From NCBI RefSeq assembly GCF_026914265.1, contig NC_069130.1, forward strand, positions 930,001-994,000: DNA of 64,000 nucleotides. The letters run 5' to 3'. This document shows positions 1 to 64,000 of this stretch, piece by piece; position 1 is the first letter of the stretch, and every line of letters starts with the position of its first letter. The DNA is from Mya arenaria (taxonomy: Eukaryota; Mollusca; Bivalvia; Myida; Myidae). The notes under the pieces were generated by a model. The model did not search any database and was not told the DNA's origin. It was given only the letters and a program-made list of their open reading frames with translations. The position numbers and the translations under genes were made by a program.

Positions 1-669
1 TACCAAAGTAGTATCATGTTTAAACTATGACAAAATAGGGCTTGATGGAAATTCCTTTTTTTACCTTTCACAGTATTAGAGCAGCACCTGCATGGTTCAA
101 TCTGTAGAGATCTGGGAGATTTTCCCTGCCCCACCCACAGGCCATGCAAGTTTGAGAGGCGACGCAGACTTTTGTCCGCGCTCATTCGGAGTACCTTCAG
201 CATATGTCAACTACCGACCGAGTGCACCCGGCTCATACCTATGTGTTGACACTATTAGGTCAGTGTAAACTGATAAAACAGTCAATTAAAATAAAAGGAC
301 GTTCTGTCACGAAATGTGTCGTTCTCAATTGTGACTTTGACAGACTGTCTTGATTGACGTTAATCGATTAAAACGGTTAACAAACACCATTAGTTAAAGC
401 ATTTCTCATATCATATGCACGATAACTCGTGCTTACACAGGCACGTAGTGAAACAGATACCAAAAATAATGGTACAATGTATATATATGCATTTGGAATA
501 AATAAATGTTCAAATACATAATGTACAGCAGCTATACTGAACCTTTTATTCATATGGCAAGCAAGGGAATTTATTGCTACTGTACTATACCGTAACTAGA
601 ACTTTGGAAGTATTGGACGTTGATGTCAAATGCTTTAATGAGGAACGTAACTTAAAGAGATTGATGTAA
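1..669. other. Intergenic sequence, no gene seen
   Basis: I see no exon-like open frame with splice sites, no tRNA-like sequence and no terminal inverted repeats here. The sequence is AT-rich single-copy-looking DNA ending where the TGAGR-type array begins. A gene continuing from further left cannot be excluded. Confidence 0.4.
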
Positions 670-2110
670 GGTGGTTAGGTATGGGGAGTGAGCGAGCTAG
701 CATGTGGTGTGGTAAGTTCAGATGATGTAAAATTAGGTAAGGGTTTTATATTACTTAGTATGAAAATGTGAGGTGAAGTGTGAGTTAGATGAGACCACTT
801 GAGATAAGGGAGATAAGAATACCTCAGTTGATGTGATATTATGTGAAGTGAGGTAATATGAAGTGAGATGATGTTGTTTGAAGTGAAGTGAGGTGATTTT
901 ATGTCAGGTAAAGTGCGATTGGGTTAGATAGGATTATATTATATAAAATGACGGGAGATGTTCAAGTGAGTTGAAAATATTAAAGATGACGTGAAATGGG
1001 GTGAGGTAAGGTGTAATAAGGTGAGATAGGGTGAAATGAGGTGAAGTGAAGTGATGTGATGTGGGTTAAGGTAAAGTGAGATGAGTTCAGATAGGATTAG
1101 CTGATGTGAGATGAAGTCATGTCGGGCAAGATAAGATGAGGCGAAATGACCTGGATTAAGGTGAGGTGAGATACAAAGAAATTATCAGATAACGTAAGAT
1201 GAACTGAACTGAGGTAAAGTGTTGTGAGATTATATGACGGGTAACATTAGCCGTGATGGATTGAAATTAGATGAAATAAAGATGAAGAAATTGTCGGCTA
1301 AAATGAGGTAAAGTGAGATGATATCAAAACAGATAAGCTGATGTGAGGAAAGATGAGTTACTATCAGACTCAGGTTCAGTGGGGTACAATTAAATTGTGC
1401 GATATGGGGAAATATATGGGTTAATATTAGATGGTGTAAGTTTTTTATATGATGTGAGATGATGTGAGGTGAGATGAGATCAAGCGAAATGAAGCGAGGA
1501 AGTGGAGTAGCTGACGTAAGATGATATGAGCTGAGGTGAAATCTAGTGAGATGCGGCGAGTTGATATAGTTTGAGATGAGGTGAGGTGTTTTAAGGTACT
1601 TGATGTGAAATGAGAGTGAGGTACGAGGACGTGAGAAAAGAATAATTGAGATGGATAAGGATAAGTTGAGGTGAAGTGAATTGGGATGAGGTCTCAAGAC
1701 GTAAAATGAGATGAAATTAAGTGGAGTGAGATGAGTTGAGATGCAATAAAAAGAAGTGAGAGAGGTAAGATTGGATGATATTGGACAAGCTTTTTTTTAA
1801 ATGAGATGAGGTAAGATGAGGTTAAGGTTAGTAATATAATGTGAACTTAAGTGACACGAAGTTTAATGAGTTGTATGATAATTAGTCAATGTGAGGAGAG
1901 GTGAGGTGAATTTAGATGAGATGGTAAAATACTGGATAAGGTATTGGTGGGTTGGGTAAAATTAGAATTGCTAGTGGCATGAAATAAGATGACTTCGAAT
2001 GAGATACGGTATAAGTCAGATTATAAGATGTGATATTTAGAATGATAAAGTGAGTTGAGTTGTTCAAAGCGAATATTTTTGGTAATTGTGGTGTGGTGAG
2101 ATGAGATTAT
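670..2110. repeat. Degenerate purine-rich TGAGR simple-sequence array
   Basis: About 1.4 kb in which the + strand is dominated by short words such as GTGAGATGAG, GAGGTGAG and TGAAGTGAAG. It looks like the decay product of a roughly 5-bp TGAGR repeat. The + strand is strongly purine-rich, with almost no C. A minus-strand open frame at 1230-1697 translates to Ser/His/Leu/Ile-rich low-complexity peptide and is a by-product of the repeat, not a gene. Confidence 0.8.
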
Positions 2111-2111
2111 T

Positions 2112-3360
2112 AGTATCGTCCATGGCCGAGAGTGTAAGATTATAAGTATCTTCCATGGCCGAGAGTGTAAGATAGGTTCATTCCGACCCGAGCGTAGGGT
2201 GTTTTGCGGAAACGAGGTTTACCGAATTTCCGCAAAACGCCCTGCGCGAGGGTCGGGATGAACCTATCTTACACGAGCGGCTATGGTAGATGCTTTTTTC
2301 TCCCACCTCAGTTAAACAAAATTAAGTAAAAATGTATTTTTTTGCCGGAACTCTTTTGTGCTTAGTGAAAAAAATTGCGTACGGATATGCATTAATTCGT
2401 GGTTGTCATGGATATTCGCGCAGTGATTCAGCGTGTGTAAATGGTCTGATCTATCTTTAAATAGTTCTAAGAAGAGTGAAGCATTATTTCTTGAAAGGTG
2501 CGTGAAAACTGTTTTTTGGTGACATTTAAAGCGAGAAATAATTAATTAGCGTTCTAAATATTGCCACCAGACAAGGTTTCCATGATGCGCTACAGACGAC
2601 AGTCTTCAACAAGGGAGGTAATTACAATGTGGTGACCATTAAAAGAAGTTCCATACGGGCATTTTATCTTCGCCCGTGGGCAAGATAGAATTTCTAGCAT
2701 GGTTAAATTAATGGATCTACGTATCTGAGGTGGGAGAAAGGTTCATTCCGACCCGAGCGTAGGTGTTTTGCGGAAACGAGGTTTACCGAGTTTCCGCAAA
2801 ACACCTTGCGCGAGGGTCGGGATGAACCTATCTTACACGAGCGGCTATGGTAGATGCTTTTTCTCCCACCTCAGTTAAACAAAATTAAGTAAAAATGTAT
2901 TTTTTTGCTGGAACTCTTTTGTGCTTAGTGAAAATAATTGCGTATGGATATGCGATAGCACGTGGTTGTCATGGATATCCGCGCAGTGATCCAGTTAATG
3001 TTAATAGTCAAATCGGTCTTTTTAAATAGTTATAAGGCGAATGAAGCATTATTTCTTTAATGGTGCGTGAAAACTGTTTTATGGTGACATTTGAAGCGAG
3101 AAATAATTAATCAGCATTCTAAATATTGCCACAAGACAAGGTTTCCATGATGCTACAGACGACATTCTTTAACAAGGGGGGTAATTACAAAGTGATGACC
3201 ATTAAAAAGGAGTTCCATACGGGCATTTTATCTTCGCCCGTGGGTAAGATAAGAATTTCTAGCATGGTTAAATTATTGGATCTACTTATCTGAGGTGGGA
3301 GAAAATAATATTTAGCATGGTTAAATTATTGGATCTACTTATCTGTAGTTGGGAGAAAAG
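2112..3360. repeat. Two tandem ~565-bp hairpin-headed elements plus a truncated third
   Basis: Each copy begins with a long palindrome: one arm contains GTTCATTCCGACCCGAGCG and GTTTTGCGGAAA, the other TTTCCGCAAAAC and GGGTCGGGATGAACC. In copy one the palindrome extends to about 2148-2292 (arms near 70 bp). It recurs at 2741-2850, a period of 565 bp. Each palindrome is followed by a common ~450-bp body ending in GAGGTGGGAGAAA. A third, truncated tail copy lies at about 3304-3360. Just before copy one, a ~32-bp unit containing CCATGGCCGAGAGTGTAAGA is repeated twice (about 2112-2170). No coding capacity is seen; this is probably a nonautonomous element or satellite seed. Confidence 0.75.
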
Positions 3361-3594
3361 GTGCTCATCAATACTTTGAGAATTTATTTTAGGCAAGGAG
3401 TTGCTTACAGGTAAGTGACATGAGGGATCTGAAATGAGATTGTAACAAGATATTTGCGATTAAGTGAGATAAGATTGATACTTTAGATTAAAGGTATAGT
3501 TTGAGGGAGATGTCTTACTGGCCGTTTATATAATTGCCGTTTTGTCTAACTACTGTCAAAGTTTACCTTTGGGTGTAGGTTTTAGAAAGTAATT

Positions 3595-3603
3595 ACTTCC
3601 GGG
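3595..3603 (+). promoter_or_regulatory. ETS-type motif upstream of UBE4B
   Basis: ACTTCCGGG lies about 155 bp upstream of the proposed UBE4B start codon. It matches the ETS/GABP core (CCGGAAGT on the other strand) common in promoters of broadly expressed genes. It is a motif match only. Confidence 0.3.
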
Positions 3604-3756
3604 TGAACCAGACGTTTCAACCTTTTTGTTTGTCACTGTTTTGATTCAGAACACACAAATAATATGCGTATGATTTGACCGGCTCACTAATCATAATAGA
3701 AATTTCATAAATCAGGCTATTTTCAGCCCATAACATCCAACTTTTCATTCCAAATC

Positions 3757-6700
3757 ATGAATGAATTAACTCAAGACGAGGTAATTCATCAGCTGTTTTC
3801 TCTGTTTTTTTCTTCTGTCAAACAATCATTCAAGTGTAAAAAATAATTCAAGCTATACGAGAATAATTAATTTGATAATAATTGTAGGTAAAGTTTAATG
3901 TTGTTGTTTTTTTAACTGATTAAAGGTACGGCGTAGGAGGTTGGCGAGGCTTCAGGGCAATGGAGGGTCATCGTCTTCACCCCCCGCTCAGTCAAGTCCT
4001 GTTGCCCCTTCCATAGAGAATGCACAAGCTAACACTGCTTCGACACCAGCTCAGGATGAGGTATAGCTGAAATAGATTGGCAAAACATTTTTTTCAAGAC
4101 TTGCCAGCTTTTGTGTTGCCTCAGGAAAATAACTTTGTTAGGCATTATTGTCAGCATCAGCTTTGGTGTTGTGGAATTCTATGTTTTGATATTCCCAGTT
4201 AATTGGGGGCTATATAGGAATCAAGCATTATGTCACATCTGTCCGCCCTGCATTATTGTCCCATCCATAACTTTTTCTTTTGTGGTGGGATTTATATTTT
4301 TTTTGGCAAAAGTGACCTCCATAAGATGATGACATGTCATGCGTGAGTCCTGGGACCCTAGCTTTAAAAAGTTTATGATCACCGATATAAACCTTTCTGA
4401 TGATAAGTGTTCATGTTTGGCCTATCAGGGTTCGAATTTCAGGGCTCTCACTAGGCTGAAATTTTTGGGAGAAGTGACTTCTCCCTTCAGTCAATTTAGG
4501 GAGAAGTGTGGAGACTTTAGGGAGAAGTGATACTTTCGTAACACCTGATACTTTTATGCCATACCACACACCTAAGTTTATATTCACATTCAAATTAATT
4601 GCTTTAACTTACTATATAAAATGTTCACAAATAATGTATCATTTTTGGCTCAACAAAAGTGTATTTGTCAATGTCACATAGTTTGTCTCCAAATAGCATC
4701 TAAAATGAATCAAAAACCAAGACAGCTAAGGATTTGAAACAATCAAAATGACCTTATAAATGAACTGTCAATATAGTAGGGGGACGAATCTTATTTTGGT
4801 ACGTTCGGGATGGGTACGAATGTCATATTCAGCTATGCTGTTATATACTTGTCTCTGGCTAAATAATTTTCAATATGCTGACATTTAAGAACCAAATGAC
4901 ATTTAAATCACTGTTCTTGATGAAATTTTTATCAATACATAATGGAAGGTTGAGAAATTTACTCGGAAATTTGTTTTGACAAAATGGCGATCTCGCCGAT
5001 TTTTAAGTCATAAACAGGAGAAAAATACTGTAAGTAAACACTACAAAAAGAAAAAAAAGAAGATATTTTTGTGTTTACAAATCATTTTTTTATCATGAAC
5101 ATTATACTAAAACCAATCAAATATTTGTTGATACGTCATGTTATTGATTTTCTTAGCGCCACCTTGCCGATGGCCCGTGATGGCTATGACCGTCTGCTTC
5201 AAAAACAACAATGTTTAAAATGTCTTGCATTGTTTGTTCAATACATTTATCAATTACTTTTTAACTTCTTTAATGCTTGACAAGATTGTCGCCTTTTCAA
5301 TCTGATTAAAACGAACTTATATCATTTGATCAGGGACTTCTCAATGTACATTCTGATTGGTTGACCATCAATAGCTCCGCCTACTGGTGATGTTTTGGTA
5401 ATTGGATGGCACGGGCCAATTATCGGATTAGGAGATTACTTAATTTTATGAATGGCAAATTGCGGTGTTTTGACTAATGTGACAGTGGTCAAATACTCGC
5501 TGATTGACAGATTTACAATGTGCTATTTTTTTCGGCGAAGTCAATGTCGCTTTGATGATACAAATGGGCGAAGTCTGGGGATTTTAGGCGACCACTTCGC
5601 CCAAGTCGCCCCCTCGCGAGAGCCCTGAATTTAACTTTGAGGAGCACTCGCAAAAGTTTGCGAGTGCATTTTGAAGCAACTTGCAAAATGAAAAATCCAC
5701 TTGCAATTTTATTATTTGCTTTATTCCCTTATAATATTGTCTAATTAAAGTAGAAATTTACACCTAAGACATATTATGAATATTAAAAAGTATCAATCTT
5801 GAGTGACTCGACTACTAGAACTTGTTGATGGCTTATTCTATTTGGTGGGTATGGGAAGACTCATCTGATGCTGGCAGCTTTTTGATAACAAAGCTGTCCA
5901 ATAATTTGACATTGTTCACTTTGTATATTTACCCTTGCCATCGGGTAATTTAATACCCATTCGACAAGCACGCTACAGATTTCATTAAGTCTGTAAGTAT
6001 TAAAATCAATAACATTATAGATTTCAAATAAAAAAAAGCAACAGTAAATGTAGCGTGGATACTCTGGACCATGAAATATATCGATCGACGAAGTCTATTC
6101 ATTTTGACAGTTGGGCGAAAATATATTCAAAGGATGATGGGGTTTACATATAGTGCGCGAAAGCCCTAAATTTAGCCAATGATTGAACTAGGTGATTACG
6201 TCATTCGTATTCACTTTGTATAATGCATGCCTCGGAGCATCCCGGAAAGATTCAAGATAAAACTCGGCCTTTTCCGTATTTGTTCTATTTTTGAAAACTT
6301 ACTAGAGCGTGACTCCGTACTGTCTTCTTCTTCATACTGGCAGTGTAAACATGCCACTTATAGGCTGTTGACACTCGACTACATAGCGGAGTAAAGTTAA
6401 TGTTTATTCTGCTTTCCTTTAAACATTTTCTGGTCTAGAAAAAGTCACTCGCAGAATTTTGCGAGCTTGAATAAAAGTCACTCGCAATTTGTAAATGTCG
6501 CTCGCATTTTGCGAGTATGCGAGTCTAAATTCGAACCCTGTCTATAACTTCGTCATTGATGGTCAGATTTTGAAATGATTTCACCACACTCGTATCCCTA
6601 GCCAATGTCACTGCCTGGTTTGCTTCTTAATCTGGGTTTCATCGACAACGGGATATGAGTGAGCCCTTAAAAATTATATATTTGACTGAACTTCTTTGAG

Positions 6701-9700
6701 CTTAATGCACTGTGAGTTGTAACAAAAGTAAGTATCCAGAATATAAAGAAGGGACTCCTGCCCCTAACACCTTTAGCCACAACTGTGGGGCTGGCCTTAG
6801 ATGGCTTGCATAATTATATACAAACGTCAGAAACACAATATGACTGAATATATGGCCATAAATGTAACTGATAATCATTAACATTTTCATTCAATTTTAA
6901 GGCTGTGAACCCTCCCAGCCTGGTGAGTGAGGCATCTAACAGTTCTTCCAGCTCAGTCATGTCAACACCGAGCACCAGGACCCCTCCAGGTAGTATCTTT
7001 CAACAAAGGCATATTTTCAGGGACAGAGCATTTGCTAAATTTAGTTAAAGTGATAGGAAGTTTCTCCTATTAATAAATTTTGTGTTTAATATTGGATTTG
7101 ATCTTAATGAATTACTAGAATTGCTTTTAATTTTTGTTGCCATTTTCCCTTAGTGTATATATACTCTTTGATGCAGATATTGAAAATGGTGCCTGCCCTT
7201 GTTAAGCAATTAAATGTAAAGAACATGGTTTTGTGCATTTCAGGGTCATTAAGAGTTGACAGCACACCGCAATTGCATACACCTTCTTCTGAAATGGACT
7301 GCTCAGAGAAACAGTAAGTTTAACTAGTAAAAATTTGACTGTTTAAGAATTATATATAGCCAGTTGATGGTATTTTACCTCTTTCCTCATGTCAACCATA
7401 AAAAAGTTGTTTTGTGATCGCATTCTCTATTTTTGAAGATAAACATATTAATAAAAAAAAATTTAGGCCTCAAAAAAAGAGGTTTGTTTCTGGTTGGGTT
7501 TTAAAAAAATACATGATTGCAAGGCAATTAATTGAATTACACCACTTCTTTCCATTTCAAATCAGATTTACATTCGTATTTGCAAAGCTGCAAATCCCTT
7601 TGGACCGAGTGGTAGACCAATAAAAAAGAAGAAATATATATAATTATATTCTTATGCCCCTGAAGGGCAGCATATAGTAATCAGACTGTCTGTCTCCGCG
7701 GTTTCCCATCAGTAACTGAAGAAGGCTAAGGCCCAGAGACCTCAAACTTGGTAGGCAGGTTGGTAATGACCTGCAGATGAAACCATATGATTTTGATGTC
7801 AGTGGATCAAAGGTCAAGTTTGTGGTGACCTTCTGCTGAAAATCTATTTCTTATCAAAAACTAAAGAATGCTTAGGCCCAAAGATGAGTTGACATCCACT
7901 CAATCTTGAGTGACTTATCATTTTCATGTGCATGCTGTGCTATTTAAAATTGTTACGAATCAATATTTTCAAACTTTTTGTGAAAGTAGGTTAGGTCATC
8001 AAGAAATAAGTCACAAACTCAAGTCTAGCTAACCATACAGGCCCATATACTATTGGCTGTCAAATAAGGCTTCGGGAACATTTGTCACATTCCTGTGACA
8101 GCTCATATTTTTATTGGTCTTTTGCTAAAATTTACAATCTGTCTACTTTTTTAGGCCTTAACAGCTGATAAATCAGGCTTTTATGATAAATAAATTCCTC
8201 TGAAGAATATTTCAATATCAGAAATATAAAAAGCCATTATTTCACAGAAGCCAGTCTCAGATGGATGTAGATTCTGGCATTGAGACAATGGAGGTAGATG
8301 AAGTGGAGATGAAGCATGATGTCAAACGTAGGAGGGTATGTATGGGTTAATAAATCACCAAAGTCAGGTTCCCCATAAGACATGGCCTCAATATCACACA
8401 AATACTACAGCAAATTCCCAATCTCATTTCATTTTGACATAGCTACATTGCATGTTTTTATATCTCTTACTTTTTTAAAAGCGCATTCTCTTATAGATTA
8501 TGTTGATAAGAAATTCAGTGTTAATATGTAGAAAAGTGACTATACAGCAAAAAATTGTACTCGCGTCCAATTAAAAAAAAAAGTTGATACACAAGTACAT
8601 TTTTGCTTGAGAAATACTTTTCTGTAGAATATTGAGCAATTAATTCACAAGATAATGTGCTTTTTAAAGGTGGAATTTATTAATCAAACCATGCTGTTAT
8701 GTTAAAAAATGAGTTGCCTGATTAGTCTAATTCAATGGTCCTTGATTTTCGGTAGCAGTGTGTGTCTTTATAAGTCATGTATGCAATGATTCAAAGGTTA
8801 GCTGTATGTTACCATAAACTATGTTGGTGGGATGAAGAAGGGCTAACATAATGCCTGAAATTACTACCCATAACTTTTACTGAATTCTGTTAAAATAAAC
8901 AGCCATTAAAAAGGCTACATTATTGTATTAGACAAACTTTTACAGATTAAAATGAAAGAACTAAAATAGTGCAAACATTAGGATGCTCCTTTACATACAC
9001 TATGTAACATGAACACAATATTATATTTATTTTCACTCTGGAAAATATCTTGAATCTCCTAGGATGCCAGTATTGGCTCTGAGGCAAGTGAGGATCAGAT
9101 GATAAACTCTATCTGCCGAGTGTTCCAAGTGTCGTTCAAGGAACCCAGCCCTGCCGCTATACACCTTCCTGAACTTGAAGAGACGCTCTCACAAGGTAAC
9201 TGAGTTCTGGATAATTGGTTTAAACTTATTCATATTAGGATTGTGAAGCACGTTATTACAGCATAATATTGATCACTCATTTGGCATAATGTTATACAAG
9301 AGTGTGGTTTTGTTTCTATGGGGAAATTTGAGTACCTGAAAAAACAACACTTAGCCATCTTGGTGACAACAAACCATACTCATACTCCCATGCTGAGAGT
9401 CAAATTTTGGACGCCTCAGTGAGAAACACTGCGCTAACATGGAACAATCTTGATTGTTTTGATATTCTCTCACATAAAGGTCTGAAACAGTTCTGATGTT
9501 AATATAAATTAGAATTGTTCATCTATGATCTAGCCATGCTACAGTGTAAGAGGCGACTTAAATACTGAGAACACTGTGGTTTACATGTTCAACTCATATT
9601 CCTTATACTCATCTCAATTAAATGTCATACTATCTGACCTGTTGCAAAGAAATTCAAAACCTCGTTATTTTGTTATTAATGATATGGGCATGTAACTGAT

Positions 9701-12700
9701 TACTTTCCGTTCTCAGGAGAGTGTGTGGACAAGAAAGAAGTGATTAACCAGACTGTGATGGAAGTGCTGTTCAAAATCAAGGACTCAGACACAAACCCTG
9801 TACTCCAGCTTAAGCCCATTACACCAGATATTTCTCCTATGAAACAGTATGGCTCTAGTCCTATGGGGTAAGTATTTATATTATAATATAAGTTAAAGTT
9901 TACCAGGGATTCCCCTAGGAGCTTTTAGCTTAAGGTCAATAGACCTTCAAGGTTGACATTATACCAGAAAGTTCTTCTATGAAACAGTACGGCTCCAGTC
10001 ATATGGGGAAGGTATATACATCATAAAATATGTAGAAGTTTACCAGATATTTCTCCTTGATTAGGGATTTCCTTAGGAATTTTCAGCTGAGGGTCTAAGC
10101 AGCTGAGGGTCCTTAGACCCTCAAGGTTGACAAATCGGGGTCAGGTAATTCTATCTGGTACCCTTTTATGGTTTTACTTTAAAAAAGTTAAGTAGGGGAG
10201 TTACAGACTTGCACTGTAAGTTTGTATGGTCCCTAACAAAATCATCAAATTAGGGACTCTGGTTTTTTCTGTGTTTGGGAAATCCTAGGTATTGCAGCTA
10301 AGCAGGTAACTTATAAATTAAAGTTTTAAAAAAATATTGTTTTTTTTACTATAGGGAAATTCATATTCATGTAACTATCTCAAAGTGAGAGTTACAGCAT
10401 ATTTTTGTTAATTAGTGCTACTAAAGGTATTTCATCATAATCAAGACAAAGGAAATTTGTATAATTAAAGAATATATAACATTGAAAAGGAGACTTAATA
10501 CCTTTAAAATTATGAGATGGATAATTAATTTCTTTATCATTTCACAGAGGAAGCCCTATGATGCCGACACCAGACACACCCCGAAGGGAATTCACCAGTA
10601 AGATGCCCCAGCCCCAGTGTAAGGAGGTGGAAATGGTCAACTATCTCCTTGACAGTTATGAGAGGGTCGCGGGAGAAGAGAGACTTGCTCCTAAGGTTGG
10701 AAGATTTCTTGTGATATTTGTAGACTAGTCAGCCAATATAAGGGCCACCCACAAAAATAGCATGTGCCTTATCAATCAATCTTGTCTGTCCGCATTGCTA
10801 ATCTTTTTTCTTCAAAACTGAAGCAAGCTCATTTAGTATTCTATCTGTGTAGAGCTATAAGTTACTGTAATGATCTCTTTATAAAATCTGCTTGTTAATT
10901 TGCAATGATTTATTTTGATACTTGATGATAAAAGATGTAGATGTTAAAATGTGTGTGTCCAATTCACAATTTATCACATTTTTGACCGGACCTCTTCTAA
11001 ACCTAAGACTTTAAAAACATAATCATTATTATACTATTAATCTAATTTCTTCTTTGTCTTGTTATATATATTTCACCATGTTTTACACAGCAAAAGTAAA
11101 CAAGTAGATGATAATATTATGCCAGAAGCAGGATTTGAACCTGGGTTCTCTAGGTCTGCAGTCTAGGACCATATCCATTACACACTGTAGACAGATAAAA
11201 ACTTGAGAGTTTTATTTAACATATAAACAAATGTAAATGTTAGTTCCTTAAACAAGGAAAATGGATATAACCTGGTTTAATGTATTCATTTAGATTACAT
11301 AACTTGTGTTGGTTACAGAGGGCGAGTGTTCCACCCATGAGTGACATGTTGGCGTCGGCCAGACACCAGTGTGCCTGTCATACTTCGCTTGTTCTCCAGG
11401 GGGTGCTTACTAAACCTAGGTATGTGAGGGGGTGGGAAAGGGGGTTGTGTTTTAGGGAGAGTAAATTAAAATGTTAACTTTTATTTATTAAATGTCTTTA
11501 AAAAAACAACTGCAATATTTACCTTAGGCAATTTAAACAGGAAACCTTGCTGTCAATATATTTGGCATCAGATAAAATCAACGCTCCTGTCTGCACATGC
11601 TATGACCTCATGAATTGTCAGGTGACGATACTAGTTACCAAGATGGCTGCCACATGTGTGTAACAGACTGCACAAATTGCTATGTGCACCTGTCTGGGTT
11701 CGAACCCACGACCTCTCGCTCTGCAAGTGGACACTCTACTGCATCGCTATAAAAGCTAGCTCTATAGCGAGACAGTATAAGTGCCGCTATATACACATCG
11801 AATATCCAGTTACACATGAATGATTTTTTTACTACTCTGTATTTTTTTTCTAAATAAAACACATTCAGTTATTTTTCTTTGTGCAAATTACTGCCTTCTG
11901 CTGTTTCTTTTTGTAGAAAAGGTGTCCATTTTCACCAAAATAAAATCATTATAATTTTCCCAATTTTGTGAACATAGTCTCCATGAATGAATAACAAAGT
12001 AACGTATTCAAAACAATTCACTGACATAAATATTATAAAGCATGTCAATAATAGATGGGGGCCGTTTCATTAAAGGATTTTAGTTGTAACTTCAACAATC
12101 TTAAATCTGTATAAAGATTAGCAATTATTATACATGTACATCGATTAGTTTTATTTACTCTACTTCGTGTTCATTTTCAATGCTGGCTCAAGTTCAATTC
12201 ACTCAAATAAGTAACAAAATAATGAAACTAGGACACTAAGATAATTTTAATTTACGACAAAAATCATTATTGAAATGCATCCCTGGTAAATATATGAATG
12301 CTATAAGAAATATTTTTTTTGGGAATATCATAATAAAAATGATACTTTACAGGTCATTAGCAGCCAGTTCCCTATTGTTACCATATCTTCTCTCACACAA
12401 CCTGCCCCGGGGTTTCATCACAGAGTTGGTCTTCAGCACGCACAGGGATAAGGACTCATTCAGGAAGGTATGTGGTTTTTAAGTGGGCAGATTTTTCTAT
12501 CTCTGATACCAAAAAGAACTTGGCGGAAGCCATACTTTTACCCATGCAATCTACAACGAGGGTTCCTCAAGAGTTGATGTTCAGCACTTATGGGGGTATA
12601 GACTCATTCAGAAAGGTCTGTGGATTTTTAAGTGGATTTTTACCTCATGTACAAAAGTGAAAAATGACCAGTGCTGTATCATATCCTGTATAAACTGTAG

Positions 12701-15700
12701 GGGATGGGGGTTGGGGTGCCGAGTTAAACCACTTGTATTCAGTAGGCACAGAAGTATTGGCTCTCTTCTGAGGTGGTTGGCAAGTAGGTATATTTTCATC
12801 TAGGAATATTTTCATCAATTTACTTGTATAATCTAGGTGTGTCATATATGTATTACCATGTTAACTTGAAATACAGAAATTACAAGAAACATTACTTTTT
12901 ATAGTTTTAAGTAACTTTGACATCTTTAACAAACTAAAAATGTTTAAGAAGGTAAATCTCTCCTACGCACAGGGTACAGAAAATAGAAAATTCAGCTCTC
13001 TAAATGCTTATCAAATTATGCTCACCCTGAACCAATTTCTGACCCCTGTGCGCAAGAGTGAAATACCTATCTGCAAATGCAAGTCTCTATCACCGCATGC
13101 ACACATGTTAATCTGTTTGGTCATAATTATCTGTCCATTTATTGATTTTCCTTTATACCAGGTGTTTGAGCCATTACTACAGTCATTACATCGATACGTA
13201 CAGACGTTATCCCTGGACACTGATGACTATCGCGAGGTGGTGGCAGTGTTGTCGGAGCTTGTAGAGATCAAATGTGGGCCAGCCAGGCCTGTTTGTAACC
13301 TGGTAAGTTTCTTGAACGCTATCATTATAGTGGCACTCGGGCAAAGCCCCTTTGATAAGTGCTCTGTTAAGATTCTAAGACATTTTAGGTTTTTGAAGCA
13401 TAGTGCACCAACAGAATGTAAGTCAAATCACACGGATCCACCAAAATCATGTATCTTTGGATGAGTTAGAGTTTTACCTCCTGTATAACCAATACAAAAT
13501 CTGTACTCTGAAATCAGATTTTATGAAGGCATTGGTCAAAGTTTCTTGTAATTTGACTTGTCTAGGATGTTACTTAGCCATGCATCGGTGGATTTTAACT
13601 TTGCACACATGTTCACCACATCGTGACTGTGTGTGTGAGATTTAAGTCTGTTGGTCAAAGGTCAAGGGCAAACTTAAATTGAAGTGACCTTTCACAAATG
13701 TTTACCATGAGTAGCCAAAAAAACAAAATAAGTTCAATGTTCATAAAAGCGCTTTGATATTCAATTTTACAACCTTTCACAGAACTGATTCCTTATTTCT
13801 ATTCAGCAGTGCACATGGTGCTTTTTGCTTTTGCTGACAAAGGTCTAGCTGATATAAAGTGACCCTTATCAATCTGTATACCTTTCCATCTTGATGAGTT
13901 GTGGCCAGTTTATATTTTTACCTCAATTTGTGGTTATACTCCTCTTATATACCTTTACAACATTCATTGGTTATAATGATTCCCTTTTTACCTACAGATG
14001 GTTGAACTTTCTAACTGGCTACCAGATGTGTTCAGCCAGGCGTGGGGTATGGAAGTGGCTATACACCCCTTATATACTGTTACACCATCCATTGGCTATC
14101 ATAAATGGTTCTCTTTTTACCTACAGATGGTTGAACTTTCTAACTGGCTACCAGATGTGTTCAGCCAGGCTGGCGGTATGGAGGTGGCCAGGTTGTCATT
14201 CCTGGGACCATTCTTCGCACTTGGTGTGTTTGCCGAGGATAATGTGAGTACAAAGTTAGATCATTATTATTAGGTACTTTTTACCTTACCATTGTATTTT
14301 TTTATAGAAAAGAACTGACATTTCTTTTTTAATCTGTACGAGGTTATTCTAAAAGATCAACGTTTTCCCTTGGAGTAAATTTGCCCCAGGCCAAAAAAAT
14401 GGTTTGATTAGGGTAACATCCTTTTCAAAAACAGGTATGGAAGATAGGCTTTTTTATTTTATTTTTTTTCATACATGCAGTTGTATTGATTTTAAATACA
14501 AGTGTTGCTTTAGGGGTAACATCATCCAGTAGAAATTTTGGGAAACTTATATCAAAGTCCTGTGTCCTCTCATTTAGTTATTTTAAGACTTTTAGAAGAC
14601 TTAAATTTAAGAAGTCAATGTTTGTCTGAAAAAGATTGTTTTAAAACCAAATAAGAATTCTGGTAAATGCTGTTTTAATGCATATAGTTATCAAGTGCAG
14701 TATCTTTCAACCCATTGCCAGGGACTAACTAATGGGGTGGGTATGGTGGGGTGTACCCTGCAATTTATGTCATTTCCTGCATTCTTAGTTTTACTAATCT
14801 GCTTTATAGTTCAGCTATAAAATTGTTGTTTTTTCATATTTTTTTGTATTCCTCAAAGTATTTTAACTAAACAATTTCACATGGTAGTGAATGGTTATGT
14901 TTATATTGACACCGATAATGTGTAAAACCCTGCCTCCCTGAAATCTGCTGTCCTTGTACATAAAAAGTGGGAATCATGTGAATCATGCGATCATAAATAA
15001 CAATTATGTGCAATAAAGTAATATATCAAACAATCATTTAATCAGATAGGAGATATCAATTAGGAAAAAAACATTGATATATTAAATTATATTACAATAT
15101 CACAAGCTTCACCTTCAAGCCGGCTGACATCATCTGCACACACATGCATATATTTGCTATAAATAGAATGATGAGATCACCAAACTGGACAGTGTTAAAG
15201 GGACTGTGTCACAGATTGGCACCAAAAAAAGTTTTTTACTGTAACGAATCTCAGGACAATTATCTAATAGAATGTGTTACGCTTTGATATCATAATTGTA
15301 AAAAAAGTACCAAAATGTAAAAACAAAATTGTGTCGGAGACCGGGTTTGTACCCGCATCGCCAAAATTGAAGTCCAGTGACTTACTTACTGAGCTATTAA
15401 GGCTTACTCCAATCAGATGACATAATTAAGCTATAAACCTACCTTGGTAATATCACGTGATAACACCGACTAGCCAATCACGCATAAGGAATGAATTCTA
15501 CCTGGTAGACATACCCAGTAACTTTTTTTAATGGAAAAATACGAAATAACTGCTGAACTTTGATAAATTGTAAACTATGTGGTACTTTAATAAGTAAGTT
15601 TCAATGCATTGTACACATCGATGCCAAGTTTATGTCATTTTTCGACAATTTTCTTTTTTTCCGCTATTTTATCATCTGTGAGACAGCCCCTTTAACAACA

Positions 15701-18700
15701 TTGATGTTAATGTTAACAAATTTCTGAACAATCTGCCTAATACTTAATTTAATAACTCATGAAAACACACATACAAGTACTTAAAACATATGTACTGAAA
15801 TGGTAAAGTGATATTTATTAAAAACAATTGCAGCATTTGTATAAAAAGTAGCAAAGTTGCTTTAAGTGTTTTTCATTCATCCCAAGGTCTAAATAGGTAA
15901 TTAAAGGCTATATGTGCTTTCATAGTCTGTTCCAGTTTCGTGTAGGTGAGTTGTTGAAGGTAGTACAGGAAAGGGATACAGTCAATATATCGGTCAATGT
16001 CACCTTCTATGCTGAACAGTTCATCTAAAAGATCTGGTGGAACACAGAATATTTCATTTTTTGTGAAGCGTATACACATCGTTGTGTATTTTTTTAGCAT
16101 CTCTGTATTGGAGTTGATGAGCAATTTGTTTTTAAACTCGGAGCTTGTTTCTGGATAATCCTTTTCCTGATGTGCACAGCAATGCCCCACGTCAGGACCC
16201 AGCAGTCCTTCACAGTGGGTCAGTACTTCTGCAGCTTCATCATACTGCCATGCGCAGTACAACATGGAGGCAAATTTTAACTTACTTGACATACGGTCAG
16301 AGTCCAGTGAAAACTGATACAAGTTAAAGATATCTTGTGTGATTGGTTGTCCGCGCTCCATGCACCTTGAAGCCAGCATGGAGGCAAGCATGTTGTGCAG
16401 GAATGGAGTCAGCCCAGAAAATACTTCCTGTTCTAGGTCACTTTGGTTATCAGACATGTTCTCTAGAGTATTCAATTGGCTTACATTGCCATCAACTGAA
16501 GTATCAACTGTTATCAAATTGTTCAATTTATGGTCATATATTTCCATTAACAGTAGTTTATGTAGAACAGCACTACAGGCCTGGGTTCTTGTACTCACTT
16601 TCTGATGTGGTATGTTTGCAACACCTGAACATTGTTGCAATCTAAAACCAATTTCATCCATAGGAGTGTTGATCAAGCACTGTAGTTTCGTGTTGATCAT
16701 GACAGAGATTGGAAATAATGCTGCATAGTTTTGGAAGCTCCCAAAAGTCCAACTTTCCCACAAATAAATCAACTCCAGAGATTGTAAAGTGGGGATAATA
16801 TTTCTGTTTGACCCATCGTTTTATTGTTTTCAAAAGTAGACACACACATTTCACAATATTGTCTTCCCTCCATATCTCAGCTGGATAGTTTTCTATTGTA
16901 AACATCATTGCAGTTTTAATGTAAAAGTGCTAAATCTATCATCAAACTCAGGCTTAAATAAAGTTTTCCTAATTATTTTGGTGAGTGTATATGTTTGAAC
17001 TTGAACAGGGCTAAAATCAAACATTAGATCTCGTTCCATCAATGAGGTTGAAAATCTCCACTGCCATTTTGAATAGGAATAACTAGTTAACTTTGAAGGA
17101 ACCAATAATCCTATAGGAGGATCACGTTTAGTTGGGCTCTCAGTGTAGCCCTGTGGCACTAGGAAGACTCCAACCTCCCTAGCTCTGGCTAATGTCTCAG
17201 GCTTGGGCCAGTGTCCAGGGCGTGGTCTGTGGAACATGAACTGGCATTCCTAGGGTAGCTGGCCACATTTGTGTGCCCAGACCTTGTCATAGTTTTTATC
17301 AGCTGAAATTAATGGGCCATGTCTATATATTTTACCGGACTTAGATAAGCTCCTCTCAAATTTCTCCTGTTTAGTCATAGTACTAGTCAATATAACTCTC
17401 TCCTCTACATCTAGTATATCATCAATATCCTAATGCTGGAAGTCGGCAGTCACTTCTCATTCTCTGCAAGTAGCAGTGCTGAGGAGGAGTGAGATCATTC
17501 TTTAACACTAGAAGATTTGGCTTTCCAAACTGCCACTCACTCCAATCAAGAGCCACATTTATTTTGCCATCACAGAACAAACTGTCAGTATCAGAGTTCA
17601 TCCCAGGTGTTGTCGTTGCCTCACTCTGACTACCAAATATATATGTAGTACAAATATCATCTCTCAAAACGCCATCAATATTTGACAATGTCTCTTGCAT
17701 CAGGTATGTTCTCCTCCTCCTGGAAGTCACTAAGCTGTTGACCTCGATATCCCCCATCACCTGGGACAGTCGCAGGGAAAACAGTCTCTCACTCTCCCTA
17801 TCACTATCCATAGTTCAGTTCTTTTTAAAATTGGTTCCCATGAAAATTATTCTTTATATCACAGAATATGTATATTGCAATTATATAACTTTAAGTCTAC
17901 TAATTTCGTATTCCAAATTTCCATGCTTAAATCATTCCTTTGTTATTCAAGAGCTGCTTGTGTTGGAAGATCAATATTGTCACGAGATAAATGTTAAAAG
18001 AGATCTTATTGGAATTCCCCAATGACTTGTTTTTAACCAGATTTTCAACGAAAACCGGGTTATTAGAATGAGGTTGTCGTTGGGCGGGCGGGGCGGGCAG
18101 GCGTCAAACATTGGTTTCTGTTCAATAACTTTTGTTAGCATTGATAGATATTGATGAAACTTGGTGTGTAGGTAGCTTATAGGAAGAGCTAGCTTGGGAT
18201 TGCTTTTGAGGGGGGTGGGGATAAGGTCAATGTCACTGTTACTGAAATTTAAAAATGGTGTCTGCCCAATAACTTTAGTTAGCATTGATAGATATTGATG
18301 AAACTTGGAGCGAAGGCAGCTTATGTGAAGAGCTAGCTTGGGAGGTGGGGTCAAGGTCACTGTTCCTAAAAATAGAAAAATGTTTTTTTGTGCCCAACAA
18401 CTTAGTTAGAATTGATAAATAGTGATGAATCTTAGTGTGAATATAGCTTATATGAAGCTGCAGATTGAACTTGCTCATACAACAAATTAATTGGCTATAA
18501 TTTCTTATTGCCCATAACAAAAACCTGGTTTCGTCGCATTGCGGCGCTTCTAGTTTTGTATATACATTTGAAGTTAATGTAGTTTGCTAAAAATCATGCG
18601 CCGGTTTCTCAAAAATACTTTAGAAGTAAATGACTTACTCTTTTGCAAGTCTTAACTTGGTATGAAGATTGGTCATGGTCGATAGATGTGACTTCTTTTT

Positions 18701-21700
18701 ATTTTACTTTCATGATGACTTACTAGAAAATTATGGGTGCCTTTATACAATATCTTTGAACAACTTGATGCACATAGATCATGGTCAGAGTGTGATGGTA
18801 ATGCTTTGAGGATCAAAGGTCATGGTCATTGTGACCTGGACTGGAAAATACAAAAAAGTGCACTTTCATTTCCAAAAACCTTTGAACTGCTTCAAGGAGA
18901 GTCTTCAACTTTGGTATGCACTATGGCCAGTAGATGTGACCACTATTTATTTTGAGTTTAATGTCATGGTCATGGTGGCCTTACTAGAACAAAACTTACT
19001 TATGTGTGTAAACATTTAGGATATATGTAAAACCTATATTAATGGTTTTGTTTTTTCCAGACAAAGGTTGTGGAGAAGCACTTTTCCGGTCATCAGCTGA
19101 CCCCAGACAATGTACGGCTGGTCCATCAGTCACTACAACACCGGATGCAGTATCTCAGGGTAATTGCCATTTTGGCATTCTAAGTCATCAGCCCAAACAT
19201 TTTACGCTAGCTTGGCTTTTATTTCGAATAAAACAGAAAATCGAGGTAATATCATATATTTCATAAGTCTGTTTTTGTGTTGTCTTCGTCGGCGGTGGTG
19301 GCGGTCACGTCCCGTTTTCACTTGTCCGCGGCATATCTCATAAACTATTAATGGTATCAACTTGAAATTTCATATGTGGATTGATCTCATTGAGGGCAGA
19401 TCTCATTGAGGGCGATTGCAGTGCACAAGAACTGTTACTCTTGCTTCCATATTTTTAGAGTTATCACCCTTTGTTAATTTTCATGCAAGTTTTGTCCGGG
19501 GCATATCTTATAGAATATAAGAGTTATCAACTTGAAACTTCATATGTAGATAGATCTCATGGAGGGCAAGTGTAGTGCACAATAACAGTAACTCTTGCTT
19601 TCTTAGTTTTAGAGTAATTGCCCATTGTTAATTTTCATGCTTAAAGTTTTATCCGGGGCATATCTTAAAGAATATAAGAGGTATCAACATGAAACTTCAT
19701 ATGTAGATAGATGTCATTGAGGGTAAGTGCAATGCATAAGAACCGTAACTCATGTTTCCATATTTATAGAGTTATTGCCCTTTGTTGGCGTCTGCGTCCT
19801 GTTTTCACTTGTCTGGGGAATATCTCATAAACTATTAGTGGTATCAAATTGAAATATCATATGTAGATAGATCTCTTTGAGGGCAAGTGCAGTGCACAAA
19901 ACTGTAACTCTTGCATCTATATGCTTAGAGTTTTTGCCCTTTGTTAATTTTCAAGTATAATTTTTGTCAAGGGCGTATATCGTAAACTATAAGAGGTATC
20001 AACCTGAAACTTAATAGGTAGATAGATCTCATGGAGGGCAAGTGTAGTGCACAATAACAGTAACTCTTGCTTTCTTAGTTTTAGAGTAATTGCCCATTGT
20101 TAATTTTCATGCTGAAAGTTTTATCCGGGGCATATCTTATAGAATATAAGAGTTATCAACTTGAAACTTCATATGTAGATAGATCTCATGGAGGGCAAGT
20201 GTAGTGCACAATAACAGTAACTCTTGCTTTCTTAGTTTTAGAGTAATTGCCCATTGTTAATTTTCATGCTTAAAGTTTTATCCGGGGCATATCTTAAAGA
20301 ATATAAGAGGTATCAACATGAAACTTCAAATGTAGATAGATGTCATTGAGGGTAAGTGCAGTGCATAAGAACCGTAACTCATGTTTCCATATTTATAGAG
20401 TTATTGCCCTTTGTTGGCGTCTGTGTCCTGTTTTCACTTGTCTGGGTAATATCTCATAAACTATTAGTGGTATCAAATTGAAATATCATATGTAGATAGA
20501 TCTCTTTGAGGGCAAGTGCAGTGCACAAAACTGTAACTCTTGCATCTATATGCTTAGAGTTTTTGCCCTTTGTTAATTTTCAAGTATAATTTTTGTCAAG
20601 GGCGTATATCGTAAACTATAAGAGGTATCAACCTGAAACTTAATAGGTAGATAGATCTTATTAAGGGCAAGTGCAGTGCACAAGAACTGTAACTCTTGAT
20701 TCCATATTTTTAGAGTTATTGCCATTTTTTAATTTTTATACCCCCGAAGGTGGGCATATTAAAATCGCAATGTCTGTCCGTCTATCCATCCGTCACTCCG
20801 ACTCAATAACTCAGAATATTATAGACAGATTTTAGAATAACTTGCCACATGTATTCGGCATAACAAGTCGACGTGTCGCGTGCAAGAACCATGTCCCTAT
20901 TTCTTAGGTCAAGGTCACACTTAGTGTTTATTCACAATGGAATGCTGCATATAACGACATACAGTATAGGTTGTCGTGTCCGGGCTGTAACTTTCCCTTG
21001 TATGGGCAGATTATAAAATAACTTGGCACATGTGTTTGAATTACCAAGACGATGTGTGGGGTGCAAGACCTGTGTCCCTACCTCTAAGGTCAAGGTCACA
21101 CTTAGTGTTTATTCCCAATGGAATGCTGCATATGAGGACATAGAGTATAGGTTGTCGTGTCCGGGCTGTAACTTTCCCTTGTATGGACAGATTATAAAAT
21201 AACTTGGCACATGTGTTTGAATTACCAAGACGACATGTCGCGTGCTAGACCCTTGTCCCTACCTCTTAGGTCAAGGTCACACTTAGTGTTTATTCACAAT
21301 GGCATGCTGCATATAAGGACATAGAGTATGACAGATTTTAAAATAACTTGGCACATGTGTTTGGCATACCAAGATGACGTGTCACATGCAAGAAACGTGT
21401 CCCTACCTGTAAGGTCAAGGTCACACTTAGGTGTTTATTCACAATGGAATGCTGCATATAATGACATAGAGTATAGATTGTCGTGTCCGGGCTGTAACTT
21501 TCCCTTGTATGGACAGATTTTAAAATAACTTGGCACATGTGTTCGGCATACCAAGACGACGTGTCGCGTGCAAGATCCGTGTCCATATTTCTTAGGTCAA
21601 GGTCACACTTAGTGTTTATTCACAATGGAATGCTGCATATAACGACATACAGTATAGGTTGTCGTGTCCGGGCTGTAACTTTCCCTTGTATGGACAGATT

Positions 21701-24700
21701 ATAAAATAACTTGGCACATGTGTTTGAATTACCAAGAAGACGTGTCGGGTGCAAGACCTGTGTCCCTACCTCTAAGGTCAAGGTCACACTTAGTGTTTAT
21801 TCCCAATGGAATGCTGCATATGAGGACATAGAGTGTAGGTTGTCTTGTCCGGGCTGTAACTTTCCCTTGTATGGACAGAATTTATAGTAACTTGCCACAA
21901 GTTCGACATACCAAGACAACGTGTCACGTGCAAGAACCGTGTCCCTACCTCGAAGGTCAAGGTCACACTTAGGTTTTTATTCACAATGGAGTGCTGCATA
22001 TAAGGATACAGAGTATTGGTTGTTATGTCTGGGCTGTAACTTTTTTTTTGTATGGACAGATTTTAAAATTACTTGCCACATGTGTCACGTGCAAGACCCA
22101 TGTCCCTACCAAGACCCATGTCCCTACCTCTAAGGTGAAAGATACACTTTGTGTTTATTCACAATGGAATGCTTAATATAAGGACATAAGAATGTGGGTT
22201 GTCATGTATGGGTGGTATTTTTTTATGTTCAGAGGCAATTTTAAATAACTTGCCCTATGTATTTGTTTGATCTTTAACTTTTCATGTACTGACCTTGTTC
22301 ATAGGTCAATGTCACATTTGGGGGCATTCGTCACATACTGTGACAGCTCTTGTTTGTTGTTAACTTTTGTCCAGCTTAACATTATTACCTTCAGTTCAAA
22401 TGCCACCTACAATTGAAAGTTTAATGGCAACATCATTGTCTATAAATGAATAATATGCCAATTAAACAGCTATAAAGTCAACAGTAAATAATTCGTCAGG
22501 TGACACAGTCGACTCACGGAGTTCTAGTTGTTATGAAAGTGTGTAAAAAAAATAAAATACGTTTCAAAATGTGCCTTTTGAGGAACTATTTGATGTCAAT
22601 GTTTCTTTTAAATTAGTATGCTCTATGACGTCATGAAACAACTTTGCACTCCCTATTTGGTGTAAATGCACAAAAATGTCCTTTTCTACATCGATTTTAC
22701 ACAAAAGTAGAAATTAGGATATGCAAGAAAAAAAAATCAAACATACGTATGTTTGTCTCGGAACAAAAGATCAGCCCCAAGGTCTGTGCAAATTGGTCAA
22801 GGTTGAAAGACTGACCAAAGTGACTCACAAGCTCCTGGGTCTGATTTGTTTATATGACTGAGGAAGCATAAAATATATGGCAAATGAAGGACTTGATCAA
22901 AACATTTGAATTTGAAAAATGTTTTTTAACCCTATAGGAAGAGTTATATAAGATCCTTCACGCAGTGTTAGTTAATGCAGAAACACGAGAAGCTGCCATG
23001 ACGTACATAGCCACGGCCTTGGAGAGAAACGGCAAGAAATCACAAATTGTGGTATGTGGTTGGTGTTAAACCTACATGTACCTAGTGTACATTAATCTTA
23101 CACCCAATTGCCTAACAGATGTAATAAGTTCTCGTCTTTTTATTTCTTAATTTAAGTCTTAAAAAAATACTGGAGATTGGATTTAAGTTTGAAAGACTTA
23201 AATATCTGTAGTCTTTTGCCTATGGTTTAAGGAATTTTACAAAAAAGGATACACATCCTAATGTTGCATGGCTTAGTTGAAGTTTGCTTAAAATGGTCAG
23301 TTTCTTATCTAAATACAGGTTTGTGCTGAAATATGCAAGGTTATATTCCTAACTTAAAACTTATTGTGTGATAGTTTCTTCAACAAGCGAATCATACAGA
23401 AATAAAAATATAAAAGCTAGCTTCCATGGATTATATTATTTTTTAATGAGTTTATGTTCTTAACTTTAAAGGATATATATAATTATACCAGGGTATCACT
23501 ATGTTTCGAGATCTAAACAGACAACGAAATAAGTGTTTTGGGTGAATAAGCCCGAATTTATATACTACTGCTTGGCATTACATATTTGAACAAGCCCTGC
23601 TGTATAAAATTCAGAATTTTAGCAAGCCAAGAAAGTGTTTACATGTGCAGGGCTTGCGTATTTATGCTAATTTTGAAAACTGGATCTGTGATAGATTTTC
23701 TTTTGTACTAATGTGTGTTTACATGTTTTTCTTTACCAGGTAAACAACAAACATGTAGCGGGAGATGGATTCATGTTAAACCTGCTCAGTGTGCTGCAGA
23801 AGCTTGCTATGAAAGTCACTCTCGATAAGGTACTGGTAGTGATTGTGAGGTAATGGCAGGGCATGTATTCATGAAATATCACATTTCCTAACAACAGGCA
23901 TTCCATCATTTTTCTAATATTAAGTATCGCACTGGTCATATTACTTGATTATATCTGAATAGCTTTATTTTCATTGACTTTCTTAAAACACATGTATTGA
24001 TAAAACAGCCCATTTTCAAACTTGAGTGATTTTCCTAATTTAAGTATCTCACTGGTCATTGGTCATATGTAGTAATTACTTGATAGATTTCCTTTTTTTT
24101 CCTTGTCTCTTTTTAAAATACATGTATCGATAAAACAACACATTTTTAAACTGAAGTCATTTTCAAACTCTTGATTAAATGTTTGTTGGCTGTTTTCTTT
24201 CCAGACTATTTCAAAAATATCTATTTATTCACAGGCTCTTATAAATCCATGCACTGGCTATTTTCTGCTCTTATTTTTAGGTGGACCCTTACTACATGTT
24301 TCACCCGCAGTGCCGTGTAAAGCTCCGCTCAGAAGCTCGACTCAAACTCTCATCTCAGGAAGCCGATGCTTACACGGACAAGCTCAGTATGTACAGTGTT
24401 AAACATGCACTCTTACTCCCAGATAAGAATTACCACAATTAATACAATTGTTTTAACTTAAAAAGGATAAATAAATATGGAAAACAACGGTTCTTAAGAA
24501 TGATACCATGTTTGGACCCACCAATCATTTAATATTTGTGCATTTTCAGCTATTAAATACGAATATCACTTTGAACAGGGAACAAAAAATATAAATGCAT
24601 TTCTTGAAAATTATCAATGAATTGCCAGAGTGTTAGGCCTAGTTTAACCTCACTATAAGATTAGCAGTTTTACCACTTGTAAACTCCAATTAGAGACTGT

Positions 24701-27700
24701 CCATAATCATGGTTCTAGATCCCAAATTTCAGATCAATGAATATTGATTAGGGATGCAAACGAATATTCGAATATTCGAATATTCGATCGAACGTTTGAT
24801 ATTCGAATGTCAAAATCGGTATTCGAATATTCGATGTTTTTTTTGTTTGATAACAAATAAACCTTTTGCCTACAACTGTGTTGTTGTATTTATTCACTTG
24901 TCTTTTTACAACGACTGATCCCTTATGCCAGGGGCGTGAACGCTATGACACTATACACGTGTCACATGTTAATAAGGGACATATCGTCGGCGACTATATA
25001 AACAGTACCCGTAAATTTACGAAAAATGGCTATTAGACAAGTGACATCAAACAATTATTTTCGGTAAATTTTAATGACCATGCCAATAAAAGATATACGG
25101 AAACAGCAACCAAAGTGGTGTCATGGTTGCCAATTAAGTTGTGCAATATAGCTCAAATCGCCGTAATAATATGAATGACACGTGCTAGTTATGTGCTCTA
25201 AACTATCTTTCATGTTTCAAAATGTCGCTCGTGCGATGAAATGTAACTGTATAGTATAGCGTTTTAGGATAATGTTGTACAATAAATGAGTCAAAATTCA
25301 GGGTCATTTTCGTTTTATTACTGAACTAATCCCCCATTAGGTTTGGATTTACATAGATATATTATGTAGAGATCAATCCCAGAACGAGGCTCTCGTCCTA
25401 CGGAAAGACCCTCCGTTGGTGATCACGACATTCGACCGGGAATTTACGATCATGTTTTTTTTTGCAAATATGAATGCTGTGGAATTGAAATTAATTTGGC
25501 TTTTTATTTGTTCAAAATATTTTGCTTTTTGTTGGATTTATCAGGGTCCGTCGCGTGTACCGGCTATGGCAAAAGCCCCGGCTATAAATGTAGAATATAA
25601 TAATAGTAGTTAACTACATTTCTTAAATATTAATTTTGTTAATCGAATATTCGAATATTCGATCGAAAGAATCACCGAATATTCGAATATCAATTTTCCC
25701 ATTCGTTTACATCCCTAATATTGATCAGTTAACGCATAACCAGCAAAACCCTTAATCTTTAAACACAACCCTAAATGGCAATTAGCCAGTAAACAATACA
25801 CAGGATATTTGACACCCTGTGGTGGCATCACGTCCATAAAAACAGCACCTGGTCAGCTGGGGATGAACAAGACAGATTGAGACATTTCTTAAACTGTGCT
25901 TTAAAGGTTTTTAAAGTTTTGGTGAAATTAGTCATGCTTTAGCTGCTTTAGGCAGGAGGTCCCAGGAAGTTTTCAATGTAGTGTTTTAAACTAACCATTT
26001 TTTCCCCCCTTTTAACCTTTATTTGGATACCAGACTACAGTTGTATAGACCGTTATTGTCATCCTTTGAAACTATGGCTATGATTGCAGGGTCAGACCCT
26101 GTTCCACCTTGGCAAGAGCCAAAATTCCCGACCGAGTGTTTCACCCTGACTGTCAATGCCCACCACCTATCAATCCTACCCGTGGTACAGCGACACCAGC
26201 GCTGCGTACGGGCGATACGTGACCTCTCCCGGGTCGTTGAAGAGCTTGAGAATTCTGAGCCCATTTGGAAACACTTTCCGCAGGCAGCTCGCAATCGACA
26301 GATTGTGAAGAAATATAAACAACAGTTCCAGGTCTGTACTGCTTAGCTTTGTAAACTGAATGAAATAAATTGAAAGAGAAAGTAAAGAGGTGTAGAACCC
26401 GCACAGTAAATTTTAACACACGGGTGTAACATGGTGGAAATGAGAGTGTAAGATATAATGTTAACTAAACTAAGCTTAACAATTTCTTCTCCAGAGGTTA
26501 CAGAAGAGCAAGCTGTGTGCCGAGGCTGCCATTATGGATGAATCTTTGTTACGTAGATGCTTACAGTTTTACAGCGTTCTGGCAGAGTACCTGCTGGCGA
26601 TTGCTGATCCTGTGAATAAGGGGTAAGAGCTTGTTACGTAGATGCTTACAGTTTTACAGCGTTCTGGCAGAGTTTTTGCTGGTGATTGCTTATTCTGTGA
26701 ATAAGGGGTAAAAGGCTGTTAGGTAGGGTAGGGAATATCATTCTTGCAGTTTCTTGCAACATTCTAGACCCTTGCAGTTTTACAGCATTCTGGACAAAAG
26801 CTTGATGTGCATTGCAGACCAAGTAAATAAGTTGTAAAGGGGGTGGGGGGAGTGTAACTTTGTAAATATTGGTTCCCATTATATGATTCTTGCAGTTTTA
26901 CAGAACCAATAAACAAGGGATAAGGGGCTACTTTGAGTACATTGAACAAATACTGTACTGAATATTTTGAGAGAAAAAATATTAGTTCCAGTAGATTTTT
27001 TCCCAAAGTGTATTGAACTGATCTTCATGTGCTCCTTAATTATTTTTTTCTGTATTTGAATTTATGTTTCTAGTGTTTGCAATTTACTTTAAAGAAATAA
27101 ACCCTGATTATGTATCTATTTGTTTATATGTTTTTCTTGTTTGGGATTGAAAACTGGTTAGCGCGTTATAGTTAGAATTTTGATTATCCCTTCAGAACTT
27201 GCATGCACTTGTCTTGTTGTTTGTATTAACACAAAATATGTCTTTACCTTTACCTTTCAGAACTATATTACCACTGCCAGCTGAAGTTTCGCCCTTGTTC
27301 CAAGCACTGCCAGAGTTTAACCTGGAAGATGTAGCGGAATTTACGCTCTTTGTTGCTCAGTAAGTATCTTACAGGAGTCAGAAACTTCACTCTTTACAGG
27401 ATTAAAAAAACTTTCAACTCTTAATAACTCTTGACAACTCTTGGCAACTATAACAGATATGTTTAAATGCAGGACAATCTTAGGCTCTTAAAATGCTCCA
27501 AACCTTAGAGCTTAAAGGAGGCTTTGCCCTCTATAACCCCACCAACATGCTGCCCAGGTCCTGCAATAGGGCCTAACTAGGGTCTCACTAGTACCCAGCG
27601 TGATATTCAGGGATCTGGCTTTCAGCATTTCTCAACCCTGAATTTAATAGTAAACCATGTACTGAGTTGATGGCCAGTATGGTGATTTTTTCACAATTAT

Positions 27701-30700
27701 CAAAATTAAGATCTTGAACAAGCCTGTCACTAATACTGAATATCAGCCTGCCACCATCGTGCTGTCCTGGACCTGCAATAGGGCCTTACTAACACCCCCA
27801 GCATAATGTCTGGCTATCAGCAATTCTCACCCCTGATTTTAATGAGATGATGATCAGTCTGGTGATTTTTTCACAATCATCGAACTTGAGATATTGAACA
27901 AATTCAAGTCTATCTATTCCCCATTGTCAACCTGCTGTAATATACCCATGTTTGTATGTTAACAGAGCTATGCCCCAGGCACTAGAAGACCCCTGTACAG
28001 ATAGACTACTGCAGCTGTTGATTGTATTTGTATGCAGTCCTGGCTATGTTAACAACCCATATCTATTGGCCAAACTGGTCGAAGTCATGTTTTACTTCAA
28101 TCCGGCAGTACAGGTAAGCGGATAAAAAGAGGTTATCTCCCTTACCAGAATTGAATGGTAAAATTAAAACATGTGTTTGTGCAGGCATGTGATTCATTAT
28201 CTGGAACAACAGTGATATGGTTTCAACAAGCAATTTACAATAATGCTATTAAAGAGACTAGACACAGATGATAATATTGCAAAGAAAATACTTATCAAAA
28301 TCTTGTTTATAAATAAATTTGATATTGTTGTGTACAACGAATTGAATCTTACTTACTGATGTGTAAAATCGCTTACGACAAATGTATCTTTTGTAGTTTT
28401 GGCATATTTTTCCAATTCCAAATTGGGTTTGTCTACCATGTATTTATTTCACTGATAAATCTCTATAAACCCCCAGAAAGCATGTAATGAATACTTACAT
28501 TGATAATAGCCTGTGGAATGTTTCTCTACAGCCGAGAATGGACAAGATCCATGAGCGACTTCTCCTCCATGACCTGTCCAGGGAGTTCCTGGCCCCAGCT
28601 CTCATGCAGTTCTACACAGGTAACAGAATGATGCAACCTAAAGCCAGAAAAATAAAAATGGATTGTAAAGCATGACCATTTCATTTCAAAACATCTCTTA
28701 AAAGCAGTGCAACATGAAATATATATTCAACTGTTCATAATTTTTTTTTATTTTTTTTTTTATGGAGATTAAGTGGTTAGGAAGTAAAAAACAAGCAACT
28801 TATTACCCGCCCCTCAAATTTTGGAGTAGTTTGTGCCAAATAAACAATATTGGTCATATTAAAATAGTTTAATATTTACTTGTCAGGAAAATAAGTTTTG
28901 AAAAAATAATCTGATTTCACTGCCAAAAAAGAATCTACTAATCCAGAAATCTACTAGATCAAGCAACATGTTTTTGAGCAAGTCCAGTATATATATGTTA
29001 TCACATTAAAGATTTACTCTTACTCCCAAATATGATTTACCGAAACTAATACAAATGATTTGATATAACAATAAGACTGAATAAATATTGAAAACAATGG
29101 TTCTTATGAAGGATACCGAGTTTAAATTGAAAGAAAGGTGCAGAAAACATGATTGCAGTAAATCTTAAAGCATTCACCAATCATTTAAAAAATTTGCGTA
29201 TATATAGCTATTAAATACACAATTACAGTATTGTAATCAGTATTTTTTTTTTTTTTTTTTTAATTCATTATTTTGGAAGTAGTTAAAGGTATATCACTCA
29301 AAATTTATGTTTGTTATTCATGTGTATGTATTGATTTTGAATAAAAGTGTCACTTTAAGTATAATTTTTAGAAAATAATCATTATTATCATATAAATTAA
29401 TCTCTGCGATTTCCCTATTTCAGACATTGAGTCTACTGGGTCAAGCAACGAGTTTTATGACAAGTTCAGCATACGCTACCACATTAGTATCATCTTCAAG
29501 GCCATGTGGGGCATACACTCGCATCAGCTCAAGATCATCGAAGAAGCAGAGTATGTATCGGTATTATTATCTCCGATGTTATATAAACTATATGTAACAA
29601 GTTTAGTATAATATGTTGCAATATCATTAACTTCAAGGCCTTGTGGGGCATACACTCACATCAGCTCAAGATCATCGAAGAAGTAGGGTATGTATCAGCT
29701 TAAAAACCGCCTATGTTATATAAGCTATAAGTAACAAGTAATACTTTGCCGCACCATTATTAACTTCAAGGCCTTGTGTGGCTTAACGTCTACAGATCAC
29801 CAAAGAAGCAAAGTTTGTAAATAAGTTTAAATAGCGCCTATGTTATACAAACAAGATTAACAAGTTTAGTTAAGGTAACCACATCATTATAAACTTATAG
29901 GTCATGTAGACCATTGGTTACACCAGCTGAAGATCATCAAAGAACCAGAATGTTTTAGGAAATTAGGAGTGTACATCTAGATTTAATTAGCTCATCTGTT
30001 TTTGAAAGAAAAAAAAAGATCATTGCCATTCAATTGTCTTTGGAAGGGCTGGCAATAACATCATGCTGAACTCAATCTTCCAAAAACTTGGAAACATCTG
30101 TTGAAAGTTTGGATTTGTATAATGTTTTGTTGAAACTTGGTCAAACTAGCCATGGTTACCTTACATCAATATTAAAAAGTAGTATTTCATCATCTTTACA
30201 AAGTTATATTATTTCAAAATATCTCAGTATAATATGGCTTGGCTGAACAGTACAATTGAAATTGATCTGTTACTATTGATTCCGTTCTTGAAAATGTATG
30301 ACAAAATAATACATTCTCAAGACTTGGTATACTGACTGTCGTAGTGACCAACGGACTGACCATCTGACAGACTATCCAACCATTAAATGTATATTCCACT
30401 GTGATTTTCATACCAGATTTTTTAAGACCAATATATAGTTTTGTTTGTTATCCCTTTATTCCTGTTTCTTGTATATTTACAGCAAGGGGAAGCAGTTTGT
30501 GAAGTTTGTGAACATGTTGATGAACGACACCACATTTCTGCTTGACGAAAGTCTTGACTGCCTCAAGCGAATACACGAGGTACAGGAACTCATGACTTCT
30601 GACGAGTGGAACAAGAAATCTCAAGTAAGTATATTTATTCACTGAGGTTATTGTTGTTGTTTTTTGGCATTTTTTATTGTCTATATTTGGTAATATTGTC

Positions 30701-33700
30701 AGTGTCAAAAAGAAATATTTTTTCCAAATGTTTAATAATTGAATAAAAATTCCCAATCAGAAATTTAAAAAAAACATCTGTAACAAAAAACTTTTACTGT
30801 AGTTGATTGTGGTTGAAGCTATATAAGCCCTCAAATAAATTATTAAAAAAGAGTACCTGGTATTTGAGTATACTCCACAAACAAAATCATGTATTAAAAA
30901 ATCCAAGTTTTGTGAAAAAACAAAGGGAAAATTCCCAATTTCAAGGGTAAAGGTCATTTTTTCAAATACCAGGAAAAAAGATGATGTCTATCTGTGTTGT
31001 CATTAAGCAGACTAGGTCAATGCTAACCAGTTAGTGTTAGAAGTTTCACTTAGGTTGGCAATGTTTAGTTAAAATCCCGTCTAACAGTGTAGTCAATAAT
31101 CAGGCTAGTAAGATGCTAGTCAGTTAGTGATAGAGCATTTACTTTGAGGTTGGAGATGTCAGGTTAAATTCCCAAAGTTGCTGCATCATTGTGATCATAT
31201 CGAAGATTATATTAAATAAGAAATGGTGGCTCCCTCACTTTTCACTTGGCATTTGACTACTGTTCAGGGGGCTTTGTATTATTAAGGACATTGGTTAAAC
31301 ACTGGAAAGTTGTCTTTTGTGTATCATTATTTAACACAGGGCATACTAAAATGGCCATGGAGTCTGTTATAGAAAAGGTGGGGTCATGGGGCCCTGACAT
31401 ACTGATGTATGTGACCATGACTTTTCCACTATGCTGTCAATTCATAAAAAACATTTGAAATATGTACAGAGTCTTTTCATTGGTTATCCTAAATCACAAT
31501 ATCTTAATAATGCTCATATGAATATGTATGTGTTGAATGAACTGTAACTATCATTTAGAACTTGTATACATTCAGGAGCAGCAGCAGACAGAGCAGCGAC
31601 AGCTGGCAACAGACGAGAAACAGTGTCGGTCGTACCTGACCCTGGCCACTGAGACAGTAGATATGTTCCATTACCTGACCAACAAGATACAGAAACCCTT
31701 TCTCATACCAGTGTGTATTATAGAGTTATAAATATAAATATATGATCATTATTATTTCTCCATTGGCCATGTTATATTGGCATCACGGTTTCAAACAGCA
31801 TCATATTTAACCTTGACCACTGAGATGGTTGATATATTCCATTACCTGAACACAGGTGAACAAAATACAGAAAGCCTTTCTCATGCTATGACTTATGGTT
31901 CAGTTATAAATATATTATAATTATGAATACCCCATGGGCAATATAATATTGTAATTGACCGAATGGTATCTGTAACAGTTGTGTTTAACCTGACCATCAA
32001 GATACAGAAGCCTTTTCTCCTGCCAGTATGTATTGGAGTCATTATATAGTAATTACCATATTTCCTTAATGTTTGAATACTGGCACCTGAGTGTGAAACA
32101 GTTGTTTCTGGAAATTCCTGTTATAAGTAACTGCTCGTTTTTCTAGAATAAGCTGTCAGACTGGTATATACTTTGAATTACAACCTTAAGAAAGCTGAGA
32201 AAGTCAGTCCATGGAAAATATTGCTTGGACCTTCATTTTAACACATCCATTGACACACCTGATTTTAGTAAATAAAATGTAATTTCCTTTCCCCTAGTGG
32301 TCAAATTCAAAACACAAGCCCGCAAGCACTGCACTGGTAAAATGTTTTCTGGCCTTGCTGAAACTTTGAATTTTATAAAGCAGGGCTTGTTTTGCCAAGC
32401 AATAGTATCAGAATTCGGGCCTGTTCATCCATAAATCTAATTTCGATGTTGTAATCCCCTTACTTCCAGGAATTGGCTGACAGACTTGCCGCCATGTTGA
32501 ATTTTAACCTACAGCAGCTCTGCGGTTCCAAGTGTAAGAATCTTAAGGTCCGAAACCCGGAGAAATACGGCTGGGAGCCTAAGAAGCTGCTGGATTATCT
32601 CACAGACATCTACCTTCACCTTGACTGCCCAGAGTTTTTAGAGGCTATTGCTAATGATGAGGTGAGTTTACAGGACTTTTACTATGAATTTTTTTTATAA
32701 TATGGCTTTAAGTTGAGAACAAATTAACTTTGTAACATTATGATTATCAGAAAGACATGGTCCTGACAGCATTATGGCTTGACAGCGTTATGGCTTCAAA
32801 ATTTCATCTTTGGTTTATACCCAACCAACCATTTATATGGTGAGCTGAGGAAGCCATGACTGATTTAACCAACCAAGGTGAGTATTTTGGCTGGGTCAAA
32901 CAAAAATGCAGCCATATCGGTGCCACTTCACAGATTTGTAGACATACTGACCATCATGTTTTTTGCTCTAAAACTGTTGTCTTGTGAACAAAAAGAATAT
33001 TCCCCTTAAACGATACACTCCGTTTGCAAATATATTTATGATGTAAACCATTTTATTCCAGAGATCCTATCGCAAGGAGCTGTTTGATGACGCTATTGTG
33101 CGTATGCGGCGAGCGTGCATCAAGGTCGAGACAGACATCGAGAAATTCCGGAACATTCAAGAAAAGGTTGAGAGGATTGTCGTACAAAAAGCTCAGGACG
33201 AGAGAGATTATGGGGAGATTCCAGATGAGTTCAGGGGTAAGTGCCATTCACCTTTATCCGTTATATTCAAAGCATAAAGGGATAGTGCACGTTTTCAGGC
33301 CAGATTTAATAATATCTTGGTGAATATATTTGTAAATTTAAAGCTGCACTCTCACAGATTGAACGTTTTGACAACTTTTTTTTTTTTATCTTGGAACGAG
33401 CCAATTTTTGTGAAAATGCATAGACACCAGTGATATAAGACTGCTGACAGCATTATGGCTTGACAGCGTTATGGCTTCAAAATTTCGTCTTTGGTTTATA
33501 CCCAACCAACCATTTATATGGTGAGCTGAGGAAGCCATGACTGATCAAACCATGCTGGCAGTTTTCTTAAACTGTTAGTAACGCTTTTAGCCATAAAACA
33601 TTAATTTTCGAACGGAAATATGAAAATCTACGATCTGATCTTTTGTCAGCAGTCTTATATCACTGGTTTGAAGATCTTCACGAAAAAATTGAATCATTCT

Positions 33701-35495
33701 AAGACAAAAAAATAAAAAGTTGCCAAAAGGATAAATCTGTGAGAGTGCAGCTTTAAATTTCCTTAGTGTCATGTTTTCGTTGTTTTGCTATGCATTTGTA
33801 TGTATTGAACTTAAGCTTGTATTGAAAATGAATTCAACAACTTGTTGCCATCTGTTATGTTCCAACAGATTTAAGATTATCATTAAAGTTATGACTTTAA
33901 GATCTTTAAGTGAAACGGGGGCCCATTACTTGTGGGTGGAAACATGTTTCTATCCTGGATCAAGACAAGTCCAAGCTTCTTAGCTTCTTCTCCGCTCATT
34001 CAGCTCCAGTTGAATCTTAAGAAATATGTTCTTTGAAACACAACACTTTCAAGACCCGATTCTGGCCAGCCAGAAATTTTAATATTAGAATATTTTTCAT
34101 CAAATGTACATTTACTGGAAAGATAAATGTGTAATCTAGGCATGTAGTGCAAAAAAATGTTCATAAAAGCAAATTAAACTCCTGATAAATTTACCAGATA
34201 GCCCATATCAACATGCTATGGTGACCATTTTAACAGTAACGTATATAGGTTTTTATGAGAGATGATGTCATGACTATTAATAGCCACCAATCAGCATATT
34301 AAAGCTGTTGTAGTCATGATAAACATGAATAGGAAATTAAGCTATGAGCTAAAAGCAGCCTACACAATTAAATGGATTAAATGTGGAATGCCTTGAATCA
34401 AGGTTACACTGAAGAGTTCAAGGAAATGATTGTATGTACTGTTACTACCTGACTTGCTTAATGCAAATATTCATATAAATGTGTCTGTGATGTTACATGG
34501 TGAAGTGAGCACTTACTCCATTTTCAGTTACCATAAAGATAAAAGAAATTGCTATAAACATTTCCTGTATTTTAACAACTTGTTGTTTTATTATGGTTTA
34601 AAATCAATGTAAAGACCATGAAGTATACCAGTGCTCCAAATACATCATGTAGTTGAATAAAAACGCATTTAAAATTCTGAAAAATGCAATAGGTTTTGAA
34701 CTAAAAAATACTTTGACCCAAAACTTTATCTCATACATAATTGATGAAATATGAAAACGATCTGTAAAAATTCTGATAAACTTAATCTTTATAAAGCCTG
34801 TCCAAATTTTCCAGTGACCATTCTTTAAAAAATACACATCTCTAAGCTTCTATTAAAGACTTAATTTACTAAAAGCAGTTATAACATATTTTATAAATAT
34901 AAAATATATAGCATATTTTACCCAGTCCAGCTACCAAGCTTAAAAATGGTGGGCCAGCCAGTGATGGTGCGCAACCTGCTGAATCTGCACAACCCTCAGA
35001 CCAATCTGTTCTCATATATATTTCAGATGCTTTGATGGACACACTAATGAAGGACCCAGTCCAACTGCCAAGCGGTAATGTGGTGGACCGCCCCGTGATT
35101 ATGCGCCATCTGCTCAACTCTCAGACTGACCCGTTCAACCGACAGCCATGTAGAGAAGATGATCTCATTCCCAGTATGTACAGACCTTGGTTTCATAAAC
35201 AATTCTTAAAGCTGCACCTTCACAGATATACCGTTTTTACAACTTTTTTTTTGTCTTGGAAAGAGCAAGTTTTTGCGTAAAAATCTGTAAACCAATGATA
35301 AAAGATTGATGATAAAAAATTAGATCGCAGATTGTCATATTTCCATTCGAAAATTAATTACTAACGTTATTAACGGTTTAGGAAAATGCATAAAACATCA
35401 ATTTTTGAACTTAAAATATAAAATTCTGTTTTTTAGGAGAAGATATCAAGACGAGGATTGAAGATTGGATTAATAAATCAAAGGCGCCCAAGTGA
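3757..35495 (+). CDS. UBE4B: Ubiquitin conjugation factor E4 B (U-box E3/E4 ligase), complete, 28 exons
   Basis: Extends ubiquitin chains on substrates (E4 activity) and acts as an E3 through a C-terminal U-box that recruits E2; the yeast orthologue Ufd2 works with Cdc48/p97 in protein quality control. Coding exons: 3757-3780, 3926-4060, 6902-6989, 7244-7313, 8248-8335, 9063-9195, 9717-9867, 10548-10695, 11319-11419, 12353-12467, 13162-13302, 14127-14243, 19061-19159, 22938-23051, 23740-23829, 24281-24386, 26090-26331, 26495-26622, 27261-27359, 27966-28113, 28532-28619, 29424-29550, 30483-30624, 31576-31710, 32470-32661, 33062-33236, 35027-35173, 35437-35495. Lengths sum to 3,402 nt (1,133 aa plus stop) and every junction is phase-consistent with GT..AG. 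The start MNELTQDE followed by VRRRRLARL parallels human [18 protein letters not shown] Ser/Pro-rich N-terminus is followed by the UFD2 core (about residues 400-1050, including [10 protein letters not shown] and NPEKYG) and the U-box. Human isoforms are 1,173 and 1,302 aa. Least certain: the exon 16/17 junction, and the exon 17 donor GTCTGT. Confidence 0.93.
4426..6540. mobile_element. Nested pair of DNA elements with CAGGG..CCCTG termini (UBE4B intron 2)
   Basis: Outer element: left end CAGGGTTCGAATTT (4426-4439), right end AAATTCGAACCCTG (6527-6540), inverted copies of each other. Inner element: CAGGGCTCTCAC at 4440 to GCGAGAGCCCTG ending 5627 (1,188 bp), inserted directly after the outer left terminus. 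Flanks of the inner copy share AATTT. The outer body holds repeated GTCACTCGCAAAATTTTGCGAG-like pieces. CAGGG-type termini are common among hAT-like nonautonomous elements, but I do not see a clean 8-bp target duplication and no transposase frame remains. Confidence 0.65.
7651..8115. mobile_element. Short nonautonomous element, TATGCCCCTGAAGGGCA head, GTGACAGCTC tail (intron 4)
   Basis: The left end forms a small hairpin (TGCCCCTGAAGGGCA) followed by a CTGTCTGTCT stretch and AAGGTCAAG-type words. The right end is TGTGACAGCTCATA. The same head and tail type is seen at 20737-22355. The layout recalls tandem-repeat-bearing bivalve elements such as pearl and other Helitron-like nonautonomous elements; that family link is inference. 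Confidence 0.45.
9905..10135 (+). repeat. Decayed tandem copies of the exon 7 3' end
   Basis: Downstream of UBE4B exon 7 the sequence at 9965-10012 repeats the exon end (TTCTTCTATGAAACAGTA, then GGCTCCAGTCATATGGGG). A further piece at about 10030-10130 repeats ACCAGATATTTCTCCT and the flanking intron word CCCTAGGA/CCTTAGGA. Together they form a short ladder of exon-plus-intron duplications. A GTATAT follows the first copy where the real donor GTAAGT stands. Confidence 0.7.
11099..11200 (-). repeat. tRNA-like SINE remnant (minus strand)
   Basis: On the minus strand the segment carries a box-B-like GGTTCAAATCC and an upstream box-A-like region, with the plus-strand reading GGATTTGAACCTGGGTTCTC. 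It is too diverged and lacks a full cloverleaf, so I treat it as a SINE head, not a tRNA gene. Confidence 0.4.
11560..11870 (-). repeat. tRNA-derived SINE (minus strand, intron 9)
   Basis: Reading the minus strand, TAGCGATGCAGTAGAGTG (box A region) is followed by GAGGTCGTGGGTTCGAACCC (perfect box B) about 40 bp later. This spacing is typical of a tRNA-derived Pol III promoter. No acceptor-stem closure is visible, and the sequence continues into non-tRNA DNA, which fits a SINE. Confidence 0.5.
12058..12285. mobile_element. MITE, family A (GGGGCCGTTTCATTAAAGGA terminus), intron 9
   Basis: Left end GGGCCGTTTCATTAAAGGAT, right end ATCATTATTGAAATGCATCC, which are diverged inverted copies. Internally it contains CTTAAATCTGTATA and TTCAATGCTGGCT, both shared with the interrupted copy at 37459-38993. 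No coding capacity. Confidence 0.6.
12468..12660 (+). repeat. Decayed copy of UBE4B exon 10 3' end
   Basis: About 95 bp after exon 10 the sequence at 12562-12625 repeats its end: AGAGTTGATGTTCAGCAC, then GGGGGTATAGACTCATTCAG, then AAAGGTCTGTGG against the exon's AGGAAGGTATGTGG. The donor-like GGTCTGTGG is kept. The copy is degenerate but clearly colinear with the exon. Confidence 0.7.
13929..14126 (+). repeat. UBE4B: 129-bp tandem duplication of the intron 11/exon 12 boundary
   Basis: The 3' splice site and first ~60 bp of exon 12 occur twice, at 13998 and 14127, with a 129-bp period. Both copies have the same acceptor, TTTTTACCTACAG, followed by ATGGTTGAACTTTCTAACTG. The span 13998-14126 is exactly 43 codons with no stop and joins exon 12 in frame. 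Use of the upstream acceptor would therefore lengthen the protein by 43 residues within the conserved region. Confidence 0.85.
15195..15695. mobile_element. TTAA-flanked TIR element carrying a tRNA-like segment (intron 12)
   Basis: Left end AAAGGGACTGTGTCACAGAT and right end ATCTGTGAGACAGCCCCTTT are near-perfect inverted copies, each bordered by TTAA. Between them, on the minus strand at about 15336-15412, is a tRNA-like run with TAGCTCAGTAAGTAAGTCAC (box A) and GGGTACAAACCC (box B). No transposase frame. TTAA borders are compatible with a piggyBac-type target, but assignment is tentative. Confidence 0.6.
15873..17811 (-). pseudogene. Mab-21 domain-containing (cGAS-like fold) pseudogene, antisense in UBE4B intron 12
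   Basis: An intronless Mab-21-family gene. In order on the minus strand: N-terminal [19 protein letters not shown] (the GS...[D/E]hD nucleotidyltransferase motif), [76 protein letters not shown] and an extended C-terminus ending RPWDE. These blocks are characteristic of the bivalve Mab-21 expansion. The frame is interrupted at four places: frame changes near 17422, 16908 and 16700, and an in-frame stop near 17250. Hence I call it a pseudogene, unless assembly errors explain the breaks. A minus-strand AATAAA (15819-15814) lies ~55 bp after the stop. The last 299 codons (from 16772) remain open, so decay may be recent. Confidence 0.8.
18029..18556. mobile_element. Helitron-like nonautonomous element with three ~150-bp internal repeats (intron 12)
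   Basis: Begins near ACCAGATTTTCAACGAAAAC, contains a GGGCGGGCGGGGCGGGC stretch, then three diverged tandem units each carrying AATAACTTTAGTTAGCATTG, GATAGATATTGATGAAACTT and AGGTCACTGTT. It ends with a hairpin GCATTGCGGCGC followed by TTCTAGTTTT. A terminal hairpin just before CTAGT resembles Helitron-type 3' ends. The family call is inference. Confidence 0.5.
19272..20736. repeat. Satellite-like array, ~150-180-bp units with higher-order duplication (intron 13)
   Basis: Tandem units share GGGGCATATCTTATAGAATA, GTATCAACTTGAAACTTCAT, GTAGATAGATCTCATTGAGG and GCAGTGCACAA. At least eight units are seen. A block of about 630 bp (for example the stretch carrying TGTAGTGCACAATAACAGTA near 19571 and again near 20200) is itself repeated almost identically, indicating a recent higher-order duplication. 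It abuts the next array without a spacer. Confidence 0.8.
20737..22355. mobile_element. Nonautonomous element with eight ~180-bp tandem units (pearl-like layout), intron 13
   Basis: Head TATACCCCCGAAGGTGGGCATA (hairpin-forming), then CTGTCCGTCTATCCATCC, then about eight tandem units of ~180 bp. Each unit carries AGGTCAAGGTCACACTTAG, GGAATGCTGCATATAA and GTCCGGGCTGTAACTTTCCC, starting near 20910, 21090, 21268, 21418, 21600, 21780, 21958 and (degenerate) 22135. Tail TGTGACAGCTCTTGTTTG. A defined head and tail around a tandem core matches the architecture described for bivalve pearl/Helitron-like elements. The short open frames here are frame accidents of the unit. Confidence 0.65.
24395..24640. 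repeat. Dispersed repeat, copy 1 (intron 16)
   Basis: Shares with 28996-29230 an ordered set of words: CTCTTACTCCCA, ACAACGGTTCTTA (or ACAATGGTTCTTA), ACCAATCATTTAA and AGCTATTAAATAC. The two copies are diverged and have the same orientation. No termini are clear. Confidence 0.5.
24749..25717. mobile_element. hAT-type nonautonomous DNA transposon with exact 8-bp target duplication (intron 16)
   Basis: Left terminus TAGGGATGCAAACGAATATT, right terminus AATATCAATTTTCCCATTCG continuing to TTTACATCCCTA, inverted to each other. The 969-bp element is flanked by perfect 8-bp direct repeats ATATTGAT (24741-24748 and 25718-25725). TAGGGATG ends plus an 8-bp duplication fit the hAT superfamily. Both ends carry strings of the self-complementary word CGAATATTCG. 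No intact transposase frame is visible, so it is nonautonomous. Confidence 0.88.
26623..26930 (+). repeat. Ladder of three decayed copies of UBE4B exon 18 3' end
   Basis: Copy 1 (26629-26710) is nearly identical to exon 18: TTACGTAGATGCTTACAGTT, CAGCGTTCTGGCAGAG and GTGAATAAGGGGTAA. Copy 2 (26772-26840) keeps TTGCAGTTTTACAGCATTCTG and GTAAATAAGTTGTAA. Copy 3 (26888-26925) keeps TTGCAGTTTTACAG and AAACAAGGGATAAGG. Identity drops and length shortens with distance from the real exon, suggesting successive duplications of different age. Confidence 0.8.
27530..27935. repeat. Tandem duplication inside UBE4B intron 19
   Basis: Two diverged ~200-bp copies, at about 27545-27735 and 27760-27925. They share CCTGCAATAGGGCCT, TCAGCA..TTCTCA..CCTGA, TGGTGATTTTTTCACAAT and a GATCTTGAACAA/GATATTGAACAA end. 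No exon sequence is included. Confidence 0.65.
28996..29360. repeat. Dispersed repeat, copy 2 (intron 21)
   Basis: Counterpart of 24395-24640. It starts ATTAAAGATTTACTCTTACT and includes GAAAACAATGGTTCTTATGA, CACCAATCATTTAA and a 19-base T run near 29250. The tail GTATTGATTTTGAATAAAAG resembles a piece of intron 12 near 14480. It probably marks a MITE family with poorly kept ends. Confidence 0.45.
29560..29965 (+). repeat. Ladder of three decayed copies of UBE4B exon 22 3' end
   Basis: After exon 22, whose end reads ATGTGGGGCATACACTCGCA, the end recurs at about 29631-29692 (TTGTGGGGCATACACTCACA, AGATCATCGAAGAAGTAGGG, then GTATGT). It recurs again at about 29767-29817 (more diverged) and 29893-29955 (CACCAGCTGAAGATCATCAA). 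Spacing is ~130 bp. The first copy keeps the GTATGT donor. Confidence 0.8.
31010..31180 (+). repeat. Two degenerate tRNA-like segments in tandem (intron 23)
   Basis: CCAGTTAGTGTTAGAAGTTT..AGTTAAAATCCC (about 31025-31078) and TCAGTTAGTGATAGAGCATT..AGGTTAAATTCCC (about 31115-31175) resemble a tRNA D-arm and T-arm at normal spacing. They are ~90 bp apart. Both have mismatched box B sequences, so they are SINE or tRNA relics, not functional genes. Confidence 0.35.
31711..32060 (+). repeat. Ladder of two decayed copies of UBE4B exon 24 3' end
   Basis: Copy 1 (about 31800-31905) repeats TGACCACTGAGATGGTTGAT, ATTCCATTACCTGAACA and AATACAGAAAGCCTTTCTC, followed by the same intron words (TTATAAATATATTATA). 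Copy 2 (about 31985-32045) keeps CTGACCATCAAGATACAGAA, GCCTTTTCTCCTGCCAG and TATGTATT. Each copy includes the position of the exon 24 donor. Confidence 0.8.
32769..32873. repeat. ~105-bp segment shared with 33447-33551
   Basis: GCATTATGGCTTGACAGCGT through GAGGAAGCCATGACTGAT in intron 25 is almost identical to 33447-33551 in intron 26; I see about one substitution before the copies diverge at their ends. The intron 26 copy sits inside a palindromic MITE. Confidence 0.85.
33339..33756. mobile_element. Palindromic MITE, family B, with an internal insertion (intron 26)
   Basis: Termini TAAAGCTGCACTCTCACAGA and TCTGTGAGAGTGCAGCTTTA are inverted repeats, and the arms continue inward (GATATAAGACTGCTGACA against TGTCAGCAGTCTTATATCAC). 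The loop holds the ~105-bp segment also found in intron 25. Other copies of this family lie at 35206-35420 (half), 39719-39925 and 50285-50627. Confidence 0.85.
34921..35012 (+). repeat. Decayed copy of the U-box exon, upstream of exon 27
   Basis: ACCCAGTCCAGCTACCAAGC, GTGGGCCAGCCAGTGATGGT and GCGCAACCTGCTGAATCTGC, then ACCCTCAGACCAATCTGTTC, follow exon 27 (ACCCAGTCCAACTGCCAAGC and so on) colinearly, ending just before the real 3' splice site at 35026. The copy encodes no intact U-box. It precedes the functional exon, as the exon 12 duplicate also does. Confidence 0.8.
35027..35495 (+). CDS. UBE4B: UBE4B exons 27-28: U-box domain and C-terminus
   Basis: These two exons encode about residues 1066-1133. 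Motifs seen are [36 protein letters not shown] and a final helix ending SKAPK before TGA. This is the RING-like, zinc-free U-box fold that binds the E2; the DP..LPSG..DR and DPFNR signatures are intact. Exon 27 starts after TTTCAG at 35026 and joins exon 28 through GTATGT..TTTTAG. The intron between them holds a half-copy of a palindromic MITE. Confidence 0.92.
35206..35420. mobile_element. Half-copy of palindromic MITE, family B (intron 27)
   Basis: Starts TTAAAGCTGCACCTTCACAG, continues with GTCTTGGAAAGAGCAAGTTT and CCATTCGAAAATTAATTACT, but lacks the closing terminus. Confidence 0.65.
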
Positions 35496-35757
35496 TTCTA
35501 CGGATTCTAGTCATAGTGTTGTCATGTCTTATAAGAGTAGAGTTTGTAAAATTCTACAGAACTTGACTTAGAAGTAGCTTTTCATACAATAATGTTGATG
35601 TATAAAAGCAAAAAGGTTCTAAATGACACTAAAAGTCAAAGCAGATAGAACATTTTTGCTATCACCCATCAAATGTTTTGTCAGTATGATTCTGTTATAC
35701 CGTTTTTATGTATATATGAGTTACGTTTGTGGTAAAAAAGGGTTGGCTGATTTATAT

Positions 35758-35763
35758 AATAAA
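35758..35763 (+). terminator. UBE4B poly(A) signal
   Basis: AATAAA lies 263 bp after the UBE4B stop codon, a plausible 3' UTR length. It is the first AATAAA that I see downstream of the stop. Confidence 0.5.
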
Positions 35764-37458
35764 GTCATTTAACAAGATAGTGGGTTAGATATTGATGGCC
35801 TCACTTTTTTGCTGAAACTGTATTTTTTTCGGTTTTCGTAATTTTTATTTAACTAAAATTATAAAGGCAAGCCTATGCCGCATGTTATTTCAAAATGCAG
35901 AAAAAAGTGTGAGGAAAAAAGTGCAGAAGCTTGTGATAAAAACTTTGGCATACTGTGAACAAACCAGGTGTTATCGGATTACCAAGAAAAAAAAGAAAAT
36001 ACATACTCAAAACTTTGGATTTTGTAGCTTCTGCGTTTTAACACGAGGCCATCAATATATATGATCTGAAAATGTGTTGCTATTTATTACAATACTTTAT
36101 GAAGTAAGTTTAGGAAAAGCTATAAAGCAAATGCCTTTAGTAAGCGTTATAACTTTTCCTTAACAAGTTTCATAAAATTTTGTTTTTTATGGCAAAATTT
36201 GTCAGATTCTTTTAATTGACACATTTGCCACCTAAGCCTCCATTTTCTGTGAATTTTTCACTCTAAATAAGTTGGGCAAAATGAAGTCATTGCAATTTCT
36301 GTGACTTGCATAAAATATAAGAAGGTATGGTTGTATTTCACTCAGAACAAGAAATGTCATGTGATAAAACCTGATCTTGGCAGGCACTAATGTGTTGATG
36401 TCTTATAATGTTGTAAGATTATCTCGTCCACAGAAAGTACAATGTTATTAATTTCAGGATTAGGTCACAATTAATAATTACACTGTTCGGCTTTACTGTA
36501 CTGACTCACATATAACTGCAACTTAAGTAGAACATATAGCAAGCATCACAAATCAAATGGAAGATTTGACTTGGAAATTCAAATAAAATCTGCCATCAGA
36601 TAAAGTTCTTCATCTCTAAATAGATATTATAACTTCCCAAACATATCTTTTCAAAAACTGTACCGTACAGTATGTGCGTCGATGAGATGGACCCATAAAT
36701 GCATTTCATTGAATGGCCCATTGAATATGTAGAAAAGTTGGCTGTATTAAAATGTTCATATTATTATGTTGTTTCTTTTGTACATTAAAACATATTTGTA
36801 TATTGTCTTGTTCATTTGTGTGCTGTGAAAATTGAAGATATCAATACCCGAGGGGGCTCAATTTAAAACTGTTAATTCTTGATGGAAATTCAGCTTGTTA
36901 GCCCAATGCTATGTTCAATTTCTGTTGAGTTTGGGATATCTCGTGTACATGTGTACTTTTGTCCTTTTAATGTGCCAGAGTTGCATTTAATTATTGCATA
37001 TATTTTACTGTCATCAGACACCCCTGATACACTACTACGTTTTTTTGTGTACCGTTGGCAATTTGACTGGGAAAATTTTGTAACATGAATAAGTAATGCA
37101 GTAGTTTCCATGGTTGGGCAAGGTACCAGAAGCTTTCGTGTAGAAAAACAATCTGGGGAAAGCCGGAATTCAATCTGGTCCGCCTTTTCAGTACAATAAT
37201 TTCGCCAGCAGTCAAGACCACTGGTTTACGGAGGCTGCAGACTCTACAGGGTAACTGAAGAATATTAAATTGTAGTAAGTGTATTTATTGGAAGAAGGTT
37301 GTCTCCTCTACCTCCTGCATATTCATTAAAGCGAGATTTTGTCAGTCAATTGTCCCACAGTATTCATGTATAAGTACAGTATAAAGGAATTAAGTATGGT
37401 GGTAGCTAACTATGATATTTAACAGTTTCATGTGTTTAATTGTTTGCTATACTTATTG
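35764..37458. other. Intergenic, nothing recognised
   Basis: Between the UBE4B poly(A) signal and the repeat nest I see only short chance open frames, none with recognisable protein similarity or paired splice sites. AT-rich. Confidence 0.4.
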
Positions 37459-38993
37459 GGGCTGTTTCAATGAAGGATTTTTAGCTCGACTATTCGAAGA
37501 ATAAGGAGAGCTATACTACTCGCCCAAGCATCGGCGTCTGCGTCGGCGTCACCCCTTGGTTAAGGTTTTGCATGCAAGCACACATAGGTAAATATCTCAG
37601 CAACTACTTGAGGTATTGCATTGAGACTTGATACAATGGTACTCAACCATCCAACCTACTCAATTAACCAAGTTAGATAACTCTAGTTTGCATTTAATGC
37701 AAATAATAGGCCTTTATTATTTGACTTAGAAATTCTGGTTAAGGTTTTGCGTGCAAGCACACATAGGTTATTATCTCAGCAACTGCTTAAGGTATTGCAT
37801 TGAGACTTGATACAATGGTACTCAACCATCCAACCTACTTAATTAACCAAGTTAGATAACTCTAGTTTGCATTAAATGCAAAAAAAGGCCTTTATTATTA
37901 TACCCCCACAAACGAAGTTTGAGGGGGTATATAGGAGTGAGCTTGTCGGTCGGTCTGTCTGTCGGTCGGTCGGTCTGTCGATTTGCATGGTTTCCGGACG
38001 ATAACTCATGAAAGGCTAGACAGATTTGAAAAAATTTGGGACACAGGTGTAACATCAGAAGATACAGGTCAAGTTCGATATTGGGGCTGGTGGGGCCAAG
38101 GTCAAGGTCACTGTTACTAAAAATAGAAAAACGGTTTCGGGACGATAACTCATGAAAGGCTTGACAGATTTGAAAAATTTTTGGTACACAGGTGTAACAT
38201 CAGAAGATACAGGTCAAGTTCGATATTGGGGCTGGTGTGACTTAGAAATTCTGGTTAAGGTTTTGCGTGCAAGCACACATAGGTTAATATCTCAGCAACT
38301 GCTTGAGGTATTGCATTGAGACTTGATACAATGGTACTCACCCATCCAATCTACTTAATTTACCAAGTTAGATAACTCTAGTTTGCATTTAATGCAAATA
38401 ATTGCCCTTTATTATTCGACTCAGAAATTCTGGTTAAGGTTTTGGATGTAAGCACACATAGGATAATATCTCAGCAACTACTTGATGTATTGCATTGAGA
38501 CTTGATACAATGGTATTCAACCACCCAACCTAATTGAATTATCAAGTTAGATAACTGTGTTTTGCAAATAATGGCCCTTTATTATTAGACTTAAAAATTC
38601 TGGTTAAAATTTTGCATGTAACCACTTTTATGTTAATAATTATCTCCGCACATCGTGTATTGCATTGAAATCTAATCTAACAGTGATCCATGCATGTTTC
38701 GCCAAAACTTTTAAATCCTTACACCGAAAAGCGGCGGAATAGTCGAGCGCGCTGTCTCTGTGACAGCTCTTGTTAAGTTTGTCGTAACTTCAATTTACTT
38801 AAATCTGTATACACGTCACATATATGGCAATACATCAATTATATTTTTTCATTTCTTCAACTTCCTATTCATTTTCAATGCTGGCTAAAGTTCCTTACAC
38901 ACAGATATGTAGCGATATAATAAAACTATGACACTAAGATAATTTGAATTTACGACTAAAATCTATAAAGATCTTTACTGAAACAGTCCTCTG
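37459..38993. mobile_element. Three-layer repeat nest: MITE family A > tandem-core element > second element
   Basis: Outer: family A MITE, left end GGGGCTGTTTCAATGAAGGA, resuming at about 38774 with AAGTTTGTCGTAACTTCAAT and closing CTTTACTGAAACAGTCC (intact relative at 12058-12285). Middle: about 37483-38773, starting AGCTCGACTATTCGAAGAAT and ending GTGACAGCTCTTGTT, with about five ~171-bp units carrying GGTTAAGGTTTTGCGTGCAA and GCATTGAGACTTGATACAAT. Inner: about 37901-38238, head TATACCCCCACAAACGAAGT with its complement TTTGAGGGGGTATA and two units containing GGACGATAACTCATGAAAGG. The order of insertion follows from the interruptions. Confidence 0.75.
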
Positions 38994-41900
38994 CAGCTTC
39001 AGCTTGACCATTTTCGGAATTCCTTTAACAAAATGGTTATTTGGGCCATCTTATCAATGCGTGTTTTGAATGATCCATATTTCAAACAAATATTTCTGAG
39101 TTGATATTATATCTATTGAAAAGCTACGTAAAGTCTTTATTTATCAATTCAAAAACTAAGGTTGTTTTTTTTTTTATTTTGAAACTAGTTTTTTTTTTAC
39201 TTGATTTTCTGACAGAAATTCTTTAGCTTATGATATTTTAATGTACCATTTGTTCCTTGGTAAGATTGGCCCAAAATGTTAATGTCAAATACATGTACAG
39301 CAATGGGCTGATTATTCAGAACTTTGTTAAAGTAAACAGCATTGTTAAAGGCATCATTGTTAACTTTCAGATATTTACTCCCCTGGAAGTTTAATGGATA
39401 CACTTGTGATCTGCTGTATTTCTAACAAAGTTGTAGACGACTGATTCATCTATACTTGATTTATTTTTGAATTTATTACCACATCATCAATTATTTAATG
39501 TTTAAAAGTTAACAACGATCTGGTTGACCATGTTGTTAACTTTAACAAAGTTATGAATCGGCCCATTAAAATGTTCAATATGACTGCATCTAGGGTTTAT
39601 ATTAGTTTTATGACAGATATTGAATGTACAATGCATGTCATTTGTTCTGCTGCTTTGCTATTTCCACGATCGATAAAATTGCAACGGTTGATTTTAAACC
39701 TATGTCTATTAGATTTGGTTAAAGCTGCACTCTCACAGATTGATCATTTTGATTGTTTAAGAAAAATGAAAATTTCTGCAGTTTAACCAAATATTTGAGA
39801 TTTGTTCTATTGTGAATTATCTAATATGATTGAATTGAAGGCATTGATGCCCAAATGAGCAGATTCTGAGACAACTTTTTTTTTTTTAAAGTCAGAACTG
39901 ACAATCTGTGATAGTGCAGCTTTAATGGAAAGAAACATCTAGGTTTTACATGTTTCTTTTTCAACAACCTTAAACTCATTGCATAATAATTGATTTATGC
40001 TTTTAAACAAGAAGTTATTGTAATGATTCATTCAGCATAAGCGGGGCGTAGCTAAGTTAGGAATGATTTTTAAAGTAAGGAAAAATAAATAATGATTTTC
40101 TTAGTGTTTGGCACGAATAGTTTTTTTACTAGCCAGCTAAAATGTGTTAATTTGAAATTTGGCGGTCATTTTTGCGTTTTGTGGCTTTCTTAATACACTA
40201 AGAACTTGGTTATGAATGAATCTGTGGCGTGTGTAGAAATTGTTGATAATGTGCAATAATGCTATTGATAAAATACAAGTTATACTTCAAGCTGTTTTAT
40301 TTACATTTTGATTTTTCTGTGTTTAATATTATAAATGCTCAGATATATAGAGAAATGTAGAAATGTTCGCTTTAAACAATAATTTGAAAATGCAAATGAA
40401 AATTCTTTTATACAAAAAGGTTAACATTTTGTGGTAATAACACTTGTTTGTAAACAAAATTAATGTCAAACACTATTACCGGTATCAATTAATTAAAGAT
40501 AAAAAGATGAATATAACTTAAACTTAAGCAATTGACAAACCATTCCATTAAATAAATTATTCAGAATTAGTTTAAACCTCATCCAACAACACTTGGAAAC
40601 CCTCTGTATCAATTGATAAATTTAAAGGGAACAGCCTTTCAAGTACGTCAATCTTAAGTTTTTTTCTTAAAGTATTATACTGTGATAGTGATTGGGCATT
40701 TTTTTTATTACAGATTTAAATCAACATATTTGAATAACTTCAGTGATTTGAGTTGCATGTTAACTGCTGTCATTATATTCAACCTATCATATATAATCCT
40801 TGATTGTGTTTAATGGTGTTGCCTGCAAAGCATGGCAGACACAAAGGGATTGCTTTGTCTGCCGTTGTTGTCGTCATTACATCATTGTTGTCGACGTCAC
40901 ACTTTCGCTTCAGATCAAAAACTTTTGAACAACTTGAGTCTTCAAACTTCGTTAGTACATTGGTCACTTTCATACTCATTATATGACCCCTATTGATCTT
41001 GGGGTCAAAGATCACTGTGACCTTTGCCCTCAGGGCAGGCGGCAAATCCATTTTTGTGAATTCTAAATTCTGTTGCCAGTCCGTAAATTTGAATTGAAAA
41101 CAAAAAAAACCAGTAAGATGAATCTTATGGTTGTTTTATAAATTGAATAAACCATAAATTCTGTATTTGTTTTTCTTAGTTTTTCATATTTTTATGCCCT
41201 GAGTTTTATGGTATTGAGAGCATTTAGTTTTGCTCTGTCCTTTCTTCTAGAAATATTTGTGCACATGCTAGCCTTAGTGTGTTTCATTTCTTAGGACCAA
41301 AGAAACGGCCTTCGGTGTACTTTTTTGGGGCACTAACATCTCTGAGTACTTGGCATAGACATCCTGAATCTTTTATATGAAAGTTGTTCTAGATATGAAG
41401 TCATGCTAGCAGTGTTTTACTTGACATTTCTTACTGTAAGCTATGGCTTTCTTTGTGTTGTAATTCCATGTTACTGTAAAAACAAGAGCTTTGTCATTGA
41501 AACGCCAACACTGTCGAGCCCACCCCTTGAAAACATTTTGTTGTATTAGCATTGTTGTTTTTTACGTGGAATGTTAGTGGTATGTAAGGAAAAGTTTCAA
41601 CCCTTATAAGTTGAATTGAAAGGAATTTTGACCAATGACCTTGGAGTATTACCATGACTGTTGAACAACAGATATGGGTATTGAATGTGATACATGGTCT
41701 TCTCATGGTGAAGATTTGTGCCAAGTCATTATACCACTGCAATCAAAGTCTGAAGTGTGTATATTTGGAGTCATACATGGTTGGTTGGGACAAAGGTTTG
41801 TGGAGCAAACAGATAATTTGTACACATTACGTCCATGATGTATAATATGCCTGGTATATTTTTTGTGATGTTCTGGCATTTTGTCTAATTATTTTTAACC

Positions 41901-42944
41901 TAACAAGCAAAACTTAAGGAATTTTTAGAATTTATACAAAGTTACTTTATAAAAACACAATTTACAGCCTGGACAAGCCAACATTTGACAGATGCATACC
42001 TAGATGAAACATACCCTAACCCGCAATGTGACAAATATATTGAGCTCACCGCATACAGACTCATCAAAATCCTTTTGACCTACTGTAGACTGATAAGAAG
42101 CTCTATAAAGTTTTATTTAGCATTGGAATATGATCATCTGCAATTCTGCCTGACAATTTGTGCAGTTTGAGAGAAGTTATGGCTCTTGGCTTAATGAATC
42201 TGATGTTTGCAGAAATATTAATAACCTGCCATCAGAAGACAAAAAATAACTTGCCATGAATCTAATAAATATTTGTTGGAATTTGCTATCACACATCAGA
42301 CGTCACATTATCTGGCAAAAACAACTGTAAGCTAATATGAATAAAACACATGTGAAAATTCCCTGAGCAGAAATTATCAATGGTGTCCATTTTATATTTG
42401 GCGTCCATGAGAAAGTGCACTTGGTCCCAATTTCTCAAAGTATCATAAGCCTAACCAGTTCAAGTATCATTTTCATTTAGCAATATCGAAATTAACACAA
42501 TTTATACCAAATTTCAAACATTGATCTATAAAGCTTTATCCGGTTAAAAGGGACTGAAGATTGCATGATGGCCAAATTTCTAAAAAAATCTTGGTCCATT
42601 ATAACAGGAGTATACTAAGCTCATTATTTTTGTTTTTCTATACCTTGAGTAAATTTACTGCTTTAAGAGTATTTATAATTTATTCTGATCTTTATTACAG
42701 TGACAATAAACCATTTTACATTTATCAAAATCAAATTTATGCTTACGTCACTTAAGCCTATTAAGCTTCTGCAGAAGTTTGGAGATTGAATTTGGCCTGG
42801 TGCTGTACAAAGATGAGATTTGGAAATTAAATAGGATGTTCACATATTTTTTGATGGTATTTTGAGATGACAACTTAAGTAATACATTTATGAAGTTATT
42901 AGAAGAAACAAAAGATGTGCACCATTGACTATAAAAATTAATTG
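38994..42944. other. Intergenic between UBE4B and CYB5D1, scattered repeats
   Basis: No gene recognised. It holds a MITE at 39719-39925 and, at about 40830-40861, a hairpin GGCAGACACAAAG..CTTTGTCTGCC. The hairpin resembles the head of the tandem-core elements elsewhere in the window and is followed by AAGATCACTGTGACCTTTGC near 41010. The remaining open frames are short, AT-rich and without similarity that I can recognise. Confidence 0.4.
39719..39925. mobile_element. Palindromic MITE, family B (short copy)
   Basis: Ends TTAAAGCTGCACTCTCACAG and CTGTGATAGTGCAGCTTTAA are inverted copies. At ~207 bp it is shorter than the 343-bp copy at 50285-50627. No coding content. Confidence 0.8.
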
Positions 42945-42950
42945 TTTATT
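42945..42950 (-). terminator. CYB5D1 poly(A) signal
   Basis: TTTATT on the + strand is AATAAA on the minus strand, ~300 bp beyond the CYB5D1 stop. Confidence 0.4.
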
Positions 42951-43247
42951 AACAAATAATGTACAACAAACAAAAATGCAATTCCACGAGTTATTACAAT
43001 AATTACAATCTTTCTACGATATTTAATAGTCTGTATATGTATCTGCAATTTTAAAGGTATTATTTTATTATTCCGGCGTTTTGCATATATATATTTTATA
43101 TGCTACATAATAGGCATTGCTGTAAATTCTTATGTCACTATAAAAAGTATTCCCAAAGATGAACTGTATGTAATACACAAGGATTCAAACAAATTTTCAA
43201 CATAACAATTATATTTGACAACGCATTCATTTCACGTCACAGAGACC

Positions 43248-45815
43248 CTAAGCCTCTGTTAGGTCATCGTTAAAGTACAGATGTACCGACTGTAGGAATG
43301 TGTCATCGTTCATGCTCAGTTTGTAAAAGTCTTCGTCATCATCCTGTATCTGATTCTCTTCCAGATTTTTGTTCATATCAAGATTTCGTCCGTCATATTT
43401 CCAGGTGTAACTTGCAGCGTGGGCATTGAATTTAAGGTATCGCTCAAGGATCTCCGTCATGATTTCTTCTGAGCAGACCTGTCACAAAGATATATACCTT
43501 TCCAAGTTAGAACTAGAGGATATTACATTAATGGTCATTTAATTAGTCATTTATTCAAGGAGTTTGATAAATTTTGTATAGAATGACATGAAATATGTTT
43601 ATTAATATCATGAATATTATATTCGGGAATGAAAGCTCAAAATCCATTTGAAGTACATAACGCATACCCATTATGATACTGTTTATTTATGACCAGCTCA
43701 CAACATAGTTATTACACTTTGTTGTACATTAAAAATATAAAATGATTTTACTTCATGATCGCGTTGTCATTTAAGATACAAAATCTATAAATAACTGCAC
43801 CTTTATTACTCTTATAAATTCTTAGATATATAGAGCTTCAGCGGTCATGACGTCAGCCGTCCATATTTTTGGCATGGTCAGAACAGGACAAAAATATGAT
43901 ATGGACCACTGACATCATAAAACTGGATTTTTATTTAAATACAGTGTTATGTAAACCAATCATTTGTATAAATATATATATATACAAAGAAGGGACACTT
44001 TTATGTAAGGTATAATATTATGTATTTATAATTTCTTTGAAAGACAAAATAATGTATTGAATATCAAATTTTCTTTCGATATAGAATACAAATAAATTGT
44101 TGTGATATTTCACATCTGCAAGCAGCGAATAGTATAAAACTGGTCTTTGGTTTGGTCAAAGATATGTTTGATTGGTTGTACACAGGTTATGATCACCTTT
44201 GTACAACAAATCAGCCTTTTATACAATTGGCTGCCGGATACCAAAGATAGATCATACCAAAACCAACCTCAATAACTTGCTCCTGTGAAGTAAGAGTGTT
44301 GATGATTTTGATCATGCGAGTCTTTTTGGACAATATCCCAACAAGGTAGCTGTCATCTTTCCACCAAGGTCGCCCAAAATCGTTTGCCCAGTCAGCATTT
44401 GGGAACGGAGGAGGGATGTGGAGAAATCGACCATTTGGGCAGTATGGGATTACACAGCCAGTCAGCGGATCAACATGGGTGCGGATCTAAAGTAGGAAAA
44501 TTGACATGGATGACAATATCTACCGGTATTCATGAAATGTATGATATATCAAAGCAGATATTTCTAGAAGTACATGAAAAATTGTTGATTTATTGTTTAT
44601 TTTATGCATCACAGTGTGCTTAAAGGCCTAGTTTAAGTCATCTTGAGGTGACCCCTACCCCAAATCCAGGGTATTTTACTAGGTTTTTATTGCACTGTGG
44701 TGTTTTTTTTAAAGATCAGAACTGTGAACAACAAAACTAAAAATAAATCACTTACATCTTTTGTTTTTGGGTCAAACCAGTGTGAAATGTCTTTTCCCGC
44801 AGCCTGTACTATTGGCTTCAGCAGTACATCCCCTGAAATGATGAAAATATTTCATTAATTTTAGATTTAGCAGCAATAATTAGCTATGGTAAAGCAGCTG
44901 AGTTTCATCTTGTTATGACTTACCAGGTAATATTTATTTTACGTCGCAATGATGATTGACGATAAAGAACATATAACAATCTGTAGAGCTTTTTGGCGAC
45001 AAATTTATGAAGAGCTTTTAAAGTTTTCTATGTACATGTGATTAAGAACCATTTACCATTCCTGCGTTAAAAACTGTTCCACCATCAACGAAGCTCTGAG
45101 TGGGGATTGAACCAACGACCAACTAATATAGAGACTGATATGCTAACCTGAAACCACTCGGCCATCGCCACCATTATCAGTAAGAAACAACACTTCAATG
45201 TTATATGTTCAACATCAATGTACAGGTAGTACTATCCATTAAAAGTGTTCCATTCTTAAATAAATCTAAATACCAACTCATAAAATACTGTCTCCTAGTG
45301 GTTAAGCGTCCGCCTACGGAGCAGGAGGTCGTGGGTTCGATCCCCAGCCGCGTCAAAACAAAAGACGTTAAAAGTTGGTACAAGTAGCTCCCTTGCCTAG
45401 CGCTCAGCATTTAAAGGGTAGTGCTTGGTAAAGTGGTGTACTCAGTACTGGTTTAACCCAGGAAAGTTGTATCCCGTGTATCAGTGCTTTCCACCAAGCA
45501 CGTAAAAGAACCAAGCGGTCTCTTCGAAAAAGAGCTAGGGTATCGCTATTTGTATATGCACATTCCAAAATTCTGCATCTAAATGGGCTCAATATACACC
45601 TGTAGCCGGCTGTAGGCAGTGATTAGTTCAACGCAATGTCCAGTCTGAAAGTGAAAGCTTTTTCAAATTGTTGGTAGAATAAAATCACACAAACCTTTAT
45701 ACTTTTCGCAGAGTGGGGTCAGATTGTAAACTTTTCCGAGGAATGATACCCAGAGATCATCTAATGTGTTGTGTATTGCCACCTCATTAGGGGTGAAATA
45801 CTTTGGACGTGTCAT
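43248..45815 (-). CDS. CYB5D1: Cytochrome b5 domain-containing protein 1, complete, 4 exons
   Basis: Exons in transcript order: 45815-45695, 44832-44756, 44486-44268, 43478-43248; 648 nt, 215 aa plus stop (human 228 aa). All junctions are GT..AG and phase-consistent. The start [16 protein letters not shown] matches the human N-terminal block YFTPAEVAQHN; an upstream in-frame ATG at 45968 would add 51 unlike residues, so I prefer 45815. Other matches are [66 protein letters not shown] and the C-terminal [10 protein letters not shown]. The usual HPGG heme motif of cytochrome b5 is not present; the His in DISHWF is kept. The family has been linked to a redox role in motile cilia. It is head-to-head with NAA38. 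Intron 1 contains a SINE. Confidence 0.93.
45285..45625 (+). mobile_element. tRNA-derived SINE, copy 1 (CYB5D1 intron 1)
   Basis: The head CCTAGTGGTTAAGCGTCC (box A) and GTGGGTTCGATCCCCAGC (box B) form an internal Pol III promoter. The body contains AGACGTTAAAAGTTGGTACA, GCATTTAAAGGGTAGTGCTT and AAAGAGCTAGGGTATCG. It shares this body with copies at 47430-47795 and 52930-53275. Its strand is opposite to the host gene. Confidence 0.8.
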
Positions 45816-46089
45816 ATTTTTTTTAAAATCTTCTCTCAAAAATTCGTTGCCAATGTAAACAGGAAAAGTAGGGGAAGTAACTGCGAAAAAGTAAACATCT
45901 TCAAAGCGATTAGACGAAATTATAGTTTTATCATTTGTATGATCTTGTTTGAAAAGGAATATTTTCACTTTGAATAATAAATATCAATGCATATAATTAA
46001 ATTAATTAATTAATACCTATCACTGAATGGTCAATATACATTTTACAATTGATTCCACTAAAATTTCGTTTAATTTATTTCGCTAAAAA
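45816..46089. promoter_or_regulatory. Candidate bidirectional promoter of CYB5D1/NAA38
   Basis: This is the 274-bp gap between the CYB5D1 start codon and a possible NAA38 first exon. The region is AT-rich; a CGGAAGT ETS-like core lies just inside the candidate NAA38 exon (46106-46112). The width holds only if that first exon is right. The head-to-head gene orientation itself is certain. Confidence 0.35.
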
Positions 46090-46119
46090 ATGGCGTTAAC
46101 GTACACGGAAGTTGCACAG
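46090..46119 (+). CDS. Possible first coding exon of NAA38
   Basis: ATG in a good context (AAAAATGG) opens MALTYTEVAQ and stops at a CAG/GTTTAT donor in phase 0, which matches the phase of the first certain NAA38 exon at 47940. The product would be 105 aa. The donor is weak and the residues have no recognisable similarity, as expected for the variable NAA38 N-terminus. A rival is an ATG near 46339 that reaches a GTAAGT donor in the same phase. RNA evidence is needed to choose. Confidence 0.25.
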
Positions 46120-47429
46120 GTTTATTGTATTTTACAAATTATATGACTGTTATTGATACGATCGTTACTTAAAATGATTAATTCAATTCTTTTTCAAATG
46201 TTAGTGACAAGAAAGAATATGTGTCTTAACGAATTTTTCGTTAGGTAGTAAAATATATAAAAGAGGTTATCTTAAACTAAAATAACCTTTTCTTAAATAA
46301 AGGATACACATAACTATTACATTATGTCCTCTTTAAAATGCCTGATCTGAAAAATATACACATCAATATTGCAACAGTTTTTTTAAAAAGTTGCACCTAT
46401 GTAAGTGTTAGATATGTTATCCCACAACAGCTGGGGGCAGGGATAGTCTAAAATAATAGACGTGTTATACGGGATTCTTCCAATCCCTAACGTCTAAACG
46501 GGAATGTGCAAAAAACGGGGGTGTTTTAAAAATATTGAAATTGTTTTAAGTGAAGTATTTTATGGTTGAAATTGATCATAAAGAGTTAAATTCATATTTT
46601 ACCATGTAAGTGAAATGTTATTTTGCACTAAACAAGCATTTAATGCATTAAAACAAGTTATTTACCTTTCCAATAAAACGAAAGTTGACTGACACAGATA
46701 ACAATTATGCGAAGGGGAACAACTCGATACAATCGTAATAACTCGGCCTCCTCCGACAAAGCTTTGAGATAGACCTCGTTTATACCGAGCGATTTAAAAC
46801 TTTGCCCTGAGCCTTGCAGGTGCCCTTCATGTATATATCGTTATGTTTTGACAGAATGAAATGAAGAAAAGCCGTCAAACTCATAATTATAAGTTGGATA
46901 TTTTTTTGTGTGCGTACGGAACTAATATAAAATAACATTATCTTGTAATATTTCTTGTTTTTATGATATTTTATAGACGCTATATGCTTTAACCCGGAAT
47001 CCTGATCGGAACAACTACCCACTTTTGATACTAAACAATTTGTATGTGAAGGATTTGCCATATCAAAAATCTAAAAAAAATCCGTCAACGTACGATTATT
47101 TGGACTAGGGGCAGGGAGTGTGTGTGGGGGGAGGGGGGATTTGTTATCCCTACCCTGGTCCAAGAGAAATGTGGTGGACAGTCCTGAGTTTACTGGTTTG
47201 ATTGACCTGTTTTCTGCTTTAAGGTTATTTATTTCATGTAGTATTCCCAGAGCCTTTTTAAAAAGGCTTTGGCACACTACATGTATGTCCTCCCACAATA
47301 CAAAATTAGGAACATGAAATAAATTTTGCCCAGATTAAACACCATGATACATTGTGAAATTATTGTTTTTAAACTCAGTCGTCAAAATAAGACTTGAATG
47401 AACAAGACTGAATTCTTGCTGTAGTGCCT
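46120..47429. other. Presumed first intron/5' region of NAA38, nothing else recognised
   Basis: Apart from a possible alternative first exon near 46339-46401 I see only AT-rich sequence. A G-rich run lies at 47112-47138 (GTGTGTGGGGGGAGGGGGG). Short open frames on both strands here have no recognisable similarity. Confidence 0.35.
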
Positions 47430-47795
47430 GTCAACAACTGTCCCCGTGGCCTAGTGGTTAAGCGTCCACCAATGGAGTGGGAGGTCGTGGGTTCGATCCC
47501 TGGCCGCGTAATACCAAAAGACGTTGAAAGTTGGTACAAGTAGGCCCTTGCCTGGCGCTCGGCATTTAAAGGGTAGTGCTTGGAAAAGTGGTGTACCCAG
47601 TAAAGGTTTAACCCAGGACAGTTGTATCGGTGCTTTACACCAAGCATGTAAAAGAACTTCGAAAAAGAGCTAGGGTATCGCACCCGGACTTCCTTGTATC
47701 CCACCACTGTCTCTTCAGCGTGCTGTCCCTTCAGCAAAAACAAAGGACCCCGTTGGAAATAAGTGCTTGCACTTTCACGGGTTATCCTTAACCAC
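47430..47795 (+). mobile_element. tRNA-derived SINE, copy 2 (upstream of NAA38 exon)
   Basis: Head CCTAGTGGTTAAGCGTCCAC and box B GGGTTCGATCCC, body GACGTTGAAAGTTGGTACAA, GGCATTTAAAGGGTAGTGCT and AAGAGCTAGGGTATCG. It is the same family and orientation as copy 1. Confidence 0.82.
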
Positions 47796-47939
47796 AAGGT
47801 CTAAAGATATACATACAACAAGCCCAGCTATATACATTTCAAAAATTTGAGCAAGCATGGAGTGTTTTTATCAGTGCAAGGGTTGGAGATGTTTGCTCAT
47901 ATTCACCACTATAAGCAAACTTCATATTTTCATTTCAAG

Positions 47940-49311
47940 GTGGCAGAAACAGAACCTGAGGCAAGTGAGGGCAAGATGCTACTCCAGAGTTGGCTAAACA
48001 AGAGTATGAAAGTAGAGATGACTGATGGACGCACTCTTATTGGTATACATGTACTTACTTGTATCATCTCCTTCTAGTTGGAGTCATTTATTTGTTTCTC
48101 CACCACCACAACTTTAGTTTTTTTTATTTTAGATGAGAACAGAAATATGAATGTAAATTTCTAGTCACTAGTCACCCAATTTATAATTTCCATTTTGTAC
48201 TGTTTGATAGTAGTCCATATATAAAAGACACCATGAGACTTTCTGCGATTTTTGGAACTGTCAGACACATGGCAGGAATCCATAAAATGTCCAAAATAAA
48301 AAAGCCTGTGGCTATGTCTGGTGCGGGTTTTTTACTGGTGTTTGCTATTTTAATATAATTTTTCTAGTCAATTAACAGTGTCGCACTTCCTTACTGCAAA
48401 TCAAGAGATGTTCCTGTATTCCCAGTTATTTATTAATGCCTGTTTTTGTAGTAAACTTATAAATAGCATTTTTTACGTCAGTTGTTGAAGTCTATGATAA
48501 GTTTTATTTGTTACAGGCATGTTTCTGTGTACAGACCGAGACAGAAATGTAATACTTGGATCATGTGAAGAATATCTGCAGCCACCAGGTAATGAATGAA
48601 GAAACCATTGTGTTATAACTGGGGCCCATTCCATTTGAGATCTGTGTTGTTACTTGAAATTATCTTAGTGTTATTTAATTATTATTTTGCTGCATAATTT
48701 TGTGAATTAAATTCAAGCCAGCAATAAGAAATCAAATTGAAGGGTGTTTTTTTTAAATGTTGGTATTGTGGATGATCCTACAGATTTACGCCTTTTTTAA
48801 AGTATGACAATGATCTTTTAATGCAACAGGCCCTAGAAGTGTAACATAATGACAAAGGTAACAATATTTGTGTCACATCTAAAGATTTTTGGACCTACGT
48901 CTGCTGAACATATTTTTCTTTCATTGTATGTTTTTGTTAACTAAATGGTGCTCCCTTAAAATTCCTTAAAATGTGTTTCAATTTCATTTTTTTTATTTAG
49001 TTTGAATAGAGGACTTTGGAAAGGCCATGGCAGTCTTTAAATAAGTTTTAAGGCAATTGCCGTTATTTTCAGCAATGTATCTAAATTCATTGGAAAAGGG
49101 GGTAATTTTGAAGGACAATAACATTTCAACTGTGTGCATTTCACCAAGTTAAAAAAAGTTCAAATTTAAAGTATGACATGTGTTTATTTTTTATTCAGGA
49201 AATGAAGGAAAGAAAGAGGAGCCTCGAATCTTAGGTTTAGCGATGATTCCTGGCCATCATATTGTCAGCATTCACATAGACGATGATTCAAAAAATGTTG
49301 CAGAATTATGA
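47940..49311 (+). CDS. NAA38: N-alpha-acetyltransferase 38, NatC auxiliary subunit (Sm-like), 3 certain exons
   Basis: With NAA30 (catalytic) and NAA35 it forms NatC, which acetylates protein N-termini beginning Met-hydrophobic at the ribosome. Certain exons: 47940-48042, 48517-48588, 49199-49311, phase-consistent with GT..AG. Sm-like core residues match human NAA38: MTDGRTLIG (human MTDGRTLVG), [14 protein letters not shown] (human FLCTDRDCNVILGS) and [16 protein letters not shown] (human [16 protein letters not shown]). The stop TGA at 49309-49311 follows NVAEL. The first exon lies upstream and is uncertain (see 46090-46119). The acceptor of the first certain exon is TTTCAAG at 47933-47939, after a pyrimidine-rich run. 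Divergent from CYB5D1. Confidence 0.9.
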
Positions 49312-49664
49312 CAAGACTTAGAATAACTACTAAGATAACAACTTTATCAGATGAAATGTGTACTGTGTGTGCCAACAAATAGCAGTCATATTTTTTCGAA
49401 ATTGCTGCTAGTGCTGTGATGACTCTAAACTTGTTCGCGACAGTTTATTCATGTTCACTGGTGTTGATGACAGAGAAATGGGGGCAATAGTTTTGCTTGC
49501 CAATCGTTTGTTAGTGAGACTTGAACTACTCCTGAACTAGTCATCATTTTGGACAAAACACAACAGCAGGGACATAGAGCATGTATTATTATATTCAGTA
49601 AGTGTTACATGTAAAAGCTGGGGTTTGAGCTTGTGAAGGAAGACTGATAGACATGTCATGACTG

Positions 49665-49983
49665 CAGGGGCGTAGCTTCCTTTAGGTCGTGTAGGCCGCG
49701 GCCTACACATTTTTAAGAAAATCAAATTAATAAAATTGCTAAATCTGCAATAAAGGCATAGGGGCTTAAATTTGAAATCCCGACAAATGCGCCTTAATAT
49801 AAATTTAATTCAAGGTAAAAAAAGATTGATATTGTTGTTCTTATTAATGTTGTTACAACAAAACGCACCAACCACAACATAGCTAAAATAAAAATCGAGG
49901 GCGGGGGGGGGGGGGAGACACCCCAAGAAAGTGGCCTACACATATATTTTATTATAATATTTATTATATTACACACGCCCCTG
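49665..49983. mobile_element. Small TIR element, CAGGGGCGTAG..CACGCCCCTG
   Basis: Left terminus CAGGGGCGTAGC, right terminus ACACGCCCCTG. Internal inverted GTGTAGGCC/GGCCTACAC and a G run of ~14 at about 49903. CAGGGGCGTAG ends are typical of hAT-like MITEs in animals, but the flanking 8-mers do not match, so the target duplication is lost or I have the ends slightly wrong. Confidence 0.55.
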
Positions 49984-50284
49984 ATGAGAAATGGTGGCCA
50001 ATTCAAAGTTTTATTACAATAGTGTAAATATTATGTACCTGTCATAGTCAAATTATGTTTTACATGTATAATGTAACCACTGATTGTGATATAATTGCTT
50101 TAATTAATTAAATTCATTAAAGATTTAATTTGAATATTGTATTCATATTATAATATTATTCAGTATTTTCTTGAAGCATTTTACTGCCTTCTAAAGCCTG
50201 TTTCTCCAAGCAAAAACTGGCTCTTTTCTAAATATGTTTAAAATATGACACTCATTCCGTGATTAAAAAGAAGCCATGTTTGAA

Positions 50285-50627
50285 TTAAAGCTGCACTCTC
50301 ACAGATTGAATGTTTTGACAGTTTATTTTTATTTGTTTTGTCTTGGAACGAGCCAATTTTTGCGTAAAAAAACAGTGATATAAGACTGTTGGCAAAATTT
50401 CAGATTGCAGGTTTTCATTTTTATGTTAATATTTTTTATGTATTTGTCGTAAAGCGTTAGTAACGCTTTTAGCCATAAGTCATTAATTTTCGAACTTAAA
50501 TAAGAAAAACTGTGATCTGATCTTTTATCAGCCTTATATCACTGGTTTCACGCAAAAATTGGCTCATTCCAAGACAAAAAACAAAAGAACTTGTCAAAAC
50601 GGTAAATCTGTGAGAGTTCAGCTTTAA
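50285..50627. mobile_element. Palindromic MITE, family B (full copy)
   Basis: TTAAAGCTGCACTCTCACAG at the left and CTGTGAGAGTTCAGCTTTAA at the right form inverted ends. The arms continue (GTCTTGGAACGAGCCAATTT against AAATTGGCTCATTCCAAGAC), so the whole 343-bp element can fold into one hairpin. Confidence 0.85.
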
Positions 50628-50996
50628 AACACACATTTTCGCACAATATCTGCTTTAATGCAATATGCACATTTAATAAAAATCAAAACATAAACGTATA
50701 TTTGCTATTATATCATTGCTTTGGCATCTTTTTCCACTTTTCGAAGTCTAAACATTTTTGAAGGCAAATGCAGTGAAAGCAAAATCACTCCTACTATAAA
50801 TAATCTGGATGACACAAACAAACTCCTGTAGCAAATATGTTGGTTGTAAATGCCTAGTGCGTCCTGTTACTTTGAAATGTATACAGTGTTGTGACATAAA
50901 AATTGCTTTAGGCTTCTGGGGTTCTTTTAAAAACTACTCTGATTTACACACACAATCGATTAATATGATTGGTTCTGTTTTTGCATTTTCCCATTA

Positions 50997-51177
50997 GGGC
51001 TATTCCATTTAAACATGTAACCCCTGTGGGGAAGGCACTTTTTAAATTATGCACACCCCCCCCCCCCCCCTACAGAAGCAAATTTACCCTTGTAGGGTCC
51101 AAATTAGCGAAAAAAGACGTCCACATAGATATAGTATTTTATTCCCCTGTGGGTTATATGTTTTATTGGAATAGCCC
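50997..51177. mobile_element. 181-bp MITE with TTA target duplication
   Basis: Termini GGGCTATTCCATTTAAACAT and ATGTTTTATTGGAATAGCCC are inverted copies, continuing inward to GTAACCCCTGTGGGG against CCCCTGTGGGTTAT. TTA flanks both sides (50994-50996, 51178-51180). A three-base TTA/TNA target is typical of PIF/Harbinger-type MITEs. A C run of 16 lies near 51055. Confidence 0.75.
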
Positions 51178-52087
51178 TTAGATAACATACAATGTACATG
51201 ACAAAATGTGTATTATTGCATTGGCATTCGGCTATATGTTATATGATTATCTGAGACATATCAGCTCATGAATGTTTTAAATTTGCTTCTAGTAGTGACA
51301 AATATGGCTTGGTATGTTTTTGGTGCCAGCACAACTATTTGAGGCTGATAACTTTATTATTTATAATCCAATCATGATAAAACTCATGATGAGTCGGTAG
51401 GCATAATGTCTCGTTCTAGTTTGATTGTCGGATAAATAAATAAATATATATGGTCCGTATTGTCCCGAAATGTGGTCGGTAATGTCCCCAAATCTGGTCC
51501 TTTATGTCTGGTCCGTAATGTCCATGGTCCGTAATGTCCGTGACCCGGATAAATTACCTTAGTAACTAGAGAGTTATGCCCCGTTTTACATTAAAATAGG
51601 TTCATATCTTGTGCAAACTAACTATATTTATAACCAAATTTAGCCACTATTGGTGACCGTGTTGGTGGTTACAATGGTGAGATCAAGTTTGATCTGAAGA
51701 TAAATTGCCCACGAAACACCAGAGTTATTTCCATTTTACATTGAACTATTATAGTATTTTTATTGTGCAGACAAAACATCAGACACAAAATTGATTTTGT
51801 ATCGTATACCCTATCACGGCATACTGCTTTATTATATGCTTTTCAGTGGTTTATAGAGATATATCAGTGAATGAAATTTAAATTTCACTGTTTCAGACAG
51901 TGAAAATGTTAATTTGATATGTTTAACTGTTTTGAAATTTAAGCCGGCCATATCAAACGTCAGCGCGGACAGGGCTGGCACACAATTTCAACATGCGCAT
52001 AAAAGTTGGCGCCTTTTTTAAAAAAAAGAGTGTAACTCAATGACTTAATTCCAATTTTTGGCATATAATAAAATAAAAAAAAACATG

Positions 52088-52202
52088 CTTGTTTAAGTGT
52101 AAGATAGCAATATATTCCACTTGTGGCTACGCTACTCGTGAAATATAATTTTTGATGCTTACTCTGTGAATTATATAACGATCTTACACTAAAACAAACA
52201 AG
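52088..52202. repeat. 115-bp imperfect palindrome
   Basis: CTTGTTTAAGTGTAAGATAG on the left and ATCTTACACTAAAACAAACA on the right are inverted. The arms also pair TATTCCAC..GTG with CACGAGTAGCG..-type sequence near the centre. Probably a tiny MITE; no other copy is seen in the window. Confidence 0.55.
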
Positions 52203-52580
52203 TATCCTCTATATCTTCGTTTAGTGCTAGATAAATCGTCCCAGTAATACCATTTGAACCATACGCACTGTCGATGAATTAAGTATTTGAGAACATGGAT
52301 CATTAGCGAAGTACCTATAAATGATTTCAAGGTTGCTTTGCTCAATGATAGGTTTGTGATTTGTGGGTTGGGGTAGCCCGGTCTTAGTTGAACACATGAA
52401 CTGTGCGATTTGCAGCCTTTAATCATGTGCCATGAACAATGTCCATGTTACAGCTAAGTTGTCAGATGTCTGTTCATTCAAGATCGTATGTTCTTCATAC
52501 TACTCTTGTGGTACACCTAAGGCCTATCGTCGAAAGCCTTTGAGCGCCTTCCTGGTGGCTCCGGGAAGACTACTCAGTTA

Positions 52581-52800
52581 GGTTGTCCGGTTAGCGCAGT
52601 GGTTAGCGGACTCGCTTCTCACCTGGGCGACCCAGGTTCGATTCCAGCCTTGGGTGCATGTGAGTTTGGTATATGGTCACCAAGCCGGACAAGTGGGTTT
52701 TCTCCGGTTTCACCACACTCGCAATCGTGCCAACGAGTGTGATTAATATAATGCTGTAATAACTTGTTTCACAATCGTTGTAAAATAAATATGTTTTAAC
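52581..52800 (+). mobile_element. tRNA-derived SINE, second family
   Basis: GGTTAGCGCAGTGGTTAGCG (box A) and CCAGGTTCGATTCCAGCC (box B) head a body with ATGTGAGTTTGGTATATGGT, CACCAAGCCGGACAAGTGGG and the tail CAATCGTTGTAAAATAAATA. This resembles SINEs widespread in bivalve and gastropod genomes. It lacks a closed acceptor stem, so it is not a tRNA gene. Confidence 0.85.
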
Positions 52801-52929
52801 TAAAACTTCGCAAAGTGTGGCCAAGTCTCTTCTGAGACTATTGACTTGTTTAGAGGCTCAGAATTCTGGATGATATGTGCCAATCTGGAGTGAAAAATGC
52901 ATTTTTGAACACATTTTCTTAAATACAGG

Positions 52930-53275
52930 TGTTTTGTGCTTCGGGTGCGAACGGTCAGGAGTTCAAACCCCGGCCGCTTCTAACCGAAATATGTTAAAAT
53001 ATGGTACCAGAAGCTTCCTTGCCTAGCGCTTGGCATTTAAAGGGTTATGCGTTAAAAATGGTTTACTTTGTACTCGTTCAACCCAGGAAAGTTGTATCCC
53101 GTGTATCTGTGATTTACACCGAGCACGTTAAAGTACAAAGAGGTCTCTTCGCCAGGAGCTAGGGTATCGAACCCGGATCTCTTGTATCTCATTCTGTTTC
53201 TTTCAAGTCTTCCAATGTCTGGATCTGACTGTAAATTGCTGTCACATCTATCTGATGTCACGTATGGCATTTAAA
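52930..53275 (+). mobile_element. tRNA-derived SINE, copy 3 of the first family (head damaged)
   Basis: Box-B-like GAGTTCAAACCCCGGCCGCT; body with CTTGCCTAGCGCTTGGCATT, CAACCCAGGAAAGTTGTATC and GGAGCTAGGGTATCG, as in the copies at 45285 and 47430. The box A region is not convincing, so this is the oldest of the three. Confidence 0.7.
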
Positions 53276-54279
53276 CACAAACACAAGTCGCCATGGCGTC
53301 ACGGTGGGATCAAGCAATAATGCAGCCAACGGGCGCGGTTAGTCCTTGATAAACTCAAATTTAAACGGGAAATACCATTGTACTTAATTCAGAAATAATG
53401 TGAAACTGACAACCGTTGTTAAGAAATGAAGTGTTTAAGTAAATATTTAGCGATGATACGCACACAGTTGTCAAAACATTATCTGTATATTGAGACTACA
53501 GTTTGACGATTGGACAAAAAAACATGACCAAAAACTGTACCAAATTTACACTGATTCATTTTCAAATCAATACAAGTAATTGTGACCCATATATTGAATA
53601 TACCTTCGGTTTGTTCATTATAAACGAGCTGTCTTTATAGTATACTTGTTTATAAACCGTATCTTTTCTCCATACAAAACCAGTCAAGATATGATATCAA
53701 AATATGGTATAATTATGAAAGCTGACATTTCATTTTCAAAACATTCTTTTACATTTTTAAGCATTTTTAATATAAATTATTTTAGCATTAATGTATGATG
53801 AAAGTTTTCAAATTATTATTTTTGCACTTTTATTTTGTTTTTAACATTACATCAGCTGATAAGGAAGGTCATACAGTACAGTAACAGAATTGGGTTTTCA
53901 CTATTGAAGGTACAATGAGCAGGCTGTTTATATAAATATTTGCTCATTAGAATATTGGGTAGTATATGATGGGAAATAAAATATCAAGGCGTAAGTTGTT
54001 ATCAGCATATTATAATTTTTAAATAAAACTAGGAAATAAATTATTGTAGTTTTCAAATGGTCAGTTAAAACAAAAATAAAATAGAAAAAAAATGTTATAA
54101 TTGATGAAGAACTGATAATATTGCATTCTCAATCATTTTTTATCTGTTCACAATCTTACGATTTTTGTTTTGTTTTGATCAGTAATTCATTTTTATCGAA
54201 CACTATTTGTGCCCGTTTAAAGGGATAAGGGGAAGCAGTGATGTATGTATTGCCGTTAGGGCCATCGCCTATGAATGTG

Positions 54280-54540
54280 TTGATCTGAAACGCGATACTC
54301 GATAGTACGATGATGAAAACGCGAAATCATGGAACTACGATGGTCAAAACGCGACAGTACGATGATGAAAACGCGATAATACGACAGTACAATGATGATC
54401 ACGCGATAAACTATCGTTTTTTCACCATCGTACTTCCGCATTTTCACAATCGTAATATCGTAATTTCGCGTTTTCATCATCGTAGGTCCGTGATTTCGCA
54501 TTTTCACCATCGTACTATCGAGTATCGCGTTTCAAATCAA
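54280..54540. repeat. Inverted minisatellite/hairpin, 261 bp, upstream of the Mab-21 gene
   Basis: Left half is built of ACGATGATGAAAACGCG-type units, right half of their complement CGCGTTTTCATCATCGTA. The outermost words TTGATCTGAAACGCGATACT and AGTATCGCGTTTCAAATCAA pair, so the whole segment can fold into one long imperfect hairpin. It ends ~175 bp before the Mab-21-family ATG. Confidence 0.8.
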
Positions 54541-54572
54541 CATATAGTAGTGATGTGGAACGGTTATCTGTA

Positions 54573-54613
54573 TGCGTGTGTGTGTGCGTGCATGCGTGCG
54601 TGCGTGCGTGCGT
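54573..54613 (+). repeat. (GTGC/GTGT)n microsatellite
   Basis: A run of GCGTGTGTGTGCGTGCATGC followed by repeated GTGC. Confidence 0.8.
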
Positions 54614-54670
54614 GTGGTGTTCGACTATCTGGGCTACAGTTAGTCCATGGTCGAACACAGACGGGGGAGG
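54614..54670 (+). repeat. Partial copy of the Mab-21 gene 5' coding region
   Basis: GTGTTCGACTATCTGGGCTA, CAGTTAGTCCATGGTC and GAACACAGACGGG match, in order, the downstream gene at about 54789-54840 (GATGTTGGACCATATTGGCT, CAGTCAGTCCATGGTC, CACGACAGGCGGG). It is a local duplication of ~50 bp with a period near 175 bp. Confidence 0.65.
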
Positions 54671-54715
54671 ATAGGACAGATTGGGATGTAAGATAATAGC
54701 TCACTACTTCTTCCA

Positions 54716-56092
54716 ATGTTATACCGTTTGGTTACAGGGAGAAGGGTACGAATTAGCAATTCTGAGGAGTTGTCTGTACGTGTTTGTGAGATGTTGGACC
54801 ATATTGGCTACAGTCAGTCCATGGTCCACGACAGGCGGGCGGCATGGAGAGAGCATGATGCGATCATGAGCGGTAAAAGACAGGCAACAACCGAAATAAC
54901 TGCAGGCAGTAAGGGTGAGGGATTTACAGCACCATTTGAGAGTGACACTGATTGTGTTATTCTTAGCAATAACACACTGTGCAGATTACCAGATGATGAC
55001 ACCGTGCAATTGCCCGACACCCACTATGAGTTTATTATGGACTATGAACACTGCCACCCAGGACATTTCAGACTGGAATTGAAACACACCGGGACTTTGG
55101 AGATTTCCAACATTGAAGAGGCTTTGTTTGTCCATGACAATGGCAGAACATTTATTTCAAGTGCAAAATACAGGAAATCATTTATTGATAAAACAAATGA
55201 AACAGTTTCTGGACCAGCCCTGACAGGGTGTACGGAATATCTTAGCTGGGACCATGTTTATGCATTCCCCTGTACCAGTCAACAACAGTTGCTCTCGGAG
55301 TGGATAAACAGACCCAGACACCACCACTGGCCATCATCGGACCTAATATCAGAAGTATCTGAACTCCAGGCCCAAATGGTCCCTGTAGGCTGTAAAAGTA
55401 GTGAACATAAAGACATTGAGTGGAGGGTCTGTTTTATATTCAGTGAGCAAAAACTAACTGACAGCTGGAATGGGAAACAATACAAAGTATACATTCTGCT
55501 CAAGTTACTTACGAAATCCCAGCTGAAACCAATAAACGATGTAATATCGTCGTATCTATTGAAAAATATAATGCTGTGGTTCACAGAACAGAATCCAACA
55601 CAAATATTTAAGAAACAACATTTATTTCAAAATGTGATCTCATGTCTTAGGAATCTCAAGGACGCCATTCATGCCAATTATCTTCCTTATTACATGGTCC
55701 CCAGTAGAAACCTGCTGACAGGCAGAATGATCCCTGATCAGCAGCAACAGTTGATTGCTAAGCTTGACGAGCTGATACAGGAAGGTCCTCTTGTGATAAT
55801 GAGATGTCCGAAAGTGCTGACAGCCCTGAATATGTCTCCAACTGAACTGGCTAGGAAGGGCCGCTGGAGGAACAAGCTGGAGAAGCTATACCTGCAGAGG
55901 GAAAATATATGGCCGACATACTGGTGGCCTGGCATGGAGACAAAGAGGCTGCATCAGCTGGTATGGAGTGATCCACACTACGCCAGTATGAGAGACAAAC
56001 TGCGTAAAATGCTCTGGCCCGAGTGGAAGCAAAGCCAGAGAGATTATTTTGGGCGTGTATTGAAAAGGAAAGTTGCGGGTGCCCTATCGTAG
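54716..56092 (+). CDS. Mab-21 domain-containing (cGAS-like fold) protein, intact, intronless
   Basis: 458 codons, open throughout. Fold marker: GSKGEGFTAPFESDTDCVIL, with GS at residues 64-65 and acidic residues E75, D77 and D79, corresponding to the GS..[D/E]hD metal site of nucleotidyltransferase-fold enzymes. Mab-21 markers are EWRVCFIFSEQKLTDSWN (about 237-254), YILLKLLTK, ISSYLLKNIMLWFTEQNP, DAIHANYLPYYMVPSRNLLT and the EGPLVIMR end of the core. A basic, Trp-rich tail closes the protein. Whether it makes a cyclic dinucleotide, like cGAS and cGAS-like receptors, cannot be told; I could not place the third catalytic acidic residue. The start is the first ATG of the open frame; because a copy of the 5' coding region lies just upstream, an upstream exon remains possible. 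Different subfamily from the 15.9-17.8 kb pseudogene. AATAAA at 56304-56309. Confidence 0.82.
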   Translation: MLYRLVTGRRVRISNSEELSVRVCEMLDHIGYSQSMVHDRRAAWREHDAIMSGKRQATTEITAGSKGEGFTAPFESDTDCVILSNNTLCRLPDDDTVQLPDTHYEFIMDYEHCHPGHFRLELKHTGTLEISNIEEALFVHDNGRTFISSAKYRKSFIDKTNETVSGPALTGCTEYLSWDHVYAFPCTSQQQLLSEWINRPRHHHWPSSDLISEVSELQAQMVPVGCKSSEHKDIEWRVCFIFSEQKLTDSWNGKQYKVYILLKLLTKSQLKPINDVISSYLLKNIMLWFTEQNPTQIFKKQHLFQNVISCLRNLKDAIHANYLPYYMVPSRNLLTGRMIPDQQQQLIAKLDELIQEGPLVIMRCPKVLTALNMSPTELARKGRWRNKLEKLYLQRENIWPTYWWPGMETKRLHQLVWSDPHYASMRDKLRKMLWPEWKQSQRDYFGRVLKRKVAGALS

Positions 56093-56303
56093 CTAAGGCA
56101 TCAAACACGATAACATAGACACAGAGAAGACAATAAGATGGTCTTCTCTGCATCTGTATTTATGGTTTGGCCTCATTTGGGACAGTGATTGGGGTAAATT
56201 TGAATGTGACAGACAACCTCGTTTGGCCTCACTTCGAACAGTACAAGGAAAAAAAGATAGATACACTAGAATACTTTATTTATTTCGTTTGACTCACAGA
56301 CAA

Positions 56304-56309
56304 AATAAA
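56304..56309 (+). terminator. Poly(A) signal of the Mab-21-family gene
   Basis: AATAAA 212 bp after the stop codon. Confidence 0.4.
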
Positions 56310-56398
56310 CAAAACAAAAATACATTTTGACGCAATAAGAGATGATATAACAGCTTTCAAAATCACATTTCTGTTCCATATGATTTGAACAAATGCAG

Positions 56399-56573
56399 GC
56401 GCGTAGCTAGGGCCAATTTGGGATTACGCAGATCGATTGACGGACATCATATTAACCCCTTCACCCCCTTCGGTTTTGATTTCAAATTCGGGGGTTTTGG
56501 TATGACAAAAAATTCGGCCGGTCCAAAATTCATTACGCAACTGCGAATTTGCGTATAGTCACCTACGCGCCTG
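56399..56573. mobile_element. ~175-bp MITE, GGCGCGTAG..CTACGCGCC
   Basis: Left AGGCGCGTAGCTAGGG and right CACCTACGCGCCTG are inverted ends. An internal CCCCTTCACCCCCTTCGGTT stretch is present. The terminal type resembles that of the 49665-49983 element. Confidence 0.55.
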
Positions 56574-56779
56574 AAATGATTGGTCAGTTTAAGATGTTAT
56601 ATTTATTAATGCACAACAAAATATGGATTCAAAAAAAGAAACAGTTTGTCATAACCTTTCAAAAAGTTGATGATTATATTATATTATAATGCGACTATAA
56701 AAATAAAACGTATTAAACCTAATTTGTATTTGTTTAGATTCTCTGTATTTGCTGATAGTCAACAATAAAGGTGTTGCAG

Positions 56780-58290
56780 CTGTTGATGATGTCTGACCAA
56801 ATACGTTATTAAGGGCCCAAATGACACGATTCTGACGCAATACGTTATTAAGGACTCGAATGACATGAGCCTGACACAATATGTTGTTAAGGGCCCGAAT
56901 GACATTAGTCTGACGCAATACATTCTTAAGGGCCCGAATGACAAGAGTCTGACGCAATACATTCTTAAGGGCCCGAATGACATTAGTCTGACGCGCCCGA
57001 ATGACATGAGTCTGATGCAATACATTCTTAAGGGCCCGAATGACATTAGTCTGACGCAATACATTCTTAAGGGCCCGAATGACATTAGTCTGACGCAATA
57101 CATTCTTAAGGGCCCGAATGACATTAGTCTGACGCAATACATTCTTAAGGGCCCGAATGACATGAGTCTGACGCAATACATTCTTAAGGGCCCGAATGAC
57201 ATGAGTCTGACGCAATACTTTTTTAAGGGCCCGAATGACATGAGTCTGACTCAATACATTGTTAAAGGCCCGAATGACATGAGCCTGACACAATACGTTA
57301 TTAAGGAATGACATGAGCCTGACACAATACATAACTGGGGCCCGAATGACACGAGTCTGTCGTAATACGTTATTAAGGGCCCAAATGACACGAGTCTGAC
57401 TCAAAACGTTATTAAGGGCCCAAATGACATGAGCCTGACTCAATATATTGTTAAGGGCTCGAATGACACGAATCTGACTCAATACAATGTTAAGGGCCCG
57501 AATGACATGAGTCTGGCTCAATACATTGTTAAGGGCCCGAATAACACGAGTCTGTCGCAATACGTTATTAAGGGCCCAAATGACACGAATCTGACTCAAT
57601 ATATTGTTAAGGGCCCGAATGACACGAGTGTGACTCAATACAATGTTAAGGGCCCGAATGACATGAGTCTGACTCAATACATTGTTAAGGGCCCGAATGA
57701 CACGAGTCTGACGTAATACGTTATTAAAGACCCGAATGACACGAGTCTGACCCAATACATGTACGTTATATAGGGTCAGAATGAAATGAGACTGACGCAA
57801 TACATTATTAAGGGCCCGAATGAAACGAGTCTGACGCAATACGTTATTAAAGACCCGAATGAAATGAGTCCGACCCAATACGTTTTTTAGGGTCAGAATA
57901 AATTGAGACTGACGCAATACATTGTTAATGGCCCGAATGACACGAGTCCGACACAACACGTTATCAAGAGCCCGAATGACACGAGTCTGACTCAATACGT
58001 TATTAAAGGCCCGAATAACATGAGTCTGACTCAATACATTGTTAAGGGCCCGAATGACACGAGTCTGACCCAATACGTTATCAAGGGCCCGAATGACATG
58101 AGTCTGACTCAATACGTTATTAAGGGCCCGAATAACATGAGTCTGACTCAATACATTGTTAAGGGCCCGAATGACACGAATCTGACGTGATACATAATTT
58201 TAGGCCCGAATGACACGAGTCTGACGCAATACATATTTAAGGACCCGAATGACATGAGTCCGTCCCAATAAGTTATTTATAGCCGAAATA
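56780..58290. repeat. 39-bp minisatellite, subfamily 1
   Basis: Unit length 39 bp: GGGCCCGAATGACATGAGTC followed by TGACGCAATACATTCTTAA. About 37 units. The last block before the linker is more degenerate. Many units read TGACGCAATA, others TGACTCAATA. Since 39 = 13 codons, frames stay open for long stretches on both strands (for example GPNDMSLTQYIVK repeated on the + strand). These are not treated as genes. Confidence 0.95.
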
Positions 58291-60720
58291 ATATGACCTA
58301 AGCCTTATTCAATATTTTGTTTAACATAAGGCCATTTCATGACAAGTGTCATATACGGACCGATATAGGCGGAGCCTGACTTATACAATGCCTAATAACG
58401 GACGCATATAACCGGGGTTTGACTCAATACGTTATAACGGACCCATATCACCGAGTCTGACTCAATGCGTTATAACAGACCATATCACCGGAGCCTGACT
58501 CAATGCGTTATAACGGACCCATATGACCGGAGTCTGATTCAATACGTTATAACGGACCCATATGACCGGAGTCTGACTCAATACGTTATAACGGACCCAT
58601 ATGACCGGAGTCTGACTCAATGCTTTATAACGGACCCATGTGAACGGAGTCTGACTAAATACGTTATAACGGACCCATATGACCGGAGTCTGACTCAATG
58701 CGTTATAACGCACCCATATGACCGGGGTCTGACTAAATACGTTATAACGGACCCATATAACCGGAGTCTGACTCAATGCATTATAACTGACCCATACCAA
58801 CGGAGCCTGACTCAATGCGTTATAACGGACCCGTACCAACGGAGCCTGACTCAATGCATTATAACGGACCCATACCAACGGAGCCTGACTCAATGCGTTA
58901 TAACGGACCCATACCACCGGAGCCTGACTCAATGCGTTATAACGGACCCGTACAACCGGAGCCTGACTCAATGCGTTATAACGGACCCGTACCACCGGAG
59001 CCTGACTCAATGCGTTATAACGGACCCGTACCACCGGAGCCTGACTCAATACGTTATAACGGACCCGTACCACCGGAGTCTGACTCAATACGTTATAACG
59101 GACCCGTACCACCGGAGCCTGACTCAATGCGTTATAACGGACCCGTACCACCGGAGTCTGACTCAATGCATTATAACGGACCCGTATCACCGGAGTCTGA
59201 CTCAATACGTTATAACGGACCCGTACCACCGGAGCCTGACTCAATGCGTTATAACGGACCCGTACCACCGGAGTCTGACTCAATACGTTATAACGGACCC
59301 ATACCACCGGAGCCTGACTCAATGCGTTATAACGGACCCGTACCAACGGAGTCTGACTCAATGCATTATAACGGACCCGTACCACCGGAGCCTGACTCAA
59401 TGCATTATAACGGACCCGTACCACCGGAGTCTGACTCAATGCGTTATAACGGACCCATACCAACGGAGCCTGACTCAATGCATTATAACGGACCCGTACC
59501 ACCGGAGCCTGACTCTATACGTTATAACGGACCCATACCACCGGAGCCTGACTCAATGCGTTATAACGGACCCATACCAACGGAGCCTGACTCAATGCAT
59601 TATAACGGACCCGTACCACCGGAGTCTGACTCAATACGTTATAACGGACCCATACCACCGGAGCCTGACTCAATGCGTTATAACGGACCCATACCAACGG
59701 AGTCTGACTCAATACGTTATAACGGACCCATACCACCGGAGCCTGACTCAATGCATTATAACGGACCCGTACCACCGGAGTCTGACTCAATGCGTTATAA
59801 CGGACCCATACCAACGGAGCCTGACTCAATGCATTATAACGGACCCGTACCACCGGAGTCTGACTCAATACGTTATAACGGACCCATACCACCGGAGCCT
59901 GACTCAATGCGTTATAACGGACCCGTACCAACGGAGTCTGACTCAATGCATTATAACGGACCCGTACCACCGGAGTCTGACTCAATACGTTATAACGGAC
60001 CCGTACCAACGGAGCCTGACTCAATGCATTATAACGGACCCGTACCACCGGAGTCTGACTCAATGCGTTATAACGGACCCATACCAACGGAGCCTGACTC
60101 AATGCATTATAACGGACCCGTACCAACGGAGCCTGACTCAATACGTTATAACGGACCCATACCAACGGAGCCTGACTCAATGCATTATAACGGACCCGTA
60201 CCACCGGAGTCTGACTCAATGCGTTATAACGGACCCGTACCACCGGAGTCTGACTCAATGCGTTATAACGGACCCATACCAACGGAGCCTGACTCAATGC
60301 GTTATAACGGACCCGTACCACCGGAGTCTGACTCAATGCATTATAACGGACCCGTACCAACGGAGCCTGACTCAATGCATTATAACGGACCCGTACCACC
60401 GGAGTCTGACTCAATGCGTTATAACGGACCCGTACCACCGGAGTCTGACTCAATGCGTTATAACGGACCCATACCAACGGAGTCTGACTCAATGCGTTAT
60501 AACGGACCCGTACCACCGGAGTCTGACTCAATGCATTATAACTGACCCATACCACCGGAGCCTGACTCAATGCATTATAACTGACCCATACCACCGGAGT
60601 CTGACTCAATACGTTATTACGGGCCCCTAAAACCCGAATCTGAATCAATTCGTTATAACATGCCCATATGACCTGAGTAAGACCCAATACGTTTTAACGG
60701 ACTCATATAACTGGAGTCTG
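58291..60720. repeat. 39-bp minisatellite, subfamily 2
   Basis: Unit length 39 bp: CGGACCCGTACCACCGGAGT followed by CTGACTCAATGCGTTATAA. About 57 regular units after a degenerate junction at 58291-58440. Variation is concentrated at a few sites (CCGTACCAC/CCATACCAAC, GAGTC/GAGCC, TGCGTT/TGCATT/TACGTT), so variant types alternate and form higher-order patterns. Almost every unit has TGACTCAAT. All three + frames and two minus frames give long open repeats, a result of the stop-free 13-codon unit. Confidence 0.95.
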
Positions 60721-63700
60721 ACAAAAACGTAAAAATGGGCCCATATGACCTGAGTCTGACTCAATACGTTATTACGGGCCTACATTACCGCAATCTGACT
60801 CAATGAGTTATAACGGGCCTACATTACCACAGTCTAAGACCCAATACGTTTTAACGGACCCATATAAGTGGAGTCTGACATAAACGTAAAAACGGACCTA
60901 TATTGCCGGAGTCTGACTCGATACGTTATTACCGGCCTACATTACCGCAGCCTGACACAATACTTTATGACGGACACACATTGCCGCAGTATAACTCAAT
61001 TCGTTATATCGGGCCTACATTGCCGCAGTCTGACTCAATACTTTATTACGGGCATACATTACCGCATTCTGACATTACCCGAACCTGACTCAATACGTTA
61101 TGACGGGCCTACATTACCGCAGTCTGACTCGATACGTTATGACGGGCCTACATTACCGCAGTCTGACTCAATACGTTTTGACGTACCTACATTACCGCAG
61201 TCTGACTCAAAAGGTTATGACGGGCCGTCATTACCGCAGCCTGACTCAATACGTTATGACGGACCTACATTACCGCAGTCTGACTCAAAACGTTATGACG
61301 GGTCTACATTACCGCAGTCTGACTCAAAACGTTATGACGGGCCTACATTATCGCAGTCTGACTCAATACGTTTTGACGGACTGACATTACCGCATTCTGA
61401 CTCAAAACGCTATGACGGGCATACATTGTCGCAGTCTTACCCAATATGTTGATACGGGCCTACATTGCCGCAGTCTGACTCAATACGTTATGACGGCACA
61501 CATTACCGCAGCCTTACCCAATACGTTTTGACGGCACACATTACCGTAGCTTGACTCAATACGTTATGACGGCACACATTACCGCAATCTGACTCAATAC
61601 GTTTTGACGGCAAACATTACCGCAGCCTGACTCAATACGTTATGAGGGCACACATGACCGCAGCCTGACTCAATACGTTTTGACGGCACACATTACCGCA
61701 GCCTGACTAAATACGTTTTGACGGGCATACATTACCGCAGCATGACTAAATACGTTTTGACGGGCCTACATTACCGCAGCATGACTCAATACGTTTTAAC
61801 GGGCCTACATTACTGCTGCCTGACTCAATACGTTTTTACGGGCCTACATTACCGCAGCCTGACTCAATACGTTTTGACGGACCTACATTACCGCAGCTTG
61901 ACTCAAAACGTTTTGACGGCACACATTACCGCAGCCTGACTCAATACGTTTTGACGGCACACATTACCGCAGCCTGACTCAATACGTTATGAGGGCACAC
62001 ATGACCGCAGCCTGACTCAATACGTTTTGACGGCACACATTACCGCAGCCTGACTAAATACGTTTTGACGGGCATACATTACCGCAGCATGACTAAATAC
62101 GTTTTGACGGGCCTACATTACCGCAGCATGACTCAATACGTTTTTACGGGCCTACATTACTGCTGCCTGACTCAATACGTTTTTACGGGCCTACATTACC
62201 GCAGCCTGACTCAATACGTTTTGACGGACCTACATTACCGCAGCCTGACTCAATACGTTTTGACGGCACACATTACCGCAGTCTGACTAAATACGTTTTG
62301 ACGGGCATACATTACCGCAGCATGACTAAATACGTTATGACGGACCTACATTACCGCAGTCTGACTCAATACGTTATAACGGGCCTATATTACCGCAGTC
62401 TAACTCAATACGTTTTGACGGGCTTTCATTACCGCAGTCTGACTCAATATGTTTTGACGGGCCTACATTACCGCAGCCTTACCCAATACGCTAATACGGG
62501 CATACATTACCGCAGTCTGACACAATACGTTATGACGGACCTACATTACCGCAGTCTGACTCAATACGTTATGACGGACCTACATTACCGCAGTCTGACT
62601 CAATAAGTTATAACGGGCCTATATTACCGCAGTCTGACTCAATACGTTATGACGGACCTACATTACCGCAGTCTGACTCAATACGTTATAACGGACCTTC
62701 ATTACCGTGGTCTGACTCAATACGTTATTACGGGCCTATATTACCGCAGTCTAACTCAATACGTTTTGACGGGCTTTCATTACCGCAGTCTGACTCAATA
62801 CGTTATGACGGGCCTACATTTCCGCAGTCTGACTTAATACGTTATTACCGGCCTACATTACTGCAGTCTGACTCAATACGTTATGACGGACCTACATTAC
62901 CGCAGTATAACTCAATTCGTTATAACGGACCTACATTACCGCAGTCTGACTCAATACTTCATTACGGGCATACATTACCGCATTTTGACATTACCCGAAC
63001 CTGACTAAATACGATTTGACGGGCATACATTACCGCAGTCTGACTCAATACGTAACGACGGACACACATTGCCGCAGTATAACTCAATTCGTTATAACGG
63101 GCCTACATTACCGCAGTCTGCCTCAATACGTTATGACGGGCCTGCATTGCCGCAGTCTGACTCAATACGTTATGACGGGCCTACATTACCGCAGTCTGAC
63201 TCAATACGTTATGACGGACCTACATTACCGCAGTCTGTCTCAATACGTTATGACGGGCCTTCATTACCGCAGTCTGACTCAATACGTTATGACGTGCCTT
63301 CATTACCGCAGTCCGACTCAATACGTTATGACGGACCTACATTACCGCAGCCTGACTCAATACGTTATGGCGGAACTACATTACCGCAGTCTGACTCAAA
63401 ACGTTACGACGGCCATACATTACCGCAGTCTGACTAAATACGTTATGACGGACCTACATTGCCACAGTCTTACCCAATACGTTAATACGGGCCTACATTG
63501 TCGCAGTCTGACTCAATACGTTACGACGGGCATACATTACCGCAGTCTGCCTCAATACGTTTCAACGGCACACATTACCGCAGCCTGACTCAATACGTTA
63601 CGAAGGCACACATTACCGCAGCTTGACTCAATACGTTACGACGGGCATACATTACCGCAGCCTGACTCAATACGTTTCGACGGCACACATTACCGCAGCC

Positions 63701-64000
63701 TGACTCAATACGTTACGAAGGCACACATTACCGCAGCTTGACTCAATACGTTTTGACGGCACATATTACCGCAGCCTGACTCAATACGTTTTGACGGCAC
63801 ACATTACCGCAGCCTGACTCAATACGTTTTGACGGCACACATTACCGCAGCCTGACTCAATACGTTTTGACGGCACACATTACCGCAGCCTGACTCAATA
63901 CGTTTTGACGGCACACATTACCGTAGCCTGACTCAATACCTTTTGACGGCACAAATTACCGCAGCCTGACTCAATACGTTTTGACGGCACATAATACCGC
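60721..64000. repeat. 39/38-bp minisatellite, subfamily 3, continuing beyond the window
   Basis: Unit CGGGCCTACATTACCGCAGT followed by CTGACTCAATACGTTATGA (39 bp), with a 38-bp variant CGGCACACATTACCGCAGCC then TGACTCAATACGTTTTGA. About 84 units are visible and the array is not finished at 64000. A nine-unit block (347 bp = 5 x 39 + 4 x 38) is repeated, shown by the rare TATGAGGGCACACATGACCG at 61641 and 61988. A three-unit 115-bp block is repeated near 63595 and 63710. Confidence 0.95.

What the first reader, a model, noticed from the sequence alone, without database searches (positions are those of the whole stretch)
9905..35030. Recurrent local duplication of exon/splice-site boundaries across UBE4B
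At seven separate exons (7, 10, 12, 18, 22, 24 and 27) I find decayed copies of the exon end plus adjoining intron, placed in the neighbouring intron at periods of roughly 95-230 bp. Five sites carry the copies downstream (3' exon end plus donor) and two carry them upstream (exons 12 and 27). Copies at one exon form ladders with falling similarity. One such event would be unremarkable; seven in one gene suggests a mutational process favouring exon-intron junctions, or retention of duplicated splice sites. Selection against disrupted splicing could also explain why only copies outside the functional junction survive.
Basis: seen in the sequence. Interest (0 to 1): 0.75.

Follow-up and report, generated by a model that had tools for sequence, protein, structure and literature searches.

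The report
Neutral tandem duplications at exon edges
The gene really does carry seven old, decayed copies of its own exon edges in neighbouring introns, but they look like ordinary short tandem duplications of a kind also seen in other genes of this animal, so the case is real but not very surprising.

Summary
At each of the seven named exons of UBE4B a self-comparison finds a nearby copy (first lags 85-171 bp, 72-90% identity, E<=4e-5; simulated sequence gave none at E<=1e-3). Six copies carry a splice junction; the exon 27 copy is exon interior only. All seven recur in a second, collinear copy of the locus on the same scaffold, so an assembly error is unlikely; exon 18 has one more unit there.
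The same scan finds seven intron-only events in the gene, and events touching 8 of 114 exons in 20 loci of other genes. Events with and without exon share one size class: 32 of 42 have lags of 85-249 bp. The simplest reading is a background of short tandem duplication. A duplication across one junction leaves a working junction in place, so it is tolerated, and the conserved exon keeps the pair recognisable longer.
Exon-touching events exceed random placement 1.3-2-fold in UBE4B, a gene picked for the pattern. In control loci the excess is not significant (7 of 12, P 0.10-0.21). A junction-seeking process is neither needed nor excluded.

The parts
9717..9867 (+). UBE4B exon 7
   Evidence: open frame with AG and GT borders
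9957..10046 (+). copy of exon 7 end plus donor region 9817-9906, lag 140, 82%
   Evidence: aligned; present in second copy
12347..12467 (+). UBE4B exon 10 (start approximate)
12557..12635 (+). copy of exon 10 end plus donor 12408-12486, lag 149, 80%
14127..14243 (+). UBE4B exon 12
13930..14059 (+). upstream copy of intron end, acceptor and first 62 bp of exon 12; AG acceptor kept, copied exon start at 13998, in frame with the exon (129 bp, no stop) in both copies of the locus
26495..26622 (+). UBE4B exon 18
26631..26726 (+). copy of exon 18 end plus donor 26546-26641, lag 85, 90%; weak older copy around 26757-26850
   Evidence: the second copy of the locus has one more 85-bp unit
29424..29550 (+). 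UBE4B exon 22
29622..29949 (+). ladder of copies of exon 22 end at lags 134, 270 and 400
31576..31710 (+). UBE4B exon 24
31810..32034 (+). two copies of exon 24 end at lags 171 and 315
35027..35173 (+). UBE4B exon 27 (U-box)
   Evidence: Pfam U-box
34920..34999 (+). upstream copy of exon 27 interior (matches 35054-35133), no splice site in the copy; blastn reports 34920-34983
18112..18457 (+). intron-only local repeat, lags 144 and 272; expanded to an array in the second copy
23908..24164 (+). intron-only local repeat, lag 121
27539..27901 (+). intron-only local repeat, lag 212
30986..31173 (+). intron-only local repeat, lag 93
19308..20739 (+). intron-only minisatellite array, unit about 157 bp
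20820..22265 (+). intron-only minisatellite array, unit about 181 bp
32763..33552 (+). intron-located repeat pair 32763-32871 and 33444-33552, distance 681, 97%

Best explanation
These are ordinary short tandem duplications, with units of about 85-230 bp, that arise in this genome in and outside genes. Repair of staggered DNA breaks or replication slippage makes a second head-to-tail copy (inferred). If the unit crosses one splice junction, the first donor or the last acceptor still serves the exon, so the spare copy is spliced out and is neutral (inferred). Duplications inside an exon or of a whole exon are purged (none seen). The copy then decays in the intron while the exon stays conserved, which keeps exon-derived pairs recognisable longer than intron-intron pairs and partly shelters them from large deletions (supported by simulation only). 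Copy number can still change. Shown: presence, divergence, the shared size class, occurrence in other genes and in unannotated flanking DNA, copy-number difference between the two copies of the locus. Inferred: the repair mechanism, neutrality, and that the exon bias is retention.
For: Same size class with and without exons: 32 of 42 events in 163 kb have lags 85-249 although 15-3000 was allowed (lags below about 45 are hard to detect, and some of the 42 are clusters of several repeats). Similar exon-edge events in other genes: 8 of 114 exons in 20 control loci. Intron-only events in UBE4B in equal number, 7 and 7. No event with both copies in exon or a whole exon inside, 0 of 22. In UBE4B the exon part of the pairs is less diverged (K2P 0.149) than the intron part (0.247), as expected if one side is held by selection. 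Exon share is 2 of 6 among pairs at 88% or more and 12 of 17 below. All seven present in both copies of the locus, with unit number differing at exon 18 and in arrays. Simulated decay and deletion raise the expected exon share from 0.18 to 0.22-0.26 in UBE4B and from 0.33-0.35 to 0.41-0.43 in controls; without large deletions 0.21-0.23 and 0.36-0.42.
Against: The simulated retention does not reach what is seen in UBE4B: 7 of 11 simple events, P 0.003-0.01; 7 of 14 with arrays and the 681-bp pair, P 0.02-0.05. Against tolerated random placements, simple events in all loci are 14 of 23 with 6.7 expected, P=0.0008, and with doubled retention odds 10.0, P=0.06; all events 15 of 29 with 8.4 expected, P=0.006, doubled 12.5, P=0.22. 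UBE4B has more events per length than the control loci, 4.4 against 1.6 per 10 kb, P=0.0008, and more touched exons, 7 of 27 against 8 of 114, P=0.01. The divergence contrast is reversed in controls (exon part 0.250, intron part 0.114), where one young event supplies 178 of 257 intron sites. The young-old contrast is not significant (P=0.16) and depends on the cut: at 85% it is 5 of 9 against 9 of 14, at 90% 1 of 3 against 13 of 20.
Confidence: 0.78

Rival explanations
1. Exon-intron junctions are preferred sites of short tandem duplication in this genome, for example because of transcription-linked strand breaks or replication stress at the composition step between exon and intron.
For: Excess over tolerated random placement: 14 of 23 simple events, 6.7 expected, P=0.0008. 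The UBE4B excess remains after simulated retention, P 0.003-0.01.
Against: UBE4B was chosen for the pattern; in the control loci, chosen without knowledge of it, 7 of 12 simple events against simulated shares of 0.36-0.43 gives P 0.10-0.21, and 8 of 15 of all events P 0.13-0.28. Among pairs at 88% or more the exon share is at the random level, 2 of 6 with 1.8 expected; at 85% or more it is 5 of 9 with 2.6 expected, P=0.07. The same lags occur in flanking DNA without known exons.
Confidence: 0.12
2. The copies are kept because they work, as alternative splice sites or as decoys that tune splicing.
For: A kept acceptor copy upstream of exon 12 would add 43 in-frame residues without a stop in both copies of the locus; copied donors at exon 22 and exon 24 score above the functional ones, 11.0 against 9.2 and 9.5 against 7.3.
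Against: Matched stretches are only 69-90% identical; other copied donors are weak or lost. Read-through from exon 22 meets a stop at 29609, before the copied donor at 29687. No transcript data were available.
Confidence: 0.05
3. The copies are an assembly artefact.
For: Most of the window has a second copy at about 97% identity on the same scaffold, so haplotypes may not be fully collapsed here.
Against: The copies are 10-31% diverged from their source, far more than sequencing or phasing errors would give, and all seven recur in the second copy.
Confidence: 0.02

Closest known systems
Small tandem duplications from repair of breaks with protruding ends (Pol alpha-primase and CST; PMC8355091, abstract and introduction read)
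   Same: direct head-to-tail copies, described as common in the human genome and found in other species
   Different: the paper's introduction speaks of insertions under 100 bp; here units are mostly 85-230 bp and old, so the break junctions cannot be read
Inter-boundary and intronic exon duplications as classed by Exonize (PMC12343006, passages and Results section read)
   Same: part of an exon copied across its border or into an intron; reported there in significantly more genes than full-exon duplication
   Different: found there by protein-level matching in 20 annotated genomes; I did not see the table of species
[quoted passage not shown] PMC4974935, title and start of abstract seen in listings only)
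   Same: partial tandem duplication involving splice signals
   Different: there the duplication lies in coding sequence and makes a new intron; here it crosses an existing junction and makes none

Membership tests
short tandem duplication | two direct copies in close succession | tested here: met
   lags 85-171 for the first copies
short tandem duplication | copies abut, with the unit equal to the lag | tested here: inconclusive
   match at least as long as the lag at exons 12, 18 and 22; at exons 7, 10, 24 and 27 only part of the unit is still recognisable
inter-boundary exon duplication | copied stretch spans exon and intron | tested here: met
   6 of 7 exons; the exon 27 copy is exon interior only
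tandem exon duplication with alternative exons | a whole exon with both splice sites copied | tested here: not met
   0 of 22 simple events hold a whole exon
intron gain by tandem duplication | a new intron created in coding sequence | tested here: not met
   copies lie inside existing introns

The most novel reading that the evidence does not exclude
In this clam-like genome, exon-intron junctions are duplicated more often than other intronic positions, by a process linked to transcription or to chromatin at exon edges, so that long genes accumulate spare half-exons and splice sites beside their own.
Probability: 0.12. Interest if true: 0.55.

Novelty: new member of a known kind. Interest (0 to 1): 0.22.

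Why it matters
It shows in one gene how a tandem duplication across a splice junction can stay hidden from selection, and why exon-derived copies may be over-represented among old duplications. Anyone reading partial exon copies in introns as evidence for a junction-seeking process, for lost alternative exons or for functional decoys should first allow for this tolerance and for the longer life of exon-anchored pairs.

Tried and rejected
Detection bias as the full explanation of the UBE4B excess: simulated with substitutions and small indels and with empirical small indels plus large deletions; it raises the exon share but not to 7 of 11. Plain footprint shuffling gives a weaker excess than shuffling limited to tolerated placements; both are reported. 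Rfam search of the window at gathering scores: 0 matches. Paper searches: I saw listings of 15 of 28, 8 of 8, 15 of 305, 15 of 384, 10 of 61 and 12 of 60 papers; none of the listed titles reports junction-biased duplication in bivalves. That says nothing about papers not listed or not held.

Rows dropped: events with footprints over 600 bp (arrays and the 681-bp pair) are left out of the 'simple' counts and kept in the 'all' counts. Searches used UBE4B and 17 control loci (100 exons); one search added two loci; one search added L063, which had no event. One search printed control P values for 7 of 11; with the two added loci the simple count is 7 of 12, and searches give P for that. Control exons are Pfam match spans, so their borders are approximate and some exons are unlisted. 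UBE4B exon 28 was not placed, and exons 1-3 and the starts of exons 10 and 23 are approximate.

Full report
What is there. The window lies at C9:930001-994000 of a 1.216 Gb genome in 18 contigs. [quoted passage not shown] the species was not otherwise tested.

The seven duplications. One search finds a local direct repeat at exons 7, 10, 12, 18, 22, 24 and 27 at E<=4e-5, while 20 simulated sequences gave none at E<=1e-3. Alignments show that six copies carry the junction: donor side at exons 7, 10, 18, 22 and 24, acceptor side at exon 12. The exon 27 copy matches only exon interior. Exons 18, 22 and 24 have further copies, most of them weaker or shorter.

Second copy of the locus. Most of the window has a collinear copy at C9:8.56-8.63 Mb. 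Exons differ by 0.76% (26 exons compared) and aligned sequence as a whole by 1.6-1.8% substitutions. It may be an uncollapsed haplotype or a recent duplication; I cannot tell. All seven exon duplications are there too. Unit numbers differ: exon 18 has one more 85-bp unit, the 18112 repeat has become an array, and a 145-bp array and a 156-bp array seen in the second copy are not found in the window's gene. The duplications are thus older than the split of the two copies, and copy number has changed since.

Not special to exons. The same threshold finds seven intron-only events in the gene. Across 163 kb of window, two flanking stretches and 17 control loci there are 42 events, 32 with lags of 85-249 bp. 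The control set in full is 20 loci with 114 listed exons in 94.3 kb: 15 regions matching a dynein AAA_6 profile, two other Ufd2P_core genes and three myosin-head regions; it has 15 events and 8 touched exons. UBE4B is richer: 14 events in 31.8 kb. The rest of the window up to the 39-bp array has 2 in 20.5 kb, and the 10-kb flanks 6 and 2.

Is there an exon excess? Random shifting of whole events: UBE4B 7 of 14, 5.3 expected, P=0.24; events up to 600 bp 7 of 11, 3.6 expected, P=0.03; controls 7 of 12 and 7 of 11, P=0.38 and 0.22; together 14 of 26, P=0.19, and 14 of 22, P=0.02. Counting only placements that selection would tolerate: simple events 14 of 23, 6.7 expected, P=0.0008, or 10.0 expected and P=0.06 if exon pairs last twice as long; all events 15 of 29, 8.4 expected, P=0.006, or 12.5 and P=0.22. 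A simulation of duplication, decay, small indels and large deletions gives an expected exon share of 0.22-0.26 for UBE4B and 0.41-0.43 for controls, without large deletions 0.21-0.23 and 0.36-0.42. Observed are 7 of 11 (P 0.003-0.01) and 7 of 12 (P 0.10-0.21). The large-deletion rate rests on a handful of differences between the two copies.

Age. Pairs at 88% identity or more are exon-touching in 2 of 6, older ones in 12 of 17 (Fisher P=0.16). This is the direction expected if exon-anchored pairs last longer, but the numbers are small and the cut matters: at 85% it is 5 of 9 against 9 of 14. The exon part of UBE4B pairs is less diverged than the intron part (0.149 and 0.247), yet in controls it is the reverse (0.250 and 0.114), with one young event dominating.

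Splice sites. Of seven copied donors scored, six keep GT; scores range from -2.3 to 11.0, against 3.2 to 11.1 for 23 donors of the gene, and the first exon 24 copy has lost its donor. The copied acceptor before 13998 is intact and in frame with exon 12 over 129 bp in both copies of the locus; whether it is used is unknown.

Verdict. Real, well above chance, but of a known kind: short tandem duplications (PMC8355091, abstract and introduction read), some of which cross exon borders (PMC12343006, passages and Results read). The mechanism of origin is inferred. A junction preference is possible but not shown. On re-checking the calls I lowered confidence in the main reading from 0.80 to 0.78 and raised the junction-preference reading from 0.10 to 0.12, because one search gives somewhat lower control P values and the young-old contrast depends on the cut.

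Noticed in passing
C9:8561593-8629000 (second copy of the window): Most of the window recurs 7.6 Mb away on the same scaffold at about 97% identity; several myosin and dynein matches also come in pairs with near-identical scores on one scaffold, which may mean uncollapsed haplotypes in the assembly.
   Followed up: partly
window 13998-14126: In-frame, stop-free extension of exon 12 by 43 residues if the copied acceptor is used, in both copies of the locus.
   Followed up: partly
window 56786-64000: Long array of a 39-bp unit that runs to the end of the window; it aligns to the second copy mostly at 65-82% identity.
   Followed up: no
   Followed up: no
window 15873-17814, minus strand: Three long open frames in an intron of UBE4B on the other strand; Pfam gives no family at E<=0.001. 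They recall Mab-21-like proteins to me, from memory only.
   Followed up: partly
L017 (C9:920001-930000): Six local duplications in 10 kb, the densest of the stretches tabulated.
   Followed up: no
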